Shown here: one piece after another, positions 1-64,000 of the stretch
Numbering within the stretch: position 1 is the stretch's first letter
Layout of the letters: every line of letters begins with the position of its first letter
Assembly: GCF_030285785.1 (NCBI RefSeq)
Contig: NZ_CP127247.1
Location: forward strand, 3,557,501 to 3,621,500
Length of the DNA: 64,000 nucleotides
Direction of reading: 5' to 3'
Source of the DNA: Parasedimentitalea psychrophila
Lineage (GTDB): Bacteria; Pseudomonadota; Alphaproteobacteria; Rhodobacterales; Rhodobacteraceae
Program-made: the position numbers and the translations under genes
The notes under the pieces: generated by a model
Told to the model about the DNA's origin: nothing
The model's database searches: none
The model's input: the letters and a program-made list of their open reading frames with translations, nothing else

Positions 1-708
1 CCTTTTGAGAGCGGTTTTGGTTTTTTCGCGGGGTTGCAGATCTCGAACCTGTTCTTCCAGCCGCCGCCGCAAGAGTTCGGAGGTGGTCAAGACCGCGTTT
101 CCATCCTCTTGGAGTTCGAACATGCGGCCTAGCCAATCATCAAGCTGCGCGCGATCTATGAAGGCTGGATGCGAACCTGCGGGAGCCTTGTCGGCGGGCA
201 GGGTGACTTGCGACAAGATGTAATTGATCGTTAGCCCATCTTCTCGAACGCAATCATTCCATGGCACCAAACAGTTTCGACCAAATTGAACCATCAGCTC
301 ACCCGAGCAAAAAGCCGCGTTCAAGTGCCTCTCGGCAGCAGCTCGGCGGGCGAACCGTTCGCCATCTTCAATTTCGCCCTGGTTCGGGTTGGGTAGTGAG
401 ATAATTACCTCTCTATGGCCGGCTTGCTCCTGATAGAGCTTTGACAAGAGTGATGAGAAAATATCTCGTTCCACCATGGTTCGGCTGACATCAAATTCCG
501 TTTTGATCTGGAGGATTTTTTTGAGCACGTTCGCCAAATTGGCTTCTGCCTCCTGGCGCTGCCGCTGGACATCAACAAGGTCAGTCGGGGCAGGCTTGGC
601 CCAGGCTTCGTCACCCTGCCAATCCTTTGGAAACTGTGCGCGACCTACTTCATCAAATGCGTGCAGTAATGAATATTTTGACCGCAGATCAAGCCGTAGA
701 TTTACCAT
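1..708 (-). CDS. Unknown protein, partial (3' end beyond the window)
   Basis: Reading leftwards from an ATG at 708, 236 codons stay open to the window edge. The start is supported by a GAGGAAAT ribosome binding site just upstream. The product begins MVNLRLDLRSKYSLLHAFDE, has a predicted charged helical stretch around residues 45-75 (DVQRQRQEAEANLANVLKKI) and no membrane segment or signal peptide. I do not recognise the family. It ends within 170 bp of the 3' end of an integrase gene transcribed the same way, so it may be island cargo. Frame and start are directly visible; function is unknown. Confidence 0.65.
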   Translation of the reverse strand, partial: MVNLRLDLRSKYSLLHAFDEVGRAQFPKDWQGDEAWAKPAPTDLVDVQRQRQEAEANLANVLKKILQIKTEFDVSRTMVERDIFSSLLSKLYQEQAGHREVIISLPNPNQGEIEDGERFARRAAAERHLNAAFCSGELMVQFGRNCLVPWNDCVREDGLTINYILSQVTLPADKAPAGSHPAFIDRAQLDDWLGRMFELQEDGNAVLTTSELLRRRLEEQVRDLQPREKTKTALKR

Positions 709-874
709 ATATTTCCTCGGGTCATCCGTTATTTAGCAGCTGCACTGTTGCGCCCTATTGTTAAGGATGCAAGCAGATCACGGACCAATGCGTATGGTCT
801 ACGAGTGGCCCTATTAGACGGTTGAACGGTTGGATCGAACGGTTCTGCTACGGGCTGGCGCAACCGTTCAGCCC

Positions 875-1885
875 TTAAGAAACAACCCTCAACTTGTGCC
901 TTGCCGTTGTCTGAGCCTGCAATGCCCCCGCCAATCGGCTGGCAACGGAGCCAGCGGCCCTTTGCACGGCATCATCCGCCAAATGCGCGTATCGCAACGT
1001 CGTGCTCAGGTTCTTGTGGCCCATGATTTCCTTGAGCATGAACGGATCAATACCGTTTGTAACCGCAACGGATGCATAGGTATGTCTCAGGTCATGCAAC
1101 CGAACATCTTCGAGACCTGCGCGCTTGCGAATGCGCCGCCACGGTTTTTCGAGGTCGGTTCGGTGACCGTCCTCAGTGTTCCCCAAGATGACATAGGGGT
1201 TTCCCTGCAAGCGTGGCAGACCCATCAGAATGTCATGGGCCTCGCGGGGCAGGGGGATGTGCCGCCGTCCCGTCTTGCTGTCGGGCAATTCCAAGTGGCT
1301 ATACGTCACGTAGTCCCATTTAAGGGTGGTGATTTCGCTCATGCGACAGCCGGTCAACATCAAAAGCATGATTGCAGACACGATATGTACTGTTTCAGTC
1401 TCATCTTCGAGCGAACGCATCAGGACTTGCCCAAGGCGTGATTGTTCTTCGTCACGAAGATAGCGCTTCTTTTCCTCTTCGCGGTTTTTCTTAATCCGGC
1501 GGGCAGGGTTGGTGCCTTCTGTGCGCAGGCCCCAATCTTCGGCGGTGTTAAACATCTTGGAAATCAGCCCCAAAACGCGGTTTGCCTGATAGGGGGTCTT
1601 TTCACTGATTTTGAGGTGCAGTGCAGCCACGTCTGCGCGACTGACGTCGTTGATCAGCATTGGCCCCAAGGCAGGAATTACGAAACGACGAGAACTGCTG
1701 GCATAGTCACGCACGGTCGAAGGTTTACAATGCCGCTCTGCATATTCGCTGAGGAACCTGCCACATAGCGCGGCAACCGTTGGGGCCTGCCTGTGGGCCT
1801 GTCGCGTGCCGGAGGGGTCTTCCCCTTTGGCGACGTCCCCCAACAGCTTCTTAGCCTGAGTTCGGGCCTCTTCTGCGGTCAAGAC
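875..1885 (-). pseudogene. Tyrosine recombinase/integrase, 5' end removed by IS-A1
   Basis: About 336 codons of a phage-type integrase. The core-binding domain (around TPYQANRVLGLISK) and the complete catalytic domain are present: Arg in LTGCRMSE, the HDLRH box, His in MGHKN and the nucleophile Tyr in LRYAHLA. The N-terminal arm-binding (DUF4102-like) domain expected in this family is missing, because IS-A1 joins the gene at 1885/1886. The open frame runs about 17 codons into the IS, so a chimeric product starting MGQNML could be made, but it would lack arm-site binding. It is a paralogue of the complete integrase at 14251-15429, with which it shares the TPYQANR segment. Confidence 0.85.
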
Positions 1886-1948
1886 TGGACCTGTCACGGT
1901 ATTGTTCCGCCCCTTTGAGAGCATATTCTGCCCCAAAGGAGATACACC

Positions 1949-2224
1949 ATGGCACCACGACCATCCGAAGAATTCAAACGCGACGCAGTGCGGATCGCAC
2001 TGACCAGCGGGCTGACCCGCCGACAGGTGTCCTCCGATCTTGGGGTTGGTATGTCCACCCTGTGCAAGTGGATCAGAACCTATCGTGACGCGGACGTTGT
2101 TTCGAAAGAGGATCAGGAACTGGCCAATGAGAACGAGCGCCTTCGCCGGGAAAACCGCCTTCTACGTGAGGAGAGGGAGCTGCTAAAAAAAGCAACAATC
2201 TTCTTTGCGGACCAAAGCAAATGA
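1949..2224 (+). CDS. IS-A1 OrfA (IS3-family helix-turn-helix protein)
   Basis: This 91-aa protein has the IS3 OrfA layout: an N-terminal helix-turn-helix (about residues 8-45, around RRQVSSDLGVGMSTLCKWIR) that recognises the IS ends, then a leucine-zipper-like coiled coil (ENERLRRENRLLREERELL). AAAGGAG lies 8 nt before the ATG. Its stop overlaps the start of orfB (ATGA at 2221-2224), as in the second copy. It differs from the IS-A2 OrfA at a few residues (V/A at 27, R/G at 43). Confidence 0.92.
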   Translation: MAPRPSEEFKRDAVRIALTSGLTRRQVSSDLGVGMSTLCKWIRTYRDADVVSKEDQELANENERLRRENRLLREERELLKKATIFFADQSK

Positions 2225-3076
2225 GGTTTTCATTTGTTGAAAAGCACCGCAATAGCATTCCCACAGAGCGACTTTGCCGGATTGTGGATGTCACCCCACG
2301 TGGCTACCGAGCCTGGCGCAAACGCCCTGCCTGCCAGCGTCAACGTGGGGATATGGTTCTGTTGGCCCACATCCGGGAGCAGCACCGCCTGAGTTTGCAG
2401 AGCTACGGCCGACCGAGAATGGTCGAAGAACTGAAAGAGCTTGGTCTGGATATTGGTCACCGCCGTGTCGGCCGATTGATGCGCCAGAACGGCATATCTG
2501 TTGTCAGAACCCGTAAGTACAAGGCCACAACGGACAGCAATCACAAGTTCAACATCACGCCAAACCTGCTGAACCGGAACTTCTCAGCAGATCGACCCAA
2601 TCAAAAATGGGTTGTTGATATCAGCTACATCTGGACCCGCGAGGGCTGGCTCTATCTGGCCGTGGTTCTGGACCTGTACTCCAGGCGCGTGGTCGGTTGG
2701 GCTGTCAGCAACCGGATGAAGCGCGATCTGGCCATACGGGCGCTGAACATGGCCATAGCCCTGCGCAGGCCGCCCAAAGGATGCATCCATCATTCTGATA
2801 GGGGCAGCCATACCGGCGCAGGATTACCAGAAAATCCTGCGCCGGTATGGCTTCAAGGTATCCATGAGCGGCAAGGGTAATTGCTATGATAACGCCGCAA
2901 TGGAAACCTTCTTCAAAACCATCAAAGCGGAATTGATCTGGCGGCACTCTTGGCAAACCCGCAGGGCTGCTGAGATCGCCATCTTCGAGTACATTAATGG
3001 GTTCTATAATCCCCGCCGGAGACACTCGGCATTAGGCTGGAAAAGTCCCTTGGCTTTTGAAAAGATCGCCGCCTAA
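2221..3076 (+). pseudogene. IS-A1 OrfB transposase, frameshifted by a templated palindrome mutation
   Basis: This is the DDE transposase of an IS3-family element. The first catalytic Asp (VVDISYIW) and second (HHSDRGS) are present, and the Glu (AAMETFFKTIKAEL) lies beyond a frame break. Against the intact IS-A2 gene, 9 nt after the AGCCA that encodes part of GSQ have been replaced by 7 nt at about 2811-2817. The reading frame therefore ends at 2880, and the last third (2864-3076) is in another frame. No active transposase can be made from this copy. Confidence 0.92.
2806..2852. repeat. Perfect 20-bp inverted repeat created inside IS-A1 orfB
   Basis: The arms are 2806-2825 and 2833-2852, with a 7-nt loop (ACCAGAA). 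In IS-A2 the same place has only an imperfect palindrome: outer arms AGCCA/TGGCT and inner arms GCAGGATT/AATCCTGC match, but the middle is ATATTGCTC against GCCGGTA. In IS-A1 the middle has become TACCGGC, the exact complement of the opposite arm. Confidence 0.95.
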
Positions 3077-3142
3077 ATGAGCACAAGGGGCGGAACGAAA
3101 GCGGGACAGGTCCAATGCGCTTATGGAGTCCATTGCCTTCGT

Positions 3143-3424
3143 TTATGCGTTTGCAAGTGCAATGACTAAAATAACCGATATGAGTATTGCTAGCGCCCAG
3201 CGGTTCTGCTCATTCCAGCGGTTCTTTTCCTTTCTTACTTGGTCTTTTGTAAGGAGCTGGCCGGTGTCAGGGTCGCGGTACCCTTCCTCGTTCCAGTCTC
3301 CGTCTTTGGTATAGTCGTGTGGTGGTGGTGGTGATTTTTCAGGGGTCATGTATCCGAGTATAGCAATCGGGAAACACACGATTGCCCAGAATAGTATCCA
3401 TCCGCGGCTCATCTTTTGCTCCAA
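3143..3424 (-). CDS. Small two-helix membrane protein, unknown
   Basis: This 93-aa product has a hydrophobic segment at each end (residues about 8-26, ILFWAIVCFPIAILGYM, and 76-92, ALAILISVILVIALANA). They flank a charged, proline-rich soluble part that contains PDTGQLLTKDQVRKEKNRW. The start is ATG at 3424, with a modest purine-rich stretch (GGAGCAAAAG region) around it. The layout of two membrane helices around a short hydrophilic loop is clear, but I do not recognise a family. It lies 28 bp from the right end of IS-A1, so upstream or downstream partners may have been lost. Confidence 0.55.
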   Translation of the reverse strand: MEQKMSRGWILFWAIVCFPIAILGYMTPEKSPPPPHDYTKDGDWNEEGYRDPDTGQLLTKDQVRKEKNRWNEQNRWALAILISVILVIALANA

Positions 3425-4045
3425 TGCTGCTTATTCATACTCGTATGTCAGTAGATATGCTGCTCTGCGCATCAATGCTATACTTGCAGTTGCGTAGCAG
3501 CTACATTTGTCGTCGAGCAGTAGAGGCGACAGTAGATGACCGACGATACCGGACCTTCGCTGCGGTCAACTCCAACGGCATGTGTGGATAGCGCCGTTTG
3601 CAAAATCTGGACTACCGAGTGTCCTGATAGGGCGCGGGCGGTTCACAGAACCGAAAGACGGGCTGCATTCTCAACAGCCCAAAAACTCCGACATATTTCC
3701 GCTCGCCCAGGGGGCGGCCATATCTGGGGCGCCCATTAGAAGCTGAACAATAATGCAGTTATAAGGGCCAAGCGCCCCTGTCCGCGATCACTTCGAGAGG
3801 ATGGCCGGAACAAGCCCTTTTCCCATTTTCTAACTGCAATGTTTCTGCACCGAAGGTTGGCACCGGTCGTTAGTCATTGACCTCACGACCGGCCAATGCG
3901 CATTGATACTAAACATTCACTCGTCACTATCCGCCTGCATCTCAAGTTCCTTTCGTTCGAATTTGAAAATCAGGCTGCATATTGTATAAAATCAATGGAT
4001 CGCACCGAACGAAATTTTAATTAGCGAATTGTATCAGTAAAATCC
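3425..4045. other. Intergenic stretch with one dispersed-repeat fragment
   Basis: No convincing gene. At about 3552-3611 it carries a fragment of the dispersed repeat found elsewhere in the window (CCTTCGCTGCGGTCAACTCC, followed by an AACGGC core and TTTGCAAA). Short open frames there come from the repeat and are not credible proteins. The rest is AT-rich with no recognised signal. Confidence 0.5.
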
Positions 4046-4324
4046 TCAACAATCAGTCGGGTATTTTATTACTTCAAATCCGCTATCTTCGAGGTGCTTT
4101 ATTAGTTCTTTAAATAGGTCTTCATCAAGCCTGTCCAGAATTTTGGACATCACCTCTTCATCACGAAACCCTCGGGTAGGTTCGCGAATTTTTGGTTTTT
4201 TGAACCTTGCCCTTTTCAGGGTGATGGAATGCCACGGCCCCATGTGTTCTGGTAATGTCAACGCTGATCGATCAGAACATATTCCAACTCTGTTAGCTGA
4301 GTTCGCGAAAATGTGAGTCGGCAT
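4046..4324 (-). CDS. Unknown 92-aa protein
   Basis: The ATG at 4324 is preceded by AAGGAA at about 9 nt. The product has a basic first half (SITLKRARFKKPKIREPTRG) and an acidic helical C-terminal part (ILDRLDEDLFKELIKHLEDS) ending in FEVIKYPTDC. No membrane segment, signal peptide or known motif is visible. Base composition is AT-richer than in the metabolic genes further right, which fits horizontally acquired cargo. Codon structure and the ribosome binding site make it likely to be real. The function is unknown. Confidence 0.5.
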   Translation of the reverse strand: MPTHIFANSANRVGICSDRSALTLPEHMGPWHSITLKRARFKKPKIREPTRGFRDEEVMSKILDRLDEDLFKELIKHLEDSGFEVIKYPTDC

Positions 4325-4556
4325 GAGGTTTTTCCTTAATTTGATTTGAGCATTCCATTTAATTGCCTTCCGACCATAAGAAAAAGAAATCCAGCCAACA
4401 TGGCTGAAAATCTCAAAATTATGGTTAGAGAAATATTTATTGCTCAGTCAGCATATTTAGCTGACATGACCTCAAAGTAATTTTCTTATTGGTGGGCAGT
4501 GCCATTCGAGGCTGCCAGAGGGAAAATGGTTTGACATCCATCTAAACATTTTAAGC

Positions 4557-5018
4557 CTAGCCCCTGCCAATCTGCATGTTGTGGTTACGCAACTTGGTCC
4601 AAAACCTGTGAATCTCTTTAGCGAGATCGCTGTAATAGTGATCCAAGTGCATCAAGGTGAGTGTGCTGTCATTTATAAGCCTCGCCTCAATTTCTGTTGG
4701 ACTAGATGGCGGCGGCTTTGTTTCAATTTGGGAAAGCAATTCTTCACAAACAAAAATTGCCATAAAACTCAGCAAATGCCTTGTGGGCGGTCGCTCCTGG
4801 CTAGTCGCAACTGTGAGATATAGGTGGACTGCCAGAATATCTAGAGCTGAGTGAAGCATAGACTCATCGTTACCTCGGTAACGTGCAATATGGATATTGT
4901 CACTGAGTAGAACGCTCAGGTCCCTCTTGTTTATACTCAATAATCCCCGCACCTCAGAGAGTGCATAGACATTTTGCGATATTGAGCCAGATTGGAGCGT
5001 TTCCAGCATCTCGTTCAC
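4557..5018 (-). CDS. Unknown 153-aa protein
   Basis: The reading frame opens with GTG at 5018 (GTG AAC GAG ATG); the ATG three codons further is an alternative start. The product is mostly helical-looking and soluble, with a hydrophobic central stretch (ILAVHLYLTVATS and LLSFMAIFVCEELL) and a C-terminal segment rich in His and aromatic residues (HLDHYYSDLAKEIHRFWTKL). No family was recognised. Together with the gene at 4046-4324 it forms a low-GC pair in the same orientation, separated by 232 bp. Confidence 0.5.
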   Translation of the reverse strand: MNEMLETLQSGSISQNVYALSEVRGLLSINKRDLSVLLSDNIHIARYRGNDESMLHSALDILAVHLYLTVATSQERPPTRHLLSFMAIFVCEELLSQIETKPPPSSPTEIEARLINDSTLTLMHLDHYYSDLAKEIHRFWTKLRNHNMQIGRG

Positions 5019-5722
5019 CTTTAAATTGAATCAGTTGCGTTGGTGAACATAATGTGAACAAGGATGATTAACGGAAAGTTAAAGTCCGACATGGTGTTCG
5101 CGCTTTGAACACATTTTGACAATGTTTTTACGAAGAAATAGTGGATGACCTTTTGAACTCAAAAGTCCCTTGTGACCTAGAAGCGAGGACACTTGGATGC
5201 TGACAGGCCGGACATATTTACTTCATCGACGACCGTTCATTGTGCCAATCTGAGGAAAGCAAGTGCATCCAAGAGATCGGCCTTGGTTTCACAACCACTC
5301 ACTTGGATTGGCTTGGGCTGGTGGTGAATTGTTCGCAGATCCGCCTAAATGTAATTCATTTGCGTTAAAAATGCCTAAAAAGCAAATAGAGAAGTGCCTC
5401 ACTTTAGCAACTCAGATGAGAGGTTTGTTTTCTGCTCCAATTTTTGGTGAATTACAGAGCTAGCAACCTCCTAACTTACTGACAAGAAAGGTCGACAAAT
5501 GCAGCGCCCTGGGGTCACTTTCATATTATCGACATGCGGGAATGGCGAAACAATACTGTTTTCGATCAGGAAATAGTATCCCCTCAAACCGAAAATTGAG
5601 GGTCGCCCTCGAGGTAATGACGCCCAAAACACGCCAACACTGAGGCGTGTAAAATTTTATTGTTTCCGTTTTATTATCAATAACACTTCAACACTCCCTC
5701 CTACAAACTGTGGGGGTTGAAA
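5019..5722. other. Long intergenic stretch before the glycosidase/RTX locus
   Basis: 704 bp without a convincing gene. A 66-codon frame at 5263-5463 has no ribosome binding site or recognisable protein features. The stretch just before 5723 is AT-rich and probably holds the promoter of the locus that starts there, but I cannot define -35/-10 boxes with confidence. Confidence 0.4.
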
Positions 5723-7438
5723 ATGGTTGCGTTAGAAATAAGTTCCGAAATCGGAAACCCGATGTCACAAGCTCTATTTGGGGGGAACTTTCTGTTTACC
5801 CGTGATCAGCTAGGTGATGAAGGTACTTATGACGAGCTTTCAGCTGCTTTAGGTACTGAAAACATCAGATACCCTGGGGGGTCCATTACTGAACGATTGT
5901 TTGATGTTTCTGATCCGGATCGAAGCATAGCTTTTGACGATCACGCAGGCGCGAATGTTGAAATTGTCCCGCTTTCTGAATTTATGGCGTTTGCGGAACA
6001 AGAGGCTCATTCAGTGACAATTGTGTTGCCTACGAGGTCTTATTTCTCCGATGAAACGGACATGAATGACAATCGTTTCGTGGAGTTTGATGAGCAGGTT
6101 CTTTCTCAGTTCGCTATAGATGTCGCATCTGGTGTCTATGGCAACGTCCAGATTGATGCCTTCGAAATCGGTAATGAGTATTGGGGATCAGGTGAGATGT
6201 CGTCCGTCGAATACGGGCGTGTCTCCAGCAGGATGGTGGAGGTATTGGATGCTGCATTAGATTCTGTTTCTAATGATACCTTTCCTTCTAATGCAATTGA
6301 CATTGTCGTTCAATCAGGAACAAATTTTTCTTACTCTCAACTGGACGACCAGTATTCTTACATTTCCGATCCTGATGAAATTTTGGAAGCTCTTGCGGAA
6401 GATTACGGCTTAGATCTTGAAGCAGACTTTAAATTTGGTTCGGGCGCTCTAAATTGGACAGCGATTAACAATGAACTGATTATGAGAGAGTTCGATACCC
6501 CTGAGGAGATAGGCGGTTTAGATGCTGTTGCGGCACATGTTTACTCACGAGAGCCAGAAGTCCCAGGAACTCGTGATTTTTTTCTAAAGGAGATAGATAA
6601 CTCCTGGCTTGAAAAATTTCCAGATTTAGAAACCTATATCACTGAGTGGAATCTAAAGTCAGGGGTCGGAGCATTAGACAGTGGCGATTACGGGCTTAAA
6701 CAAGCCCATGAGATGCTGAATATCCTCGAAGCATTTTCAGACCATGGCGTAGACGCGGCTCACGTCTGGCCCCTGTCTCAAAATACGAGCAACGCTTTAA
6801 GCCGAGGATTTGAGTATGATGAGCTTTCGCCTCCAGGAGAAATGTTCCGCCTAATGGAAGAGGAGCTTACTGGAACTAGGCCGCTTGATCTCATCGGGTC
6901 GGAAGGAAGAGAGACAGAAATAACAGTCTCTGATATTGATGTGCATACCTTCGCCAACCCTGAAAAGTTTGTCATGTATTTGGCTTCCACATCAGACGAA
7001 GTGACCAGCACTACTATCGACCTGCGTAACTTGCTGAACGAGGATGATTCCGCCTACGTGACATACCTAGGTGTTCAGCCAGGCGACGCACCTGGAGGCG
7101 TTACGTCAGGCGCCCTCGTCGAAGAGCCCTCGGCGAAAGAAGTACAGCAGGAAATCTTTGTTGACGGAATGGTGCAAGTCGATCTTGATGCGTATGAAAT
7201 TATGCAAGTGGTAATAACTTCCCCGACTTGGACCGAGGACATGGAAAACTACTGGTCCAACGTTGAAGGTAACGACCCGGATCCAGATGACGAACCAGTA
7301 ATTCCAGAAACGGATCCACCAATCGAAGATCCAGAAAACCCCGAAGTCGATTCTGATGACGGCGGTGATGATAGTTCAGGAATATCTGGGATACTGTTGG
7401 CCTTTTTACCATTGCTAGCCCTGCTCGGGATGGGTTGA
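5723..7438 (+). CDS. Glycoside-hydrolase-like protein with C-terminal hydrophobic anchor
   Basis: This 571-aa protein resembles (beta/alpha)8 glycosidases of clan GH-A. FGGNFLFTRDQL and IRYPGGSITERLF lie near the start, FEIGNEYWGSGE (about residue 150) would carry the acid/base Glu, and YITEWNLKSG (about residue 310) the nucleophile Glu. The C-terminus is an acidic Pro/Asp-rich linker (DPDPDDEPVIPETDPP) followed by a hydrophobic tail (ILLAFLPLLALLGMG), suggesting envelope tethering. There is no N-terminal signal peptide, as in type I secreted proteins. I chose the ATG at 5723, which follows GTGGGGG by 7 nt, over an in-frame TTG at 5717. It starts a tight three-gene unit with 7441-7578 and 7583-8659. 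Substrate unknown. Confidence 0.75.
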   Translation: MVALEISSEIGNPMSQALFGGNFLFTRDQLGDEGTYDELSAALGTENIRYPGGSITERLFDVSDPDRSIAFDDHAGANVEIVPLSEFMAFAEQEAHSVTIVLPTRSYFSDETDMNDNRFVEFDEQVLSQFAIDVASGVYGNVQIDAFEIGNEYWGSGEMSSVEYGRVSSRMVEVLDAALDSVSNDTFPSNAIDIVVQSGTNFSYSQLDDQYSYISDPDEILEALAEDYGLDLEADFKFGSGALNWTAINNELIMREFDTPEEIGGLDAVAAHVYSREPEVPGTRDFFLKEIDNSWLEKFPDLETYITEWNLKSGVGALDSGDYGLKQAHEMLNILEAFSDHGVDAAHVWPLSQNTSNALSRGFEYDELSPPGEMFRLMEEELTGTRPLDLIGSEGRETEITVSDIDVHTFANPEKFVMYLASTSDEVTSTTIDLRNLLNEDDSAYVTYLGVQPGDAPGGVTSGALVEEPSAKEVQQEIFVDGMVQVDLDAYEIMQVVITSPTWTEDMENYWSNVEGNDPDPDDEPVIPETDPPIEDPENPEVDSDDGGDDSSGISGILLAFLPLLALLGMG

Positions 7439-7440
7439 GT

Positions 7441-7578
7441 ATGGCTGATTTTATTGCACAGGCAGGCCCAATTCCGAACTTATCAAGCGTTCTCATGTTG
7501 GTATGGACGCCTAAAATCTTGGGATTAGCGCTCGCAGCGTTCCGAAAGAATATCACTTCAATTTTTAGCCGGAGGTAA
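7441..7578 (+). CDS. 45-aa peptide between the glycosidase-like and RTX genes
   Basis: ATG at 7441 lies 2 nt after the stop of the preceding gene, and its TAA (7576-7578) overlaps the GGAGG ribosome binding site of the next gene. The peptide begins MADFIAQAGPIPNLSSVLML, has a hydrophobic centre (LVWTPKILGLALAAF) and ends in a basic tail (RKNITSIFSRR). It could be a small membrane protein or a translational-coupling leader. Position and spacing support translation; no homologue is recognised. Confidence 0.5.
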   Translation: MADFIAQAGPIPNLSSVLMLVWTPKILGLALAAFRKNITSIFSRR

Positions 7579-7582
7579 TGCT

Positions 7583-8659
7583 ATGGGAGCTCTAATGTTG
7601 ATGGGTGTAGCAATGCTTGCTTCCCTAGCTATTGGTAGTCTCTTTGGGGATGATGAAATGCCTGAGGATGTCTTAGATGAAGAAGACAACAATGGACCAG
7701 ATTTAGTGACTGGAATATTTGGGGGCGACGACGAGGGAGATCAGGAAGGCCCTACTGATGGTGGATCTGCACCGGCCTTTCCTGGCATCGTCTTTTCAGA
7801 TCTTGATGAAGCTCATTGGGACACTGAAAACTTCCAGTCTCTTTCTCCAGAGGAACTCATGGGTAATTCTATTAACACGGCTCAGGCGGTTTACGTTGCC
7901 GATACTGAACTTGCCGAAAATGTTGATGTCTCCGCATGGACGCACGCCATTGTTTATTCGGGTGAGGGCGATACAGTGATTGGTGGCGATGACCACCCAG
8001 AGGGCGATCAGTTTGCCGTGATCTCTGGCGGAGGTTCTGTTGTAGAAGGCGGAGACGGTGATGGGATATTTGTAGCCCTGAATGATGGGAATTTGATTCG
8101 GGCTGGAGGGGGGGATGATCTCCTGGTTTCTGATAGTGGAGCGGCGTATCTTGATGGAGGTGAAGGTAACGATACAATTTTTGCCTACAACGGTGACTGG
8201 GTCACCCCCTCGGCAACTAGTCGATTTGAGGACTATTCTGATACTAGTATAGACACGATTTCAGGTGGAGCAGGAGATGATGTTATCGTTGCGTCGAGCG
8301 GGGACATTGTTAACTCTGGAACCGGCTCTGATGAAATTTTCCTCTTCGGGTATCACAATTCAGTTCAGGATTTTGAAGTCGGAAGTGACAGCATAATCTC
8401 GTTTCTTCCGGAGGAACCAAGTGTGGAGGGGGCTGTGGCGCCCATTCAAAATGAACTGTTCGAACTGATTCACGACGGTACTTCGCTTCAAATCCAGTAC
8501 GATGGAGAGAATGTTCTTTCCCTTCCAAACACCAGCGATCTCAATATTGCGTTTTCCAACCAGAGCAACCTAGAAAACCTAACCTTTATCTTGCGTGGGG
8601 ATAGTGCTTACGATGGAGCTGATGTTGTTTTCATGCACTACCCGACTGTTGAATCGTAG
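7583..8659 (+). CDS. RTX-type calcium-binding protein
   Basis: A 358-aa acidic protein. Residues 1-21 are hydrophobic (MLMGVAMLASLAIGSLF), followed by a Asp/Glu/Gly-rich linker. The middle contains RTX-like glycine/aspartate turns (GGGDDLLVSDS, GGEGNDTIFAY, GGAGDDVIVAS) that bind calcium in type I secreted proteins, and the C-terminal about 100 residues resemble the end domain that follows such repeats. GGAGG lies 7 nt before the ATG. Its N-terminal hydrophobic segment resembles the C-terminal tail of the glycosidase-like protein two genes upstream, so the locus may be a split version of a larger secreted protein. No secretion genes lie beside it. Confidence 0.75.
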   Translation: MGALMLMGVAMLASLAIGSLFGDDEMPEDVLDEEDNNGPDLVTGIFGGDDEGDQEGPTDGGSAPAFPGIVFSDLDEAHWDTENFQSLSPEELMGNSINTAQAVYVADTELAENVDVSAWTHAIVYSGEGDTVIGGDDHPEGDQFAVISGGGSVVEGGDGDGIFVALNDGNLIRAGGGDDLLVSDSGAAYLDGGEGNDTIFAYNGDWVTPSATSRFEDYSDTSIDTISGGAGDDVIVASSGDIVNSGTGSDEIFLFGYHNSVQDFEVGSDSIISFLPEEPSVEGAVAPIQNELFELIHDGTSLQIQYDGENVLSLPNTSDLNIAFSNQSNLENLTFILRGDSAYDGADVVFMHYPTVES

Positions 8660-8877
8660 AGCATAAAACTAGTCTTGAGAACCAATTTTGAGAATCAATG
8701 TCGTAGAGGGGCTGGGAGCTGCCGTTAGACGTGTTTGGCGCCAATGACCGCAGTGGGCTGTTACACACCTTTCTCTCACAATGTTCCCGATCTTCTGTCC
8801 GCCCTGGCCCGACATGCCGTGCATCGGTAATCCCCCCCGAAACTAAGGGGATGTGGAAGTAGAATTTTCTCGGCAGA

Positions 8878-9159
8878 ATGCATGAGGAGATTTTGATGAA
8901 GATGACGAGATATAGCGAACCCCAAATTCTTGCGATCCTACGCCAAGCCGAAGGCGGTGTGCCTGTAACGGAGCTGTGCCGCGAGCACGGGATGAGCAAC
9001 GCGTCGTTCTACAAATGGCGATCAAAATACGGTGGTATGGACGCGTCGATGATCAGCCAAATGAAGGCGCTTGAAGACGAGAACCGGCGGCTGAAAAAGA
9101 TGTATGCCGAGATGAGCATGCAAGCAGAATTACTGAAGGAAGCCCTGGGAAAAAAGTGA
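8878..9159 (+). CDS. IS-B1 OrfA
   Basis: 93-aa IS3-family OrfA: helix-turn-helix ([20 protein letters not shown] and [14 protein letters not shown]) followed by a coiled coil ([20 protein letters not shown]). It is identical to the OrfA of IS-B2, B3 and B4. The gene ends in A AAA AAG TGA, a slippery site for the -1 frameshift that joins OrfA to OrfB. In this copy OrfB is truncated, so only OrfA is intact. The in-frame ATG at residue 7 (MKMTRYSE) is an alternative start. Confidence 0.88.
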   Translation: MHEEILMKMTRYSEPQILAILRQAEGGVPVTELCREHGMSNASFYKWRSKYGGMDASMISQMKALEDENRRLKKMYAEMSMQAELLKEALGKK

Positions 9160-9398
9160 TCCGGCCAGCCTTACGACGGGGTCTGGCCGAGAAAGCGGTG
9201 GCGCGCCACGGTATCAGCATTGCGCTGGCCTGCCGCACGTTTGATGTCAGTGAGACGTGCTATCGTTACAGCCCGCTCTTGAGCGATGAGAACGAAGAGA
9301 TTGCCGATCTGCTGGTTGGGCTGACGGCCGCACGGAAGACTTGGGGGTTTGGGCTATGTTTCCTGCATCTACGTAACGTGCAAGGTCATTCGTGGAAC
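9156..9398 (+). pseudogene. IS-B1 OrfB, N-terminal fragment
   Basis: Only about 81 codons of the 275-codon transposase remain (ends ...[10 protein letters not shown]). All three catalytic acidic residues are missing. The frame runs on into IS-C for 17 nonsense codons. Confidence 0.92.
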
Positions 9399-10448
9399 GG
9401 CTTTGTTGCACAACTCAGTTTAGGGATTCATGTTGTGAATCCAGCATGGTAGCTGGTTGCCATGAGCAGCTGGGCACCGACGAGATACAAGACCAAGAAC
9501 TGGTCGCACTATAACCTTTCCTTGAAGCGACGCGGTTCGCTATCGATCTGGTTTGACGCTGGAATGGATTGGGAGGCCAAGCCTTCAGGCAAGCCGGGGC
9601 GGCAGCAAGCCTATAGCGACGCTGCGATCCAAGCTTGTTTAACGCTGAAAGTGCTGTTCGGGCTGCCCTTGAGGCAGGCAACTGGGTTTGTTGAAAGCTT
9701 GCTGAAGCTGATTGATCTCGACTGGGAGGTGCCGGATTTCAGTACGCTTAGCAGGCGGCAAAAAGCCCTGTCAGTTACCATTCCTTACCGGGGTTCAGCA
9801 GGGCCGCTGCACCTTCTTGTGGACAGCACCGGCATCAAAGCCGAGGGAGAAGGTGAGTGGAATGCGCGCAAACATGGTGGCACGAAGCGCCGTATCTGGC
9901 GCAAGATCCACATTGGGATTGACGACAATACCATGGAAATACGTGCAATCGAAGTGACCAGCAACGGCGTCGGTGACGCACCCATTCTACCCGAACTCCT
10001 CGATCAGATCCCGCCAGGTCAGGAGATCGGCAGCGTCACAGCAGACGGGGCATATGATACGCGCAAATGCCACGACGCAATTGCTGCTCGCAATGCCCAT
10101 GCTGTGATCCCACCGCGCAAGAATGCCAAGTTATGGAAGTCCGACACGCCTGGGGCACAAGCACGAAACGAAGCGGTCCGGTGCTCAAAGTATTTGGGTC
10201 GCGCGTTGTGGAGGCAACTGGCCGGATACCACCGCCGTAGCCGCGTCGAAACGAAGATGCATTGTATGAAACTTTTAGGTCAGCGCCTCTCCGCAAGAGA
10301 CTTCGAGCGCCAGGTTGCTGAGATCCAAATCCGCGCCGCGATCCTCAATGGCTTCACAGCTCTTGGCATACCCCAGACAGAGGCCGTAGGATAAGTCCGC
10401 CTGGCGTAAGGGGAAGTCCGACCTCAGGCTGAGTTGTGCAACAGAGCC
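9399..10448 (+). mobile_element. IS-C, IS5-family (IS903-like) insertion sequence, complete
   Basis: 1050 bp with near-perfect 20-bp terminal inverted repeats: GGCTTTGTTGCACAACTCAG on the left and GGCTCTGTTGCACAACTCAG, read inward, on the right. IS903-type elements make 9-bp target duplications. Here the left 9 bp (TCGTGGAAC) and right 9 bp (GTCCAGAGT) differ, so DNA next to the element was lost after insertion. Confidence 0.93.
9462..10394 (+). CDS. IS-C transposase (IS5 family, DDE)
   Basis: This 310-aa transposase has the IS903-type layout. The first catalytic Asp is in LLVDSTGIKAEG (about residue 118), the second in SVTADGAYDTRKCHD (about 192), and the Glu in HRRSRVETKMHCMKLLG (about 263), with the Y-R-E signature typical of IS5/IS4 enzymes. 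It has normal length and no frame damage, so this copy is probably active. The start codon used is ATG in 'gccATGAGCAGCTGG'. The IS-D remnants elsewhere encode a related but distinct transposase (RVEAKMRCLKAFGE). Confidence 0.92.
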   Translation: MSSWAPTRYKTKNWSHYNLSLKRRGSLSIWFDAGMDWEAKPSGKPGRQQAYSDAAIQACLTLKVLFGLPLRQATGFVESLLKLIDLDWEVPDFSTLSRRQKALSVTIPYRGSAGPLHLLVDSTGIKAEGEGEWNARKHGGTKRRIWRKIHIGIDDNTMEIRAIEVTSNGVGDAPILPELLDQIPPGQEIGSVTADGAYDTRKCHDAIAARNAHAVIPPRKNAKLWKSDTPGAQARNEAVRCSKYLGRALWRQLAGYHRRSRVETKMHCMKLLGQRLSARDFERQVAEIQIRAAILNGFTALGIPQTEAVG

Positions 10449-10661
10449 GTCCAGAGTGTCGGTGTTGTATTCGATGCGGACCATATTTTACTTTTGCTTT
10501 TGTTGTGGACATCAGGTCGCCAGACTTTTTGGCCGAAGCAGCCGGTTCGTCCCATTTGTAACCGATACGACTATCACCGCAAATTGTTACTAGTGCGCTG
10601 TATCACCTAAAACGCCGGGTAGAGTTGTTTTAGCCTTGTTTGGGCATTGTCTGTTGTGAAG
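10449..10661. other. Short intergenic piece with the start of a lost gene
   Basis: On the minus strand an ATG at 10484 opens a frame of 12 codons (MVRIEYNTDTLD) that runs straight into IS-C. It may be the 5' end of a gene whose remainder was deleted with the right flank of IS-C. Nothing else is recognisable here. Confidence 0.3.
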
Positions 10662-10971
10662 GGCGTTGTTGCAGAACTGACGCCTGAGGCGTGATTTCCC
10701 CTTTCCCCATTGAGTTCAATCCACGCGAACGATCTCGGCCGTGCCGAGGGCCGAGAAGCGGTTCATCAGTGCGATGCGGATGTGGATTTCGGCGGTTTGT
10801 CGGTCGGGGTCTCGCGCCATGATACGTTCGCCGAATGCTTTGAGGCATCGCATCTTGGCTTCGACGCGACTTCGGGTGTGATAGCCGCTCCATCGTTTCC
10901 AAAATGCTCGTCCGAAGTGCCTTGACGCGCGGAGGATTTCATTGCGTGCTTTGGCGGTCGGGCCGTCCTCT
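10662..10971 (-). mobile_element. IS-D1, 3' remnant of another IS5-family element
   Basis: The terminal sequence GGCGTTGTTGCAGAA starts at 10662. Reading leftwards, the frame from about 10971 encodes the C-terminal part of an IS5 transposase (RASRHFGRAFWKRW, YHTRSRVEAKMRCLKAFGE with the catalytic Glu, ending TAEIVRVD). The rest of the element is missing, and it is fused directly to the IS-F1 remnant. A second remnant of the same element lies at 42796-43043. Confidence 0.85.
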
Positions 10972-11221
10972 TTCGGTGATGGACGAAGTCGTACGACCAG
11001 ACATGATTGCGATATTCGGGACGCAGCCGGACACATGATCCGTCGTTCAGCCACAGTCGCCCCTTTTTGGGTTGCTTCATGGGCACTTTCAGCCCCTCAC
11101 GTTTCCACAAACGCTCGACACGTTTGTCATTCACCTGCCAGCCCGCGTCCCTCAGCAAAGCAGCCACCCGGCGATAGCCATATCGACCGCACTGACGCGT
11201 CAGTTCGATCATGTCTGCGAC
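10972..11221 (-). mobile_element. IS-F1, internal fragment of an IS3-family OrfB
   Basis: About 83 codons on the minus strand from an ATG at 11227: [40 protein letters not shown] and a segment ending HVWSYDFVHHR, which contains the first catalytic Asp. This is the N-terminal half of an IS3-family transposase. It is fused to IS-D1 on one side and to a lipA fragment on the other. A second damaged copy of this segment lies at 14035-14236. Confidence 0.85.
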
Positions 11222-11752
11222 GACCATCCGCGCTGTGCGTCACCAAACCCCAAACACCACAATCGAAGTGCTGACCCCCGACTTTCTCGGCAAGGGAGAG
11301 GCGGGCCAGCTGGTGTTTGAGGCGGCGCCTGACGTGTTCAATCACAACCTTGAAACCGTACCGCGGCTCTATCCGCGGGTGCGCCCCGGGGCGCGGTATT
11401 ACAGTTCGCTGAGACTGCTGGATGACGCCAAACGGGCGCAGCCGCAGATATTCACCAAATCCGGCCTGATGGTTGGACTTGGCGAAACACTTGACGAAAT
11501 CCGTCAGGTGATGGACGATCTACGGGCCGCAAATGTCGATTTCCTGACCGTGGGCCAATATTTACAGCCCACCGCTAAACACCACCCGATTGACCGGTTC
11601 TGGTCACCGGAAGAATTCGCCCAGCTGGAGCAGATTGCCCGCGCCAAAGGGTTCTTGGGCGTGTCAGCCACACCGCTGACCGATCCTCGTTCCACGCTGA
11701 CGAAGATTTCGCCGCTCTCAAAAAAGCACGCCAACACATGTTGGCAGTGTGA
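11222..11752 (+). pseudogene. lipA: Lipoyl synthase, 3' fragment with a 1-nt deletion
   Basis: It encodes the C-terminal part of lipoyl synthase (radical SAM enzyme that inserts sulfur into octanoyl groups): [64 protein letters not shown] and [18 protein letters not shown]. The N-terminal cluster-binding part is gone; the gene begins at the edge of IS-F1. After ATPLT one base is missing (ACC-GATCC where ACC-CGATCC is expected), and the true ending ([17 protein letters not shown], stop 11750-11752) follows in another frame. Without this correction the frame runs into the downstream symporter and looks like a fusion protein. A working lipA must be elsewhere if the cell makes lipoate. Confidence 0.88.
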
Positions 11753-11783
11753 GCAAATAGTACAACGCAAAGGGAGGAATACC

Positions 11784-13154
11784 ATGGAAGCGTTAACTTC
11801 AATAGTCGGAGCCATCAACGGCATAGTCTGGGGACCACTAATGTTGGTTCTCATTCTGGGCGTCGGCTTTTTCCTGATGGCCGGTCTGAAATTCATGCCG
11901 ATCCTGAAACTGGGCACCGGCTTTAGGCTGCTGTTCAAAGGCCGCGAAACACAGGGGGAAGGGCAAATCAGCCCCTTCAACGCCCTGATGACCTCGCTTT
12001 CGGCCACCATCGGTACCGGCAATATCGCCGGTGTCGCCACCGCCGTCTATCTGGGCGGTCCGGGTGCGCTGTTCTGGATGTGGATGACTGCACTTGTTGG
12101 CATGGCCACCAAATATGCCGAAGCGGTGCTGGCGGTGAAATACCGTGAACAGGACGAGCTGGGCAACTTTGTTGGCGGCCCGATGTATTACATCAAAAAC
12201 GGTCTTGGCGCCAAATGGGCCTGGCTTGGCGGTGCATTTGCACTGTTTGGTGCCATTGCAGCCTTTGGCATCGGCAACGGTGTGCAGGCCAATGGTGTTG
12301 CCTCGGTTCTGGAATCGAACTTCGGCGTCAATACCTCGGTCACCGGCGTTATTCTGATGGTACTGACCGCTGCCGTTATCCTTGGCGGTATCACCCGCAT
12401 TGGTGCGGTTGCCGGTAAACTGGTGCCCTTCATGGCCGTCAGCTACATCATTGCCGGCTTGTTGGTTCTATTGATCAACATTGATGGTATCGGCAATGCG
12501 CTGAACCTGGTCTTCACCCATGCCTTCACGCCTTCGGCTGCCGAAGGTGGCTTTGCTGGTGCGGCGGTCTGGATGGCGATCCGCTTTGGTGTTGCCCGTG
12601 GCGTGTTCTCCAACGAAGCTGGTCTTGGCTCGGCGCCAATCGCCCATGCTGCTGCCTCCACTGCTGGTCCAGTAAACCAGGGTTTGGTTGCGATGCTGGG
12701 TACCTTCATTGACACCATCATTGTTTGCACAATCACCGGTCTCGCAATCATCGCGTCCGGTGCCTGGACCTCGGGTGAATCCGGAGCGGCGCTCACCTCG
12801 CTGGCTTTTGAAACCTCGCTGCCCGGCATCGGTGGCGCCCTGATCGCGGTAGCCCTGTCGATCTTTGCCTTCACCACCATCCTTGGCTGGTCCTTCTATG
12901 GCGAAAAATGTGTCGGTTTCTTCTTTGGCCCAAAGGCGCTGATGCCCTACCGTGTGATGTGGATTGTGATGATCTACTTTGGTGCGACTGCTGACCTCGG
13001 CTTTATCTGGCTGCTGGCCGATACGCTGAACGCCATGATGGCCATTCCGAACCTGATCGCGCTGGCCCTGCTAAGCCCGGTCGTCTTCAAGCTCACCCGC
13101 GAATTCTTCGCCTCCGGTGGCGCTACCGAAGGCCCCGGGACGCAGACCAAATAA
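11784..13154 (+). CDS. Sodium:amino acid (alanine/glycine) symporter, AGCS family
   Basis: This 456-aa inner-membrane protein has about 11 hydrophobic segments. The AGCS signatures are present: [20 protein letters not shown] (residues about 70-90), [11 protein letters not shown], and [20 protein letters not shown] in the second half. The family couples Na+ influx to uptake of alanine, glycine or similar amino acids. The ATG at 11784 follows AGGGAGGAAT by 4 nt and is clearly the start; the longer open frame upstream belongs to the broken lipA. The universal stress gene follows after a hairpin. The gene is complete and apparently functional despite its damaged surroundings. Confidence 0.9.
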
Positions 13155-13170
13155 GCGACCCCTACAAAAC

Positions 13171-13200
13171 TCCGAAGGGCTGGCCAGCTGGCCCCTCGGA
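13171..13200 (+). terminator. Hairpin between symporter and stress-protein genes
   Basis: A 30-nt hairpin: TCCGA pairs with TCGGA and GGGC with GCCC around a GG/CC core, with one mismatch. It lies 16 nt after the symporter stop. There is no long T tract, so it may be a partial terminator or an RNA-processing structure. Confidence 0.4.
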
Positions 13201-13236
13201 TCCCCAATTTAAGATAACCTCTTAAGGAGATGACAG

Positions 13237-13650
13237 ATGGCCACCAAAATCCTGCTGACGATTGATCACACCGATGACACTTCGTGGAAAAAAGCACTGC
13301 CGATTGCACTGGAACAGGCCAAATTCTACGGCGCCGAACTGCACACTGTCGAGGTCATCCCCGAAATCATCCAATTGCCAAATCTGCCTGCTAACTATGG
13401 GGCTGGCGCCAAAGAATTCGTGCGCAAGGCGGTGCAGGCGATCCTCGATCAAGGCAATGCATCAGATGTTCCGGTGCATATCAAAGAAGGCAGCGTCTAC
13501 CGTGAAATCCTCAAACTCGCCCACAAAGATGGTTTTGACATGATCGTCATCGCCTCCGCCAAGGGTGACTTCCCCAATTACGAAATCGGCCCTAACCTGG
13601 CCCGTGTGGTGCGCAATGCCCATTGCACCGTCATGGTTATCCGCGACTGA
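13237..13650 (+). CDS. Universal stress protein (UspA family)
   Basis: This 137-aa cytoplasmic protein has the single-domain Usp fold pattern. It starts with a beta strand KILLTIDHTDDT, ends with VRNAHCTVMVIRD, and has a nucleotide-binding-like region near IVIASAKGDFPNYEIGPNLARVV. The classical ATP loop G-x2-G-x9-G-S/T is not clear, so nucleotide binding is uncertain. CTTAAGGAG lies 9 nt before the ATG. It follows the AGCS symporter, an arrangement seen for small Usp proteins next to membrane transporters, so it may be co-transcribed through the intervening hairpin. The gene is intact. Confidence 0.88.
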   Translation: MATKILLTIDHTDDTSWKKALPIALEQAKFYGAELHTVEVIPEIIQLPNLPANYGAGAKEFVRKAVQAILDQGNASDVPVHIKEGSVYREILKLAHKDGFDMIVIASAKGDFPNYEIGPNLARVVRNAHCTVMVIRD

Positions 13651-13670
13651 TCCCCTGCCGCCATAACCCT

Positions 13671-13946
13671 CTGAAAGAAGGCAGGGCGCGCTATACCTTC
13701 TTCACCAATGACGATGGCGGCATCATGGATGACCTGATCGTCGCCAATGCTGGCGATCACCTGTTTGTGGTGGTCAACGCCTCGATGCGCGATCAGGACA
13801 TCCCGCATATGGCCAGCCATCTGGACGGCATCGAGGTCACCGAGATTTTTAGTCGGGCGCTGATCGCGATGCAGAAACGCCGCCGCGAGGAGGGCGGCTT
13901 CCCCGGCGCCGCCCGCATCCAGCGCGACCTGGCGCAGGGCTGGTAG
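13671..13946 (+). pseudogene. gcvT: Glycine cleavage T-protein fragment with internal deletion
   Basis: It shows a middle piece of aminomethyltransferase (LKEGRARYTFFTNDDGGIMD, DHLFVVVNASMRDQD, HLDGIEVTEI) joined after ALIAMQ to a later piece (REEGGFPGAARIQRDLAQG). The folate-binding start and most of the second half are absent. The fragment directly follows the stress-protein gene and is followed by the IS-F2 remnant. It is a relic and not a product of the local sarcosine genes, whose GcvT-like domains are in SoxA and in the 57952-60447 protein. Confidence 0.82.
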
Positions 13947-14034
13947 GGGATCAGCAAGAGAAGACTGACATTCCAGCGGCGCGTTGGGCCAACCAACGGT
14001 TGCGGCGTCGCGACGGTCGCTGATGCCTCATCTG

Positions 14035-14236
14035 GCTGCGAGCGAAAACCGGACACAGAATCCATCGTTTAGCCAGAGCCGCCCCTTCTTCGATTGTTTC
14101 ATTGGCACTTTAAGCCCCTCACGTTTCCACAAACGCTCAACACGTTTGTTATTCACCCATTGCCGACAGGCGGTGTCTACACCGCCGAGAGGGGCCAGCC
14201 TGCGTCTCTTAACAAGGCAGACACCCGGCGGTAAGC
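14035..14236 (-). mobile_element. IS-F2, IS3-family OrfB fragment interrupted by hairpin element 1
   Basis: Read on the minus strand it repeats the IS-F1 segment (VERLWKREGLKVPMKQSKKG, RLWLNDGFCVRF), preceded by a YRRV-SALLRDAGW part. The two parts are separated by the 37-nt element at 14157-14193. When that element is replaced by AG (minus strand), the codons read GW-Q-VNNKRVE, matching IS-F1 (GW-Q-VNDKRVE). Confidence 0.8.
14157..14193 (+). repeat. Two-hairpin mini-element, instance 1 (in IS-F2)
   Basis: 37 nt: CCATTGCCGACA, then the hairpin GGCGGTGT-CT-ACACCGCC, then GAGAGGG. The first hairpin is degenerate here. It replaces exactly the CT seen in IS-F1 between ATTCAC and GCCAGCC. See the findings for the family. 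Confidence 0.8.
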
Positions 14237-14250
14237 GGATTAGAGCCCGG

Positions 14251-15429
14251 TCAGGTGCTACGATCGCGCATCCGGGTGCCTAGGCTCATTTTTTCTGCCA
14301 TCACTTCCGCCGCCTCCCTTAGTGGGTCACCGGCAATATGGGCATAGCGCTGCGTCGTCATAGGATTTGTGTGCCCAAGCAGGCGCCCAACGATTGCGAG
14401 ACTCATCCCGCTCGACACAAGCTGTGATGCGTGTGTGTGGCGATTGTCGTGGATGCGGTAGTCGCTGATACCGGCCTTCGAAAGAACGGATCGCCAGAAT
14501 TTCTTGAGATCCACAATCGGCTTGTTCTTAGATCTGCCCGGAAAGACGAACTCCGACCCGGCGGCACCGTTCTTGATCCGGCTCAATAGGGCCGCGGCTG
14601 CTTTGGAGAGCGGCAAGTGCTCTGTTCGCTTCTGTTTGGTATGGTGAGAGGGCTTGATCCATACACCGCGGTCGAGGTCGAAATTTTCCCATTTGGAAGT
14701 CAAAACTTCCCCGATCCGTGCGCCGGTTAGCAGTTGCAGGCGGATCGCATTCGCAGCTTTCTGGTTCGGATGATTGTCCAAAGCCACGCACAGACGGGTC
14801 AACTCGTCGCTAGACAACCATCGGTGCCTTTTTTCTTCGTGAAATCTCTCGATACCTTTGGCAGGGTTATCTGATCGCATTCCCCATTTGATCGACAACT
14901 CGAACATCTTTGACAGAAGTGCGAGAGCACGATTGGCTTGATATGGCGTCACTTTGAGCGAATTGTGAAACGTCTGAATATCCTTGTGACGAACGTCGCG
15001 GATCTTTTGCGAGGTGAACCTTGGCAAGATTAGGCGCGTAAGCATGGATCTGTCATTGGCCACGCTCTTTGGCCGCTTTTTGGGGATCGCGTGCACGTCC
15101 AAGTATTGCTGACAGAGATCTTGCATGATGGGTGCTTCGCGGACCATCTGTGCTTCTGTAACTGGATCTCCGCCGCGCAACACATCCGAAAGCAGTCCCG
15201 TCGCAATGTCCTTAGCTTGAGCAAAGGACATTAAGGGGCCGTGCTGGCCAATAGTCTTTCGGCGCGATCTACCGGTGGATCGCGTTCTGTATTGGACGAC
15301 GTAGGACTTCGTGCCGTTGAGTTTGACACGAACGCCGAAGCCCGGGAAAGATATGTCCCAGTAGATCAATTCCGCAGTCAGAGGTTGGAGTTTGTCGACG
15401 ACAGATTTTGATAATCGTTGCTTTGGCAT
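14251..15429 (-). CDS. int: Tyrosine integrase with DUF4102-type N-terminus, complete
   Basis: A 392-aa P4-type integrase. N-terminal arm-binding domain about residues 1-90 (IYWDISFPGFGVRVKLNGTK, RRKTIGQHGPLMSFAQAKD); core-binding domain about 100-190 (TPYQANRALALLSKMF); catalytic domain with Arg in LLTGARIGEV, IHDNRHTHAS, LLGHTNP and the nucleophile Tyr in TTQRYAHI. Note HDNRH where HxLRH is usual. It points away from a tRNA-Thr 3'-end sequence at 15611-15657, about 180 bp upstream of its start, the usual target of this integrase type. A second copy of that sequence lies at 27930-27976, so this enzyme may have inserted the intervening segment. Confidence 0.92.
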   Translation of the reverse strand: MPKQRLSKSVVDKLQPLTAELIYWDISFPGFGVRVKLNGTKSYVVQYRTRSTGRSRRKTIGQHGPLMSFAQAKDIATGLLSDVLRGGDPVTEAQMVREAPIMQDLCQQYLDVHAIPKKRPKSVANDRSMLTRLILPRFTSQKIRDVRHKDIQTFHNSLKVTPYQANRALALLSKMFELSIKWGMRSDNPAKGIERFHEEKRHRWLSSDELTRLCVALDNHPNQKAANAIRLQLLTGARIGEVLTSKWENFDLDRGVWIKPSHHTKQKRTEHLPLSKAAAALLSRIKNGAAGSEFVFPGRSKNKPIVDLKKFWRSVLSKAGISDYRIHDNRHTHASQLVSSGMSLAIVGRLLGHTNPMTTQRYAHIAGDPLREAAEVMAEKMSLGTRMRDRST

Positions 15430-15739
15430 TTTTTGCTCTCTGGCTAAAATTGGGTAAGCACTGGGTAAGCGCTAGGTAAGCATAAACGAGAGAATTTGTA
15501 AGAAGTAATGTAAAGGGGATCGAAGTGAAGTGTCAGAATCCCTTTACATTTATGGGCAATATGGAGCGGAAGAGAAATGTGTAGAAGCAGTGGAAAGTGC
15601 GGTCCGTAAGATTTGTAATCAGTAGGTCCGCGGTTCGAGTCCGTGTGGGGGCACCATTTCATCCAGCATTTTGCGTGTATAATCATGCATATAGGGTTGA
15701 AGTGCGTTCCTCATAGGTGACACATTAGGAGACACAAGC
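15430..15739. other. Intergenic region between divergent integrase genes
   Basis: It carries the tRNA-Thr 3' fragment described separately. Three nearly repeated GGGTAAGC-like motifs (TGGGTAAGCACTGGGTAAGC, GCTAGGTAAGC) lie at about 15450-15481, just upstream of the leftward integrase. They could be integrase arm sites, but this is inference. Confidence 0.4.
15611..15657 (+). other. Attachment-site-like tRNA-Thr(TGT) 3' half, copy 1
   Basis: The sequence runs from the anticodon arm (GATTTGTAATC, anticodon TGT) through the variable loop and T arm (GCGGTTCGAGTCCGT) to CACCATT. No D arm or matching 5' acceptor strand precedes it, so it is not a functional tRNA. Its first 39 bases recur exactly at 27930-27968. 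Confidence 0.75.
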
Positions 15740-16762
15740 GTGTCAGTCGTCATCTTTGAACTTGGAGCCATAGTCGTTTTGGCTAAGTATATTCATCTTA
15801 AGAAGAACTCAGAGGTTTGGTACTTCCGTCGTCGTGTTCCTGAGGATGTTCGCCACTACTACCCCAAATTGGGTAAGCGCGGTGAGATCTTCCATTCGCT
15901 CAAGACGAAAGATCCAATGGAAGCAGCAAGAATGGCTGATAAGTTGGCAACCCAGCAAGATAGTCTCTGGGATTCAGTGCGTGGCAATGTTAATCTAGTT
16001 GGGCCTGAAACGGTTGAGGTCGCTCATGCCATCCTTGATGCTCACGATTTGAAGCCCGGCCAAAAAGCTGAATATGATACCTACTGTATTGAGCCAGAGG
16101 ATTTCATGTCGACCTTGCGGATGGAAGCTGATGTGCACTCGGCCGATGACACTCGAGCCCGACCAAATTGGTTTCGTGAGGTGCCTCCTGAGTATCAAAT
16201 GGCCCAAGATTTGTTCAACGGGAAGAAAGCGCCATTGTTCCTGTCCGACGCATTGGTGAAATTTCAGGAACTTAAGGGGGAAGACCCAACCACCAAGAAG
16301 GGTGCTGATAGAGTTCGTGTTGTTGAAGACTTCATTGGTCTTGTCGGTAACCTTCAGATCCTAGATTACAGTCGAGAACACGCAAACGAGTACATTCACT
16401 ACTTGCTCACAGAGAAGGGCAACAAGACGGCAACGGTAAAGCGCCGACTCAATGGTTTGAGACCTGTATTCAAGACTGTGTGTCGTGAGTTTGAGCTGAC
16501 TGATCGCCAGATCTTTGAGGGGAACCACATTCCCAATCTTGGAGAGGATTCCAAGGACCGGCTCCCATTCACCAATACGGAACTCCAGACCATCTGGTCG
16601 GCTTGTGTTCAACAAGATGATGATATGCGTTGGATTATTGCATTGATGATCGACACTGGCATGCGTCTTGGCGAAGTCGTTGGCCTTAAAGTCGAAGACA
16701 TCAAAATCGATGATCCTTCGCCATACGTCATAGTGAGACCCAATGATGCCCGATCCCTCAAG
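15740..16762 (+). pseudogene. Second tyrosine recombinase, 3' end cut by IS-A2
   Basis: About 341 codons from a GTG at 15740 that follows GGAGACACAAGC. The N-terminal part carries an integrase arm domain (KNSEVWYFRRRVPEDVRHYY, FHSLKTKDPMEAARMA), then a core-binding region and the start of the catalytic domain with its first Arg (IDTGMRLGEVVGLKVEDI). IS-A2 joins at ARSLK before the HxxR, His and Tyr residues, so it cannot recombine DNA. It is a different subfamily from the two DUF4102-type integrases in the window. Confidence 0.85.
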
Positions 16763-16825
16763 TGGACCTGTCACGGTATTGTTCCGCCCCTTTGAGAGCA
16801 TATTCTGCCCCAAAGGAGATACACC

Positions 16826-17101
16826 ATGGCACCACGACCATCCGAAGAATTCAAACGCGACGCAGTGCGGATCGCACTGACCAGCGGGCTGACCCGCCGA
16901 CAGGCGTCCTCCGATCTTGGGGTTGGTATGTCCACCCTGTGCAAGTGGATCGGAACCTATCGTGACGCGGACGTTGTTTCGAAAGAGGATCAGGAACTGG
17001 CCAATGAGAACGAGCGCCTTCGCCGGGAAAACCGCCTTCTACGTGAGGAGAGGGAGCTGCTAAAAAAAGCAACAATCTTCTTTGCGGACCAAAGCAAATG
17101 A
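16826..17101 (+). CDS. IS-A2 OrfA
   Basis: 91-aa helix-turn-helix/coiled-coil protein of an IS3-family element, nearly identical to the IS-A1 OrfA. It overlaps orfB by ATGA, which suggests translational coupling or frameshifting between the two frames. Confidence 0.93.
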   Translation: MAPRPSEEFKRDAVRIALTSGLTRRQASSDLGVGMSTLCKWIGTYRDADVVSKEDQELANENERLRRENRLLREERELLKKATIFFADQSK

Positions 17102-17955
17102 GGTTTTCATTTGTTGAAAAGCACCGCAATAGCATTCCCACAGAGCGACTTTGCCGGATTGTGGATGTCACCCCACGTGGCTACCGAGCCTGGCGCAAAC
17201 GCCCTGCCTGCCAGCGTCAACGTGGGGATATGGTTCTGTTGGCCCACATCCGGGAGCAGCACCGCCTGAGTTTGCAGAGCTACGGCCGACCGAGAATGGT
17301 CGAAGAACTGAAAGAGCTTGGTCTGGATATTGGTCACCGCCGTGTCGGCCGATTGATGCGCCAGAACGGCATATCTGTTGTCAGAACCCGTAAGTACAAG
17401 GCCACAACGGACAGCAATCACAAGTTCAACATCACGCCAAACCTGCTGAACCGGAACTTCTCAGCAGATCGACCCAATCAAAAATGGGTTGTTGATATCA
17501 GCCACATCTGGACCCGCGAGGGCTGGCTCTATCTGGCCGTGGTTCTGGACCTGTACTCCAGGCGCGTGGTCGGTTGGGCTGTCAGCAACCGGATGAAGCG
17601 CGATCTGGCCATACGGGCGCTGAACATGGCCATAACCCTGCGCAGGCCGCCCAAAGGATGCATCCATCATTCTGATAGGGGCAGCCAATATTGCTCGCAG
17701 GATTACCAGAAAATCCTGCGCCGGTATGGCTTCAAGGTATCCATGAGCGGCAAGGGTAATTGCTATGATAACGCCGCAATGGAAACCTTCTTCAAAACCA
17801 TCAAAGCGGAATTGATCTGGCGGCACTCTTGGCAAACCCGCAGGGCTGCTGAGATCGCCATCTTCGAGTACATTAATGGGTTCTATAATCCCCGCCGGAG
17901 ACACTCGGCATTAGGCTGGAAAAGTCCCTTGGCTTTTGAAAAGATCGCCGCCTAA
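17098..17955 (+). CDS. IS-A2 OrfB transposase, intact
   Basis: A 285-aa DDE transposase. The HTH_21-like segment (LQSYGRPRMVEELKELGLDI) is followed by the integrase core: Asp in WVVDISHIW (about 132), Asp in IHHSDRGSQYCS (about 195) and Glu in DNAAMETFFKTIKAEL (about 230), the D-D-35-E arrangement of IS3. It gives the intact reference for the damaged IS-A1 gene: the GSQYCSQDYQ segment at 17689-17706 is the one rewritten in IS-A1. This copy is likely to be active. Confidence 0.93.
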   Translation: MRFSFVEKHRNSIPTERLCRIVDVTPRGYRAWRKRPACQRQRGDMVLLAHIREQHRLSLQSYGRPRMVEELKELGLDIGHRRVGRLMRQNGISVVRTRKYKATTDSNHKFNITPNLLNRNFSADRPNQKWVVDISHIWTREGWLYLAVVLDLYSRRVVGWAVSNRMKRDLAIRALNMAITLRRPPKGCIHHSDRGSQYCSQDYQKILRRYGFKVSMSGKGNCYDNAAMETFFKTIKAELIWRHSWQTRRAAEIAIFEYINGFYNPRRRHSALGWKSPLAFEKIAA

Positions 17956-18149
17956 ATGAGCACAAGGGGCGGAACGAAAGCGGGACAGGTCCAGACCTTT
18001 AAAACTGCCAGCAAGAATGTCCGAGAAGCCTGCACCGAAGCGGTCATCGGACAGTCCATCAAAGGAGGAATTCTTGCAGAGTACTGAGCGACAATTTCAG
18101 GTTTTTGTGGTAAAATGGGGCGTGGTTTCACGAGTTGGAGGGTTTTGGT

Positions 18150-18440
18150 ATGCATCGCATCGTCTCATCCGCGAGTATCTTCTTGATTTTTTTAATCGTG
18201 CCTGTCGTGGTGGCGGCACAGACGTCTCCGGGAGAATCGGGGATTAGCTTGGAACAAACGATTGGATCGAATGCCGGCATCGGAAATGGGTCGGACTGGT
18301 CAACCGATGATGGCGAGAGATACTTCACCAGCATACCTGACAGTTCTGAAAATCCTGACGACCCGTCGCACGATGCAAAAGCGCCGAAGGTTGAGATTGA
18401 CCCCGGCAAGTCCCAGAAGAACGCAAACAACAGTAAATGA
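18150..18440 (+). CDS. Small exported protein, unknown
   Basis: A 96-aa protein with a clear N-terminal signal peptide (MHRIVSSASIFLIFLIVPVVVAAQ, cleavage probably after VAA), followed by a polar mature part rich in Ser, Asp and Gly that ends in a Lys/Asn tail. The ATG at 18150 lies 7 nt after GGAGGG and is preferred over the in-frame TTG at 18135. No family was recognised. It lies between IS-A2 and the DUF2147 gene in the same direction, separated from the latter by about 270 bp. Confidence 0.55.
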   Translation: MHRIVSSASIFLIFLIVPVVVAAQTSPGESGISLEQTIGSNAGIGNGSDWSTDDGERYFTSIPDSSENPDDPSHDAKAPKVEIDPGKSQKNANNSK

Positions 18441-18707
18441 GCGGTCCAAAATGGACGCATAAAGGTGTGCGGCCTTAATGTGCCGCTCACCAATTAGGCG
18501 ACTGCATGCCGTCCAGAAAAGGAGAGTTCTTACGAAGCTCTCGTAAGGGATTTCCCGGCTCCCAGATCTTCCCCATCCCAGCCTTCCAAAGACTGCTCCG
18601 CCATAATATTTCTGGAATTCCTTTGCCTTGGAGGCCAGCGGGTGCATTTTGCAGTATGCACCGACAAGGATACGACTGCGCCCTTGGGTTCTGGAAAGGT
18701 TGTAGAA

Positions 18708-19112
18708 ATGAAGCCTCATGCGTTGAGAATATTGTGGACGCTTGCCGTAGTTGTTGCGGCCTGCACAAATACGGCATGGGCGGCGGACCCGATTGTCGGG
18801 AAATGGCAGACCCAGCCGGACCGCAAGAACCTAACCTCCCACATTCAGATCAGCAGTTGCCGGGATGGATTCTGCGGCCTGATCCTGGCCGCCTTTGACC
18901 AGTCGGGCAAAGAAATGACCACACCAAATATCGGTAAACCACTGTTCTGGGGCGTGAAGCGGACAGGAGCTGGCCGTTATGGCGGCGGTATATTCTGGGT
19001 ACCGCTGGTGAATGTGAAAGTCACGCCTAAGATGTCCCTGAAAGGCAATTCGCTGAAAGTCATAGGCTGCAAGATGGAAGTTTGCGAACAGTCCCTTTGG
19101 ACCCGGATGTAA
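18708..19112 (+). CDS. DUF2147-family exported protein
   Basis: A 134-aa protein with a signal peptide (LRILWTLAVVVAACTNTAWA, mature start ADPIVGKW). The mature part fits DUF2147: ADPIVGKWQTQPDRK at the start, a Cys pair in ISSCRDGFCGLI, GKPLFWGVKRTGAGRYGGGI, and a late Cys pair in VIGCKMEVCEQSLWTR. The fold is a small periplasmic beta barrel of unknown role, and the Cys residues probably form disulfides. ATG 18708 follows GGAAAGG. A strong terminator-like hairpin follows at 19289. Confidence 0.85.
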   Translation: MKPHALRILWTLAVVVAACTNTAWAADPIVGKWQTQPDRKNLTSHIQISSCRDGFCGLILAAFDQSGKEMTTPNIGKPLFWGVKRTGAGRYGGGIFWVPLVNVKVTPKMSLKGNSLKVIGCKMEVCEQSLWTRM

Positions 19113-19288
19113 GTGCCGCCTAAACGTCCAAATAAGGAGGATACTTGGGCGCATAGTTGCTGACATCCGGCGTTGAGTAAAGTCAGGAAAACCCTAGTGG
19201 GTATCATAGTGAGACTACCTCACAGTAGAGTTTCGGAGTTTGCTTCGGGCTAGTGAGTGGACGTTTTTCATCAGTAACTTTTCAATTG

Positions 19289-19326
19289 GAACCGCAGGGC
19301 TCGTTACCAAACTTGCTCTGCGGTTC
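19289..19326 (+). terminator. Terminator-like hairpin downstream of the DUF2147 gene
   Basis: A perfect 9-bp stem, GAACCGCAG and CTGCGGTTC, with a 20-nt loop, followed by ACTTTTG. The position fits a terminator of the gene ending at 19112, although it is 180 bp downstream. Confidence 0.5.
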
Positions 19327-19437
19327 ACTTTTGTCCGGGTGGTGGCTTGGGCGGCTCAACCCAAGTAAGGAGAAATCGAAGTGAACTTGGGCAATCCGGG
19401 TAATCCCCCCATTTTTAACAGGGGGCGGTCGTAGAAT

Positions 19438-20265
19438 TTACGCGGCCATTTTCAGTTTCATTGCGGGTGTGATGCCGCCGAGGCCCATATTCGGGCGGTC
19501 ATTATTGTAAGTCCATAGCCATTGTGTGGCAAAGTCCTGTGCCTCCTCTATGTTTTCGATGATATGTTGGTCCAACCATTCATGCCTGACGGTGCGATTA
19601 TAGCGCTCGATGTAAGCGTTCTGCTGCGGCTTTCCGGGTTGAATGTACTGGATGATAATACCTTGTTTCTCAGCCCATTCCAGCAGCTTACCACTGATGT
19701 ACTCCGGCCCATTATCGACCCGAATGGTTCCTGGTTTCCCACGCCATTCAATGATCCGATTAAGGCTGCGAATAACCCGTTCGGCTGGCAAAGAAAAATC
19801 GACCTCGATGCCCAAACCCTCGCGGTTAAAATCATCCAGCACGTTCAAGAGCCGAAACGCCCGACCATCCCCGAGGCGATCCGCCATGAAGTCCATCGAC
19901 CAGGTCATGTTCGGGGCGTCCGGCACTGCCAGCGCATCGGGTTTGTCCCGCTTTAACCGTTTCCGAGGTTTGATCCGCAAGTTCAGTTCCAGTTCGCAGT
20001 AAATCCGGTAAACCCTTTTGTGGTTCCACGAATGACCTTGCACGTTACGTAGATGCAGGAAACATAGCCCAAACCCCCAAGTCTTCCGTGCGGCCGTCAG
20101 CCCAACCAGCAGATCGGCAATCTCTTCGTTCTCATCGCTCAAGAGCGGGCTGTAACGATAGCACGTCTCACTGACATCAAACGTGCGGCAGGCCAGCGCA
20201 ATGCTGATACCGTGGCGCGCCACCGCTTTCTCGGCCAGACCCCGTCGCAAGGCTGGCCGGATCAC
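19438..20265 (-). CDS. IS-B2 OrfB transposase
   Basis: A 275-aa DDE transposase of an IS407-like IS3 group: Asp in [16 protein letters not shown] (about 122), Asp in [12 protein letters not shown] (about 182) and Glu in [18 protein letters not shown] (about 218). It is expressed by -1 frameshifting from OrfA at A AAA AAG; the frame itself opens with GTG ATC CGG. It is intact, of normal length and identical to the IS-B3 protein. Confidence 0.92.
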
Positions 20266-20543
20266 TTTTTTCCCAGGGCTTCCTTCAGTAATTCTGCTTG
20301 CATGCTCATCTCGGCATACATCTTTTTCAGCCGCCGGTTCTCGTCTTCAAGCGCCTTCATTTGGCTGATCATCGACGCGTCCATACCACCGTATTTTGAT
20401 CGCCATTTGTAGAACGACGCGTTGCTCATCCCGTGCTCGCGGCACAGCTCCGTTACAGGCACACCGCCTTCGGCTTGGCGTAGGATCGCAAGAATTTGGG
20501 GTTCGCTATATCTCGTCATCTTCATCAAAATCTCCTCATGCAT
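20262..20543 (-). CDS. IS-B2 OrfA
   Basis: 93-aa DNA-binding/coiled-coil protein identical to the other IS-B OrfA copies. It ends at the slippery A AAA AAG, where a -1 shift would extend it into OrfB. Confidence 0.92.
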
Positions 20544-20728
20544 TCTGCCGAGAAAATTCTACTTCCACATCCCCTTAGTTTCGGGGGGGATTACCGCGTC
20601 ACCAGCCTGTTGGCGCAAAATGTCGCAGTCAAAATGCGTCTGTGACTGTCGGTCAACGTTAGAACAAGGAATTGCCTTGCTGGGGTTTGTTGGACACATC
20701 TCCGCAATGTCAGCTAACTGCACTTTCG

Positions 20729-20769
20729 CGACCTTGGTGCATAGTGCAGCATCCGACACTAAGGGCGGT
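20729..20769 (+). repeat. Dispersed repeat, left fragment at an IS110 element
   Basis: CCTTGGTGC, GTGCAGCATCCGACAC and AAGGGCGG recur, inverted, at 53652-53690. The repeat breaks off where the IS110-family element begins. Confidence 0.6.
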
Positions 20770-22140
20770 TAGCATGCGTAATTGGGCTACCTCTGTTTTG
20801 AGGTCGAGCTCCCGGTATGATCACAAGATAGCCGTGAACAAGGGAGATAAATGATGGACTACTTTGTTGGACTTGATGTGTCGCTTCGCTCATGTGCGCT
20901 CTGTATTGTTGATACAAAGGGTAATGTTCTTCTAGAGCGCGAGCTGGCCTGCGAGGTCGATGACATTGCAGAGTGCCTTTCCGAGTTCGAATTCCCGATA
21001 GAATGTGTCGGCCTGGAAGCCGGAACCATGAGCCAGCATCTTTACTTTGGACTGCAGGCTGCCGGTTTTGATGTGGTTTGCATGGAGTCACGGCAAGTGA
21101 ACGCTGCCCTGTCCGCAATGAGAAACAAGACCGACAAAAATGATGCCAAAGGCATTGCGCATGTTTTGCGCACCGGTTGGTTCAGCCCGGTGCACATGAA
21201 GAGCCGTGAGGCCCATGGTCTTAGAGCGCTCCTCAGTACACGCAAGGCATTGCTCAAGAAGACGATGGATCTGGCAAATGAAACCCGTGGGTTGCTGAAG
21301 ATATTTGGCATCCGCCTGCCCAAAACCGTTTCGCATGGAAGTTTTGATGGCATCGTACGTCCTATCATCGAAATGGATGATGTTCTGGCGCATGCCCTTG
21401 TGCCGCTGCTCGACGCAAGGGTGGCGCTGTATCAGCAATACCTGGAGCTGGACCGGCGCGTAAAACAGGCTGCCAGTCAGGATGAAGTTTGCCTGAGACT
21501 GATGACCGTTCCCGGAGTTGGGCCCATTACAGCACTGACGTTTAAGGCAGCCGTCGATGATCCAACTCGGTTCAAAAGGTCCAGAACGGTTGGCGCGCAT
21601 TTTGGACTTACTCCCCGGCGATACCAGTCAGGAGAGCACGACAACCCTGGCCGCATATCAAAGGCTGGAGATAGTGATGTCCGCGCTGCACTTTATGCGG
21701 CGGGCAATGCATTGCTCATGCGAAGTATGGCACAATCGCAAATCAAGTCTTGGGGAATGCGCTTGATGCGGACCAAAGGCCGCCGCCGTGCGGTTGTTGC
21801 TGTGGCTCGAAAATTAGCCGTTTTACTGCATCGTATGTGGGTCGACGGCGCGGAATTCCGTCAGGAACAGCTGGGGAGCACGGCATGACATAAATCGCCA
21901 AATACCCAGCCCTGACGGGATCGTCCTCACCGGACGAGGTTTGTGGAAGAAGCCGAAAAAGTTCGCTGCGCATCCTGAAGCGCGCCAGTTAGCGGGGCTC
22001 CCCACAGCCGATCCAACACATGCGTGCAGCGGTGCCAAATGAGCATCAACCAGACTGCGAAGAGAAGTGTGACCCGGATGAGTGACAATGACCCAGAAAA
22101 CAAGGAAAACGAGCTTGACCCAAACACCCAATTAGAGAAT
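20770..22140 (+). mobile_element. IS110-family element (ends approximate)
   Basis: It contains a complete IS110-family transposase with about 80 bp upstream and 250 bp downstream of non-coding DNA. The ends are inferred from dispersed-repeat fragments on both sides (AAGGGCGG to 20768; ACCTTCGCTGCG from 22144), since this family lacks clear terminal repeats. Confidence 0.6.
20851..21888 (+). CDS. IS110-family transposase
   Basis: A 345-aa protein with an N-terminal RuvC-like DEDD domain: Asp in FVGLDVSLRSC (about 9), Glu in CVGLEAGTMSQHL (about 60), and the Asp pair in NKTDKNDAKGIAHVL (about 95-100). The C-terminal Tnp domain follows (LMTVPGVGPITALTFKAAVD, TVGAHFGLTPRRYQSGE, GRISKAGDSDVRAALY). 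GGGAG lies before the ATG. In this family a structured RNA from the non-coding end guides target choice. The upstream 80 bp would be the place to look for it here. Confidence 0.9.
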   Translation: MMDYFVGLDVSLRSCALCIVDTKGNVLLERELACEVDDIAECLSEFEFPIECVGLEAGTMSQHLYFGLQAAGFDVVCMESRQVNAALSAMRNKTDKNDAKGIAHVLRTGWFSPVHMKSREAHGLRALLSTRKALLKKTMDLANETRGLLKIFGIRLPKTVSHGSFDGIVRPIIEMDDVLAHALVPLLDARVALYQQYLELDRRVKQAASQDEVCLRLMTVPGVGPITALTFKAAVDDPTRFKRSRTVGAHFGLTPRRYQSGEHDNPGRISKAGDSDVRAALYAAGNALLMRSMAQSQIKSWGMRLMRTKGRRRAVVAVARKLAVLLHRMWVDGAEFRQEQLGSTA

Positions 22141-22330
22141 CCGACCTTCGCTGCGAGCTGCGTGAATGACGGCTATGCGGAACAAATCTGACTGACATCA
22201 TTAGCAGTGGGTGGCGAGAACGGTTTCTCATGCCAATCTTAGCAAAGCAGTTCTCTTTAACTCGCTTGGGCATTTTACCCGGCTTGATATATGCTCACTA
22301 GCAAATCAAGTTCGCTCGCCGCAGGTTGAT
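21889..22330. other. Non-coding tail of the IS110 element plus dispersed repeat
   Basis: To about 22140 it is probably the right end of the IS110 element. At 22142-22186 a dispersed-repeat fragment follows (ACCTTCGCTGCG, GACGGCTATGCGGA). The remaining 140 bp before the tetR stop show nothing recognisable. Confidence 0.45.
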
Positions 22331-22903
22331 TTAAAGCCTGCTCAGGCTGTCTGCGATCTCAGTTGCAATCGCTTTTGCGTCGACACCTTCGCGTTCCGCT
22401 GACACGCGCAGTCCCAAAAGATCAGACTGATATCGACGGGCGAGCACTTTCGGATCAAGCGCTTTATCGATGTATCCAGCCGATTGGGCCGCTTGAAACA
22501 GCTCTGCAAACTGCCCTTCCATCCTAAGTAGATGCCCATTGGCCCTGGCTGCCAGTGGGTGACCACGCGCATGCAATTCAAGGACAGTCTTGGCAAGCAT
22601 ACAGGCCTTAGCGGGGGCAGCGTCGTTTTCGATGGCCATCTCTGGAAAGAGTTGTAGAGCTTTGATCGGTCCAAGTTCTGCGGCCAGTGCCTTTAAGCGC
22701 AAAATGCCATCCTTTGCGTATTTATCCAGCGCAAGTTCGAACAAGGCATCCTTTGACCCAAATGCTGCGTAAAAACTGCCGGGTTTCATCTGCAAGGCAG
22801 CCTCAAGGTTTTTGAGTGACGTTCCCGCCCATCCGCGCTGCCAGAACAGGTCACGGGCGCGGTCAATCAATTCATTTCGGTCGTATTTAGGCTTGCGAGG
22901 CAT
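22331..22903 (-). CDS. TetR-family transcriptional repressor
   Basis: A 190-aa regulator. Its N-terminal helix-turn-helix (RNELIDRARDLFWQRGWAGT and LKNLEAALQMKPGSFYAAFG, residues about 8-50) fits the TetR group that controls AhpD/carboxymuconolactone-type genes. The C-terminal ligand-binding part contains KACMLAKTVLELHARGHP. I place the start at MPRKPKYDR (22903) and not at the longer frame from 22933, because the palindromic operator (22918-22957) would otherwise lie inside the coding region. It diverges from the gene at 23004 and very likely represses both by binding that palindrome. Confidence 0.9.
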   Translation of the reverse strand: MPRKPKYDRNELIDRARDLFWQRGWAGTSLKNLEAALQMKPGSFYAAFGSKDALFELALDKYAKDGILRLKALAAELGPIKALQLFPEMAIENDAAPAKACMLAKTVLELHARGHPLAARANGHLLRMEGQFAELFQAAQSAGYIDKALDPKVLARRYQSDLLGLRVSAEREGVDAKAIATEIADSLSRL

Positions 22904-22917
22904 GGGGTCACCAATTT

Positions 22918-22957
22918 TTGAGCGATCACTCAATTATATACTTGAGTGATCGCTCAA
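22918..22957. promoter_or_regulatory. Palindromic TetR operator in the tetR/ahpD-like intergenic region
   Basis: Perfect 16-bp arms, TTGAGCGATCACTCAA and TTGAGTGATCGCTCAA, separated by TTATATAC. Each arm is itself nearly a palindrome (TTGAGNGATCNCTCAA), which would allow two repressor dimers to bind. Confidence 0.85.
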
Positions 22958-23003
22958 GAAAGCCTAAATAGCAATTATTCAACGCTTTCGCAAAGGACAT
23001 CAC

Positions 23004-23573
23004 ATGGCGAACTTCCCCTCTCATGACCTCGATACCGCACCTGACGCCTCCAAGCCTCTGCTGGAGAAGTCACAAAAAGCTTTTGGCCGGCTGCCCGGTC
23101 TACATAAGGTTCTGGCCGAAAGCCCGCAGGCCTATGAGGGATATCAGCTGCTTCACAAACTGTTCACGGAAACCGACTTTGATGCCGACGAACTGACCGT
23201 CGTCTGGCAGGCAATCAATGTTGAGAACGCCTGTCACTATTGCGTCCCGGCCCACACGGGTATCGCAAAGATGATGAAAGTGTCCGATGAGCTCACCGAA
23301 GCCCTGCGCACCGAAATGCCACTTCCATCGGCCAAGCTCGAAGCGCTACGCACATTTACAATTCAAATGCTTCGGGAGCGTGGCAATGTGTCAGAGGCGC
23401 AAATGAAAGCTTTCTTTGACGCAGGTTATGGTCACCGGGCCGTTCTGGACGTCATATTAGGTCTTGCCCAGAAAACCATGTCGAACTACGTCAATCACGT
23501 CGCAGAAACGCCCGTAGATGAGGTATTTCAACCTCTCGCATGGCAACGCGGCGATACTCCTCTAGAGGTCTGA
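23004..23573 (+). CDS. Carboxymuconolactone decarboxylase/AhpD-like protein
   Basis: A 189-aa all-helical protein of the AhpD-like superfamily. The redox motif C-x2-C-x3-H is present in ENACHYCVPAHTGIAKMM (about residues 74-90), with a supporting Glu just before it, as in peroxidase members. The N-terminal part (KSQKAFGRLPGLHKVLAESP) and the C-terminal LGLAQKTMSNYVNH also match. AAAGGACATCAC precedes the ATG. The divergent TetR gene and palindrome indicate induction by a small electrophile or oxidant. The probable role is peroxide or electrophile detoxification; the exact substrate is unknown. Confidence 0.88.
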   Translation: MANFPSHDLDTAPDASKPLLEKSQKAFGRLPGLHKVLAESPQAYEGYQLLHKLFTETDFDADELTVVWQAINVENACHYCVPAHTGIAKMMKVSDELTEALRTEMPLPSAKLEALRTFTIQMLRERGNVSEAQMKAFFDAGYGHRAVLDVILGLAQKTMSNYVNHVAETPVDEVFQPLAWQRGDTPLEV

Positions 23574-23846
23574 TTTTGGCTCGGGCGTGCTCTTTGTTAT
23601 TTGCCTGGCGCGCCCGCTCTAACTGCAACGGGACCCCGACCCGCAGAATCTAGCGTCCAAAGGGCAATATAGTTTACTTGAATGCTTTAGCTGAAGACGA
23701 TCAATTTTTTCCCTGCCCATAGGCGGCGTCTGCAATTAGGCCAACTCGCCTACCGGATTTGCCATCCGCTGCGTTGCAGAGCTACAGTTGGATTGGGCTC
23801 CGAGTTGCCGTTCGCCGCGCCCTGCATCAAGGACCACAATGGGCCG
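23574..23846. other. Intergenic stretch with a dispersed-repeat-like segment
   Basis: No gene is visible. The segment 23760-23850 (minus strand: AACGGCCCATTGTGGTCCTT, then GCAGGGCGCGGCGAACGG) resembles a segment near 26300-26400 and appears to have replaced the 3' part of the chrC-like gene. Confidence 0.4.
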
Positions 23847-23960
23847 TTAGTGACCGTGGCCTTGTTCGTAATAGTGCTCGAGAAGCTCAGGCGTGAAGCC
23901 AGTAATCTTGTGAGCTTTGAGGGGGATTTCTCTGACAAAGTGCTCTTTGGGATTGGTCAT
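23847..23960 (-). pseudogene. 5' remnant of a chrC-like (superoxide-dismutase-type) gene
   Basis: An ATG at 23960, with GAAAGGACATAAT in front, opens 37 codons: MTNPKEHFVREIPLKAHKIT, then GFTPELLEHYYEQGHGH and a stop. The pattern P-L-x-A...E-x2-x-H-Y...H-x-H resembles the N-terminus of Fe/Mn superoxide dismutases. In known chrB-chrA-chrC operons such a gene follows chrA, exactly as here. The frame stops where a repeat-like sequence begins, so the rest was probably lost. Homology is inferred from a short piece. Confidence 0.45.
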
Positions 23961-24012
23961 ATTATGTCCTTTCGACGTTCGAATTTGTCGATGACAATTG
24001 TTGGGGGCCGCC

Positions 24013-25305
24013 TCACAACATCAACCGTAACGCTGCCCCCAGAATTGAGGCGACGAGCAAGATTTTGATGATGCCCCAGTGCAGCCGGAACGCCAGAAAG
24101 CAGCTGAGGAGAAACAACGCCAAAGCGAGCCATTCTATCGTGGCGAGGTCAGGACGCCACAGCGTCACCGGTCCCAGATGTTGGCGGTTCACAGTGGTAA
24201 ACAACACATGTAAAGCGAACCAGATCGACAGGTTGAGGATGACACCCACAACCGCTGCCGTAATCGCCTTAAGTGCGCCCTTCAGCCTTGGCTGATTTGA
24301 GATCCATTCGATGTAGGGCGCACCAGCAAATATCCATAGAAAGCACGGTGCGAAGGTCACCCAAAGAGCCACCAAGGCAGCGGTCAACCCGAGGAGAAAC
24401 CCACCTTCCCTGAATCCTGCCAAGAAGCCCACAAATTGCGTCACGAGGATCAGCGGGCCGGGTGTCGTTTCTGCCAAGCCCAACGCGTCGATCATTTCCC
24501 CTGCGGTCAACCATCCGAACTGCACCACAACATCTTGGGCCATGTAGGCAAGAACTGCGTAGGCACCGCCAAACGTAACGATCGCAAGGGTGGAAAAGAA
24601 CTTGCCCACTTCGATAAGAAGCTCTGGCGCTCCCAACCATGTGAGTGCCAACAACGGAAGCAGCCAGATCGCCAGCCAACTGACGATTGTGCCTATAGTT
24701 TTGCGGACCGATACGTGCGCCATATCGACAACGCGTTGCTCCTCTTGAGTGGTCCCCAAGAACCAGCCAAAAAGACCTGCCATCAATACGATCAGTGGAT
24801 AGGGAATAGAGAAAAAGAATATCCCGATGAAGGCGAAGCCCGCGATCAGCCAGTGCAATTTCTGCGAAAGTGCTTTCTTTGCGACACGCAAAAGCGCCTC
24901 AACAACGATCACCAAAACCGCAGCCTTGATCCCGTAGAACAGCGCTTCCACAAGCGGCACGTTTCCATAGATGCTGTAGATCGCGGCAAGCGTCATGATC
25001 ACCACTGCACCAGGGACGACAAACAGCAATCCGGCGATCAGCCCCCCAAAGGTGCCGTGCAACCGCCAACCCGCATAAGTCGCCAGCTGCATGGCTTCGG
25101 GGCCGGGCAGGAGCATGCAAAAACTCAAGGCATTGAGGAACTGCTGCTCAATCAGCCATTTACGTTCTTCGACGACTTCCTTGTGCATGAGTGCAATTTG
25201 GGCGGCAGGACCGCCAAAAGATAAGATTCCTATCTTCCACCAAACGCTCGCCGCTTCTGCCAGAGACGGATTAGCGCTTGTTGGGACTTCACTTGAACTG
25301 ACCAT
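24013..25305 (-). CDS. chrA: Chromate transporter ChrA (long form, two CHR domains)
   Basis: A 430-aa inner-membrane protein with about 10-12 hydrophobic segments in two homologous halves. The first half carries WWKIGILSFGGPAAQIALMH and FCMLLPGPEAMQLATYAGW, the second half FFSTLAIVTFGGAYAVLAYM and LAETTPGPLILVTQFVGF. The paired FGG...PGP motifs are the signature of the CHR family, which exports chromate from the cytoplasm. It starts 3 bp after the chrB stop (TAG at 25309-25311), so the two are one transcript. Confidence 0.93.
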   Translation of the reverse strand: MVSSSEVPTSANPSLAEAASVWWKIGILSFGGPAAQIALMHKEVVEERKWLIEQQFLNALSFCMLLPGPEAMQLATYAGWRLHGTFGGLIAGLLFVVPGAVVIMTLAAIYSIYGNVPLVEALFYGIKAAVLVIVVEALLRVAKKALSQKLHWLIAGFAFIGIFFFSIPYPLIVLMAGLFGWFLGTTQEEQRVVDMAHVSVRKTIGTIVSWLAIWLLPLLALTWLGAPELLIEVGKFFSTLAIVTFGGAYAVLAYMAQDVVVQFGWLTAGEMIDALGLAETTPGPLILVTQFVGFLAGFREGGFLLGLTAALVALWVTFAPCFLWIFAGAPYIEWISNQPRLKGALKAITAAVVGVILNLSIWFALHVLFTTVNRQHLGPVTLWRPDLATIEWLALALFLLSCFLAFRLHWGIIKILLVASILGAALRLML

Positions 25306-25308
25306 GAT

Positions 25309-26127
25309 CTAAGCCTTTGTAGAAGCGGCAGGCCAGTCGTGCCCTTCGTCTGTTGCGTCTCGCGCCCACCGATAGAAGGCATCATAGAGCGTCATCCCGG
25401 CCTCAAGCTGTTCCAGGTCGTCACGGTACATCCGTGACAAGCCCAATGATATCGCCAGCAAACCCGCCGCCTCGGGTGCCAGATCATGCTTGTTGGTATC
25501 AGCGCCGCGAACGACTAGAGCCAGTTTCGCGAGTGCGTCATTTCCTACCCCAAACTCCTCGATCAAGGTGTCAAAAGTGCATGTGTCGCCACGGTGGCTC
25601 CAGAATACGTCTTCAATATCGAAGGGAGTTGCACTGAAACGCTGCGCGACATTGTTCACTTGCGATGCCGCAACGAACAAAATTTGAGCTCTTGGATCAA
25701 TGAACCTTCGAATGAGCCAAGGACAGGCAATTCGATCAATCTTCGGTCTATGGCGCGTCACCCAGACTGTGCGCCCAGTTGCGTCCAAAGGCGGCATCTT
25801 CTCTGTCAAAACCATCGGATGTCCGGCATCTCTCCAGGCAAATTGCCCGCCTTCGAGAACTTCCGCTTGAACACCGCAACTGCGCATCAGGGCAGCCGCG
25901 CCCTGACTGATCTTCAGGCCCTTTTGACAATAAACGATAACCGACCGACCTTTGAGGTCATCAGCCAGATCAATCACATTCAGAAAGGGGTGGCGATACG
26001 CTCCGGGGATCAGCCGGGGGTCATCGTCGAAATCTTCATCGGTGCGCACATCGAGCAAAACAGGACAATCAGGTGTTCCCACCAAGCGAGCCAAAGTAGA
26101 AACGGGAATTTCATTGTACGACGCCAT
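25309..26127 (-). CDS. chrB: ChrB-type chromate resistance protein with rhodanese domain
   Basis: A 272-aa protein. The N-terminal rhodanese-like domain (residues about 5-110, VLLDVRTDEDFDDDPRLIPG and VIVYCQKGLKISQGAAAL, with the Cys of the active-site loop) is followed by the ChrB C-terminal domain (WVTRHRPKIDRIACPWLIRR, FDTLIEEFGV, and the late helix around LGLSRMYRDDLEQLEAGM). ChrB proteins act as chromate-responsive regulators of the operon in some bacteria. A strong AAGGAGG precedes the ATG at 26127. First gene of chrB-chrA-(chrC remnant). Confidence 0.92.
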   Translation of the reverse strand: MASYNEIPVSTLARLVGTPDCPVLLDVRTDEDFDDDPRLIPGAYRHPFLNVIDLADDLKGRSVIVYCQKGLKISQGAAALMRSCGVQAEVLEGGQFAWRDAGHPMVLTEKMPPLDATGRTVWVTRHRPKIDRIACPWLIRRFIDPRAQILFVAASQVNNVAQRFSATPFDIEDVFWSHRGDTCTFDTLIEEFGVGNDALAKLALVVRGADTNKHDLAPEAAGLLAISLGLSRMYRDDLEQLEAGMTLYDAFYRWARDATDEGHDWPAASTKA

Positions 26128-26551
26128 AAAGCATCCTCCTTAAGAAGTTTAAACTGGAAGGATGCAAGATCAGGCTGGCGCCTCACGGGGTTCTTGCGGA
26201 CCCCAGAGTTCCATCTTTAAGTGCTAACTGATCGGCTGTCAAACTTCAGAGCGGACATTGGTCGCAATGTAGAATATTTAAAGAATGGACTCTGACCAGC
26301 CATTCGCTGCACCATCCACGAAGGTCGGCAGTGGGCCGTTCGCGACAGTTGGGCCAGCAACAGTGAATGACAGCAAGGTGCTGCATAGCCGCCGTCTGAC
26401 GGGGGTTAATTGGAGTCTTCTTCGGTAACACGCCGGTGACGATGATCGGCTCACGCGCGGTTTCCCATGACTGAATGTGATTGGTTGGAACGCGCGCATT
26501 CTTGCGCGCCTTCCGTCCATTTGTTGCGGAGATGTGGGCCCTTGACCGGGG
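26128..26551. other. Intergenic region upstream of chrB with dispersed-repeat fragments
   Basis: It contains the chrB promoter region, where no clear boxes were assigned. At 26297-26400 lies a repeat-like segment (CATTCGCTGCACCATCCACG, CAGTGGGCCGTTCGC, TGCATAGCCGCCG) related to the dispersed repeats at 23.8, 46.4 and 53.6 kb. No credible gene. Confidence 0.45.
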
Positions 26552-27370
26552 CTAGAAGGTGGCTATGACGCGTGCCGGGCCGCCAGATCCTCCTCGGTGA
26601 GTGGGTGCCCCGACAAAAATGGTTGCACCGGCTTCGGGCACCTGATCCAGGTTCGCAATATTCTCAATCCCGTACCTATTTGTCGGCAACCAAGCGTAAT
26701 GGGTATCAAAGGTCTCTGTTGATCCGATATCGAAGGATAGCGAGTCAGTCGCTATGGCAACGGCACCTGACTGTTCCATCAGCATATGAGCTGTCTCGAC
26801 GTGAAAACCCGGGTAGTGCCGTACACCCTTATCGTCAAATCCTGCAAATTTTGGTGTGTTGACGTGCCTCTGCCATCCGGAGTTCATTGCCACACATGCT
26901 CCGTCGGGTATGTCGCCATTACGACTGATCCAAGCCATTAGGTCATCAGGCGTAACTTCGGCCTCAATATTTGCATCCGCCTTTTCTTTGATATCGATAA
27001 CGCATAACGGGCAGATCAGGTTTTCAACTGGAATTTCTTCGACGGACAGACCGTCTGCAGAGAAATGCAATGGAGCATCAACGTGGGTGCCGGTGTGTTC
27101 GAACACCTCCATATTAAATGCGTTGAAGCCACTTTCTTCAAACTTGGCCAATTGTTCCATCTTGATTCCGGGGGAACCGGTCCAGGTCGGAAACTTGTTA
27201 TCAAAGACGTAGGTCAGATCGACAATACGACCCGTGTTCTGTGCCTGCGCGGCTTGTGTCGCGCCGAGAACGAGCCCAGAGCCAACCGTCAAGGCGGGCG
27301 CGGCGGCCATAAACTGACGCCTTGAAAGCATGCGAGATTTAACAGTTTCCATTACACATTTGTGGCACAT
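26552..27370 (-). CDS. Exported cyclase-family (KynB-like) metal hydrolase
   Basis: A 272-aa protein. A twin-arginine signal (SRRQFMAAAPALTVGSGLVL, cleavage around AQAQ) is followed by the cyclase-family fold: IVDLTYVFDNKFPTWTG, the metal-binding HTGTHVDAPLHF (about residues 90-100), and the later CVAMNSGW and ATDSLSFDIG segments. Members bind Zn or Mn and hydrolyse N-formylkynurenine or cyclic amides. Tat export points to a folded metalloenzyme in the periplasm. ATG 27370 follows GGGAG; a TTG five codons upstream is less likely. It stands alone between island genes. Confidence 0.87.
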   Translation of the reverse strand: MCHKCVMETVKSRMLSRRQFMAAAPALTVGSGLVLGATQAAQAQNTGRIVDLTYVFDNKFPTWTGSPGIKMEQLAKFEESGFNAFNMEVFEHTGTHVDAPLHFSADGLSVEEIPVENLICPLCVIDIKEKADANIEAEVTPDDLMAWISRNGDIPDGACVAMNSGWQRHVNTPKFAGFDDKGVRHYPGFHVETAHMLMEQSGAVAIATDSLSFDIGSTETFDTHYAWLPTNRYGIENIANLDQVPEAGATIFVGAPTHRGGSGGPARVIATF

Positions 27371-27929
27371 AGTCTCGTCTCCCAATAAATGACTGAATTC
27401 AGTTCATCTAGCCCGACATCACTTCCCGACAAATATGCGCCGCTTTCTGTAAGTTCCCGGTCAGTTAGTCGGGGCCATATTTGTTGTCTTGTAACGGTGG
27501 TTGGTGGTCTGGGCAAACGATGGCCCACCGCCACAGACTGATCCGACCAAGCTGGCGGTCATCTTGCAGCCTCTTGTTTCCAGCGCCGAGGACGGCAAGC
27601 GGAAGCTGGGGTGGCTGATGCCCACCGGCTCTGGCTTGAATGTGCCTGTGGGCACAACGGGCCTATTCAGGTCGCGCACATCATTGCAAGTTTGGGGATC
27701 AGATCACAGTTGGTGATGCGATAGAGCGGCTGCGGTGGTCAGCCTGCCGGACCAAGCAGGTCAAGGATTATCGGATTACCTATGTCGGTGGTTCGTGGGG
27801 CGCGATGCGGAGCAGGGGCCTCAGAAATTGGAATAAGGGCAGGGATCAAACCCCGCCCTTTTTACGTTTTGGTCCAACTCGGACTATTTTCCGTTCCAAC
27901 TCACTTTGAAAACAAACAGAACTTTTCAT
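27371..27929. other. Gene-poor stretch at the right edge of the island
   Basis: Apart from short unconvincing frames, one hairpin followed by TTTTT stands out at 27836-27866 (AAGGGCAGGGATCAAACCCC then GCCCTTTTT), a plausible terminator. The 27510-27780 part looks like a decayed coding remnant that I cannot identify. Confidence 0.4.
27836..27866 (+). terminator. Rho-independent terminator-like hairpin
   Basis: GGGCAGGG and CCCCGCCC pair with one mismatch across a 5-6-nt loop and are followed by TTTTTA. No intact upstream gene on this strand is visible. Confidence 0.5.
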
Positions 27930-27976
27930 ATTTGTAATCAGTAGGTCCGCGGTTCGAGTCCGTGTGGGTCACCATT
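27930..27976 (+). other. Attachment-site-like tRNA-Thr(TGT) 3' half, copy 2
   Basis: The first 39 bases are identical to 15611-15649, then TCACCATT where copy 1 has GGCACCATT. No 5' half of a tRNA precedes it. Same orientation as copy 1. Confidence 0.75.
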
Positions 27977-28292
27977 AAATCAATGGCTTAGCTACGTTGT
28001 TACACTCTAGGCTTTCGGCTAGTAGGCAGCTAATAGTAGGATAGAATGTCAAGTGTGGGACTGGTCGCCGAATTTGCGGATTTGGCACACAGTAACCCCC
28101 ATCAAAATCCCCACATAGGAATAGGTTATTGTTTTGCCGTGTGGATCAACGCACCTCAATCGCTCCCGGATAATCGAGACGTTCCAAGTGTGATCTCCTC
28201 GGGAACTGGGCGTAACTATTTGCTGACGCGTAACCGGCAACGGCAATGATTGAAGGTTGAATGGCACCGGCTTTTGTAACGCTGTTAGTAAG
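27977..28292. other. Intergenic stretch between two tRNA fragments
   Basis: No gene, repeat or regulatory element recognised. A 67-codon frame at 28046-28249 has no ribosome binding site and no recognisable features. Confidence 0.4.
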
Positions 28293-28362
28293 CAATGGTC
28301 GGACAACCGGAAGCGCATCAGGCTCATAACCTGAAGGCCGTAGGTTCAAATCCTACTGTGAT
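28293..28362 (+). other. tRNA-fMet-like fragment (anticodon CAT)
   Basis: It has a perfect anticodon stem-loop (TCAGGCTCATAACCTGA) and T arm (GTAGGTTCAAATCCTAC) of initiator-tRNA type. The 5' acceptor strand does not pair with TGTGATA, and the D arm is unclear. It is probably the 3' part of a tRNA left by an insertion or recombination event. Confidence 0.6.
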
Positions 28363-28519
28363 AATCAAAATTATCGTTATATATCAGCTTATTACGCCCT
28401 GATTCTGCGGGGTTGTTTTCGTTACCCACCCTGGACTGGAAGCACTGCGGAAGCAAGCGGAGCGAAGTCGTTGTGTGGTCGTTTGGCAACATTCGAAGAC
28501 GGGTGGGTAATGGGTGAGT

Positions 28520-28777
28520 GGTGTCGGTCACGTCTTGGTAGTCACGCTCTAGACGGTCAACCCACATGACTACGAGCACATCCCCTCGACGTAGCTTGTC
28601 ATAGAGGCGTTTACCCTCAGGACGCTATGACAGCTTGGTGGAAACACCTGATACTCCATGGTCAACAATGACTTCATCGATGTGAAACCCTGCTGCTAAG
28701 GCGTGAGTGTGCTGAAGCTCTAGAGTTTGCTCTGCAGTGCTCACACGAGCGTAGAATAGGGTCGCACTGAAACACAT
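28520..28777 (-). pseudogene. Serine recombinase (resolvase) fragment with in-frame stop
   Basis: From an ATG at 28777 the frame encodes the resolvase N-terminus: LFYARVSTAEQTLELQ contains the catalytic Ser (ARVST), and VDHGVSGVSTKLS follows. A TAG then interrupts, and the same frame continues with RPEGKRLYDKLRRGDVLVVM and WVDRLERDYQDV, the expected next segment. The C-terminal half and DNA-binding domain are missing; the homology ends about 160 bp before the tRNA-fMet-like fragment. Confidence 0.75.
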
Positions 28778-28853
28778 GGTCAAAGAATACGTTGACATCG
28801 CTTCGGCCGCGCCGGGAAGAGAGCGCTCATCACGATTTGCAGTGCCTTGCTGA

Positions 28854-29744
28854 CTAACCTGCACTCAGGATCGTTTCCCAATTTGTAGAAAGAATGACGT
28901 CCTTCAACTTTTCAGCATAGTCCTGAAATGGCGACTTTTCCCGCAACAATAAGTTGACCTGACGTCGAGATGTTAAGTCTGAAATTTCCCGAAAGACCAG
29001 ATCTGACGGCGCTATATGTAGCACTGCCTTGGGTAATATCGTAACCCACTTGTCTGATCGAACCATTGCAATAAGCGATAAGGTGTTGCGGGCAGAGAGA
29101 TCCGCATGAGAGGTCATCTCTTGAAAACTCTTTGACTCAATTGAGAGGCACAAATCGTTTTTGATGAACGCTTCGGAAACCACATCAGTCAGGAGTATTG
29201 GACCCGTTCTATGTGCAAGTGGATGACGTGGCGAGCAAATGAGCCCAAAGCGATCTGAGAACAGCGGTGTCTGTTGAATTCCATTCAGGGTGTGGTGACT
29301 GGAGGCGATGCCAATATCTGCTTTGCCCCTGCTCAGAGCGTCGACCACTTGTTGGGAATCCGTGTCGCGCAGCTCAATTTTGGTTCCGGGGCAGACATCG
29401 CGGAACCTTTGCACCATCGAGGGGAACATAAGGCCAGCAACCGACGGCACAGAGGCAACGCGTACAATGCCCTGTGGGGCAACCGCTGCGGCCTGAATGG
29501 CCTTTATGGTGTCGTCAAACTGGTGCAATTCAATCTGGGCTAGTTCAAAAATTTGCAGCCCAACCGGTGTTAGTTGGTTTTTCCGATCACTGACAAACAG
29601 GCGCTGGCTAAGGTGATCCTCCAACTGTTTGAGTGTCATTGAGACTGCGGATTGCGTCCGACCCAACCTTGTCGCCGCATCACCCAGATTTCCGGCTTCA
29701 GCTACCGCGCTGAAACAACGTAACATTTCTATTTTGATAGCCAT
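28854..29744 (-). CDS. LysR-type regulator of the adjacent catabolic cluster
   Basis: A 296-aa LysR protein. The N-terminal winged helix-turn-helix is at residues 1-60 (MLRCFSAVAEAGNLGDAATR, LGRTQSAVSMTLKQLEDHL), followed by a periplasmic-binding-like effector domain (IVRVASVPSVAGLMFPSMVQ, GKADIGIASSH). It is transcribed away from the aldehyde dehydrogenase gene, with a 97-bp intergenic gap. LysR proteins commonly bind such gaps and activate the divergent operon in response to a pathway intermediate. The inducer cannot be read from the sequence. Confidence 0.92.
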   Translation of the reverse strand: MAIKIEMLRCFSAVAEAGNLGDAATRLGRTQSAVSMTLKQLEDHLSQRLFVSDRKNQLTPVGLQIFELAQIELHQFDDTIKAIQAAAVAPQGIVRVASVPSVAGLMFPSMVQRFRDVCPGTKIELRDTDSQQVVDALSRGKADIGIASSHHTLNGIQQTPLFSDRFGLICSPRHPLAHRTGPILLTDVVSEAFIKNDLCLSIESKSFQEMTSHADLSARNTLSLIAMVRSDKWVTILPKAVLHIAPSDLVFREISDLTSRRQVNLLLREKSPFQDYAEKLKDVILSTNWETILSAG

Positions 29745-29841
29745 GACTTCAAAAACTCTGAAATTTGATTAAGTTATTTAAATTTGACTGATGTTGGGTG
29801 TCGTGTCCATTCTTTTCCCAACTCAATGCGTGGGAAAACTG

Positions 29842-31293
29842 ATGTCTGAGACCAAACTGAACCTGATTGCTGGAAACTGGGCTGCGGGAGCAAGCGAAAC
29901 CGAAAATCGCAACCCGTCGGATCTGAGCGATATGATTGGCATGTTCGCCCAAGCGAGCACGCACCAATTGGAAGAGACTCTGAACCAGGCACAATTCGCG
30001 CAGGCGGAATGGGCTGCGTACGGCATAGAGCGCAAACAGTCGGTGTTGATGAATATCGGCAACGAGATGATGGCGCGGGCCGAGGAGTTGGGTACTTTGC
30101 TGAGCCGGGAAGAGGGTAAACCTCTGGCCGAAGGCAAAGGCGAAGTTTATCGTGCCGGGCAATTCTTTACCTATTACGCCGCTGAATGCCTTCGTCAACT
30201 GGGTGAAAATGCGGATTCGGTGCGCGCTGGTGTCGAAATCGACGTGCGCCGAGAAGCGGTGGGGGTTGTTGCCATCATCTCCCCATGGAACTTTCCCGCC
30301 GCCACCGCTTCGTGGAAAATTGCTCCGGCTCTTTGCTATGGCAATGCCGTGGTTTGGAAACCCGCCAACATCACTCCGGCTACGGCTGTGGCGCTTGCGG
30401 AAATTATTGCCAAACAGGATATTCCCAAAGGGCTGTTCAGCCTTGTGATGGGATCTGGCCGTTCCATTGGTCAACAACTGGTGGAAAGCCCCAAGGTGAA
30501 CGCAATTTCGTTTACTGGATCTTTGCCTGTGGGCAAAGGGATTGCCACTGCCGCCATTCAAAACCTGACCAAGGTTCAGATGGAAATGGGATCCAAAAAT
30601 GCCTTGGCTGTGATGGATGACGCCGATCTGGATCTAGCGGTAACGCTGGCCTTGGGTGGTGCGTTTGGCAGCACGGGTCAAAAATGCACGGCCTCCTCAC
30701 GGCTGGTGATCCATAGTGCGGTGCACGACAGTTTTGTAGAAAAACTGGTTGCTGGCACCAAGGCGATGAAAGTGGGCCACGCGCTGGAGGTTGGAACCCA
30801 GATGGGGCCGGTCGTCAGCCAGCAGCAGCTTGATGAAAACCTGGCCTACGTTGATCTGGGGCTATCCGAGGGAGCTGAGCTGGCTTGTGGCGGCGCCCGG
30901 TTGGATATGCCGCATGACGGTTTTTACATGTCGCCCGGAGTGTTCCTAAACACCACCAATGATATGCGCATCAATCGCGAGGAAATGTTTGCCCCTCTCA
31001 CCTCTGTGATCAAAGTGGGCAGCTATGACGAGGCCCTAAGCGTGGTCAATGACACCAAATTTGGCCTGACATCGGGTATCGTGACGCAGAGCCTTGCCCG
31101 CGCCACTCATTTCCGCCGCAATGCGCGCACTGGGGTGGTGACGGTTAACTTGCCAACCGCTGGTACTGATTACCACGTGCCCTTTGGCGGACGCGGTGAC
31201 AGCTCGTACGGGCCACGAGAACAGGGTAAATCAGCTGCAGAATTCTATACCACCGTCAAAACCGCATATATCAGCGCGGGGACACCGGTCTAA
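29842..31293 (+). CDS. NAD(P)-dependent aldehyde dehydrogenase (ketoglutarate-semialdehyde-like)
   Basis: A 483-aa cytoplasmic ALDH with all key residues: Asn150 in SPWNFPAA, Lys173 in VWKPANIT, the FTGSLPVGKGIA loop (about 224-235), Glu248 in VQMEMGSKNA and nucleophile Cys282 in STGQKCTASSR. The STGQ-x-CTASSR form is typical of alpha-ketoglutaric semialdehyde and related dehydrogenases. That would suit breakdown of a hydroxyproline or proline-type carbon skeleton, but substrate assignment is inference. I use the ATG at 29842 (MSETKLNL); an upstream in-frame ATG at 29791 would add 17 unlikely residues. Its TAA overlaps the start of the next gene. Confidence 0.9.
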   Translation: MSETKLNLIAGNWAAGASETENRNPSDLSDMIGMFAQASTHQLEETLNQAQFAQAEWAAYGIERKQSVLMNIGNEMMARAEELGTLLSREEGKPLAEGKGEVYRAGQFFTYYAAECLRQLGENADSVRAGVEIDVRREAVGVVAIISPWNFPAATASWKIAPALCYGNAVVWKPANITPATAVALAEIIAKQDIPKGLFSLVMGSGRSIGQQLVESPKVNAISFTGSLPVGKGIATAAIQNLTKVQMEMGSKNALAVMDDADLDLAVTLALGGAFGSTGQKCTASSRLVIHSAVHDSFVEKLVAGTKAMKVGHALEVGTQMGPVVSQQQLDENLAYVDLGLSEGAELACGGARLDMPHDGFYMSPGVFLNTTNDMRINREEMFAPLTSVIKVGSYDEALSVVNDTKFGLTSGIVTQSLARATHFRRNARTGVVTVNLPTAGTDYHVPFGGRGDSSYGPREQGKSAAEFYTTVKTAYISAGTPV

Positions 31294-32267
31294 TGCGTAT
31301 CGACGGCCTGCAATATGCCAATTGGTCCGAAAAGATCTTTCGGCAGTTGCGGGAGGGCGGCGTGGATGCCGTCCACGTCACCATCGCGTATCACGAGACG
31401 TTTCGCGAAACGGTTCTGAATTTCGAAAAGTGGAACCGCTGGTTCGAACAATTCCCAGATCTGATCATGAAAGGCCAGTGGGCCAGCGACATCAACAAGG
31501 CCCGTGAAACCGGGCGCACAGCTATATTCTTTGGCTTCCAAAACCCAAGCCCGATGGAAGACGACATTGGGCTGATCGAAATACTGCACACGCTGGGTGC
31601 CCGTTTCATGCAGCTGACCTATAACAATCAGTCATTGCTGGCGTCTGGATGCTATGAGAGCGAAGACACTGGAATTACCCGAATGGGTCGCCAGGTCATC
31701 AAAGAGATGAACCGCGTCGGCCTTGTCATTGACATGAGCCATTCTGCGGACCGGTCAACAATTCAGGCCGCAGATCTATCCGGGCGCCCAATCGCCGTCA
31801 CTCACGCCAATCCGTTTGATTGGGCACCAGCGCTGCGGAACAAGAAAAACGATGTGATCCGGGCTGTGACCGAAAACGGTGGCATGTTTGGGTTCTCGAT
31901 CTACCCGCATCATCTGAAAAACAAATCAGACTGCACTCTGCAAGAGTTCTGCGAAATGATCGCCCGTTGTGCCGACAGGTTTGGCATCGAGCACTTGGGC
32001 ATCGGCAGCGACCTTTGCCAGGACCAGCCTGATACAATCGTCGAGTGGATGCGCGTTGGTCGGTGGACAAAGGACATCGATTACGGCGAAGGGTCGGCGG
32101 ACAAGCCGGGTTTCCCGGACATGCCTGCGTGGTTCCGCGATAACCGTGATTTTGGCAACCTAGAAAATGGACTGCGTGGGGTTGGGATGTCCGACGCTGA
32201 GGTTACCGCAGTTCTTGGCGGCAACTGGCATCGCTTCTATGCCGCAAATTTCATACCGCAAGTCTGA
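31293..32267 (+). CDS. M19 'membrane dipeptidase'-like protein lacking the first metal motif
   Basis: A 324-aa TIM-barrel protein of the peptidase M19 group: VDAVHVTIAYHE, FFGFQNPSPMEDDIG, RFMQLTYNNQSLLASGCYE, VIDMSHSADRST and AVTHANPFDW. Classical renal dipeptidases begin with DGHND, whose His and Asp bind zinc. Here the start reads IDGLQYANWS, so both ligands are missing. This variant accompanies betaine/dimethylglycine catabolism genes in other proteobacteria. A simple dipeptidase role is therefore doubtful. It overlaps the ALDH stop by one base and is followed at 4 bp by the next gene, so it is part of one operon. Confidence 0.85.
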   Translation: MRIDGLQYANWSEKIFRQLREGGVDAVHVTIAYHETFRETVLNFEKWNRWFEQFPDLIMKGQWASDINKARETGRTAIFFGFQNPSPMEDDIGLIEILHTLGARFMQLTYNNQSLLASGCYESEDTGITRMGRQVIKEMNRVGLVIDMSHSADRSTIQAADLSGRPIAVTHANPFDWAPALRNKKNDVIRAVTENGGMFGFSIYPHHLKNKSDCTLQEFCEMIARCADRFGIEHLGIGSDLCQDQPDTIVEWMRVGRWTKDIDYGEGSADKPGFPDMPAWFRDNRDFGNLENGLRGVGMSDAEVTAVLGGNWHRFYAANFIPQV

Positions 32268-32271
32268 CGAT

Positions 32272-33966
32272 ATGACTGGCAGCGCCCCTTTCACAGTCTC
32301 TCGCCGCGATCCTAAACGCGTTATGCGGCTCAAAAGACTCGGGTCATTACACCAATGCCGCCTTAGCTTTATGCGGGTTTTGACCCGACGTATGGCAGAG
32401 GAATCTTGGGAGTTTACCTGTCCTGTTTTCAACATTGGAGCGGATGGTACAGGCCACGCGGTCTATTGTGCCAAAGGTCCAGACCGCACCTATTCTCTAG
32501 TCGCTTTTGCTCATGATCTGGCGCCGGAAATGCGGTCGGACCGGGTAATTGCAGAGGCATGGGATGCTACGTTCACGTTGGTTGATGGTATCCCTGATGC
32601 CAGTGATATTGCGCGACTGTCGCAAAACGTTCCCTTACAGGAAGCTGGCCGCGTTAGTGAAAGCGAGCTCTCCCTCTCACGAGCAAATCGCTCGGTTCGT
32701 TTGTGGAAGCATGTTGTCGAAGCTCTAGCAGGCGGACGGCAACCTGACCCGGAACAACTGGCGAGCGTCGGCTATCTGATGCGTACCACCGCCGTTTATG
32801 GCTCTGGTAAATTCGGTGCGGCTGACCGCGAGTTGATCGCGGATAGGCCGGAGTTTGCCGCGCCGTTCCAGGCTGAGATGCTTTCGGTGTTCCTGACCCG
32901 CGCTTTTGTACTGGATCTGGTAGAACACGCTGCCCAAAGCAAAGGTGGCGATACGGCCGTGCGGCTAGATCCCAAAGTTGCAAGACAGCTTGGGATCGGA
33001 AATTCAACTGGGCTTGGCATGGCGCCATTCATCGTGAACCATCCCATGTTGTTTAACAATTGGATTAAGGCGCGCGAAGAGGCACTGTTGCGGGTCCGGC
33101 AGGTACATTTCGCATTAGAAAACGAAATGTTTCTGTTCGAAGAGATGCTGATGCGTAGCGCTCGTTCGATTGCCCAATGGCATTCTGAACATCCGGTGCA
33201 AATCGCAAGACTTGACGCTCTTCGAGCGGACTTGGATGCGTTGTTCCGGTATCTCGCGGAACAAGATCTGACAAAAAAGCACCCTTGGGATCACCTGGTT
33301 CGATGGTCTGAGGTAAACCTGAGCGAGGAAGGCCAGGAACTAACGGTTTCATTGCTGTTGGAACCCTATGGGCATCTTGTGGACGGTCTGTCGACCTGTT
33401 TGTCAGATGGCAATTCAGATGCATTTTTGATCGACGGTAGCATGCCGATCAGCACCTTGAAAAACCTGATCCAATCCTGTTTTGGCTGGGCGTTGAAGTT
33501 GGACTGGTCCAGCCCGGAAAACTGCGCGCGCGCGTGGTATGTATCAGCCGAGAAGCTTGAGCCTCGCATCGGGTCACGGTTTGAGGAACCGATTGCGGAT
33601 TATGAACAGCCTTTGGCGCCAGCACGGGATGCGGCACGGGCCTTTGTCACGCTTGGTGAATGGGATCAGAACAATACGGTCGCGGAGTTCCTGTTGCTCC
33701 ACCCGGAACATCGCCACACGGTCAGGCGTGCCCAGATCAGCGCCAGCGCGCCCTATAGCGAGATCCAGGATAATACCATCAGCGAAGGTGTCCTCCCGAT
33801 TGATATGCTGCGGGCCAAGCTGTCCTTCTTTGGCGCCACACATTTTGACCCACGTTCAGATCGTTGGGTGCGGATTTGCATGTTCCAAGGAGCGCCATAC
33901 CCCAACGAGCTGACTAAGAATAACGCCGATTTTTGGATCTATCCCGGGTCGGAGGGAGGCGAATGA
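32272..33966 (+). CDS. Unknown 564-aa protein of the catabolic operon
   Basis: Complete frame from ATG 32272 (MTGSAPFTVSRRDPKRVMRL) to a stop that overlaps the next start (ATGA). No signal peptide or membrane segment; the sequence has many Trp, Arg and Leu residues, and helices such as LGSLHQCRLSFMRVLTRRMA are visible. Segments that may define the family are CPVFNIGADGTGHAVYCAKG, LGIGNSTGLGMAPFIVNHPM and VRICMFQGAPYPNELTKNNA. I do not recognise a domain. Its place between the M19-like gene and DUF3726, with overlapping codons, suggests a stoichiometric partner of the DUF3726 protein. Confidence 0.8.
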   Translation: MTGSAPFTVSRRDPKRVMRLKRLGSLHQCRLSFMRVLTRRMAEESWEFTCPVFNIGADGTGHAVYCAKGPDRTYSLVAFAHDLAPEMRSDRVIAEAWDATFTLVDGIPDASDIARLSQNVPLQEAGRVSESELSLSRANRSVRLWKHVVEALAGGRQPDPEQLASVGYLMRTTAVYGSGKFGAADRELIADRPEFAAPFQAEMLSVFLTRAFVLDLVEHAAQSKGGDTAVRLDPKVARQLGIGNSTGLGMAPFIVNHPMLFNNWIKAREEALLRVRQVHFALENEMFLFEEMLMRSARSIAQWHSEHPVQIARLDALRADLDALFRYLAEQDLTKKHPWDHLVRWSEVNLSEEGQELTVSLLLEPYGHLVDGLSTCLSDGNSDAFLIDGSMPISTLKNLIQSCFGWALKLDWSSPENCARAWYVSAEKLEPRIGSRFEEPIADYEQPLAPARDAARAFVTLGEWDQNNTVAEFLLLHPEHRHTVRRAQISASAPYSEIQDNTISEGVLPIDMLRAKLSFFGATHFDPRSDRWVRICMFQGAPYPNELTKNNADFWIYPGSEGGE

Positions 33967-34610
33967 GCTACTCTTTGAACGAAGTTGAGGCCCTCAGCAA
34001 ACGGGCGGCCCGTGGGGCGGGACTGGATTGGGGCTTCGCAGAAGAGGCGTCCAAAGCAACACGGTGGCTTTGCGCGCAGGACCTTGACGGTTGCCGGTTG
34101 CTGTCCAGCATTTTGGACGCCTATCAGGACAACGGGCGCCACTTACACGCGCCGCTAACTCTAACTGGAGAATGGCACACCCCAATAGAGACGCTTTGCC
34201 CAGTGCAAACAGGGGCGTCTCTATCGGATTGTGCAGCGCAGGTTGCTTCCGATGGGGTTGAGATCCGCGATCTGTCCAATCCGTTGTTCATTCTCCCATT
34301 TGTTGCAGCGGTCGCCCGTGTAACCAAAACCTGTCTGCTGGTGACCTGGGAAGGCGCATCCATCACAACAGATGGAAACACCGTCGATCTACGATTTTCC
34401 GCTGAGACCACGCCCTATGTCGAACATGCTGATCGATTGGTGATTGCCCAAACTGCACCGCTGACCAAGGCCGCGAAATCGCCCTGTCGCGCCAACCCCA
34501 GCAGCCAGAACTGGGAAGAACTCAACTCACTTGCCGCGCTGACCTATGCGCCCGCAACGGAAACGTCGCGGCGCCTTGGGGCAGGGGGCGGGCAAACTGA
34601 CAATGACTAA
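33963..34610 (+). CDS. DUF3726 protein
   Basis: A 215-aa soluble protein. Its N-terminus (SLNEVEALSKRAARGAGLDW and GFAEEASKATRWLCAQDLDG) is the DUF3726 signature; the middle (LSNPLFILPFVAAVARVTKT, LLVTWEGASI) continues it. The function of the family is unknown. Start ATG 33963 overlaps the previous stop (ATGA), so translation is coupled. The gene is followed after 12 bp by the Ldh-type oxidoreductase. Position suggests a role in recognising or processing the same substrate; nothing in the sequence shows a catalytic motif. Confidence 0.85.
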   Translation: MSYSLNEVEALSKRAARGAGLDWGFAEEASKATRWLCAQDLDGCRLLSSILDAYQDNGRHLHAPLTLTGEWHTPIETLCPVQTGASLSDCAAQVASDGVEIRDLSNPLFILPFVAAVARVTKTCLLVTWEGASITTDGNTVDLRFSAETTPYVEHADRLVIAQTAPLTKAAKSPCRANPSSQNWEELNSLAALTYAPATETSRRLGAGGGQTDND

Positions 34611-34622
34611 TCCGGAGGTCTT

Positions 34623-35633
34623 ATGACTGAAACACGAACTTTAAGTCTTGCTGAAATCGAAGAGCTGTCCTTTGAGGCGCTAGTGGCGGCTGGAACCTCT
34701 GCGGAAAACGCGCGCCCTCTGGCGATTGCAACGGCCGCGACCGAGGCCGACGGCGTCGCCAGCCACGGATTGGCCTATATCCCGATTTATGCCGAGCACG
34801 TTCAATGTGGAAAAGTTGATGGCCAGGCTGTACCCAAACTGGATGTGACGCGCCCGGGCGTGATCACAGTGGATGCGGCTACAGGGTTTGCGCATTCGGC
34901 CATCGATAAGGGGTTTGAACAGCTGATCCCGCTTGCCCGTCAACAGGGTGTTGCCGCGCTGTCAATTCACAATTCCTATAATTGCGGCGTACTGGGGTAC
35001 CACACCAATCGCTTGGCCGAAGCAGGTCTGGTTGGGCTTGGCTTTACAAATGCACCGGCGTCAATCGCACCATCGGGGGGATACAAACCCGTTGTCGGCA
35101 CTAACCCATTTTCGATTGCCGCGCCGGGATTGGATGGAAAACCGGCGGTATTGATCGACCAAAGCGCCAGTACCATCGCCAAGAGTGAAGTGATGAAATA
35201 TGCGCGCGAAGGCAAACCGATACCTGTTGGCTGGGCTCTGGACGGGGACGGCAACCCAACCACTGATCCAAATGTCGGCCTAAAGGGCTCGATGGCGCCC
35301 TCTGGTGGCTACAAGGGTGTCGGAGTTGCATTGCTGGTCGAGATGATGGCGGCCGCCCTTACCGGGGCCACGTTGGGCATCAATGCTTCGCCGTTTTCTG
35401 GCACCGCTGGTGGACCGCCTAAAACGGGGCAATTTTTCCTGGCAATCGATCCTGCAGCAACATCCGGAGATCTGTTTGCCGCCCGTATCGCAGACCTTGC
35501 AAACGCGGTTCATGCGCAGGACGGCGCGCATCTTCCAGGGGACGGACGCACGAAAAAACGCGCCTTGGCGCAGACACAAGGCGTTGCGGTCAACACCGCA
35601 ACTCTTGCCCGGATCGAGGCACTCCTCGGTTAG
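34623..35633 (+). CDS. Ldh2/MDG-type NAD(P)H oxidoreductase
   Basis: A 336-aa member of the malate/L-lactate dehydrogenase-like family, which includes delta1-piperideine/pyrroline-2-carboxylate reductases and sulfolactate dehydrogenases. The family's SHG motif with the catalytic His is present (DGVASHGLAYIPIYAEHV, about residue 48), as are VDAATGFAHSAIDKG, VVGTNPFSIAAPG and LKGSMAPSGGYKGVGVALLVEM. The usual HFG triad later in the fold reads YNCG here (HNSYNCGVLGYH). A CGGAGG box precedes the ATG. In this operon a cyclic imino acid reductase or 2-hydroxy acid dehydrogenase role is plausible. Confidence 0.88.
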   Translation: MTETRTLSLAEIEELSFEALVAAGTSAENARPLAIATAATEADGVASHGLAYIPIYAEHVQCGKVDGQAVPKLDVTRPGVITVDAATGFAHSAIDKGFEQLIPLARQQGVAALSIHNSYNCGVLGYHTNRLAEAGLVGLGFTNAPASIAPSGGYKPVVGTNPFSIAAPGLDGKPAVLIDQSASTIAKSEVMKYAREGKPIPVGWALDGDGNPTTDPNVGLKGSMAPSGGYKGVGVALLVEMMAAALTGATLGINASPFSGTAGGPPKTGQFFLAIDPAATSGDLFAARIADLANAVHAQDGAHLPGDGRTKKRALAQTQGVAVNTATLARIEALLG

Positions 35634-35733
35634 GGGAAATGCCTGTCAGGGGAAGGCAGGCCAATTGGAGGGGTTACAGAGTAACCCGTTCCAAATGCTC
35701 ATAAATGAGCCAACAGTGGAAGGGAGAGTTCCA

Positions 35734-37569
35734 ATGTCAATCAAGCCTCCATTTACGGAGCTGGAAATCAAGAAGGCGGGGTCTGGATTCTATGAAGGAT
35801 ACAGTCTGCCGATTGCGCTGATCAGTAAGATCACAATGGCCTTACTGGTTATTTGGGCCCTGGTTTGGCCCGCCAATGCCAACAGTGCATTGGGAAGCCT
35901 GAACTGGAAAATTCTGGGGGATTTCAACGCGTTTTACATCGTGATTGTTGGGGCATTCGCGTTCTTCCTGTTTGTTGTGGCAGCGCTACCGCAAACCGGC
36001 AAACGGGTCATGGGGCGCCCGGGCGAAGCACCAGAGTTCTCAAACTTTTCATGGTTTTCAATGATGTTCGGTGCCGGTTTGGGCGTTGGACTGATGGTTT
36101 TTGCCACTGCAGAACCTATGGGGCTTTGGGGGTCGAATCCGGTGGTTGTGTCCGGCGAGGTTGTCGGCAATACCGAAGCAGCGCTGCAATCTGGATATCG
36201 CTATACATTCCTGCACTATGGTATCCACGCCTGGGCCATCTATGTGGTGACCGGCCTGTCGCTGGCATACTACGCTTACACGCGTGATATGCCGCTGACG
36301 ATCCGATCGGCCCTGACGCCATTGTTTGGCAAATATGTGAATGGTGTCTTTGGTCATATCGTCGATGTTCTGGGTGTTGTTGCCACAATTCTAGGTGTGT
36401 CGGTAACAATCGGTTTTGGTGTCAGCCAGTTCGTTGATGGGCTCTATGCGATCACAGGCATGGAATGGATGATGGATATGACCGGTGATGCTCCGGCCCC
36501 AGGCACAGTGGGTCTTGTTTCAGGTCTGGTCATTATCATGGGGCTGTCGATCATTTCAGCCGTGTCAGGTGTGGGACGTGGGGTAAAGTATCTCTCGAAC
36601 CTCAACCTGGTGTTGTCGATCGTTTTGTTGCTGACCTTTGTGATTTTTGGATCCTTCATGTTTGCAATGACCACCTATGCCACCGCGCTGATGGACTACA
36701 TCCTGCACTTTGCCGCGCTTAGTTTTGGCCCTTACACCCCGCAATCCCCAGAGGTATTTGCGGCGGCCTTGCCGGAAGCAGCCAAACCTCTTGCCGGAGA
36801 TCTGATGGCAGGGGCAACCAATGCCTGGGGATCCTTTGATGGGTTCAAATCAGGTCTGGATGGTGCGGCTGCAGCACTGCCAGAGGAAACTCTTGCTGCT
36901 GTGTACGATGCCGGTAATGCAGGGCGTCAGTTTGGCTGGCAGGCCGGGTGGACCACGTTCTACTGGGCTTGGTGGATCGCATTCTCGCCCTTCGTTGGCC
37001 TGTTCCTTGCCCGTATCTCCAGAGGTCGTTCGGTCCGGGAATTCATTGTAGGCTGTGTCTTTGCGCCTACGTTGGTCTGCTTTGCCTGGATGACAATCCT
37101 TGGTGGTACAGCCATTGATCTGGAACTGACCGGGGATGCCAATGGCGTGATCATCGGAGCCTCTAATACTGCCAAACTGTTTGTGACTTTGGGGGAAATG
37201 CTCTCCGGTGGTTTCCTGACAGCGATCACTGTGATGTGCGTGGTGCTGATCCTGACCTTCCTGGTAACCTCGGCTGACTCGGGTATTTTGGTGATGAACA
37301 CCATCATGTCCGGTGGCGAGCAGGAAACAGGTATCAAACACCGTATCGTCTGGGGCGTGATCCTGACTTTGGTGATTGGAACGCTGCTGATTGCTGGCAA
37401 AAACAACGGCGGCGCAGATCCGATGGAAGCGCTAAAGAGCGCGATGATCATCGGCGCACTGCCTTTCACGGTGGTGATGGGGCTGATGTGTGTGTCGCTG
37501 GCCAAGGCGCTGTATCGTGATGGTCTGCGTGACAAACATAGTGCAGCAGAAGCCGCACCTGCCGAGTAA
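35734..37569 (+). CDS. BCCT-family betaine/carnitine/choline transporter
   Basis: A 611-aa inner-membrane protein with about 12 hydrophobic segments. The BCCT signatures are clear: FNAFYIVIVGAFAFFLFVVA, FSNFSWFSMMFGAGLGVGLM, the Trp-rich segment HYGIHAWAIYVV, and the conserved WTTFYWAWWIAFSPFVGLFL with FLARISRGRSVREFI. Such carriers take up quaternary ammonium compounds such as glycine betaine, carnitine or stachydrine. GGAAGGGAG precedes ATG 35734; a longer frame upstream overlaps the Ldh gene in another phase and is ignored. A hairpin follows before soxB. It probably imports the substrate of the flanking enzymes. Confidence 0.92.
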   Translation: MSIKPPFTELEIKKAGSGFYEGYSLPIALISKITMALLVIWALVWPANANSALGSLNWKILGDFNAFYIVIVGAFAFFLFVVAALPQTGKRVMGRPGEAPEFSNFSWFSMMFGAGLGVGLMVFATAEPMGLWGSNPVVVSGEVVGNTEAALQSGYRYTFLHYGIHAWAIYVVTGLSLAYYAYTRDMPLTIRSALTPLFGKYVNGVFGHIVDVLGVVATILGVSVTIGFGVSQFVDGLYAITGMEWMMDMTGDAPAPGTVGLVSGLVIIMGLSIISAVSGVGRGVKYLSNLNLVLSIVLLLTFVIFGSFMFAMTTYATALMDYILHFAALSFGPYTPQSPEVFAAALPEAAKPLAGDLMAGATNAWGSFDGFKSGLDGAAAALPEETLAAVYDAGNAGRQFGWQAGWTTFYWAWWIAFSPFVGLFLARISRGRSVREFIVGCVFAPTLVCFAWMTILGGTAIDLELTGDANGVIIGASNTAKLFVTLGEMLSGGFLTAITVMCVVLILTFLVTSADSGILVMNTIMSGGEQETGIKHRIVWGVILTLVIGTLLIAGKNNGGADPMEALKSAMIIGALPFTVVMGLMCVSLAKALYRDGLRDKHSAAEAAPAE

Positions 37570-37581
37570 CCAATAATTCTT

Positions 37582-37604
37582 GAGCGGGCTGTAGTGGCCC
37601 GTTC
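37582..37604 (+). terminator. Hairpin between transporter and soxB
   Basis: GAGCGGGC pairs with GCCCGTTC (one G-T pair) across a 7-nt loop, 12 nt after the BCCT stop. There is no T tract, so it may attenuate or stabilise mRNA; it could divide the cluster into two transcripts. Confidence 0.45.
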
Positions 37605-37671
37605 GTTCCAACAGTGCGTACCTCATTTGTACTGAGCGACGCTAACGCCTCCTCCGATAGTTGAGAATACC

Positions 37672-38922
37672 ATGACTTACAGTGGATTTCGGGTCATTCG
37701 CGAAGCGTTGACTGGCCATAAAGGGTGGCGGTCTGTCTGGCGCGATGCCCATCCAAAGCCTCATTATGATTTTGTCGTCATTGGCGGTGGCGGTCATGGC
37801 TTAGCAACAGCCTATTACCTTGCCCGTGAGTTTGGTGAAGCAAACATAGCGGTTGTTGAAAAGGGCTGGATTGGTGGTGGCAATGTCGGGCGCAACACGA
37901 CGATCATCCGATCGAACTACCTGCTGGATGCAAATGAACCATTCTATGAGTTTTCGCTGAAGCTCTGGGAAGGGTTAGAGCAGGAGCTGAACTACAACGC
38001 CATGGTCAGCCAGCGTGGCATCCTGAATCTATTACACAGCGACGCCCAGCGCGACGCGGCACGTCGGCGGGGGAACGCGATGATCCTGAACGGATCAGAT
38101 GCTGAATTGCTGGACATTGCTGGAGTTCGCAAACTCTATCCCTTCCTGAATTTCGAAAATGCCCGGTTCCCGATCAAGGGTGGATTGCTGCATCGACGCG
38201 GTGGCACCGTGCGTCATGATGCGGTGGCCTGGGGCTATGCCCGCGGGGCCGACCGACAGGGTGTCGACATCATCCAAAACTGTGAAGTCACCGGGTTTCG
38301 CATCAAAAACGGGCGCTGCCTGGGGGTTGAAACCACAAAAGGATTTATAGGTGCGACCAAACTTGGTGTGTCCGTTGCTGGCTCGTCCAGCCGGGTGATG
38401 GCCATGGCAGGGATGCGGTTGCCCATCGAAAGCCATGTCTTGCAGGCCTTTGTCAGCGAAGGGCTGAAGCCCACATTGCCCGGTGTCATCACCTATGGCG
38501 CAGGCCATTTCTATTGCAGTCAGTCGAACAAAGGCGGTCTTGTCTTTGGCGGGGATATCGACGGCTACAATTCCTATGCACAGCGTGGCAATCTTCCCAC
38601 TGTTGAAGACGTCGCAGAAAGTGGAATGTCCCTGATCCCAGCTTTAGGCCGCATACGCCTCTTGCGCAGTTGGGGCGGCATCATGGACATGTCGATGGAT
38701 GGATCCCCGTTTATCGATAAGACACCTATCGACGGTCTCTATTTCAACGGCGGCTGGTGTTACGGCGGCTTCAAGGCAACGCCTGCTGCAGGTTTTGCCT
38801 TCGCCCACCTGATGTCCACAGACCGCTCGCATAAAACCGCCACTGCTTATCGTCTCGACCGGTTCCGCACCGGACACATGATTGATGAAAAAGGTCAGGG
38901 CGCGCAGCCCAACCTGCACTGA
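37672..38922 (+). CDS. soxB: Sarcosine oxidase beta subunit
   Basis: A 416-aa FAD-dependent subunit with the Rossmann motif FVVIGGGGHGLATAYYLARE (Gly38-Gly43), the RNTTIIRSNYLLD segment and GGTVRHDAVAWGYARGADR. His182 in RHDAVAWG is the likely covalent FMN site at the alpha/beta interface. The C-terminal part has GGIMDMSMDGSPFIDKTPID and LYFNGGWCYGGFKATPAAG. Length matches soxB. With the three following genes it forms the heterotetrameric enzyme that oxidises sarcosine or another N-methyl amino acid to formaldehyde (or methylene-folate) and H2O2. Confidence 0.93.
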   Translation: MTYSGFRVIREALTGHKGWRSVWRDAHPKPHYDFVVIGGGGHGLATAYYLAREFGEANIAVVEKGWIGGGNVGRNTTIIRSNYLLDANEPFYEFSLKLWEGLEQELNYNAMVSQRGILNLLHSDAQRDAARRRGNAMILNGSDAELLDIAGVRKLYPFLNFENARFPIKGGLLHRRGGTVRHDAVAWGYARGADRQGVDIIQNCEVTGFRIKNGRCLGVETTKGFIGATKLGVSVAGSSSRVMAMAGMRLPIESHVLQAFVSEGLKPTLPGVITYGAGHFYCSQSNKGGLVFGGDIDGYNSYAQRGNLPTVEDVAESGMSLIPALGRIRLLRSWGGIMDMSMDGSPFIDKTPIDGLYFNGGWCYGGFKATPAAGFAFAHLMSTDRSHKTATAYRLDRFRTGHMIDEKGQGAQPNLH

Positions 38923-38933
38923 AGAGAAATTAT

Positions 38934-39221
38934 ATGATCATTCCTCACCCTTTACTGGGCCCGCGAGATGCGCAGGAGTTTACCTATCTCGGTGATGCCA
39001 GCCTGATTGATCGCCCGGATTGGCAAAGTGAAAACGCCATGCAAGAATTTCATGACTACCTCTACCTGCGTGAAAACCCGGCGGGCCAGCATCGTGAGCT
39101 TTGGTTTCATGAGCAAGGGGATCGGTCCTGGTTGGTGGTCACCCGCAATACGGTGACCCACGAAATCACACAGGTAGAGCTGGCAAGCGATGTTGCCCGC
39201 GCACAGGGGCGCGGCAGATGA
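38934..39221 (+). CDS. soxD: Sarcosine oxidase delta subunit, without the zinc cysteines
   Basis: 95 aa, located between soxB and soxA as usual, with the family core FTYLGDAS, FHDYLYLRENPAGQHRELWF and HEQGDRSWLVVTRNTVTHEI. In characterised SoxD proteins an N-terminal CPYCG pair and a later HxxxC bind zinc. Here the N-terminus is IIPHPLLGPRD and the later site is FHEQGDRSW, so all three cysteines are absent. The stop overlaps the soxA start (ATGA). The subunit is conserved in length and order but should not bind zinc. Confidence 0.88.
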   Translation: MIIPHPLLGPRDAQEFTYLGDASLIDRPDWQSENAMQEFHDYLYLRENPAGQHRELWFHEQGDRSWLVVTRNTVTHEITQVELASDVARAQGRGR

Positions 39222-42175
39222 CACAAGTGAACCGGCTGAGCGGTGGTCGACTGGACCGCAAAAAAACGCTGTCTTTCTCGTTTAATGGTAAAACTTATAA
39301 AGGGTATCAGGGAGATACCCTGGCTTCGGCATTGCTGGCCAATGATGTTCGTTTGGTTGGTCGTTCGTTCAAGTATCACCGCCCACGGGGTATCTTTTCC
39401 GCTGGATCGGAAGAACCAAATGCCTTGGTTGAACTGGGCAGTGGCGCGAGGCAGGACCCTAATACCCGGGCCACAACGGCAGAATTGTTTGACGGGCTGA
39501 CAGCACGGTCGCAAAACCACTGGCCATCGTTGAAATATGACCTGCTGGCTGTGAACGACCGGTTGTCCGACTTCCTGACGGCGGGTTTCTATTACAAGAC
39601 GTTCACCTGGCCTGCAGCCTTTTGGGAAAAGCTATACGAGCCGATCATCCGACGGGCTGCCGGGTTGGGTAGCTTATCGATGCAGGACGACCCCGACCTT
39701 TATGACAAAGGGTTCCTGCACTGCGATCTGTTGGTGATTGGCGCAGGCCCAGCCGGGCTGGCGGCTGCGCTGACAGCAGGGCGCGCTGGAGCGAGCGTTC
39801 TGCTTGCTGAGGAGGATTTTCTGCTTGGTGGTCGCCTAATTGCCGAGGATATGGCGCTTGGTGATGGTCCAGCCGCACTTTGGGTTGCAAAGGTCCAAGC
39901 TGAGTTGAGCGGCATGGACAATGTTCGCATCCTGCTGCGCACAACTGTGAATGGGGCCTACGACCACGGTGTCTACAGCGCCTTAATGCGGGTGTCGGAC
40001 CATATGGCGTCGCCTGAACCGGGGAAACCGCGCCAGATTCTATGGCGGATCTATTCCAAACAGGCTCTGGTTTGCACCGGTGCCATTGAACGTCCCATTG
40101 CGTTTAAAAACAATGATCGCCCTGGTGTCATGTTGGGCGGCGCAGTGCGTGCATACGCTAACAGGTGGGCGGTGACCCCTGCGCAATCGGTCGTGGTCTT
40201 TACAAACAACGATGATGGTCACCGCACAGCTAAGGTCCTGCAAAGCAAAGGTATTTCAGTTCCAGCGGTCATTGATATACGCCAAGACGCGCCAAACATT
40301 TCCGGTGCGGAGGTCTTGGCCGGAGCCCAGGTGATCGACAGCAGTGGACGCAGCGGTTTGAAATCGATCAAGGCCCGTTTGGCAAATGGTGAGATCCGCA
40401 GTTTCGCCTGCGGGGCATTGGCCGTCAGCGGTGGTTGGAACCCTAACCTTAGCCTCACCTGTCACCAACGGTCTCGTCCAGAATGGCGTGAGGACATTGC
40501 CAGCTTTGTCCCAGGGCGGGACTTGCCGCCCGGTCAACTGGTTGCAGGGGCTGCTAGAGGTGATTTTTCAACTTCACTGGCGTTGCAAGGGGGCGTGAAT
40601 GCAGCACTGAAGGCGTTGAAAAACATTGGTCTGACCGGGCGGGAAATTGAGCTCCCCAAGGCCGAGGATGTTGACCTATCCCTGACGCCATTCTGGCACG
40701 TCAACGGTGCCAAAGGCCGGGCTTGGATTGACCTGCAAAATGATGTGACCGTCAAAGACGTGACATTGGCCCATCAAGAAGGTTTCCGGTCGGTCGAACA
40801 TCTGAAGCGCTACACGACATTGGGCATGGCCACGGATCAGGGAAAGACCTCTAATATGGGAGGGTTGGCTGTGATGGCAGAGTTGACCGGTAAAGCCATA
40901 CCCGAAACCGGAACTACCATGTTTCGGCCACCCTATACACCCGTTGCCCTTGGGGCATTGGCAGGACGATCAGTCGGCAAAGATTTTCATCCCACTCGTA
41001 AAACACCGAGCCATAAATGGGCTGAAGAGCAAGGCGCTGTCTTCGTCGAAACTGGGAATTGGTTGCGGGCACAGTGGTTTCCACAGCCGGGAGAAGCCCA
41101 CTGGCGGCAATCAGTTGATCGCGAAGCCCTAGCGGTTCGTAAATCTGTGGGTGTCTGCGATGTGACGACCTTGGGCAAAATTGATGTCCAAGGCAGTGAT
41201 GCTGCAACTTTTCTGAACAAGATTTACGCCAACGGCTTTGCCAAACTGCCGGTGGGGAAAGTACGGTACGGGATCATGCTGCGCGAAGATGGCATCGCTT
41301 ATGACGACGGTACCGCCGCACGTTTTGCCGAAGACCACTTTGTGGTCACAACCACCACAGCAAATGCGGTACTGGTCTATCGCAACATGGAATTCGCCAG
41401 ACAATGCCTGTGGCCTGACCTGGATGTACAACTGATTTCTACAACCGAAGCCTGGGCGCAATATGCAGTCGCAGGTCCTAAGTCACGCAAGTTGTTGAAA
41501 AAAGTAATCGACCCCGAGCACGATATTTCTAACGAGGCCTTTCCCTTCATGGCGTGCAGGGAAATCACGATCTGCGGGGGGCTGCGGGCGCGCCTGTTTC
41601 GGATCTCGTTTTCAGGTGAACTTGCCTACGAGTTGGCGGTCCCGACCCGGTTTGGGGAAGCGTTGATCCGCAGACTAATGGAAGCAGGCGCCGAATTTGG
41701 TGTGGTACCTTATGGCACAGAGGCGCTCGGCGTGTTGCGGGTAGAAAAAGGCCACGCTGCCGGAGCGGAGCTGAATGGCACCACCACGGCCTTGAACCTG
41801 GGCCTTGGTCGCATGGTGTCGAAGAAAAAAGACTTCATCGGTGCAACGCTGAGCAGGCGCGATGGTTTGAATGGAGATGATCAGTTGATCTTGGTGGGGT
41901 TTCGGCCGGTGTCTAAGGGCGAAGTTCTTGTTTCTGGCATGCACCTGATGACCAGCAACGCTTCGGTCAACGCTAGTAATAGCCAAGGTTATCTTACCTC
42001 AGCCATCCATTCACCAAATCTGGGGCACTCCATTGGACTAGGTTTTCTGAAGAATGGTCACGGTCGGCTGGGCGAAACGTTACGGGCCGTAAACCCCTTG
42101 GAGGCAGGTGAAGTTGCCGTCGAAGTTCTCTCCCCTCATTTTATTGATCCAGAAGGAGAACGGCTCCGTGACTGA
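39218..42175 (+). CDS. soxA: Sarcosine oxidase alpha subunit
   Basis: A 985-aa protein with the full family layout. The N-terminal Fer2_4-like domain (KTLSFSFNGKTYKGYQGDTL, VGRSFKYHRPRGIFSAGSEE, residues about 16-70) is followed by an NAD-binding domain with LLVIGAGPAGLAAALTAGRA (about 171-190). The C-terminal GcvT-like folate-binding half runs from about residue 600, with VGVCDVTTLGKIDVQGSDAA, AVAGPKSRKLLKKV and a segment ending in GRMVSKKKDFIGA. It starts within the soxD stop and overlaps soxG by 8 nt. Folate-pathway companions such as folD, glyA or purU are not next to it. Confidence 0.93.
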   Translation: MTQVNRLSGGRLDRKKTLSFSFNGKTYKGYQGDTLASALLANDVRLVGRSFKYHRPRGIFSAGSEEPNALVELGSGARQDPNTRATTAELFDGLTARSQNHWPSLKYDLLAVNDRLSDFLTAGFYYKTFTWPAAFWEKLYEPIIRRAAGLGSLSMQDDPDLYDKGFLHCDLLVIGAGPAGLAAALTAGRAGASVLLAEEDFLLGGRLIAEDMALGDGPAALWVAKVQAELSGMDNVRILLRTTVNGAYDHGVYSALMRVSDHMASPEPGKPRQILWRIYSKQALVCTGAIERPIAFKNNDRPGVMLGGAVRAYANRWAVTPAQSVVVFTNNDDGHRTAKVLQSKGISVPAVIDIRQDAPNISGAEVLAGAQVIDSSGRSGLKSIKARLANGEIRSFACGALAVSGGWNPNLSLTCHQRSRPEWREDIASFVPGRDLPPGQLVAGAARGDFSTSLALQGGVNAALKALKNIGLTGREIELPKAEDVDLSLTPFWHVNGAKGRAWIDLQNDVTVKDVTLAHQEGFRSVEHLKRYTTLGMATDQGKTSNMGGLAVMAELTGKAIPETGTTMFRPPYTPVALGALAGRSVGKDFHPTRKTPSHKWAEEQGAVFVETGNWLRAQWFPQPGEAHWRQSVDREALAVRKSVGVCDVTTLGKIDVQGSDAATFLNKIYANGFAKLPVGKVRYGIMLREDGIAYDDGTAARFAEDHFVVTTTTANAVLVYRNMEFARQCLWPDLDVQLISTTEAWAQYAVAGPKSRKLLKKVIDPEHDISNEAFPFMACREITICGGLRARLFRISFSGELAYELAVPTRFGEALIRRLMEAGAEFGVVPYGTEALGVLRVEKGHAAGAELNGTTTALNLGLGRMVSKKKDFIGATLSRRDGLNGDDQLILVGFRPVSKGEVLVSGMHLMTSNASVNASNSQGYLTSAIHSPNLGHSIGLGFLKNGHGRLGETLRAVNPLEAGEVAVEVLSPHFIDPEGERLRD

Positions 42176-42743
42176 TTTGCAAATGATGACGCCAATGGGT
42201 AATACAACGCCCACTGTGGAACACTATGGTAGCACCTGTATCGCCGAACATTGTGGCATAGAGCTCGTGTCTCTGGCCGCACGTCGGGGTCAGACAGAGA
42301 CGTTACAAGACTATGTAGAAAAAGAGTTGGGAGTGCGCCTTCCCAAGGTCGGGGGATCAGTCACCGGAACTGATGTCAGTGCTTGGTGGACTGGACCTGA
42401 CCAATGGATGATTGAGGCCCGTTGGGACATCAAATTGGCACTTACCGGTCGGGTCGCACAAGTGATCGGCAAGTTGGGCTCTGTTGTTGATCAGAGTGAT
42501 GGATGGGTCCGGTATGACATAAGCGGGCCTGATGTAATTTCCATGTTTGAGAAGTTGACGGCAATCGACGTCCAAATGATGCAATCGGGGACGGTTGTGC
42601 GGTCAGCTATTCACCATATCGGCTGCTTTATCCGTTGTGAGACCGCCGGAGACGACTACTCCGTTTATGGACCGAGATCATCTGCAGACAGCCTGCATGA
42701 AGCGCTGGTCGGAACTGCGTTGGCGAATTTTCCGACTGAATAG
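42168..42743 (+). CDS. soxG: Sarcosine oxidase gamma subunit
   Basis: A 191-aa protein. I set the start at GTG 42168, which overlaps the end of soxA by 8 nt and follows AAGGAG at about 10 nt; in-frame upstream codons fall inside soxA. It has the gamma-subunit pattern: CGIELVSLAARRGQTETL, WWTGPDQWMI, VVDQSDGWVRYDISGPDVIS and GTVVRSAIHHIGCFIRC. SoxG resembles a shortened GcvT/YgfZ domain and completes the tetramer. It is the last intact gene before an IS-rich stretch. Confidence 0.9.
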   Translation: MTDLQMMTPMGNTTPTVEHYGSTCIAEHCGIELVSLAARRGQTETLQDYVEKELGVRLPKVGGSVTGTDVSAWWTGPDQWMIEARWDIKLALTGRVAQVIGKLGSVVDQSDGWVRYDISGPDVISMFEKLTAIDVQMMQSGTVVRSAIHHIGCFIRCETAGDDYSVYGPRSSADSLHEALVGTALANFPTE

Positions 42744-42795
42744 CAACCGGCACATTTGTGATGACTTGCGCCAATGGCCGACGTGCGGACGCATT

Positions 42796-43043
42796 GGCGT
42801 TGTTGCAGAACAGACGCCTGAGGGGTGACTTCCCCTTTCCCCATAGAGTTCAACCCACGCGAACGATCTCGGCCGTGCCGAGGGCCGAGAAGCGGTTCAA
42901 CAAGGCGATGCGGATGTGGATTTCGGCGGTCCGGGTCTCGCGCCATGATGCGCTCGCCGAATGTTTTGAGGCATCGCATCCACTGCCCGGCAGTGGTTTG
43001 CCTGCAAACCATGAGAGGGTGGCTTCGACGCGACTTCGAGTAG
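42796..43043 (-). mobile_element. IS-D2, IS5-family remnant interrupted by hairpin element 2
   Basis: It starts with GGCGTTGTTGCAGAA like IS-D1 and encodes, on the minus strand, the end of the same transposase (TAEIHIRIALLNRFSALGTA). The 40-nt element at 42980-43019 splits it; elsewhere it is close to IS-D1, with a short deletion at ARDPDRQ. Similarity to IS-D1 ends near 43043. Confidence 0.83.
42980..43019 (+). repeat. Two-hairpin mini-element, instance 2 (in IS-D2)
   Basis: 40 nt: CCACTGCCCGGCAG, hairpin TGGTTTGC-CT-GCAAACCA, then T GAGAGGG. IS-D1 has GCATCGCAT-CT-TGGCTTCGACG here, so the element stands exactly in place of CT. Sequence identical to instance 3. Confidence 0.88.
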
Positions 43044-43216
43044 ATGTGAATGCCTGCGATTGAGTCTTTACTACCTCAGCCTCAGCCTCAGGCATTCAGC
43101 AGATCAGCTTCCGCACCAAAGCGCAGGAAAGCAAAAAAATACGAAAAAAAGTTAATGCAGTTAAGGCGGTCCGGTGACGCTGGAGCTGTCGATTGGTGTT
43201 AACCCAGCCCTGTTGC

Positions 43217-43447
43217 TCAGAGATCCGTCTCGCGAAACATATGGGCAACCGTGTGCTTCAACTGCAGGTCAAGAACCACCTTGTAGCGTTGCTGGAAATC
43301 CGGGGAGTTCACGATCCGGCTGACCTGCCAGCGGGAATAACCTGTCGCCTCGGCGCAATTATACAGCTTGCCGCCGGGGTGCTGCACCATCCATAGCAGC
43401 ACCGCCTGATGACGGCGCTGCCAGGCAGGGTATTGACCCTTAGTCAT
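43217..43447 (-). CDS. Small helix-turn-helix protein, phage-like
   Basis: A 76-aa basic protein (MTKGQYPAWQRRHQAVLLWM) with a helix-turn-helix-like stretch NCAEATGYSRWQVSRIVNSP (about residues 30-50), reminiscent of small DNA-binding proteins that precede phage packaging or replication genes. Its ATG overlaps the stop of the IS-interrupted gene upstream (43440-43447), so the two formed an operon. No close family recognised. Confidence 0.6.
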   Translation of the reverse strand: MTKGQYPAWQRRHQAVLLWMVQHPGGKLYNCAEATGYSRWQVSRIVNSPDFQQRYKVVLDLQLKHTVAHMFRETDL

Positions 43448-43706
43448 CGACTAATCCAAGCTCGATTAGACGTTTGTCCGACTCACCATAGCTGTTGGAA
43501 AAGAGGCCTTCGCTTAACCCGGCTGATCGCAAAGAGAGGTAAGCTTGAAGTTCCTTTGGGATCTGACGATCGTTATCTATCTTATAACCTGAAAGATCAC
43601 AGCGCACTATATATAGTAATTGAAGTATGCAGATGCCTTTCTCAGAGGTGATGAGGTAATCCCCCCCGAAACTAAGGGGATGTGGAAGTAGAATTTTCTC
43701 GGCAGA

Positions 43707-43988
43707 ATGCATGAGGAGATTTTGATGAAGATGACGAGATATAGCGAACCCCAAATTCTTGCGATCCTACGCCAAGCCGAAGGCGGTGTGCCTGTAACGG
43801 AGCTGTGCCGCGAGCACGGGATGAGCAACGCGTCGTTCTACAAATGGCGATCAAAATACGGTGGTATGGACGCGTCGATGATCAGCCAAATGAAGGCGCT
43901 TGAAGACGAGAACCGGCGGCTGAAAAAGATGTATGCCGAGATGAGCATGCAAGCAGAATTACTGAAGGAAGCCCTGGGAAAAAAGTGA
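43707..43988 (+). CDS. IS-B3 OrfA
   Basis: 93-aa OrfA identical to those of the other IS-B copies, ending at the A AAA AAG slippery site (43979-43985) that allows fusion with OrfB. Confidence 0.93.
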
Positions 43989-44812
43989 TCCGGCCAGCCT
44001 TGCGACGGGGTCTGGCCGAGAAAGCGGTGGCGCGCCACGGTATCAGCATTGCGCTGGCCTGCCGCACGTTTGATGTCAGTGAGACGTGCTATCGTTACAG
44101 CCCGCTCTTGAGCGATGAGAACGAAGAGATTGCCGATCTGCTGGTTGGGCTGACGGCCGCACGGAAGACTTGGGGGTTTGGGCTATGTTTCCTGCATCTA
44201 CGTAACGTGCAAGGTCATTCGTGGAACCACAAAAGGGTTTACCGGATTTACTGCGAACTGGAACTGAACTTGCGGATCAAACCTCGGAAACGGTTAAAGC
44301 GGGACAAACCCGATGCGCTGGCAGTGCCGGACGCCCCGAACATGACCTGGTCGATGGACTTCATGGCGGATCGCCTCGGGGATGGTCGGGCGTTTCGGCT
44401 CTTGAACGTGCTGGATGATTTTAACCGCGAGGGTTTGGGCATCGAGGTCGATTTTTCTTTGCCAGCCGAACGGGTTATTCGCAGCCTTAATCGGATCATT
44501 GAATGGCGTGGGAAACCAGGAACCATTCGGGTCGATAATGGGCCGGAGTACATCAGTGGTAAGCTGCTGGAATGGGCTGAGAAACAAGGTATTATCATCC
44601 AGTACATTCAACCCGGAAAGCCGCAGCAGAACGCTTACATCGAGCGCTATAATCGCACCGTCAGGCATGAATGGTTGGACCAACATATCATCGAAAACAT
44701 AGAGGAGGCACAGGACTTTGCCACACAATGGCTATGGACTTACAATAATGACCGCCCGAATATGGGCCTCGGCGGCATCACACCCGCAATGAAACTGAAA
44801 ATGGCCGCGTAA
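43985..44812 (+). CDS. IS-B3 OrfB transposase, intact
   Basis: 275-aa DDE transposase with catalytic residues in [19 protein letters not shown] and [12 protein letters not shown]. It is produced as an OrfAB fusion through a -1 shift. This copy has an intact target duplication, so it is probably the youngest or least rearranged of the four. Confidence 0.93.
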
Positions 44813-45079
44813 ATTCTACGACCGCCCCCTGTTAAAAATGGGGGGATTACCATGAGATTGCGCAGCTTCTCGGGCGTGGTGCATACTAGATAAGCAATCT
44901 CGTCAATTTCCATTGCGTAGTTTTCATGGAAGGCCAGGATGGGAATTAATTCCATAACTGTTAGCCCTTTTAGCTTATTATCACTATGATTAGTCATCTG
45001 ATTTCTCCTTCAATTAGTCACTGTCGGTGACTTGAAGCTGGGTGAATTTTTCCCCCAGCAGATCTTCTAGGCTCAGGAC

Positions 45080-45875
45080 TCATAACCAGAAGATCACGGT
45101 TGCTGCGAGAGCGATGGCGGACAGGAAGACCTTCGGGCATCGGTCATAACGGGTAGCCACGCGCCGCCAGTCTTTCAGGCGACCAAACATGATCTCAATC
45201 CGGTTACGTCTTTTGTAACGACGCTTGTCGTACTTGATGGTTTTGTCTCGCGACTTTCGTCCAGGGATGCAGGGCGTTATTCCCATATCTACAGGGGCCT
45301 CTCGGAACCAATCCGCGTCATATCCGCGATCTCCCAATAGCCAGTCGGCCGCTGGCAGACTATTCACCAGAGCTCTTGCCCCAGTGTAATCGCTAACCTG
45401 ACCGGCGGTCAGGAAGAACTGGATCGGCCGCCCAATCGCGTCCACTGCCCGGCAGTGGTTTGCCTGCAAACCATGAGAGGGGGCACGGCATGCAACTTCG
45501 TGTTCATACCGCCCTTGGTACGTCCGATCAGACGTCCACGCCCCCTTTTTTTACCCGCAGGCTGGAGGCCGTGCGATGTGCCTTGAGGTAAGTTGCGTCA
45601 ATTGAGATCGTCTTGTTGTCAGGAACCTCGGCTGCCAGCCCCATCATAATCCGCGCGAACACCCCCATGTCGCTCCACCGTTTCCAGCGGTTGTAGAGCG
45701 TCTTGTGTGGACCATACTCCTTGGGCGCATCACACCAACGCAACCCATTGCGATTGATGAAAATAATACCACTTAACACTCGGCAATCATCGACCCGTGG
45801 CACGCCATGACTCTTCGGAAAATAGGGCCGAAGCCGTGCCATCTGATCTTCGCTCAGCCAGAAAAGATTACTCAT
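45080..45875 (-). pseudogene. IS-E transposase: frameshift type, interrupted by hairpin element 3
   Basis: First frame 45875-45528 (MSNLFWLSEDQMARLRPYFP) carries the first Asp (ISIDATYLKAHRTASS). At GTAAAAAAAGG a -1 shift leads into the second frame (RGRGRLIGRTKGGMNTKLHA), as is usual for IS427-type elements. The 40-nt element at 45442-45481 then breaks that frame. Replacing it by AG restores KLHAV-P-DAIGRPIQ, and the rest follows with the second Asp (LLGDRGYDADWF) and Glu (KRRNRIEIMFGRLKDW). The start codon region and the length are otherwise normal. Confidence 0.88.
45442..45481 (+). repeat. Two-hairpin mini-element, instance 3 (in IS-E)
   Basis: 40 nt, identical in sequence to instance 2. 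Putting CT in its place restores the transposase frame (minus strand GTG CCA GAC GCG). Confidence 0.88.
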
Positions 45876-46015
45876 AAAACCCCCGTAATTTGGGGCCTTG
45901 AATCATGCAGAACAGATAGCCTCAAGCAGATTAATGGGTCCTGAGCCTAGGGCAGCCTCCCAGACAGTGTAGACTTGGTGCGTTTTGATCCTGTTCGGAG
46001 AAGGAAGCCGGGCCA

Positions 46016-46220
46016 TCACGCGCGCTCCTGCGGAAGCGGACCGGAGGTGTTTTGGTATAGCTGGGCCGCCTCCCAAACCTCCACATCCTCCTCGCGATAG
46101 AGTACCCTCGCTCCGATCTTCAGGAAGCGCGGCCCCTTGCCCAGCCAGCGGCCGCTGCTCCAGCGTCCGGGGCGACATCTGCCACCGCGCCGCCAATTGC
46201 TCTTGTGTCATTTTGCTCAT
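46016..46220 (-). pseudogene. AlpA-like DNA-binding protein, frameshifted
   Basis: ATG 46220, preceded by AGAGG, begins MSKMTQEQLAARWQMSPRTL, a MerR/AlpA-type helix-turn-helix. After RTLEQRPLAG the expected continuation (KGPRFLKIGARVLYREEDVE, then VWEAAQLYQNTSGPLPQERA and a stop at 46016) is in another frame, so a base was gained or lost at about 46145. Such proteins act as excision regulators or small activators in integrated elements. Confidence 0.72.
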
Positions 46221-46908
46221 AAGGCCTCTCATTTCTTCACCAGCAGTCGAGTGAGTTCGACTGACTTGTGGTATGAATGGTGCGCTTCTTTTGGGCCGAA
46301 TTCTGTCGTTAGCGGCGAAAAAGGTGTGACACTGGTGGTCCGTAAAGCTTTGATATTATTCCATGGTGTCGGAGAATGTGTGACCTTGGAAAAATTGTTC
46401 GGGTCGTTGACTGATCCAGTCGGCGTGAACGGCCCCTTGCCGACCTTGGTACAATTTTCGCCTAACGACCGCTCCCAGACTCATACCAGAAACGGTGTTT
46501 TGACGGGCCGGGAAAAAAGCGGACTTTGGTCGTCTGGTCGGGGAAGCTATGTTGCGGTTGGCAGGGCGGCCGGGATGTTGATTTGCGCAGTCGGTAAACT
46601 CCCCAGCCTGGACCCGCCTTCGACACTGCGTTCAGTCAGCGCCAACAGAGCTTTGGGCCTGACTGCCAGGCGCTGAGCATGGTTAATTCTTGATCTTCGC
46701 GGTGACCTTGGTTGCAGTGGGTCTCTGTGCGTTGATGTGGGCATCTGACAAAGAATGGGCACCGAAACCGCGCCTGATTATCCCTCGATAAGTAGTTTAC
46801 TTATTCACGAGTTGGCAACTTTCGGTCCTTAGGGGGCAGTTGGACGATTTCTCGGCGCCCTGAGGGGCAAGGACCTATTACTGCAAAAAACCATTTATTC
46901 ATGCAGCC
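46221..46908. other. Gene-free stretch before the autotransporter gene
   Basis: 688 bp with no credible gene. At 46430-46520 there is a segment (GAACGGCCCCTTGCCGACCT, then CGCCTAACGACCGCTC) that resembles the dispersed repeats at 23.8 and 26.3 kb. The promoter of the downstream gene was not identified. Confidence 0.4.
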
Positions 46909-48249
46909 ATGCTGGCTTTTTCCTGCATGGCCCCAACGGTTGGGCTGGGATTTACGGCGGCCGATGATGCAAGTCACACCATGTCGATTGGCAGTAACTG
47001 CGGTTTTCATGGTTATGTCGATAGTGGTTTTGAACAGGCTTTTTCGGAAATGTCCGACACTGGCCTCGGGCTATCGGCCTTCGCTGGGGGAGGTTACCTA
47101 TTTGGGGGCGGTTTAATTACCGGGAGCCCAATAACGGTAAGCAATTTGGCCAATTGCCTTGGGACGGCCGAAAGCAATATTTCAGGACTGACGCAGGATG
47201 GCGTTGATGGTACATTTGCAAGTGAAACCTATATAGGGTTTTCGTTCAGTCTGGCCACAGCCACCAGCCATCTCAGCGTCGGCACCCACACATTTGACAC
47301 GACTGGATATAGTTTTATCGCCGGGAATACCACGGTAGAAGAGACTAAGAAGACCATCGCGCGCTTTATGTATGGCCGTGCCAACCAGTTGATTGCCAAT
47401 CAGCCAGATTTGACGGGCTTTCTGAGTGGCACCGTCATCGGCGCCCTGGATGCGCATGTGACGCGGGGCTTTGGCAATTTCAATCTGGCGACAGGTGCCG
47501 ACTACCCCGTCTGGTTCCAGCTCAAAGGGGCCTGGTCAAAGGATGGCAACACCAACAGCAGCGCTGCCTTTGGCGTCCTCGGCAGCCATCGCAACATTAG
47601 CGAGACAGTCCTGCTTGGTGCCATGCTGCAGTTTGACCATCTGTCACAGGATGACGGTGTTTTGACGGCAGAGGGCAATGGCTGGCTCGCGGGGCCTTAT
47701 GTTGTGGCCAAGATGGCAGATCAGCCGCTCTTCCTGGAGGCCCGTTTGCTTTATGGTCAATCCTCCAACACGGTGTCTCCCTTTGGCACCTATGCGGATA
47801 ATTTTGACACCACACGCCTGCTGACTCAGATAAAAGTGACCGGGAGCTATGAGCAGGGTCGCACTCGTCTTAGCCCCTATCTGAATGCGGCTTATGCGGC
47901 GGATGAACAGGAAGCCTACCAGGATAGCTTGGGCAATCTTGTACCGCTGCAAAAGATTGAACTGATGCAGATCGCTGTTGGTCTGGATGTGGCCCAGCCA
48001 GTACTGTTGAAAAGCGGTGATTTGGAGCTACGCGCCGGGATCTCAGGCATCTGGTCGAACACCGGTGGCACCGAGGTCGCAGGGACTGTCCTGCCGGGCT
48101 ATGCCGGTTGGCGGTCCAAGGTAAACCTTGGCCTGAATTATGTGAGCAACAACAGCGGAACCTTTACCGTGTCGACCTTTCTGGATGGTCTGGGGGCAGA
48201 GGGTTATGAGAGTTCTGGCCTCAATCTGGGCTATAGTCTCGCGTTCTAG
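46909..48249 (+). CDS. Autotransporter-type beta-barrel outer-membrane protein
   Basis: A 446-aa protein. The C-terminal about 270 residues have the alternating pattern of an autotransporter barrel (YPVWFQLKGAWSKDGNTNSS, LGAMLQFDHLSQDDG, WLAGPYVVAKM, FLEARLLYGQSSN, GRTRLSPYLNAAYAADEQEA) and end in an aromatic residue (LNLGYSLAF), the signal for BAM insertion. A helix that normally plugs the pore (TVEETKKTIARFMYGRANQL) precedes the barrel. The N-terminus (MLAFSCMAPTVGLGF) is a poor signal peptide and has no strong ribosome binding site, and an in-frame stop lies upstream at 46861. The gene may therefore be N-terminally truncated. Confidence 0.78.
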   Translation: MLAFSCMAPTVGLGFTAADDASHTMSIGSNCGFHGYVDSGFEQAFSEMSDTGLGLSAFAGGGYLFGGGLITGSPITVSNLANCLGTAESNISGLTQDGVDGTFASETYIGFSFSLATATSHLSVGTHTFDTTGYSFIAGNTTVEETKKTIARFMYGRANQLIANQPDLTGFLSGTVIGALDAHVTRGFGNFNLATGADYPVWFQLKGAWSKDGNTNSSAAFGVLGSHRNISETVLLGAMLQFDHLSQDDGVLTAEGNGWLAGPYVVAKMADQPLFLEARLLYGQSSNTVSPFGTYADNFDTTRLLTQIKVTGSYEQGRTRLSPYLNAAYAADEQEAYQDSLGNLVPLQKIELMQIAVGLDVAQPVLLKSGDLELRAGISGIWSNTGGTEVAGTVLPGYAGWRSKVNLGLNYVSNNSGTFTVSTFLDGLGAEGYESSGLNLGYSLAF

Positions 48250-48518
48250 ACGCGGCAGCACCATCCGCTCTCTGCCGCCTTCACACCCCGCGTCCAAACC
48301 CGGATTGTGACAGGTCGCAGAGAGCGAAAGACGTTCTAGTATAACGCGGCCCCACTGAGGACACTGGGGCCGCGTTTGTTGTTTCGAAGGTGTCACATAA
48401 ATCGAACCGAATGCAGCCTCTACCGACCAACAGATGGACACGAGCCTGCCTATCGCGCGTTCCGGCCTCGCAAGTCCACCTTCCGCAACCGAAGGATCAC
48501 TGTCCGCTTCGACGCATC

Positions 48519-48582
48519 CGAGAGAATGTGCAAAACGCACTGCCTGCGTATAACTGCCGTTGGCGCTGACTGCGGCGAATGC
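48519..48582 (-). repeat. Dispersed repeat copy
   Basis: On the minus strand: CATTCGCCGCAGTCAGCGCC, AACGGCAGTTATACGCAG, then TTTTGCACATTC. It matches the 55137 copy in order of motifs and adjoins the IS30 copy at 48594. Confidence 0.6.
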
Positions 48583-48593
48583 CCGCAATCCGC

Positions 48594-49820
48594 GGCGGTT
48601 TCAACGGGTCGACGCAACACTTTAGTCTTTAGCCAAAGATGGAGTGTAAGCCATGAAGTATCGTCGCCGAGTATTTTTCACGGATAAGCAGAAGTCAGAA
48701 ATCTGGGATCGATGGCAGCGCGGAGAGTCGATGAGTTCGATTGGACGTGGTTTTGATCGCGCATCATCATCGATTTATCCCCTCCTTGCGCGCACAGGCG
48801 GCATCCGTCCACCGGACCGCATGAGGTCGCGCCTCGCTCTGACCCTGATCGACCGAGAAGAGATATCCAGAGGCCTGCGTGCGAAGGTGTCGTTGCGTTC
48901 AATAGCCCGAACCCTGAAACGACCAGCGTCCACAATCAGCCGCGAAGTTGGGCGCAATGGCGGCGTTCAAAACTACCGTGCAACAGCTTCAGATGCAGCG
49001 GCGTGGGACCGTGCCCACCGCCTAAAGCCCTGCAAGTTGGAAGGCAATATCTATCTCTACCGCGCGATATCGGCCAAGCTGACGCGTAAATGGTCCCCGC
49101 AACAAATCGCAGGCTGGCTGATGCGCGAACATCCCAATGAGGAGGGTAAACGGGTCTCCCATGAGACGATCTACCGAAGCCTATTTATCCAGGCACGCAA
49201 TGTACTTAAGAAAGAATTGCTGTCGCACTTGCGGGCGACGCGATCCATTCGTCGCTCTCGCCACGCCACCATGAAGCGCAGCGGCCTTTGCCAAATCAAG
49301 GACACTATATCGATCCGACAAAGGCCGGCGGATGTGGAAGACCGTGCCGTTCCAGGACACTGGGAAGGCGATTTGATCGCCGGTTCTGGCAACAGCTTCA
49401 TTGCCACGTTGGTCGAGCGACATACGCGTTATGTGATGCTGGCCAAGGTTGGCAGCAAAGACAGTCACAGCGTTGTTCAGGCGCTGATCAAGCAAGCTCA
49501 CAAACTACCAAAAGAACTCTACCGTTCACTGACATGGGATCGTGGAAGCGAGATGGCGGGGCACAAAAATTTTACCTTGGCGACTGATATCGACGTCTAT
49601 TTCTGTGATCCACGATCACCGTGGCAACGCGGCACGAACGAAAATACCAACCGTTTGCTGCGACAGTACTTCCCAAGGGGCACAGATTTGTCGATACATA
49701 GTCAAGCAAAGCTGAGTGCCGTCGCAAGACAGCTCAATGAACGACCTCGAAAAACGCTAGGATATGAGACACCAGCCGAGCGTTTCAATGCATGTGTTGC
49801 ATCGACCCGTTGAAACCGCC
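48594..49820 (+). mobile_element. IS30-family element, copy 1, intact
   Basis: 1227 bp with inverted ends GGCGGTTTCAACGGGTCGA and a 2-bp target duplication GC on both sides. Dispersed-repeat fragments flank it on both sides. Confidence 0.92.
48653..49813 (+). CDS. IS30-family transposase, intact
   Basis: A 386-aa transposase. The N-terminal helix-turn-helix region (WDRWQRGESMSSIGRGFDRA; VSLRSIARTLKRPASTISRE) recognises the IS ends. The C-terminal DDE core has Asp in HWEGDLIAGSGN (about 245), Asp in LTWDRGSEMAGH (about 300) and Glu in RGTNENTNRLLRQYFPRGTD (about 335). It is about 40 aa longer than the shorter IS30 enzymes but within the family range. It is the intact reference for the damaged copy at 60700-61965. 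The extra start MKYRRRVFFTDKQK fits the ATG at 48653, which lies 9 nt after TGGAG. Confidence 0.92.
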   Translation: MKYRRRVFFTDKQKSEIWDRWQRGESMSSIGRGFDRASSSIYPLLARTGGIRPPDRMRSRLALTLIDREEISRGLRAKVSLRSIARTLKRPASTISREVGRNGGVQNYRATASDAAAWDRAHRLKPCKLEGNIYLYRAISAKLTRKWSPQQIAGWLMREHPNEEGKRVSHETIYRSLFIQARNVLKKELLSHLRATRSIRRSRHATMKRSGLCQIKDTISIRQRPADVEDRAVPGHWEGDLIAGSGNSFIATLVERHTRYVMLAKVGSKDSHSVVQALIKQAHKLPKELYRSLTWDRGSEMAGHKNFTLATDIDVYFCDPRSPWQRGTNENTNRLLRQYFPRGTDLSIHSQAKLSAVARQLNERPRKTLGYETPAERFNACVASTR

Positions 49821-49841
49821 GCTGGAACCGACCATTAGACG

Positions 49842-49960
49842 CGATCGCCACCAACGGCAGCAATGCGCAGTAAGTGACCGTTGCAAAGTCGAAGCGTCAT
49901 GCGTCACGAGAGTACATGAACGGCCCTTAACTGCCGTTGGAACTTGGCGCAGTGAATTCA
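49842..49960 (+). repeat. Dispersed repeat copies flanking IS30 copy 1
   Basis: Motifs CACCAACGGCAGCAATGCGC, GACCGTTGCAAAGTC and GAACGGCCCTTAACTGCCG appear in the same order as in the 55137 copy. Confidence 0.55.
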
Positions 49961-50023
49961 CACTTTCAGCTCAAAGAGACGAGCAGAGCTCTTGACGTTT
50001 TGAATTTTTTGCCGGACATGTCG

Positions 50024-50222
50024 CATTGATGGTTTCCGGAAGACGAATGTGATTCCGGAATGAAATGGGAATACGGTGAGGAATAGCCAACAGGCGCCGA
50101 ATCCGTAACTGCCCCCGCAACTGTAAGTGGCGAGCAAACCCGGTGAACACCACTGAACGCACAAGCGTTTGGGAAGGTTCGGGCAAGCGATAACCCACGA
50201 GTCAGGAGACCTGCCATCAATG
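50024..50222 (+). promoter_or_regulatory. Cobalamin riboswitch
   Basis: The conserved cobalamin riboswitch core is present: GGGAATACGGTGAGGAA, GCCAACA, the B12 box-like ACTGCCCCCGCAACTGTAAG, and GGGAAGG...CGAGTCAGGAGACCTGCC. The ends CATTGATGG (50024-50032) and CCATCAATG (50214-50222) form a perfect 9-bp P1 stem. It precedes the DUF1636/ABC operon and would switch it off when cobalamin is abundant. Confidence 0.95.
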
Positions 50223-50335
50223 ATGCAACTTTAACCCGGGCGGGGTGTCCGGACAGGAGGCCATGATGGCTTTACGGATTAATCCGTTCGGAAATACATG
50301 TCTGAATTATACCCCGCGCTTTCGCGGAGGGCGAC

Positions 50336-50740
50336 ATGGGATCACCAACACACAAAATTACAATATGCACCTCATGCAAACATAAGGGCACCCAATGCAG
50401 GCCCGGCTATGAATTGATTGCGCAGTTGCAAGCGGCCATTTCTGCCGCGGGAGATGCCGTCTCCGAAGAGTTCGGGGTGTCAGGCGTTGCCTATATGGCG
50501 GGCTGTGAGCGGCCCTGTACGGTTGCCTATCATGGGACCCGTAAAGCGACGTTTCTGTTCGGCGACATTGCCCCTGACGAGGACATCGACGACTTGGTCG
50601 TCTTTGCCCGCCAGTATGCGGAGCAGGGAGATGGCTGGTACTCATCAGTTGATCGCCCGGGAAAACTGCGCAATTGCACACTCGCCCGTGTTCCAGCGGC
50701 AATCATTGCGTTGGAATACAGCGCAGTGCGTCTGTCATGA
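50336..50740 (+). CDS. DUF1636 metal-binding-type protein of the cobalamin-regulated operon
   Basis: A 134-aa cytoplasmic protein with clustered cysteines (ITICTSCKHKGTQCRPG near the start and AGCERPCTVAYHG in the middle), followed by FLFGDIAPDEDIDDLVVFAR, typical of DUF1636, a thioredoxin-like 2Fe-2S-ferredoxin-like fold often encoded beside cobalt or cobalamin genes. It is the first gene downstream of the riboswitch, about 110 bp after its end. Its stop overlaps the ATPase start (ATGA). A role in metal delivery or redox handling of the imported corrinoid is inference. Confidence 0.85.
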   Translation: MGSPTHKITICTSCKHKGTQCRPGYELIAQLQAAISAAGDAVSEEFGVSGVAYMAGCERPCTVAYHGTRKATFLFGDIAPDEDIDDLVVFARQYAEQGDGWYSSVDRPGKLRNCTLARVPAAIIALEYSAVRLS

Positions 50741-51534
50741 ATGCCGCTGATCTCATCGCTGAAAACCTCAGTTGGGGTCCACGCAAAAATCAACCGCTCC
50801 TGCTGCATCCCACCAGTTTTGAGGTAAACGCTGGGCAGGTTTTGGGGGTGGTTGGCCCCAATGGCGCAGGAAAATCTACCCTATTGCGGATGATTTATCG
50901 CTACCACACCCCCTCATCGGGACACATCCATGTTGATGGGCAGGATATATGGGCCATGCCACCGCGTGCCGCAGCTCGCAAGGTTGCCGCCGTATTGCAG
51001 GAGCAGCCAACGTCCTTTGGTTTGACCGTGCGGGAAGTCGTGGCATTGGGCCGCACACCGCATCGATTGGGATATTCGACACTTGGCGCGCAAGACGCAG
51101 AGATCGTGGATGAGGCGCTTTCACGACTCGACCTGCAAAGCCTTTCTTTCCGTGATTTGTTGACCTTATCGGGCGGCGAGCGGCAAAGGGTAATGGTGGC
51201 GCGAGCCCTGGCGCAACAGCCGCAAGTTCTGGTGTTGGATGAACCAACAAACCATCTTGATATCCGCCATCAGCTAGAGGTCCTGGCACTGATCCGGGAA
51301 CTCGACCTGACCATTGTTGTCTCGCTACACGACTTGAATATGGCATCGCAGATCTGTGACCGAATTTTGCTTTTGGAGAATGGTCACACCATGGGTTTCG
51401 GCCTTCCTGAAACGGTGCTGACAGAGGCAAAGGTTTCAGATGCGTTTCGTATTGATGCCCGCCGCGAATACCTGCGCCCAAGTAATACACAACATCTTTC
51501 ATTCCACCTACCTGATCAACGGGGCACCCTATGA
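50737..51534 (+). CDS. ABC transporter ATP-binding protein (FecE/BtuD type)
   Basis: A 265-aa ATPase: Walker A GVVGPNGAGKSTLLR (about residue 38), Q-loop in AAVLQEQPTSFG, signature LSGGERQRVMVARAL (about 143), Walker B VLVLDEPTNHLDI and switch His in VSLHDLNMASQ. The group serves iron-siderophore, haem and cobalamin importers. Start ATG 50737 overlaps the previous stop, and its own stop overlaps the binding-protein start (ATGA at 51531), so translation is coupled along the operon. Confidence 0.93.
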   Translation: MNAADLIAENLSWGPRKNQPLLLHPTSFEVNAGQVLGVVGPNGAGKSTLLRMIYRYHTPSSGHIHVDGQDIWAMPPRAAARKVAAVLQEQPTSFGLTVREVVALGRTPHRLGYSTLGAQDAEIVDEALSRLDLQSLSFRDLLTLSGGERQRVMVARALAQQPQVLVLDEPTNHLDIRHQLEVLALIRELDLTIVVSLHDLNMASQICDRILLLENGHTMGFGLPETVLTEAKVSDAFRIDARREYLRPSNTQHLSFHLPDQRGTL

Positions 51535-52478
51535 AACTTACATATACAACACTCGCGTCCGCGATGATGGCAACACTTCTGGCCACCAGTGCGCTTGCTG
51601 AGATCACAGTGCAAAGCTGTAACCGTGAGGTTACTTTTGATACGCCTCCACAGGCCGCAATCTCTAATGACGTGAATCTGACCGAGATGATGCTGGTGCT
51701 GGGCCTTGCGGATCGGATGGTCGGCTATACGGGTATTTCGGGCTGGAAAACCCTGGATGAAACCATGACCGCAGGCGTTGAAGAGCTACCTGAACTATCA
51801 TCCAAATATCCAAGCAAAGAAGTGTTGATCGGTGCCGACGCTGACTTCTATTTTGCGGGTTGGAGTTACGGCATGAAGGTTGGTGGCGAAGTCACGCCAG
51901 AGACCCTCGCGCCCTTTGGAATTGATGTTTATGAGCTGACGGAAAGCTGCATTCACATTGGTGAGAAAGAGGCCGTCAGCATGAATGACATGTATAATGA
52001 CATCTTGAATTTGGGTCTGATATTTGACGTCAGCGAGACTGCCGAAGCGCTTGTTTCCGGATACCGAGAAGACCTTGCCCAGTTCTCTGCTGGTCTGACG
52101 CCTTTGGCGCAAGCACCCCGTGTGTTTGTTTATGACAGTGGTGAAGATGTGCCTTTTACGGCAGGGCGTTATGCGATGCCAACTGCCCTAATTGAAGCCG
52201 CAGGCGGCATCAACGTCATGAATGATTTGGAAAAAAGTTGGTCAACCATCGGCTGGGAAGCAGTGGTCGAACGCAACCCCGAAGTCATTGTCATCGTAAA
52301 CTACGGCGATGTAACTGCCGAAGAAAAACGCGCATTCATGATGTCGAACCCAGCCTTTGCAAACATTGATGCCGTCAAAAACGACCGCTTTGTAACTCTG
52401 GAATATGTAGAGGCAACCCCAGGTCCGCGCAACATTACTGCTGTAAAGACACTTTCAGCCGCATTCCGGACTGAGTGA
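51531..52478 (+). CDS. Periplasmic substrate-binding protein (BtuF/FecB type)
   Basis: A 315-aa protein with a Sec signal peptide (LASAMMATLLATSALA, mature start EITVQSCNREV). The mature part has the two-lobed helical-backbone fold of class III binding proteins: NDVNLTEMMLVLGLADRMVG, the conserved GADADFYFAGWS, and later GRYAMPTALIEAAGGINVMN and WEAVVERNPEVIVIVNYGD. The riboswitch makes a corrinoid or cobalt complex the best guess for the ligand; a ferric siderophore cannot be excluded from sequence alone. Confidence 0.9.
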   Translation: MKLTYTTLASAMMATLLATSALAEITVQSCNREVTFDTPPQAAISNDVNLTEMMLVLGLADRMVGYTGISGWKTLDETMTAGVEELPELSSKYPSKEVLIGADADFYFAGWSYGMKVGGEVTPETLAPFGIDVYELTESCIHIGEKEAVSMNDMYNDILNLGLIFDVSETAEALVSGYREDLAQFSAGLTPLAQAPRVFVYDSGEDVPFTAGRYAMPTALIEAAGGINVMNDLEKSWSTIGWEAVVERNPEVIVIVNYGDVTAEEKRAFMMSNPAFANIDAVKNDRFVTLEYVEATPGPRNITAVKTLSAAFRTE

Positions 52479-53530
52479 TGACTGTGGAGAGGGCAAGACA
52501 GCCACAGAAAACATATTGGACGGGCTTTCGCTGCGCCATGGGCGGCGGGCTGATTGTACTTGTCCTCTCCATCTCAATTGCCGTCAGCGTTGGCGCAATT
52601 TCAATTCCCATATCTACGGTCTGGGGGGTTCTTCTGAACAAAATTATCCCCGGAAGCATTCCCCAAGATTGGTCCGCCGGGCGCGAAGCAATTGTCTGGG
52701 ATATTCGGTTTCCTCGTGCTGTGTTGGCATGTCTTGTTGGCGCTGGCCTGGCAATGGTTGGGGCCAGCTTGCAAGCCGTCACACGGAACCCTCTGGCGGA
52801 TCCTCATTTGCTTGGAATCTCAGCGGGTGGAGCGTTTGGGGCGATCCTTGCGCTTTTGCACACGGGCATGTTCCTAGGCCTTCTGACTGTGCCTTTGCTG
52901 GCGTTCATTGGGGCGTTGGGGGCGACGGTTTTGGTTCTTGCTGTATCTCAATTTGCCTCTGCCACCAGTGCTGACAGACTTATTCTTGCCGGTGTTGCAG
53001 TGTCATTTATCATTATGTCACTGGCAAATGTTTTGATTTTTTTAGGTGATCCGCGCGCAACACATACGGTTGTGTTCTGGATGCTTGGGGGACTGGGGCT
53101 CGCTCAATGGGGACAGCTCGTTTATCCGCTGGTGGTTTTGTGTTTGTGTGGCACATATCTTTGGCTGAATTCGGCCAATTTGAATGCAATGACCATCGGT
53201 GATGAAACAGCATCAACCCTTGGCATATCAGTTAGCCGCTTTCGGTTAATGATCTTTATGACCGGCGCGCTGATCACCGGCGTGATGGTCGCCTTTTCCG
53301 GGATCATTGGCTTTGTAGGCCTAATGATCCCTCACATTGTGCGGCTGATGGTCGGAGGAGATTATGCGCGTGTCTTGCCGACAGCCGGTCTATTTGGCGC
53401 GATATATCTACTTTGGTCGGACATCATTGCACGCACGATCATGGCACCTGATGATTTGCCCATCGGCATTGTCACCGGCCTGATTGGCGGTGTTTTTTTC
53501 GTCTGGCTTCTTCGACGCAGGACGCACTAG
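52475..53530 (+). CDS. ABC transporter permease (FecCD/BtuC type)
   Basis: A 351-aa membrane protein with about 9-10 transmembrane segments and the FecCD signatures DIRFPRAVLACLVGAGLAMV, GASLQAVTRNPLADPHLLGI and the late GFVGLMIPHIVRLMVGGDYA, followed by RTIMAPDDLPIGIVTGLIGG. The N-terminal 30 residues are polar and basic. It ends the four-gene cobalamin-regulated operon; no outer-membrane TonB-dependent receptor is adjacent, unlike in many such operons. Confidence 0.93.
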   Translation: MMTVERARQPQKTYWTGFRCAMGGGLIVLVLSISIAVSVGAISIPISTVWGVLLNKIIPGSIPQDWSAGREAIVWDIRFPRAVLACLVGAGLAMVGASLQAVTRNPLADPHLLGISAGGAFGAILALLHTGMFLGLLTVPLLAFIGALGATVLVLAVSQFASATSADRLILAGVAVSFIIMSLANVLIFLGDPRATHTVVFWMLGGLGLAQWGQLVYPLVVLCLCGTYLWLNSANLNAMTIGDETASTLGISVSRFRLMIFMTGALITGVMVAFSGIIGFVGLMIPHIVRLMVGGDYARVLPTAGLFGAIYLLWSDIIARTIMAPDDLPIGIVTGLIGGVFFVWLLRRRTH

Positions 53531-53593
53531 ATTTGTTATTTCCATGGGGACAATCAACGATGGAATTGAATAACTCTCGTGACTTTGGATAGC

Positions 53594-53690
53594 ACACTTA
53601 CTGTGCATAGCCGCCGTTGGAGCGGGTCGCAGCGTGGGCCCGCTGTCCGCCCTTCGTGTCGGATGCTGCACCGCGCACCAAGGTCTTAAA
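53594..53690 (-). repeat. Dispersed repeat copy upstream of the IS1111-type element
   Basis: On the minus strand: ACCTTGGTGCGCGGTGCAGC, ATCCGACACGAAGGGCGG and CGCTGCGACCCGCTCCAACG followed by GCGGCTATGCACAG. It joins the two halves seen separately at 20729 and 55137. Confidence 0.6.
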
Positions 53691-53789
53691 GGGGCGAAAA
53701 GCAGATGGGTTGGATGGCTCCTGCTCCAACCGGCGTCGCTTGGCGCCATTATGCAGGTGTCGAAATCTGCGAATGAGGGGAGCCACCCA

Positions 53790-54850
53790 ATGCAAGTTAC
53801 AACAGTTGGCCTCGACCTGGCCAAGAACATCTTTCATGTGCACGGTATCACTGATGCAGGTGAAGTCGCATTCAATCGCCCGTTGCGCCGTGCGCAGGTG
53901 CTGGCATTTTTTAAGCGCCTTGATCCTTGTTTGGTCGGGATTGAAGCCTGCGGTACCAGCCATCACTGGGCGCGCGAGCTGAGCCAGGTGGGACATGAAG
54001 TACGGCTTATCCCGCCGATGTATGTCAAACCTTATGTGAAGCGCGGCAAGTCTGACGCGATTGATGCGGAGGCTATTTGCGAAGCAGTCACGCGGCCCAC
54101 GATGCGGTTTGTTGAAATCAAATCGGTTGACCAACAAGCGCTTCTGTCCTTGCACCGGGCACGAAGTCTGATTGTTCGACAACGCACCCAATTGATCAAT
54201 GCGCTTCGCAGTCTGTTGGCCGAGTTTGGTATCTACATTGCCCGTGGCCTCGCACGGGTGATCAGCTTTGCGCAAAGTGTGGTCGAAGGCGTTGAACTGG
54301 AACTTCCCACTATTGCGCAGGACGTGTTCCGCAATCTGTGCCAGCGGCTTGGAGCCCTTCATGAGCAGGTGAAATGGTATGAGACACGTCTGAGATTGGA
54401 GGCGAAGCGAGACGCGCGCGTGAGGCTCTTGCAAACAATACCTGGCGTCGGCACTGTCACGGCATCTGCGATCGCTGCTAGCATTGGCGATGGCCATCAG
54501 TTCAGGAATGGTCGAGAGTTTGCTGCGTGGATAGGATTGACGCCTGCCAACAAATCGAGTGGTGGGAAAGAGCGATTAGGCCGGATCACCATCCCTCTCG
54601 GGACATCGCATGGCGATGCCCTGCCGGGCAGCGGATGGGTGATCAATATCTGCGCCAGCTCCTTGTCGTAGGAATGACATCGCTTGTGCGACAGACTCGA
54701 TCCCACCCGGAAAGGGCGAGTAAATGGCTAACAGCCCTTTTGGAACGCAAACCAGCACGCTTAGCAACTGTGGCAATGGCGAATAAAACGGCACGGATCG
54801 TCTGGGCAGTTTTGACAAAGAATGAGCCGTACACGCCGAGAACAATCTGA
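53790..54850 (+). pseudogene. IS1111-type transposase interrupted by hairpin element 5
   Basis: ATG 53790 (MQVTTVGLDLAKNIFHVHG), preceded by GGGGAG. The RuvC-like DEDD domain has Asp in GLDLAKN, Glu in LVGIEACGTSHHW and the Asp pair in KSDAIDAEAICEA. The C-terminal domain has LQTIPGVGTVTASAIAASIG and FAAWIGLTPANKSSGGKERL. After GRIT the frame enters the element at 54593. The true continuation (MGDQYLRQLLVVGMTSLVRQ to TPRTI, stop 54848-54850) is out of frame. Replacing 43 nt by AG gives GRIT-K-MGDQYLRQ and a normal 339-aa protein. Confidence 0.87.
54593..54634 (-). repeat. Two-hairpin mini-element, instance 5 (in IS1111-type transposase)
   Basis: 42 nt read on the minus strand: CCGCTGCCCGGCAG, hairpin GGCATCGC-CAT-GCGATG with TCCC, then GAGAGGG. 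One more base (A) separates it from restored sequence than in the other instances. Confidence 0.85.
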
Positions 54851-54988
54851 AAAGACCTAAACAACACGAGATAGCAAGACCTGCGAAGTGATGGTGCAAA
54901 AGTCAGCCGCAACAACCAAGACACCCCGTCGAATGTCCCGGGCGTTATTGCCCGCAAAGCAGAAAGGGACTTGGTTCGCGGAACCCAT

Positions 54989-55030
54989 CCACTGCCCGGC
55001 AGGGCATTGCGCAGCAATGTCCCGAAAGGG
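54989..55030 (+). repeat. Two-hairpin mini-element, instance 6 (non-coding end of IS1111-type element)
   Basis: 42 nt: CCACTGCCCGGCAG, hairpin GGCATTGC-GCA-GCAATG with TCCC, then GAAAGGG. The second hairpin differs from instance 5 by a compensating C-to-T and G-to-A pair. Confidence 0.82.
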
Positions 55031-55136
55031 AGGGCCAGCGGTCAAAACCGCGCAAACAGGCCGGACACAAGACTGCTTCTGACAAATGCGCGGATCACCG
55101 CAAAAATGTCTTGCTATGCAGGAGCCATCCACACAG

Positions 55137-55260
55137 GACCTTCGCTGCGGTCAGCTCCAACGGCGGCTATGCGCAGATTGCGACCTTTGCAAAGTCGGGA
55201 TCACTCTATACTCAGGCAAGGCGCGAACGGCCCTCAGCCATCGTCGTTCACTTATGTGGT
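55137..55260 (+). repeat. Dispersed repeat, fullest copy
   Basis: Contains GGACCTTCGCTGCGGTCAGC, TCCAACGGCGGCTATGCGCA, GCGACCTTTGCAAAGTCGGG and CGAACGGCCCTCAGCC in this order. Fragments of the same order occur at 3552, 22142, 48519 (minus), 49842 and 61970. Confidence 0.6.
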
Positions 55261-55404
55261 GCCATGCAGCATGAAAAGCGGCCGTCCAGCTCACAAATGC
55301 GTAAAATCGGCCGAACGGGGAAAAGCAGCTGTGCTCGGCCTGCGCTAAGCCCTTATAAATCAGATCGAAACAGCAAATGGGGAGTAAGGCGAGCCTGACA
55401 TCAA

Positions 55405-56304
55405 TTAGCCAGAGACAGCCTGCGCTTTGTTAATCAACCAATCCCCAAGGATGCGGCCCGCGCGCCAGTTCAGCGACTTAGAATTGATCTGCAAATAGTA
55501 CACGGAATACAGACTTAGGTTTTCCACCAGCGCCGGAACCAGACGGCCATCAGCAAGGTAGGTCTCAATTAACGGGCGGCGGCCAAGCATAATTCCATCT
55601 GCTTGGCAGGTCGCATCCAATGCGATGTTCAAACCATCCACTGTCAATCCCGAGGGGACGGTAACACCCGCACTGCAATAAGCCTTGGCCCAGCGATGCC
55701 AATCATTGCTATACCCCAACGTATGGATCAATCTTTGCCCGCATATCGCATCGGGGCCAGCAAACGGCCCATGGCGTTCGAGGTAATCCGGGGCGCACAC
55801 GGGGAAAATTTCGGCGTTCAGCAATTGGCGCATGTTGCCTAACGGTTCAGTGTCCGGTGGAAGCCTCAGGATCTCCAGCTCGCAACGTTGTGTCAGAAAC
55901 TGGTCAGGCAGAAGGTCGATTGTTCGAATATGGACATCGATTTCCGGGTGCGCCCGTTGAAACTCCCGCAGCCTTGGAGCCAGCCAAATTGTTGCAACGC
56001 TGGGGGTGCAGCGCACGGATACAACATTTTTTTCCACCTCGGGAAAAATCTGACCCGTCACCGTATCCAACCTGTCCAGCACCTCGCGCACCACCAAAAA
56101 ATAGGCCTTTCCGTGTTCACTTAGCGTCAGAGACCGGTTGTGCCGGATAAACAGGGCTGCGCCTAAAGAAGTTTCGAGTTTTCGGATTTGCTGGCTAACC
56201 GCCGCTTGCGTCAGATTAAGTTCTTCTGCTGCAAGGGAAAAACTTAGCTTACGGGATGCGGCATCAAAAGCGCGCAGGTAATTCAGCCGGGGGCGCTTAG
56301 ACAT
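55405..56304 (-). CDS. LysR-type regulator (GcvA-like)
   Basis: A 299-aa regulator. Residues 1-65 form the winged helix-turn-helix (YLRAFDAASRKLSFSLAAEE, LNLTQAAVSQQIRKLETSLG), very close to the GcvA pattern, followed by an effector domain (VSVRCTPSVATIWLAPRLRE, FQRAHPEIDVHIRT). I chose MSKRPRLNYL (56304) over the longer frame from 56364 because it matches the family start. It diverges from the MttB-family gene (107 bp gap) and probably controls mttB and the following dehydrogenase. Confidence 0.9.
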   Translation of the reverse strand: MSKRPRLNYLRAFDAASRKLSFSLAAEELNLTQAAVSQQIRKLETSLGAALFIRHNRSLTLSEHGKAYFLVVREVLDRLDTVTGQIFPEVEKNVVSVRCTPSVATIWLAPRLREFQRAHPEIDVHIRTIDLLPDQFLTQRCELEILRLPPDTEPLGNMRQLLNAEIFPVCAPDYLERHGPFAGPDAICGQRLIHTLGYSNDWHRWAKAYCSAGVTVPSGLTVDGLNIALDATCQADGIMLGRRPLIETYLADGRLVPALVENLSLYSVYYLQINSKSLNWRAGRILGDWLINKAQAVSG

Positions 56305-56410
56305 GAACAGGCCTCGCATAAGGTTTTCTAATGCGACCCTGCATGAAACCCAGTTTGACCGCAAGGCTTTCCAACCTCAGGTTTAACACTAGCAAACAAA
56401 GTTGGACGCC

Positions 56411-57937
56411 ATGCAGCATTTTTCGTTTCTCGAAGACCACGAAGTCAAACGCATTCACGACGCTTCGCTGGAGATTCTCGCACAGACTGGATTGTTGGTT
56501 CGCAACAAAAAGGCCCGCGACCGTTTTGCCGAACATGGCGCAAATGTAGACGAGCCAAACGAAATGGTGCGGATCCCGCCAGAGGTGGTCGAGCGCTATC
56601 TGGCGTTGGTGCCACCAACTATCACTCTACGCGGCCGAGATCCGAAATACGACGTGACCTTTCCGCGTAAGCTGCCGGTTGTTGCGACGGCCAGTTCAGC
56701 GCCCGATATTGTGGATCCGGTGTCTGGCGTGACCCGCCGTGCGACCTCGGATGACATCGCCCGGATTGCTCATGTCGTGAACGAGCTGGACGGGTTCGAC
56801 GTATTTTCGATCTCGGTGCTGGCGGACGATGCCCCCGACGGTCATTTCAATCTTTCACGCTTCTACCCGGCGCTTAAAAACTGTCTGAAACCTGTGCGTA
56901 CATCGGTGGTCAATGTTGAAGAGGCCAAGAAAATCCTGAAACTCGGTGAATTGGTCGCCGGTTCGCCCGAGGCATTTTGGAAAAGGCCGTTCATCAACTT
57001 TGGCTATTGCTCTATCGTAACGCCGCTGACGATGGATTTTGACAGTACAGAAAACCTGATGTTCTTTGCCGAAAATGGGATCACGGCTTATGGCACCGTG
57101 GCGCCGATGGGCGGGATAAATACGCCCCTGTCACTGCCCGGCATGATGACACTGATCAACGCAGAATGGCTGGCCACCATGTGTCTGGCGCAGATGTCTC
57201 GCGCGGGAACTGAACTGATATACAACTTCCTGCCTGTCTTTGCTGACTTGCGCGATGGGGCCTATGCCCCCGGAGCCATCGAAGTGGGCATGATGAACTC
57301 GATCGTGTGTCAGATGGCGCGGCGATACAACGTACCGGCAGGTGGGTATTTGGGGCTGACAAACTCCAAGATCTCGGATGCTCAGGCGGGGTATGAAAAA
57401 AGCATGTCACCGCTGTTGGGGGCTTTGTCTGGTGTGAATTTTGTGGTCATGGGCGGTTTGCTGGACGCACTGATGTCGCTGGATTTTGGTCAGTTGGCGA
57501 TCGACAACGAAATTGCCTGCATGATCAAACGTGTACGCGAAGGCGTGACCTTCAACGAAGACACCATCGCCTTGGACGACATCAAACGCATTGGCCCAGC
57601 AGGTATGTTTGCCGATGCTCCGATGACGCTGGAAAACATGACCACAGCAACATTCATGCCGGAACTGGCGGATCGCGATCTGCGCGAAACATGGATGGAA
57701 AACGGATCCTCTACCATTCATCAGCGGGCACTGAACAAGGCAATGGCGATCTTGTCGTCCCCCAACCACGCTGCTTTGGACGCCGAAACAGACCAACGAA
57801 TAAAGGCGCATTTCCAAGGCATTGTGGCCGGAGATTCAACCCTTCCCGTCGGATGGAAACCTTTTGCAATCGGCGGTGAAAAACCACAGCGGGCCCGACG
57901 TCAGAACCGGCGTTCAAAAAAGAAAATGCAAGTTTGA
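56411..57937 (+). CDS. MttB-family (trimethylamine methyltransferase-like) protein, no pyrrolysine
   Basis: A 508-aa TIM-barrel protein: VVATASSAPDIVDPVSGVTR, IAHVVNELDGFDVFSISVLA, GTVAPMGGINTPLSLPGMMT, GAYAPGAIEVGMMNSIVCQM, YLGLTNSKISDAQAGYEKSM. Members transfer a methyl group from a quaternary amine to a corrinoid protein. No in-frame TAG occurs, so it is the non-Pyl subtype, whose members use glycine betaine, proline betaine or carnitine. No corrinoid-binding partner protein is encoded nearby. ATG 56411 replaces an in-frame TTG at 56402. It is followed 14 bp later by the flavoprotein gene. Confidence 0.88.
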   Translation: MQHFSFLEDHEVKRIHDASLEILAQTGLLVRNKKARDRFAEHGANVDEPNEMVRIPPEVVERYLALVPPTITLRGRDPKYDVTFPRKLPVVATASSAPDIVDPVSGVTRRATSDDIARIAHVVNELDGFDVFSISVLADDAPDGHFNLSRFYPALKNCLKPVRTSVVNVEEAKKILKLGELVAGSPEAFWKRPFINFGYCSIVTPLTMDFDSTENLMFFAENGITAYGTVAPMGGINTPLSLPGMMTLINAEWLATMCLAQMSRAGTELIYNFLPVFADLRDGAYAPGAIEVGMMNSIVCQMARRYNVPAGGYLGLTNSKISDAQAGYEKSMSPLLGALSGVNFVVMGGLLDALMSLDFGQLAIDNEIACMIKRVREGVTFNEDTIALDDIKRIGPAGMFADAPMTLENMTTATFMPELADRDLRETWMENGSSTIHQRALNKAMAILSSPNHAALDAETDQRIKAHFQGIVAGDSTLPVGWKPFAIGGEKPQRARRQNRRSKKKMQV

Positions 57938-57951
57938 AGCGGATTAAACAC

Positions 57952-60447
57952 ATGACCAAAGCCTTTCCCACATCGGCCCGTATCATCGTCATTGGTGGCG
58001 GAGCCATCGGCACCTCGATCGCCTATCACCTTGCAAAGTCCGGCGAACGGGACGTCCTTCTGCTCGAAAAAACCCGTCTGACCGAAGGCGCCACATGGCA
58101 TGCGGCTGGTTTAGTGGGGCAGTTCCGCTCGCAACAGAACCTGATGAGCCTGATGAACGACTCTGTTTCGTTGTTTGACGGGCTGGCCGCGGACACCGGG
58201 CAGGAAATCGGCTGGCGCAAAGTTGGGTCAATGCGCGTGGCTGGCAGTCAGGACCGCTGGCAAGAGCTGTTGAAATCACATTCCGCAGCTCGCGCTGTCG
58301 GATTTGATATGGAATTGCTGACACCAAAGGAAGCGCAGGAACTCTATCCACTGATGCAGGTAGAGGATTTGGTGGGTGCGGCTTTCATTCCCGAAGACGG
58401 TCATGTTGATCCCTATTCTCTGACCCAGGCCTATGCCAAGGGCATCCGAAAATACGGCGGCCGCGTCATCGAAGGTGTTATGGTGACCGATCTGGTACGT
58501 CAGAATAATCGCATCAGCCATGTCGTCACCGATCACGGCACTGTTGAGGCTGACATCGTCGTCAATGCTGCGGGTCTCTGGGCCCGACAGGTTGGCAAAA
58601 TGGCGGGCGTTGAACTGCCTGCGGGGATCGTGCAGCATCAGTATTTCGTGACTGAAAAAACGTCGGACATCCCAGATGACCTACCAGCGTTTCGCGACCC
58701 GGATGGGGGTTATTATGCCAAACCCGAGCCCGGCGCGCTTGCCATTGGCGGCTGGGAACGAACCACAGACAAGGTCAACCCGAAAGAGGGTTTCCCCTGG
58801 GAAAACGCCCGCCATCTGTTCGATACCAATATGGACCGGATGGAAGAAGTGTTCCTTCCCGCCGCGCATCGTTTGCCCCTGTTGAACCACTTGGGAGTGC
58901 GCACAGTTGTAAATGGTCCGATCCCAATTTCACCGGATGGCGAACCGGTCATGGGTCCGGTATCTGGCCTGCAAAATTTCTTTGTTGCCTGCGCGTTTAC
59001 CTCAGGGATTGCAGCCTCGGGCGGGGTCGGCAAGGCGGCGGCGAACTGGATTTTGAACGGCGATCCCGGTTTGGATCTTTGGGCGTTTGATTTGCGCCGC
59101 TTTGGGCCCTTGCAGTCGGGTCAAAAATTTCTCCACGACCGCGCCGTCGAAAGTTACACAAAATACTACGATATCCATTGGCCCGGCGAAGAGATGCAGA
59201 CCGCACGGATGGTGCGCCGGTCGCCGATTTATGATCGCCTGAAACAAGACGGTGCCGTTATGGGCTCCAAGTTCGGCTGGGAACGCGCCAATTGGTTTGC
59301 CCACAGTGGTATTGCGCAAAAGGATCAATTTGGGTTCGATCGCGCGGGGCAGGCCGAAACGGTTGGACGCGAACACAGGGCCGCGCGCGAGACTGCAGTC
59401 CTCACCGATCAGACATCATTCACCAAATTCGAAATTTCCGGTTCCGGTGCCTGTTCCTTTCTTCAGTATCTGGCAGTCGCAAATGTCGACAAGCCAGTTG
59501 GTGGCGCCGCATACACACAGCTATGCAACGAACGCGGTGGCATAGAGGCTGATGTGACAATCATACGTCGGGCAGAGGACTGTTTCTGGCTGATCACCGG
59601 TTCTGCCTTAGGCGAGCGGGATAGAGATTGGATTGATAGGAATTTGGAAACCTACCGCAAAAAGTTCACAGATGACTGGGTTGCGCGTGGGGAACAATGG
59701 GAGCGGTCGAGCCGCCCAGGTGGACCTGATATTCAGATACGAAACATCACTTCTGCGCTGGGGGTGTTGAACATCCAAGGCCCAAAGGCGCGTATGATCT
59801 TGCAAAAACTATGCGACGAAGACCTTGGCAATGAGGCTTTTCCGTTCATGACGGCCAAGGACATCCGTGTTGGTTACGCCCCTGCACTTGCGTATCGCGT
59901 CACCTATGTTGGAGAGCTGGGTTGGGAATTATACATTCCGACCGAGTATCTAGCCTATGTCTATGAAATCTTGCTCGAAGCGGGCACCGTCGAGGGTCTG
60001 ATCAACATGGGCTATCACGCGATCGACTCGCTTAGGCTGGAAAAACGCTATTTGGCTTGGGGGCCGGATATCAATTCCGACAACAATCCGTTTGAAGCCG
60101 GTCTTCAGTTTCTAATCGACTGGGGCAAGGGCGATTTCATTGGCCGGGACGCCTTGACCAAAATTCGGGAAAACGGGGTGAAACGGAAAATGACTGCCCT
60201 GCTGTTGGACGATCCGTTGCCGGTCTTCGGTGGCGAAGCGGTATATTTCAACGGCAATGTTGTTGCGCAAACAACGTCAGGAAATTTTGCTTACACTCTC
60301 GGAAAACCTATCGTGTTGGCCTACTTGCCAACTGGGATTGATCTCGGCTCCGGCGTTCTTGAAGTTCAGTCCTTTGACCAGAGATCCGCCGCGACTGCCG
60401 TGAAAGGAATACCATACGATCCTCAGCGTGAAAAAATTCAATGCTGA
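57952..60447 (+). CDS. Dimethylglycine/sarcosine dehydrogenase-like flavoprotein with GcvT domain
   Basis: An 831-aa protein. The N-terminal FAD-binding oxidase domain begins ARIIVIGGGAIGTSIAYHLA (about 10-29), and His50 in TEGATWHAAGLVGQF is the usual covalent FAD site of DMGDH/SARDH enzymes. An FAO_M-type linker is followed by the C-terminal aminomethyltransferase-like folate-binding half (LTDQTSFTKFEISGSGACSF, LNIQGPKARMILQKL, SDNNPFEAGLQFLIDWGKGD). The probable reaction is oxidative N-demethylation of dimethylglycine, sarcosine or an analogue. It overlaps no stop but follows the MttB-type gene by 14 bp, so both are one operon under the divergent LysR protein. Confidence 0.92.
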   Translation: MTKAFPTSARIIVIGGGAIGTSIAYHLAKSGERDVLLLEKTRLTEGATWHAAGLVGQFRSQQNLMSLMNDSVSLFDGLAADTGQEIGWRKVGSMRVAGSQDRWQELLKSHSAARAVGFDMELLTPKEAQELYPLMQVEDLVGAAFIPEDGHVDPYSLTQAYAKGIRKYGGRVIEGVMVTDLVRQNNRISHVVTDHGTVEADIVVNAAGLWARQVGKMAGVELPAGIVQHQYFVTEKTSDIPDDLPAFRDPDGGYYAKPEPGALAIGGWERTTDKVNPKEGFPWENARHLFDTNMDRMEEVFLPAAHRLPLLNHLGVRTVVNGPIPISPDGEPVMGPVSGLQNFFVACAFTSGIAASGGVGKAAANWILNGDPGLDLWAFDLRRFGPLQSGQKFLHDRAVESYTKYYDIHWPGEEMQTARMVRRSPIYDRLKQDGAVMGSKFGWERANWFAHSGIAQKDQFGFDRAGQAETVGREHRAARETAVLTDQTSFTKFEISGSGACSFLQYLAVANVDKPVGGAAYTQLCNERGGIEADVTIIRRAEDCFWLITGSALGERDRDWIDRNLETYRKKFTDDWVARGEQWERSSRPGGPDIQIRNITSALGVLNIQGPKARMILQKLCDEDLGNEAFPFMTAKDIRVGYAPALAYRVTYVGELGWELYIPTEYLAYVYEILLEAGTVEGLINMGYHAIDSLRLEKRYLAWGPDINSDNNPFEAGLQFLIDWGKGDFIGRDALTKIRENGVKRKMTALLLDDPLPVFGGEAVYFNGNVVAQTTSGNFAYTLGKPIVLAYLPTGIDLGSGVLEVQSFDQRSAATAVKGIPYDPQREKIQC

Positions 60448-60699
60448 TTTAGTCTTTTTCCTTTTGCTGCACGAGGATCGGGAGGGAATGTCATAATTCC
60501 TCCTTATAGAATCCTTCCAGCATGGCCCGTCGTGTCATTTGGGAAAACATAGAGTTGCCAGTTTATTTCTCTTTCTAGTGAACGTCGGGAATCGGTAAAT
60601 CAGAGACCAAATTCGCAATTATAGCGTATGACCGGTTCTCGCCGTTGCTGCATGAGCCGCCTTTTCCGCCGGGCGAGTGAATGAACGTCGTGTATGGGC
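60448..60699. other. Intergenic region between the dehydrogenase and IS30 copy 2
   Basis: No gene. A fragment near 60640-60698 (CTCGCCGTTGCTGCATGAGC, GGGCGAGTGAATGAACG) may be degraded dispersed-repeat DNA. No terminator could be assigned. Confidence 0.4.
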
Positions 60700-60758
60700 G
60701 GCGGTTTCAACGGGTCGGCGCAACACTTTAGTCTTTATGGAAAGACGGAGTGTAAATC

Positions 60759-61958
60759 ATGGCCTATCGCCGCGGACATTTTTTTACAGATAAACAGAAG
60801 TCGGAGATCTGGGATCGTTGGCAACGCGGAGAGTCGATGAGTTCGATTGGACGTGGATTTGATCGTGCATCATCATCTATTTATCCGCTGCTGGCGCGCA
60901 CCGGTGGTATCCGTCCGCCAGATCGTATGAGGTCCCGTTTGGCTCTGAGTCTGGCTGAACGCGAGGAGATATCACGAGGCCTGACTGCGCAACTATCTGT
61001 GCGATCAATTGCGAGATCCTTGAAACGGTCTGCGTCGACCATCAGCCGCGAGATCCGGCGCAACGGTGGTGCCAAACTTTACCGTGCGGCTCAATCAGAT
61101 GCAGCGGCATGGGCTCGTGCCCATCGGCCAAAGCCCTGCAAACTGGCAGGCAATATCTATCTATGTCCACTGCCCGGCAGTCGATACGAAGTATCGATGA
61201 GAGGGGGCGACATCGGCCAAGCTGACCCGCAAATGGTCCCCGCAACAAATCGCAGGTTGGCTGATGCGCGCACATCCCGATGAGGAAGACAAACGGGTCG
61301 CCCACGAGACGATCTACCGAAGCCTATTTATCCAGACACGCAATGTACTTAAGAAAGAATTGCTGTCGCACTTGCGGGCGACGCGATCCATTCGTCGCTC
61401 TCGCCACGCCACCATGAAGCGCAGCGGCCTTGGCCAAATCAAGGACACTATATCGATCCGACAAAGACCGGCGGATGTGGAAGACCGTGCCGTTCCAGGA
61501 CACTGGGAAGGCGATTTGATCGCCGGTTCTGGCAACAGCTTCAGTGCCACGTTGGTCGAGCGACATACGCGTTATGTGATGCTGGCCAAGGTTGGCAACA
61601 AAGACAGTCACAGCGTTGTTCAGGCGCTGATCAAGCAAGCTCACAAACTACCAAAAGAACTCTACCATTCACTGACATGGGATCGTGGAAGCGAGATGGC
61701 GGGGCACAAAAAACATTTACCTTGGCGACTGATATCGACGTCTATTTCTGTGATCCGCGATCACCGTGGCAACGCGGCACGAATGAAAACACCAACCGTT
61801 TGCTGCGACAGTACTTCCCAAGGGGCACAGATTTGTCGATACATAGTCAAGCAAAGCTGAGTGCCGTCGCAAGACAGCTCAATGAACGACCTCGAAAAAC
61901 GCTAGGATATGAGACACCTGCCGAGCGTTTCAATGCATGTGTTGCGTCGACCCGTTGA
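60759..61958 (+). pseudogene. IS30 transposase with mini-element 4 and a second frameshift
   Basis: The first 137 codons match copy 1 (diverged in the helix-turn-helix part). At GNIYL-C the 39-nt element (61167-61205) breaks the frame. With CT restored the codons read GNIYLCLATSAKLTRKW, matching GNIYLYRAISAKLTRKW of copy 1. A second break lies at GHKK (ACAAAAAACATTTACC against ACAAAAATTTTACC in copy 1). The end of the protein from TFTLATDIDVY onward is nearly identical to copy 1, suggesting recombination or gene conversion of the 3' part. Confidence 0.9.
61167..61205 (+). repeat. Two-hairpin mini-element, instance 4 (in IS30 copy 2)
   Basis: 39 nt: CCACTGCCCGGCAG, hairpin TCGATAC-GAA-GTATCGA, then T GAGAGGG. 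It replaces CT between CTATGT and GGCGACATC. Confidence 0.88.
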
Positions 61959-61965
61959 AACCGCC

Positions 61966-62258
61966 GCAGATAGCGTACTTTGCAAAGTCACACGAACGGC
62001 CCTTAGCCGACGTTGGTAGTATTATCTGATGCTGCAGGGCGGCTGCCACGAAGCATTTGTTCATGCATCGAGCAAAAATGTATGCCATTGAGGACAGCAC
62101 CCAGTCTTATCAAAAACGATGTGACCTTGCTGATTTCCTGCTGGTTTATCCATTTGAGAGATAAACCATTCTCAGCATATGATTTTCCATAGCGGTTTCG
62201 CAGGAAATGATGTTTAAAACGCCTATTCGTAATACGTATAGTAACTGGAGTCATTGCT
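61966..62258. other. Region upstream of the SIR2 gene
   Basis: It begins with dispersed-repeat debris (TTTGCAAAGTC, GAACGGCCCTTAGCCGACG at 61980-62015). The remaining 240 bp are AT-rich and probably contain the promoter of the SIR2-domain gene. Confidence 0.45.
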
Positions 62259-62912
62259 ATGTCCGCCTTTGGTGATCCCGCCACTCAGATGGCCTTTTCG
62301 ATTCATGAAAATAAGGGCGTCTTCGCATTATTACTGGGTTCAGGCCTTTCCCGTGCGGCGGAAATTCCTACGGGTTGGGAAATAACCACTGACCTAGTTA
62401 GACGGATTGCTACCGCTCAGGGTGTCGAGACACAAGGCGACTGGGGCAAGTGGTTTATCGATAATGAAGGTAAAGAACCAAATTATTCTGATTTGTTGGC
62501 CCAATTAGCGACGACGCCAGCGGAACGTCGCGCCATTTTACATAGCTATATTGAACCGGATGACGAGGACCGTGAAGAGGGGCGGAAGGTTCCAACTGCT
62601 GGTCACAAGGCGATAGCAAAACTAGTTCGCGATGGACATATCAGAGTTATTGTAACGACGAACTTCGATAGGCTTATGGAAAACGCCCTGCGCGAAGTTG
62701 GGGTAGAGCCTACCGTGATTACTTCTCCTGACGTTTTAGAGGGGGCTGAGCCGCTAACCCATAGCACGTGCTATATTTTGAAGGTTCACGGGGACTATAA
62801 AGATGCCCGTATTCTCAACACCGACGACGAGCTAGATGCCTATCCCAAAGCATATAACACGCTGTTGGATCGTATCTTTGATGAGCATGGTCTAATTGTT
62901 TGCGGCTGGTCC
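62259..62912 (+). pseudogene. SIR2-domain (defence-type) gene, cut by IS-B4
   Basis: 218 codons remain. The NAD-binding SIR2-like pattern is clear: LLLGSGLSRAAEIPTGWEIT (about residues 24-43), VIVTTNFDRLMENAL (about 130-144, with the T-N-F-D motif), ILKVHGDYKDARI with the catalytic-type His, and LIVCGWSGN at the break. This SIR2 subtype is common in antiphage proteins that destroy NAD+ on infection; these are usually much longer and carry a sensor domain, which would lie beyond IS-B4. GGAG precedes the ATG at 62259. No second component of a system is visible before the window ends. Confidence 0.82.
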
Positions 62913-62964
62913 GGTAATCCCCCCCGAAACTAAGGGGATGTGGAAGTAGAATTTTCTCGGCAGA

Positions 62965-63246
62965 ATGCATGAGGAGATTTTGATGAAGATGACGAGATAT
63001 AGCGAACCCCAAATTCTTGCGATCCTACGCCAAGCCGAAGGCGGTGTGCCTGTAACGGAGCTGTGCCGCGAGCACGGGATGAGCAACGCGTCGTTCTACA
63101 AATGGCGATCAAAATACGGTGGTATGGACGCGTCGATGATCAGCCAAATGAAGGCGCTTGAAGACGAGAACCGGCGGCTGAAAAAGATGTATGCCGAGAT
63201 GAGCATGCAAGCAGAATTACTGAAGGAAGCCCTGGGAAAAAAGTGA
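62965..63246 (+). CDS. IS-B4 OrfA
   Basis: 93-aa OrfA identical to the other IS-B copies, with the same frameshift site at its end. Confidence 0.93.
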
Positions 63247-64000
63247 TCCGGCCAGCCTTACGACGGGGTCTGGCCGAGAAAGCGGTGGCGCGCCACGGTA
63301 TCAGCATTGCGCTGGCCTGCCGCACGTTTGATGTCAGTGAGACGTGCTATCGTTACAGCCCGCTCTTGAGCGATGAGAACGAAGAGATTGCCGATCTGCT
63401 GGTTGGGCTGACGGCCGCACGGAAGACTTGGGGGTTTGGGCTATGTTTCCTGCATCTACGTAACGTGCAAGGTCATTCGTGGAACCACAAAAGGGTTTAC
63501 CGGATTTACTGCGAACTGGAACTGAACTTGCGGATCAAACCTCGGAAACGGTTAAAGCGGGACAAACCCGATGCGCTGGCAGTGCCGGACGCCCCGAACA
63601 TGACCTGGTCGATGGACTTCATGGCGGATCGCCTCGGGGATGGTCGGGCGTTTCGGCTCTTGAACGTGCTGGATGATTTTAACCGCGAGGGTTTGGGCAT
63701 CGAGGTCGATTTTTCTTTGCCAGCCGAACGGGTTATTCGCAGCCTTAATCGGATCATTGAATGGCGTGGGAAACCAGGAACCATTCGGGTCGATAATGGG
63801 CCGGAGTACATCAGTGGTAAGCTGCTGGAATGGGCTGAGAAACAAGGTATTATCATCCAGTACATTCAACCCGGAAAGCCGCAGCAGAACGCTTACATCG
63901 AGCGCTATAATCGCACCGTCAGGCATGAATGGTTGGACCAACATATCATCGAAAACATAGAGGAGGCACAGGACTTTGCCACACAATGGCTATGGACTTA
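63243..64000 (+). CDS. IS-B4 OrfB transposase, partial at window edge
   Basis: 252 codons of the 275-codon DDE transposase, including all three catalytic residues ([29 protein letters not shown]). No difference from IS-B3 OrfB was noticed. Its last about 23 codons lie beyond the window. Confidence 0.92.

Follow-up and report, generated by a model that had tools for sequence, protein, structure and literature searches.

A probable family of non-autonomous DNA-hairpin mobile elements living mainly in insertion sequences

Introduction

A stretch of 64,000 nucleotides from the genome of Parasedimentitalea psychrophila (NZ_CP127247.1, positions 3,557,501 to 3,621,500, hereafter the window) holds six short sequences of a common two-hairpin plan, lodged in or beside the transposase genes of unrelated insertion sequences (ISs). 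What are these sequences, and how did they come to lie in such different hosts? The reading favoured here, to which we give a probability of about 0.7, is that they belong to one family of non-autonomous DNA-hairpin mobile elements of some 35-45 nt living mainly in ISs.

The copies of the window and their hosts

All six copies listed in the initial annotation are present in the letters of the window with the positions and strands given here, and a covariance model (R1) returned the same six and no further ones at E≤0.05. The host families that the annotation had named (IS3, two IS5 groups, IS30 and IS1111 types) agree with Pfam or with frame likeness. The first copy (14157..14193, + strand), which carries the variant constant part CCATTGCCGACAGG, lies in antisense inside an IS3-family orfB relic, named by the likeness of its frame to an orfB with Pfam domain HTH_21, and has an uninterrupted homologue at about 11136 of the window. 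The second (42980..43019, +) lies within the 3′ portion of a transposase gene of the IS5 family (IS1031-like). This gene was assigned through the likeness of its frame to that of the IS5 transposase at 9453-10391, its own frame giving no Pfam match; the uninterrupted homologue is found at about 10855. Another IS5 group (DUF4096/DDE_Tnp_1) hosts the third copy (45442..45481, +), an insertion that recurs with identical flanks in eight IS copies of the window's genome. Two further copies accompany an IS110/IS1111-family transposase gene (53634..54671, +; DEDD_Tnp_IS110, Transposase_20): one at 54593..54634, on the - strand, occupies the last part of the frame, and the other at 54989..55030 (+) adjoins the gene, at a position that holds unlike stems in other genomes. 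Finally, the copy at 61167..61205 (+) splits an IS30-family transposase into frames of 174 and 198 aa; six element-bearing IS30 copies, one of them partial, occur in the fetched DNA, and an IS30 transposase without the element (48650..49810, +) provides the uninterrupted homologue.

Structure of the element

The element comprises a constant 5′ part, C(A/G)(C/T)TGCCCGGCAG, a hairpin of free sequence, one pyrimidine and the constant 3′ end GAGAGGG. The length, originally given as 37-42 nt, widens to 35-45 nt over 172 sites. The free-sequence hairpin has mostly 6-8 bp and is closed by a mini-loop of DNA type. That it varies in sequence while staying paired, as had been claimed from the window, is borne out by strong covariation over 107 distinct rows, in which 94.5% of the cells pair (72.9% when shuffled) and double-sided changes occupy 209 cells, against 65.9 in shuffled alignments and 15-29 with slid partners; the rows are related sequences and were aligned to fit the structure, a procedure that favours the pairing signal. 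As for the small first hairpin, its constancy holds, in the form of a nearly constant palindrome CTGCC-C-GGCAG that by this very constancy lies beyond proof of pairing by covariation; in 5 of the 107 rows the outer pair has changed on both sides, to T-A. CACTGCC...GGCAG presumably resembles the repeat hairpin of type I-F CRISPR systems, a likeness limited to the first hairpin.

When folded as RNA, five of the six window copies do not form the constant hairpin, their CCC pairing with the 3′ GGG; with DNA parameters it does form in four of six copies tried. Of 133 triloops, counted in related sequences, 83 are of the C-GNA-G kind; T-TT-A or C-TT-G loops number 37. GNA and TT loops such as these are favoured when single-stranded DNA folds, whereas RNA-stable loops are of another kind. 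The constant pairing may reflect selection on the folded form or copying through it, as the initial annotation proposed, and the loop types suggest that the folded form is DNA and not RNA.

Copy number and distribution

Matches to the pattern CTGCCCGGCAG-N(8-32)-GAGAGGG number 67 in the 5.0-Mb genome of the window and none in the reversed control, which excludes chance, and the covariance model found 134 copies at E≤0.001. The initial annotation had taken a lack of further copies in genome searches as the outcome that would speak against mobility; many were found, in many genera of Rhodobacteraceae and across many sequencing projects, on chromosomes as well as plasmids, the latter for instance in Dinoroseobacter, Phaeobacter and Leisingera (the pattern matches outside the window's genome numbered 152, or 136 after a fold-energy cut). 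Genomes within one genus carry 145, 24, 4 and 0 copies, which indicates bursts, and a congener of the window's genome carries one; the numbers for the two richest genomes are lower bounds, i.e., at least 134 and at least 145.

The genome holds 109 constant palindromes, 67 of them with the exact 3′ end, and among 100 listed genomic occurrences of CTGCCCGGCAG, 82 fall within a copy found by the model and 18 outside. In the fetched loci, most of them selected for having both parts, the 3′ end comes after 249 of the 256 constant palindromes. It is unlikely that the element is the end of a larger one.

No element of the window reaches the gathering threshold of any Rfam family, and at E≤1 two further loci (L025 and L238) gave nothing on the elements except one weak snoRNA match overlapping an edge (18.4 bits against a cut-off of 38 bits). 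In open-access PMC text, subscription papers being outside the scope, we found no description of such an element, and among the matches listed for CTGCCCGGCAG and CCCTCTCGGG none was titled on one.

Insertion sites

An uninterrupted homologue exists for 73 of 145 own copies within 351 kb of fetched DNA, and there are filled and unfilled IS copies with flanks (up to 241 nt) that are 98-99.6% alike. At 25 of 39 sites, comparison with such homologues reveals that the element went in with no target base gained or lost; at ten others one further base, and at one site two bases, are lost or shared, so that the 3′ end of the element is imperfectly defined. Among the 25 clean sites, seven have a junction base that differs from the first base of the element. 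There is no target duplication, and the target logo is weak, YCRTC^G (172 of 212 sites used), with a junction trinucleotide that varies (ATC in 47 and GTC in 29 of the 172) and that is also present in uninterrupted sites.

One exact nucleotide of an IS5 is empty in 11 homologues and filled in nine, and in the corresponding tree, drawn without the filled row L078 because of its short flank, presence is scattered and a single clade is rejected. Together with the many copies and the empty homologous sites, this scatter upholds the mobile-element reading proposed from the window. The same positions have been filled in unrelated branches, and ISs carry elements along. Net insert length is a multiple of three in only 30 of 172 sites, and the two orientations with respect to the transposase gene are about equal (89 sense, 92 antisense). 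Nor was a bias by replication strand seen, with 41 against 46 of 87 single-copy sites when the origin is assumed at base 1; as IS200/605-type transposons often show such a bias, its lack weighs against the favoured reading.

Preference for insertion sequences

Insertion in transposase genes of unrelated ISs, another feature noticed in the window, holds for most copies: 154 of 191 copies lie within 45 nt of transposase homology, compared with 13 of 240 control tiles taken from 20 seeded random 10-kb stretches. The transposase set grew from 16 seeds to 474 ORFs by BLAST likeness within the fetched loci, and some of these may not be transposases, an effect bounded by the 13/240 of the random tiles; ten of ten further ORFs sent to Pfam were transposases or IstB, and the host ISs span many families. 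An earlier control, of fourteen 15-kb stretches at round positions with no copies and with transposase homology in 1 of 252 tiles, was withdrawn, its positions having been picked with the copy list already in view. The claim of a copy-free ordinary chromosome was dropped with it, since the seeded stretches held six matches to the covariance model at E≤0.05 and five at E≤1e-4, four of these five in one stretch; an even spread of the 191 counted copies would put about 7.9 in the 200 kb. The random stretches are thus not free of copies, which slightly weakens the favoured reading and the parasite class considered below and slightly strengthens untargeted insertion.

The preference may have arisen without any targeting. 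Insertion could be indiscriminate, the surviving elements being those that landed harmlessly and multiplied with their ISs or that were favoured for silencing a harmful IS, and this we regard as a possible, if doubtful, explanation. In its favour, no transposase homology lies within 400 nt of 15 of the 120 distinct own sites, and three matches are intergenic. Moreover, element-bearing ISs do multiply, as shown by an IS3 with five elements present in five near-identical full-length copies, and they move between classes, since Vreelandella (Gammaproteobacteria) and Oceaniovalibus share a 1.87-kb stretch, element included, that is 96.5% alike. Presence of the element also tracks mobile-element load, genomes with Y1, Y2 or reverse-transcriptase genes all carrying it more often. 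However, 169 of 212 distinct sites (a count without short-flank contexts and without 22 named loci whose matches were put down to chance or to coding sequence) are seen in a single copy, so IS amplification alone does not make the preference, and 93 of the 120 distinct own sites lie within 45 nt of transposase homology, against the 13 of 240 random tiles. In addition, one degenerate IS often holds several elements, and repeated silencing would be useless there, presuming that the IS was already off.

Mode of spread

Spread through a small structured RNA that is reverse-copied into DNA is unlikely. Such a mode, or one other than DNA transposition, has reportedly been suggested for the double-hairpin elements of Allomyces mitochondria: according to the available text of PMC2800124, on sponges, these lack target duplications, and on that ground a different mode was proposed, which we interpret as an RNA-mediated one. 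The absence of target duplication is common to these elements and the one described here. Compensatory variation, likewise compatible with RNA-mediated spread, is also known from the stems of the Allomyces elements. Against it, the window's genome gave no match to the reverse transcriptase model RVT_1, the loops are DNA-stable, and both strands of transposase genes are hit about equally. Genomes with a reverse transcriptase do carry the element more often (19 of 53, against 29 of 145 without; p 0.025).

Movement by a RAYT (Y1) transposase, as for REP/REPIN repeats, is very unlikely. The present element shares with these repeats palindromes of 20-40 nt, high copy number, mobility at the DNA level with DNA-type hairpins and no target duplication, and among 198 genomes it is found in 9 of 18 with Y1_Tnp compared with 39 of 180 without (p 0.017). 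Nevertheless, Y1_Tnp has no match in the window's genome, where at least 134 copies lie, nor in 39 of the 48 element-positive genomes. REP/REPIN repeats are extragenic and carry a GTAG tetranucleotide at the foot of the hairpin, whereas the present element has other constant parts, no GTAG and copies mostly in transposase genes; the REP/RAYT link raised by the initial annotation is thus not sustained. Since Y2 and reverse transcriptase show the same weak association, all three probably reflect mobile-element load. The strongest is that with Y2 (11 of 21 genomes against 37 of 177; p 0.005), which has four matches in the window's genome, three with full-length open frames. An IS91/Helitron-type (Y2) origin was rejected, the ends of three resident IS91-type copies, read by eye, being unlike the element, which is moreover present inside a Y2 gene (L233).

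Also very unlikely is a translational bypass or splicing of the element, as in byp elements, with the host transposase still being made. It would account for pairwise dN/dS values of 0.10-0.40 among the six IS30 copies despite the broken frame, and for the orfB frame of the five-element IS3, which is open across four junctions once the elements are left out. Differences along the gene, however, reveal the IS30 copies as mosaics with a common 5′ half, so that these differences need not postdate insertion, and recombination accounts for this one apparent signal of purifying selection; in the five-element IS3 the terminal part of orfB is missing, and the rarity of net lengths divisible by three, along with the balance of sense and antisense copies, also opposes a bypass. 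The comparison with byp elements made at the outset is thus unsupported. Lastly, the probability that the copies are ordinary IS parts or an artefact is negligible: some ISs do carry the element in every fetched copy within a genome, but empty IS copies exist, against what the initial annotation had considered as a counter-case (73/145 with an uninterrupted homologue; the IS5 site), and many genera and sequencing projects are represented.

Comparison with known systems

The element lacks at least one defining feature of each known family with which it was compared, though less clearly so for the double-hairpin elements. Mitochondrial double-hairpin elements of Allomyces and other fungi, and the hairpin repeats of sponges, are likewise small, mobile and built of hairpins. 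In contrast, the present element is bacterial, lies mostly in IS transposase genes at the target YCRTC^G, and varies only its second hairpin, the first being nearly constant and the end a constant GAGAGGG. The CGTC-tagged palindromic repeats of alphaproteobacteria are also short palindromes and are said to lack a dedicated transposase, according to the available text of PMC3733652, in which CGTC is an unpaired repeat tag with a CCA-type tail; both structure and 3′ end differ from the present element, in which the preceding RTC is target, present in uninterrupted sites. The words Rhodobacter and Roseobacter are absent from the main text of that article.

The present element mostly breaks the frame of its hosts, which are mostly ISs, unlike Rickettsia palindromic elements. 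The latter are short palindromic inserts in coding genes as well, but they are longer and lie in frame in cellular genes. RUP and other MITEs, like the palindromic elements derived from IS200/IS605, are non-autonomous too, and RUP is said to favour IS targets; the present element differs from MITEs in having neither terminal inverted repeats (its ends, CACTGCC and GAGAGGG, are no inverted repeats of each other) nor target duplication. Single-strand transposition of the IS200/IS605 type recognises hairpins and, with no target duplication, places the DNA 3′ of a short target sequence. The present element agrees in its short 5′ target, its lack of duplication and its hairpin, but this mode needs a Y1 HUH transposase, for which the window's genome gave no Y1_Tnp match.

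Proposed mechanism

For a family of DNA-hairpin elements, as preferred here, the moving form may be single-stranded or extruded DNA, its hairpin being recognised by shape. A putative enzyme acting in trans would make one cut on the 5′ side of the constant palindrome and another on the 3′ side of GAGAGGG, and the same enzyme might join the excised piece to RTC^G. Preference for ISs could come from targeting or from easier access to IS DNA, the data being compatible with targeting and selection alike, and tolerance and hitch-hiking in ISs may help. Furthermore, recombination between neighbouring elements, with loss of the intervening IS, is suggested by a few cases such as the 3793480-type deletion, both borders of which are RTC^ targets in an intact IS3.

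More tentatively, and as a view that we hold to be rather doubtful, the element may represent a class of parasites of transposable elements, i.e., a gene-less hairpin of about 40 nt whose insertion machinery prefers IS DNA, for instance in a state passed during transposition. ISs would thus have minimal parasites of their own that accumulate in them, reshape them through recombination between elements and spread along with them to other genera and classes.

Implications

If confirmed, these would be among the shortest mobile elements, with their home mainly inside insertion sequences. The uninterrupted, filled, hybrid and shortened sites of two genomes provide a dense natural record of how a bare hairpin may be mobilised, a question common to the CGTC repeats and the mitochondrial double-hairpin elements. 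The element will also disturb IS annotation in Rhodobacteraceae, and it would be one more factor that fragments and reshapes IS populations.

Copies and folding

The six window copies claimed by the initial annotation were confirmed in position and two-hairpin plan, and R1, a covariance model whose training set was 11 copies (41 nt each), found the same six and no others in the window (E ≤ 0.05). In the 5.0-Mb genome of P. psychrophila, where the window spans 3557501–3621500, the exact pattern occurs 67 times, against none in the reversed control, and R1 gave at least 134 matches at E ≤ 0.001 (150 of 4922 candidates scored). Counting in stretches chosen for holding copies yielded 191 places (351 kb with 145 at E ≤ 0.05, and a further 118 kb with 46 at E ≤ 0.01), which is not the full total, since one further copy lies in a random stretch (L258). 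Of 100 listed occurrences of the constant palindrome in this genome, 18 lie outside any model-found copy; among them CTGCCCGGCAG occurs without the 3′ end twice in one shared context (L002:2557, plus strand; L016:4232, minus strand).

The consensus reads C(A/G)(C/T)TGCCCGGCAG, followed by a stem of mostly 6–8 bp with its loop, one pyrimidine and GAGAGGG, for a length of 35–45 nt, mostly 38–42 (n = 172 sites). That the second hairpin varies while its pairing is kept was borne out by two-sided changes at all eight stem pairs; the first hairpin hardly varies in sequence, and covariation cannot probe it. Among 215 parsed hairpins, from related sequences, the loop has three bases in 133, 83 times as C-GNA-G, and two bases in 64, of which 37 read T-TT-A or C-TT-G. 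In single-stranded DNA the GNA and TT loops are the especially stable kinds, and the GCGAAGC mini-hairpin has been used in published work. Under DNA folding parameters the constant hairpin formed in four of six copies tried and the variable one also in four, being shortened in a fifth; the six fold z-scores run from −1.3 to −3.3.

Elsewhere in the window, Rfam marks a cobalamin riboswitch (50013–50232, plus strand) and a chrB-a RNA (26125–26209, minus strand), and a PYLIS_3 match (mttB pyrrolysine insertion sequence; 57356–57463, plus strand) scores 38.9 against a 38-bit cut-off within the open frame 56402–57937.

Host sequences

With seven transposases as seeds, transposase homology lay within 500 nt in 115 of 145 contexts of this genome, and ten ORFs chosen from the remaining contexts proved to be nine transposases and one IstB (IS256, IS6, IS5, IS110, IS3 and IS21 types). 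Once the seed set included these ten, 123 of 191 copies lay within 45 nt of homology, compared with 9 of 240 tiles cut from 20 random stretches of the same genome (200 kb in all); with like ORFs also added the figures rose to 154/191 and 13/240, and within 400 nt to 175/191 and 20/240. Counted as distinct sites of this genome, 93 of 120 fall within 45 nt and 105 within 400 nt of transposase homology, and 15 stay unassigned. At E ≤ 1e-4, R1 also matched five places in the random stretches, four of them within a single one. Three short-stem matches are intergenic (L050, L128 and L143, from Leisingera and one MAG); their stems, GCGGC...GCCGC, follow similar AATAYTC-type stretches, and these are the clearest non-IS locations. 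From the transposase proximity counts and these intergenic matches, the elements prefer ISs strongly, yet occur elsewhere too.

Orientation relative to the transposase gene is even (89 sense, 92 antisense; 181 contexts, near-copies included), and neighbouring copies are less than 500 bp apart in 81 of 190 gaps. At L037:3542-4402 an IS5 transposase frame of 287 aa stays open across two oppositely oriented elements, both of which recur in sister copies at 445749, 2660403 and 4795674.

Insertion sites and recurrence

An uninterrupted homologue was found for 73 of 145 copies, within the same 351 kb. Junctions could be read to the base at 39 distinct sites, from this genome and named loci, with homologues 80–98% alike. 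At 25 of them exactly one base stands in the uninterrupted site where the element would be, and in 18 of these it equals the element's first base; the element thus starts after that base, with no duplication or loss of target. The other 14 show one further base (ten sites), none (three) or three bases (one); in five of the ten the further base gives CG, and there the target may have supplied the final G of GAGAGGG. Insertion is at YCRTC^G (n = 172 sites), with T at −1 in 58%, A or G at −2 in 78%, C at −3 in 58%, C as first base in 74% and G at +1 in 69%. Flanks of filled and unfilled copies are 98–99.6% alike at 445749, 3787907 and 2204367 (the last without a clean join), so some insertions are young.

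Merging the 307 contexts leaves 212 distinct sites; 43 of these are present in several copies, and 13 have unlike stems in the same orientation at the identical nucleotide. ISs may be targeted or only tolerated: single-copy sites (169/212) and the size of the IS preference speak for targeting, and the copies outside ISs speak for some generality of insertion. For one IS5 position, a tree built from the flanking sequence of 9 filled and 11 empty rows, together with 2 that have an internal deletion, required 7 state changes, with clustering no better than for shuffled labels, and a single clade of filled and deleted rows was rejected (p-AU 9e-49). With 10 of 19 inner branches weak and ISs recombining, the tree shows scattered presence at this site, by repeated gain, loss or both, and gives no exact number of events. 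The two deleted rows, L083 and L137, hold shortened derivatives, CCGCTGCCCGAGAGG(G), in which the whole variable hairpin is absent between CCCG repeats, a loss that would fit slippage at a DNA hairpin.

Recombination is seen in mosaic IS30 copies, where an element-bearing 5′ half joins two different 3′ halves (window 48650–49810 versus 3618667, 3687397 and others), so IS copies exchange sequence. In a few cases elements bridge host-IS deletions. In the type at 3793480 and 4143898 both flanks meet RTC^ in an intact IS3 (L005; GTC^GG and CATC^), as if two inserted elements had recombined. At 850975 the element's 3′ flank is found at another element too, but its 5′ flank differs and reads CATC^GG in L035.

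Spread

Sampling one genome per genus, the exact pattern occurs in 48 of 198 across the family, though a few of these matches are unpaired and probably due to chance. The order sample gave 34 positive genomes out of 149, and the class sample 10 out of 289: this genome, two family members and seven others, of which two look real judged by their stems. Named records among the matches listed are nearly all Rhodobacteraceae or Rhodobacterales, and close matches also occur in 96 plasmid records. An IS together with its element has passed between classes, the copies in Vreelandella neptunia (Gammaproteobacteria, L046) and Oceaniovalibus (Alphaproteobacteria, L148) being 96.5% alike across 1.87 kb.

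Genomes of one genus hold 145, 24, 4 and 0 R1 copies, and the congener of the window's genome holds 1. G256, another genome, has an IS3 with five elements in five full-length copies (L238–L242, e.g. L238:665-1945) that are 99.5–100% alike, besides two partial ones. When its elements are removed by script the second frame is open across four junctions, and the fifth element bridges the lost transposase end; these copies presumably move in trans. An IS21-type locus in three copies (L243–L245) bears several more elements within 1.8 kb.

Mode of movement and relation to known elements

The lack of duplication, the short 5′ target, the 3′ hairpin with DNA-type loops and the precise joining suggest single-strand transposition, the mode of IS200/605, IS91 and Helitrons. 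The co-occurring Y1/RAYT gene that the initial annotation suggested looking for did not appear, this genome giving no Y1_Tnp match; with no RVT_1 match there either, and IS91 ends unlike the element, we can only infer the mode of working. An IS91-family element of about 2.6 kb with full-length Y2 transposase occurs three times in the genome (L230:2528-5103 and two in L231), its copies 99–100% alike. Genomes with the hairpin element carry Y1, Y2 and reverse transcriptase genes somewhat more often than those without (p = 0.017, 0.005 and 0.025, respectively), an association that we read as mobile-element load.

No Rfam family fits the element, searches of open-access literature found no description of it, and each bacterial family considered fails at least one tested defining feature. 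Mitochondrial double-hairpin elements are nearest in behaviour (PMC2800124) and CGTC repeats, said to be without dedicated transposase, nearest in host (PMC3733652). We place the element within the broad kind of short mobile hairpin repeats, as a variant of its own, though it may be something categorically new.
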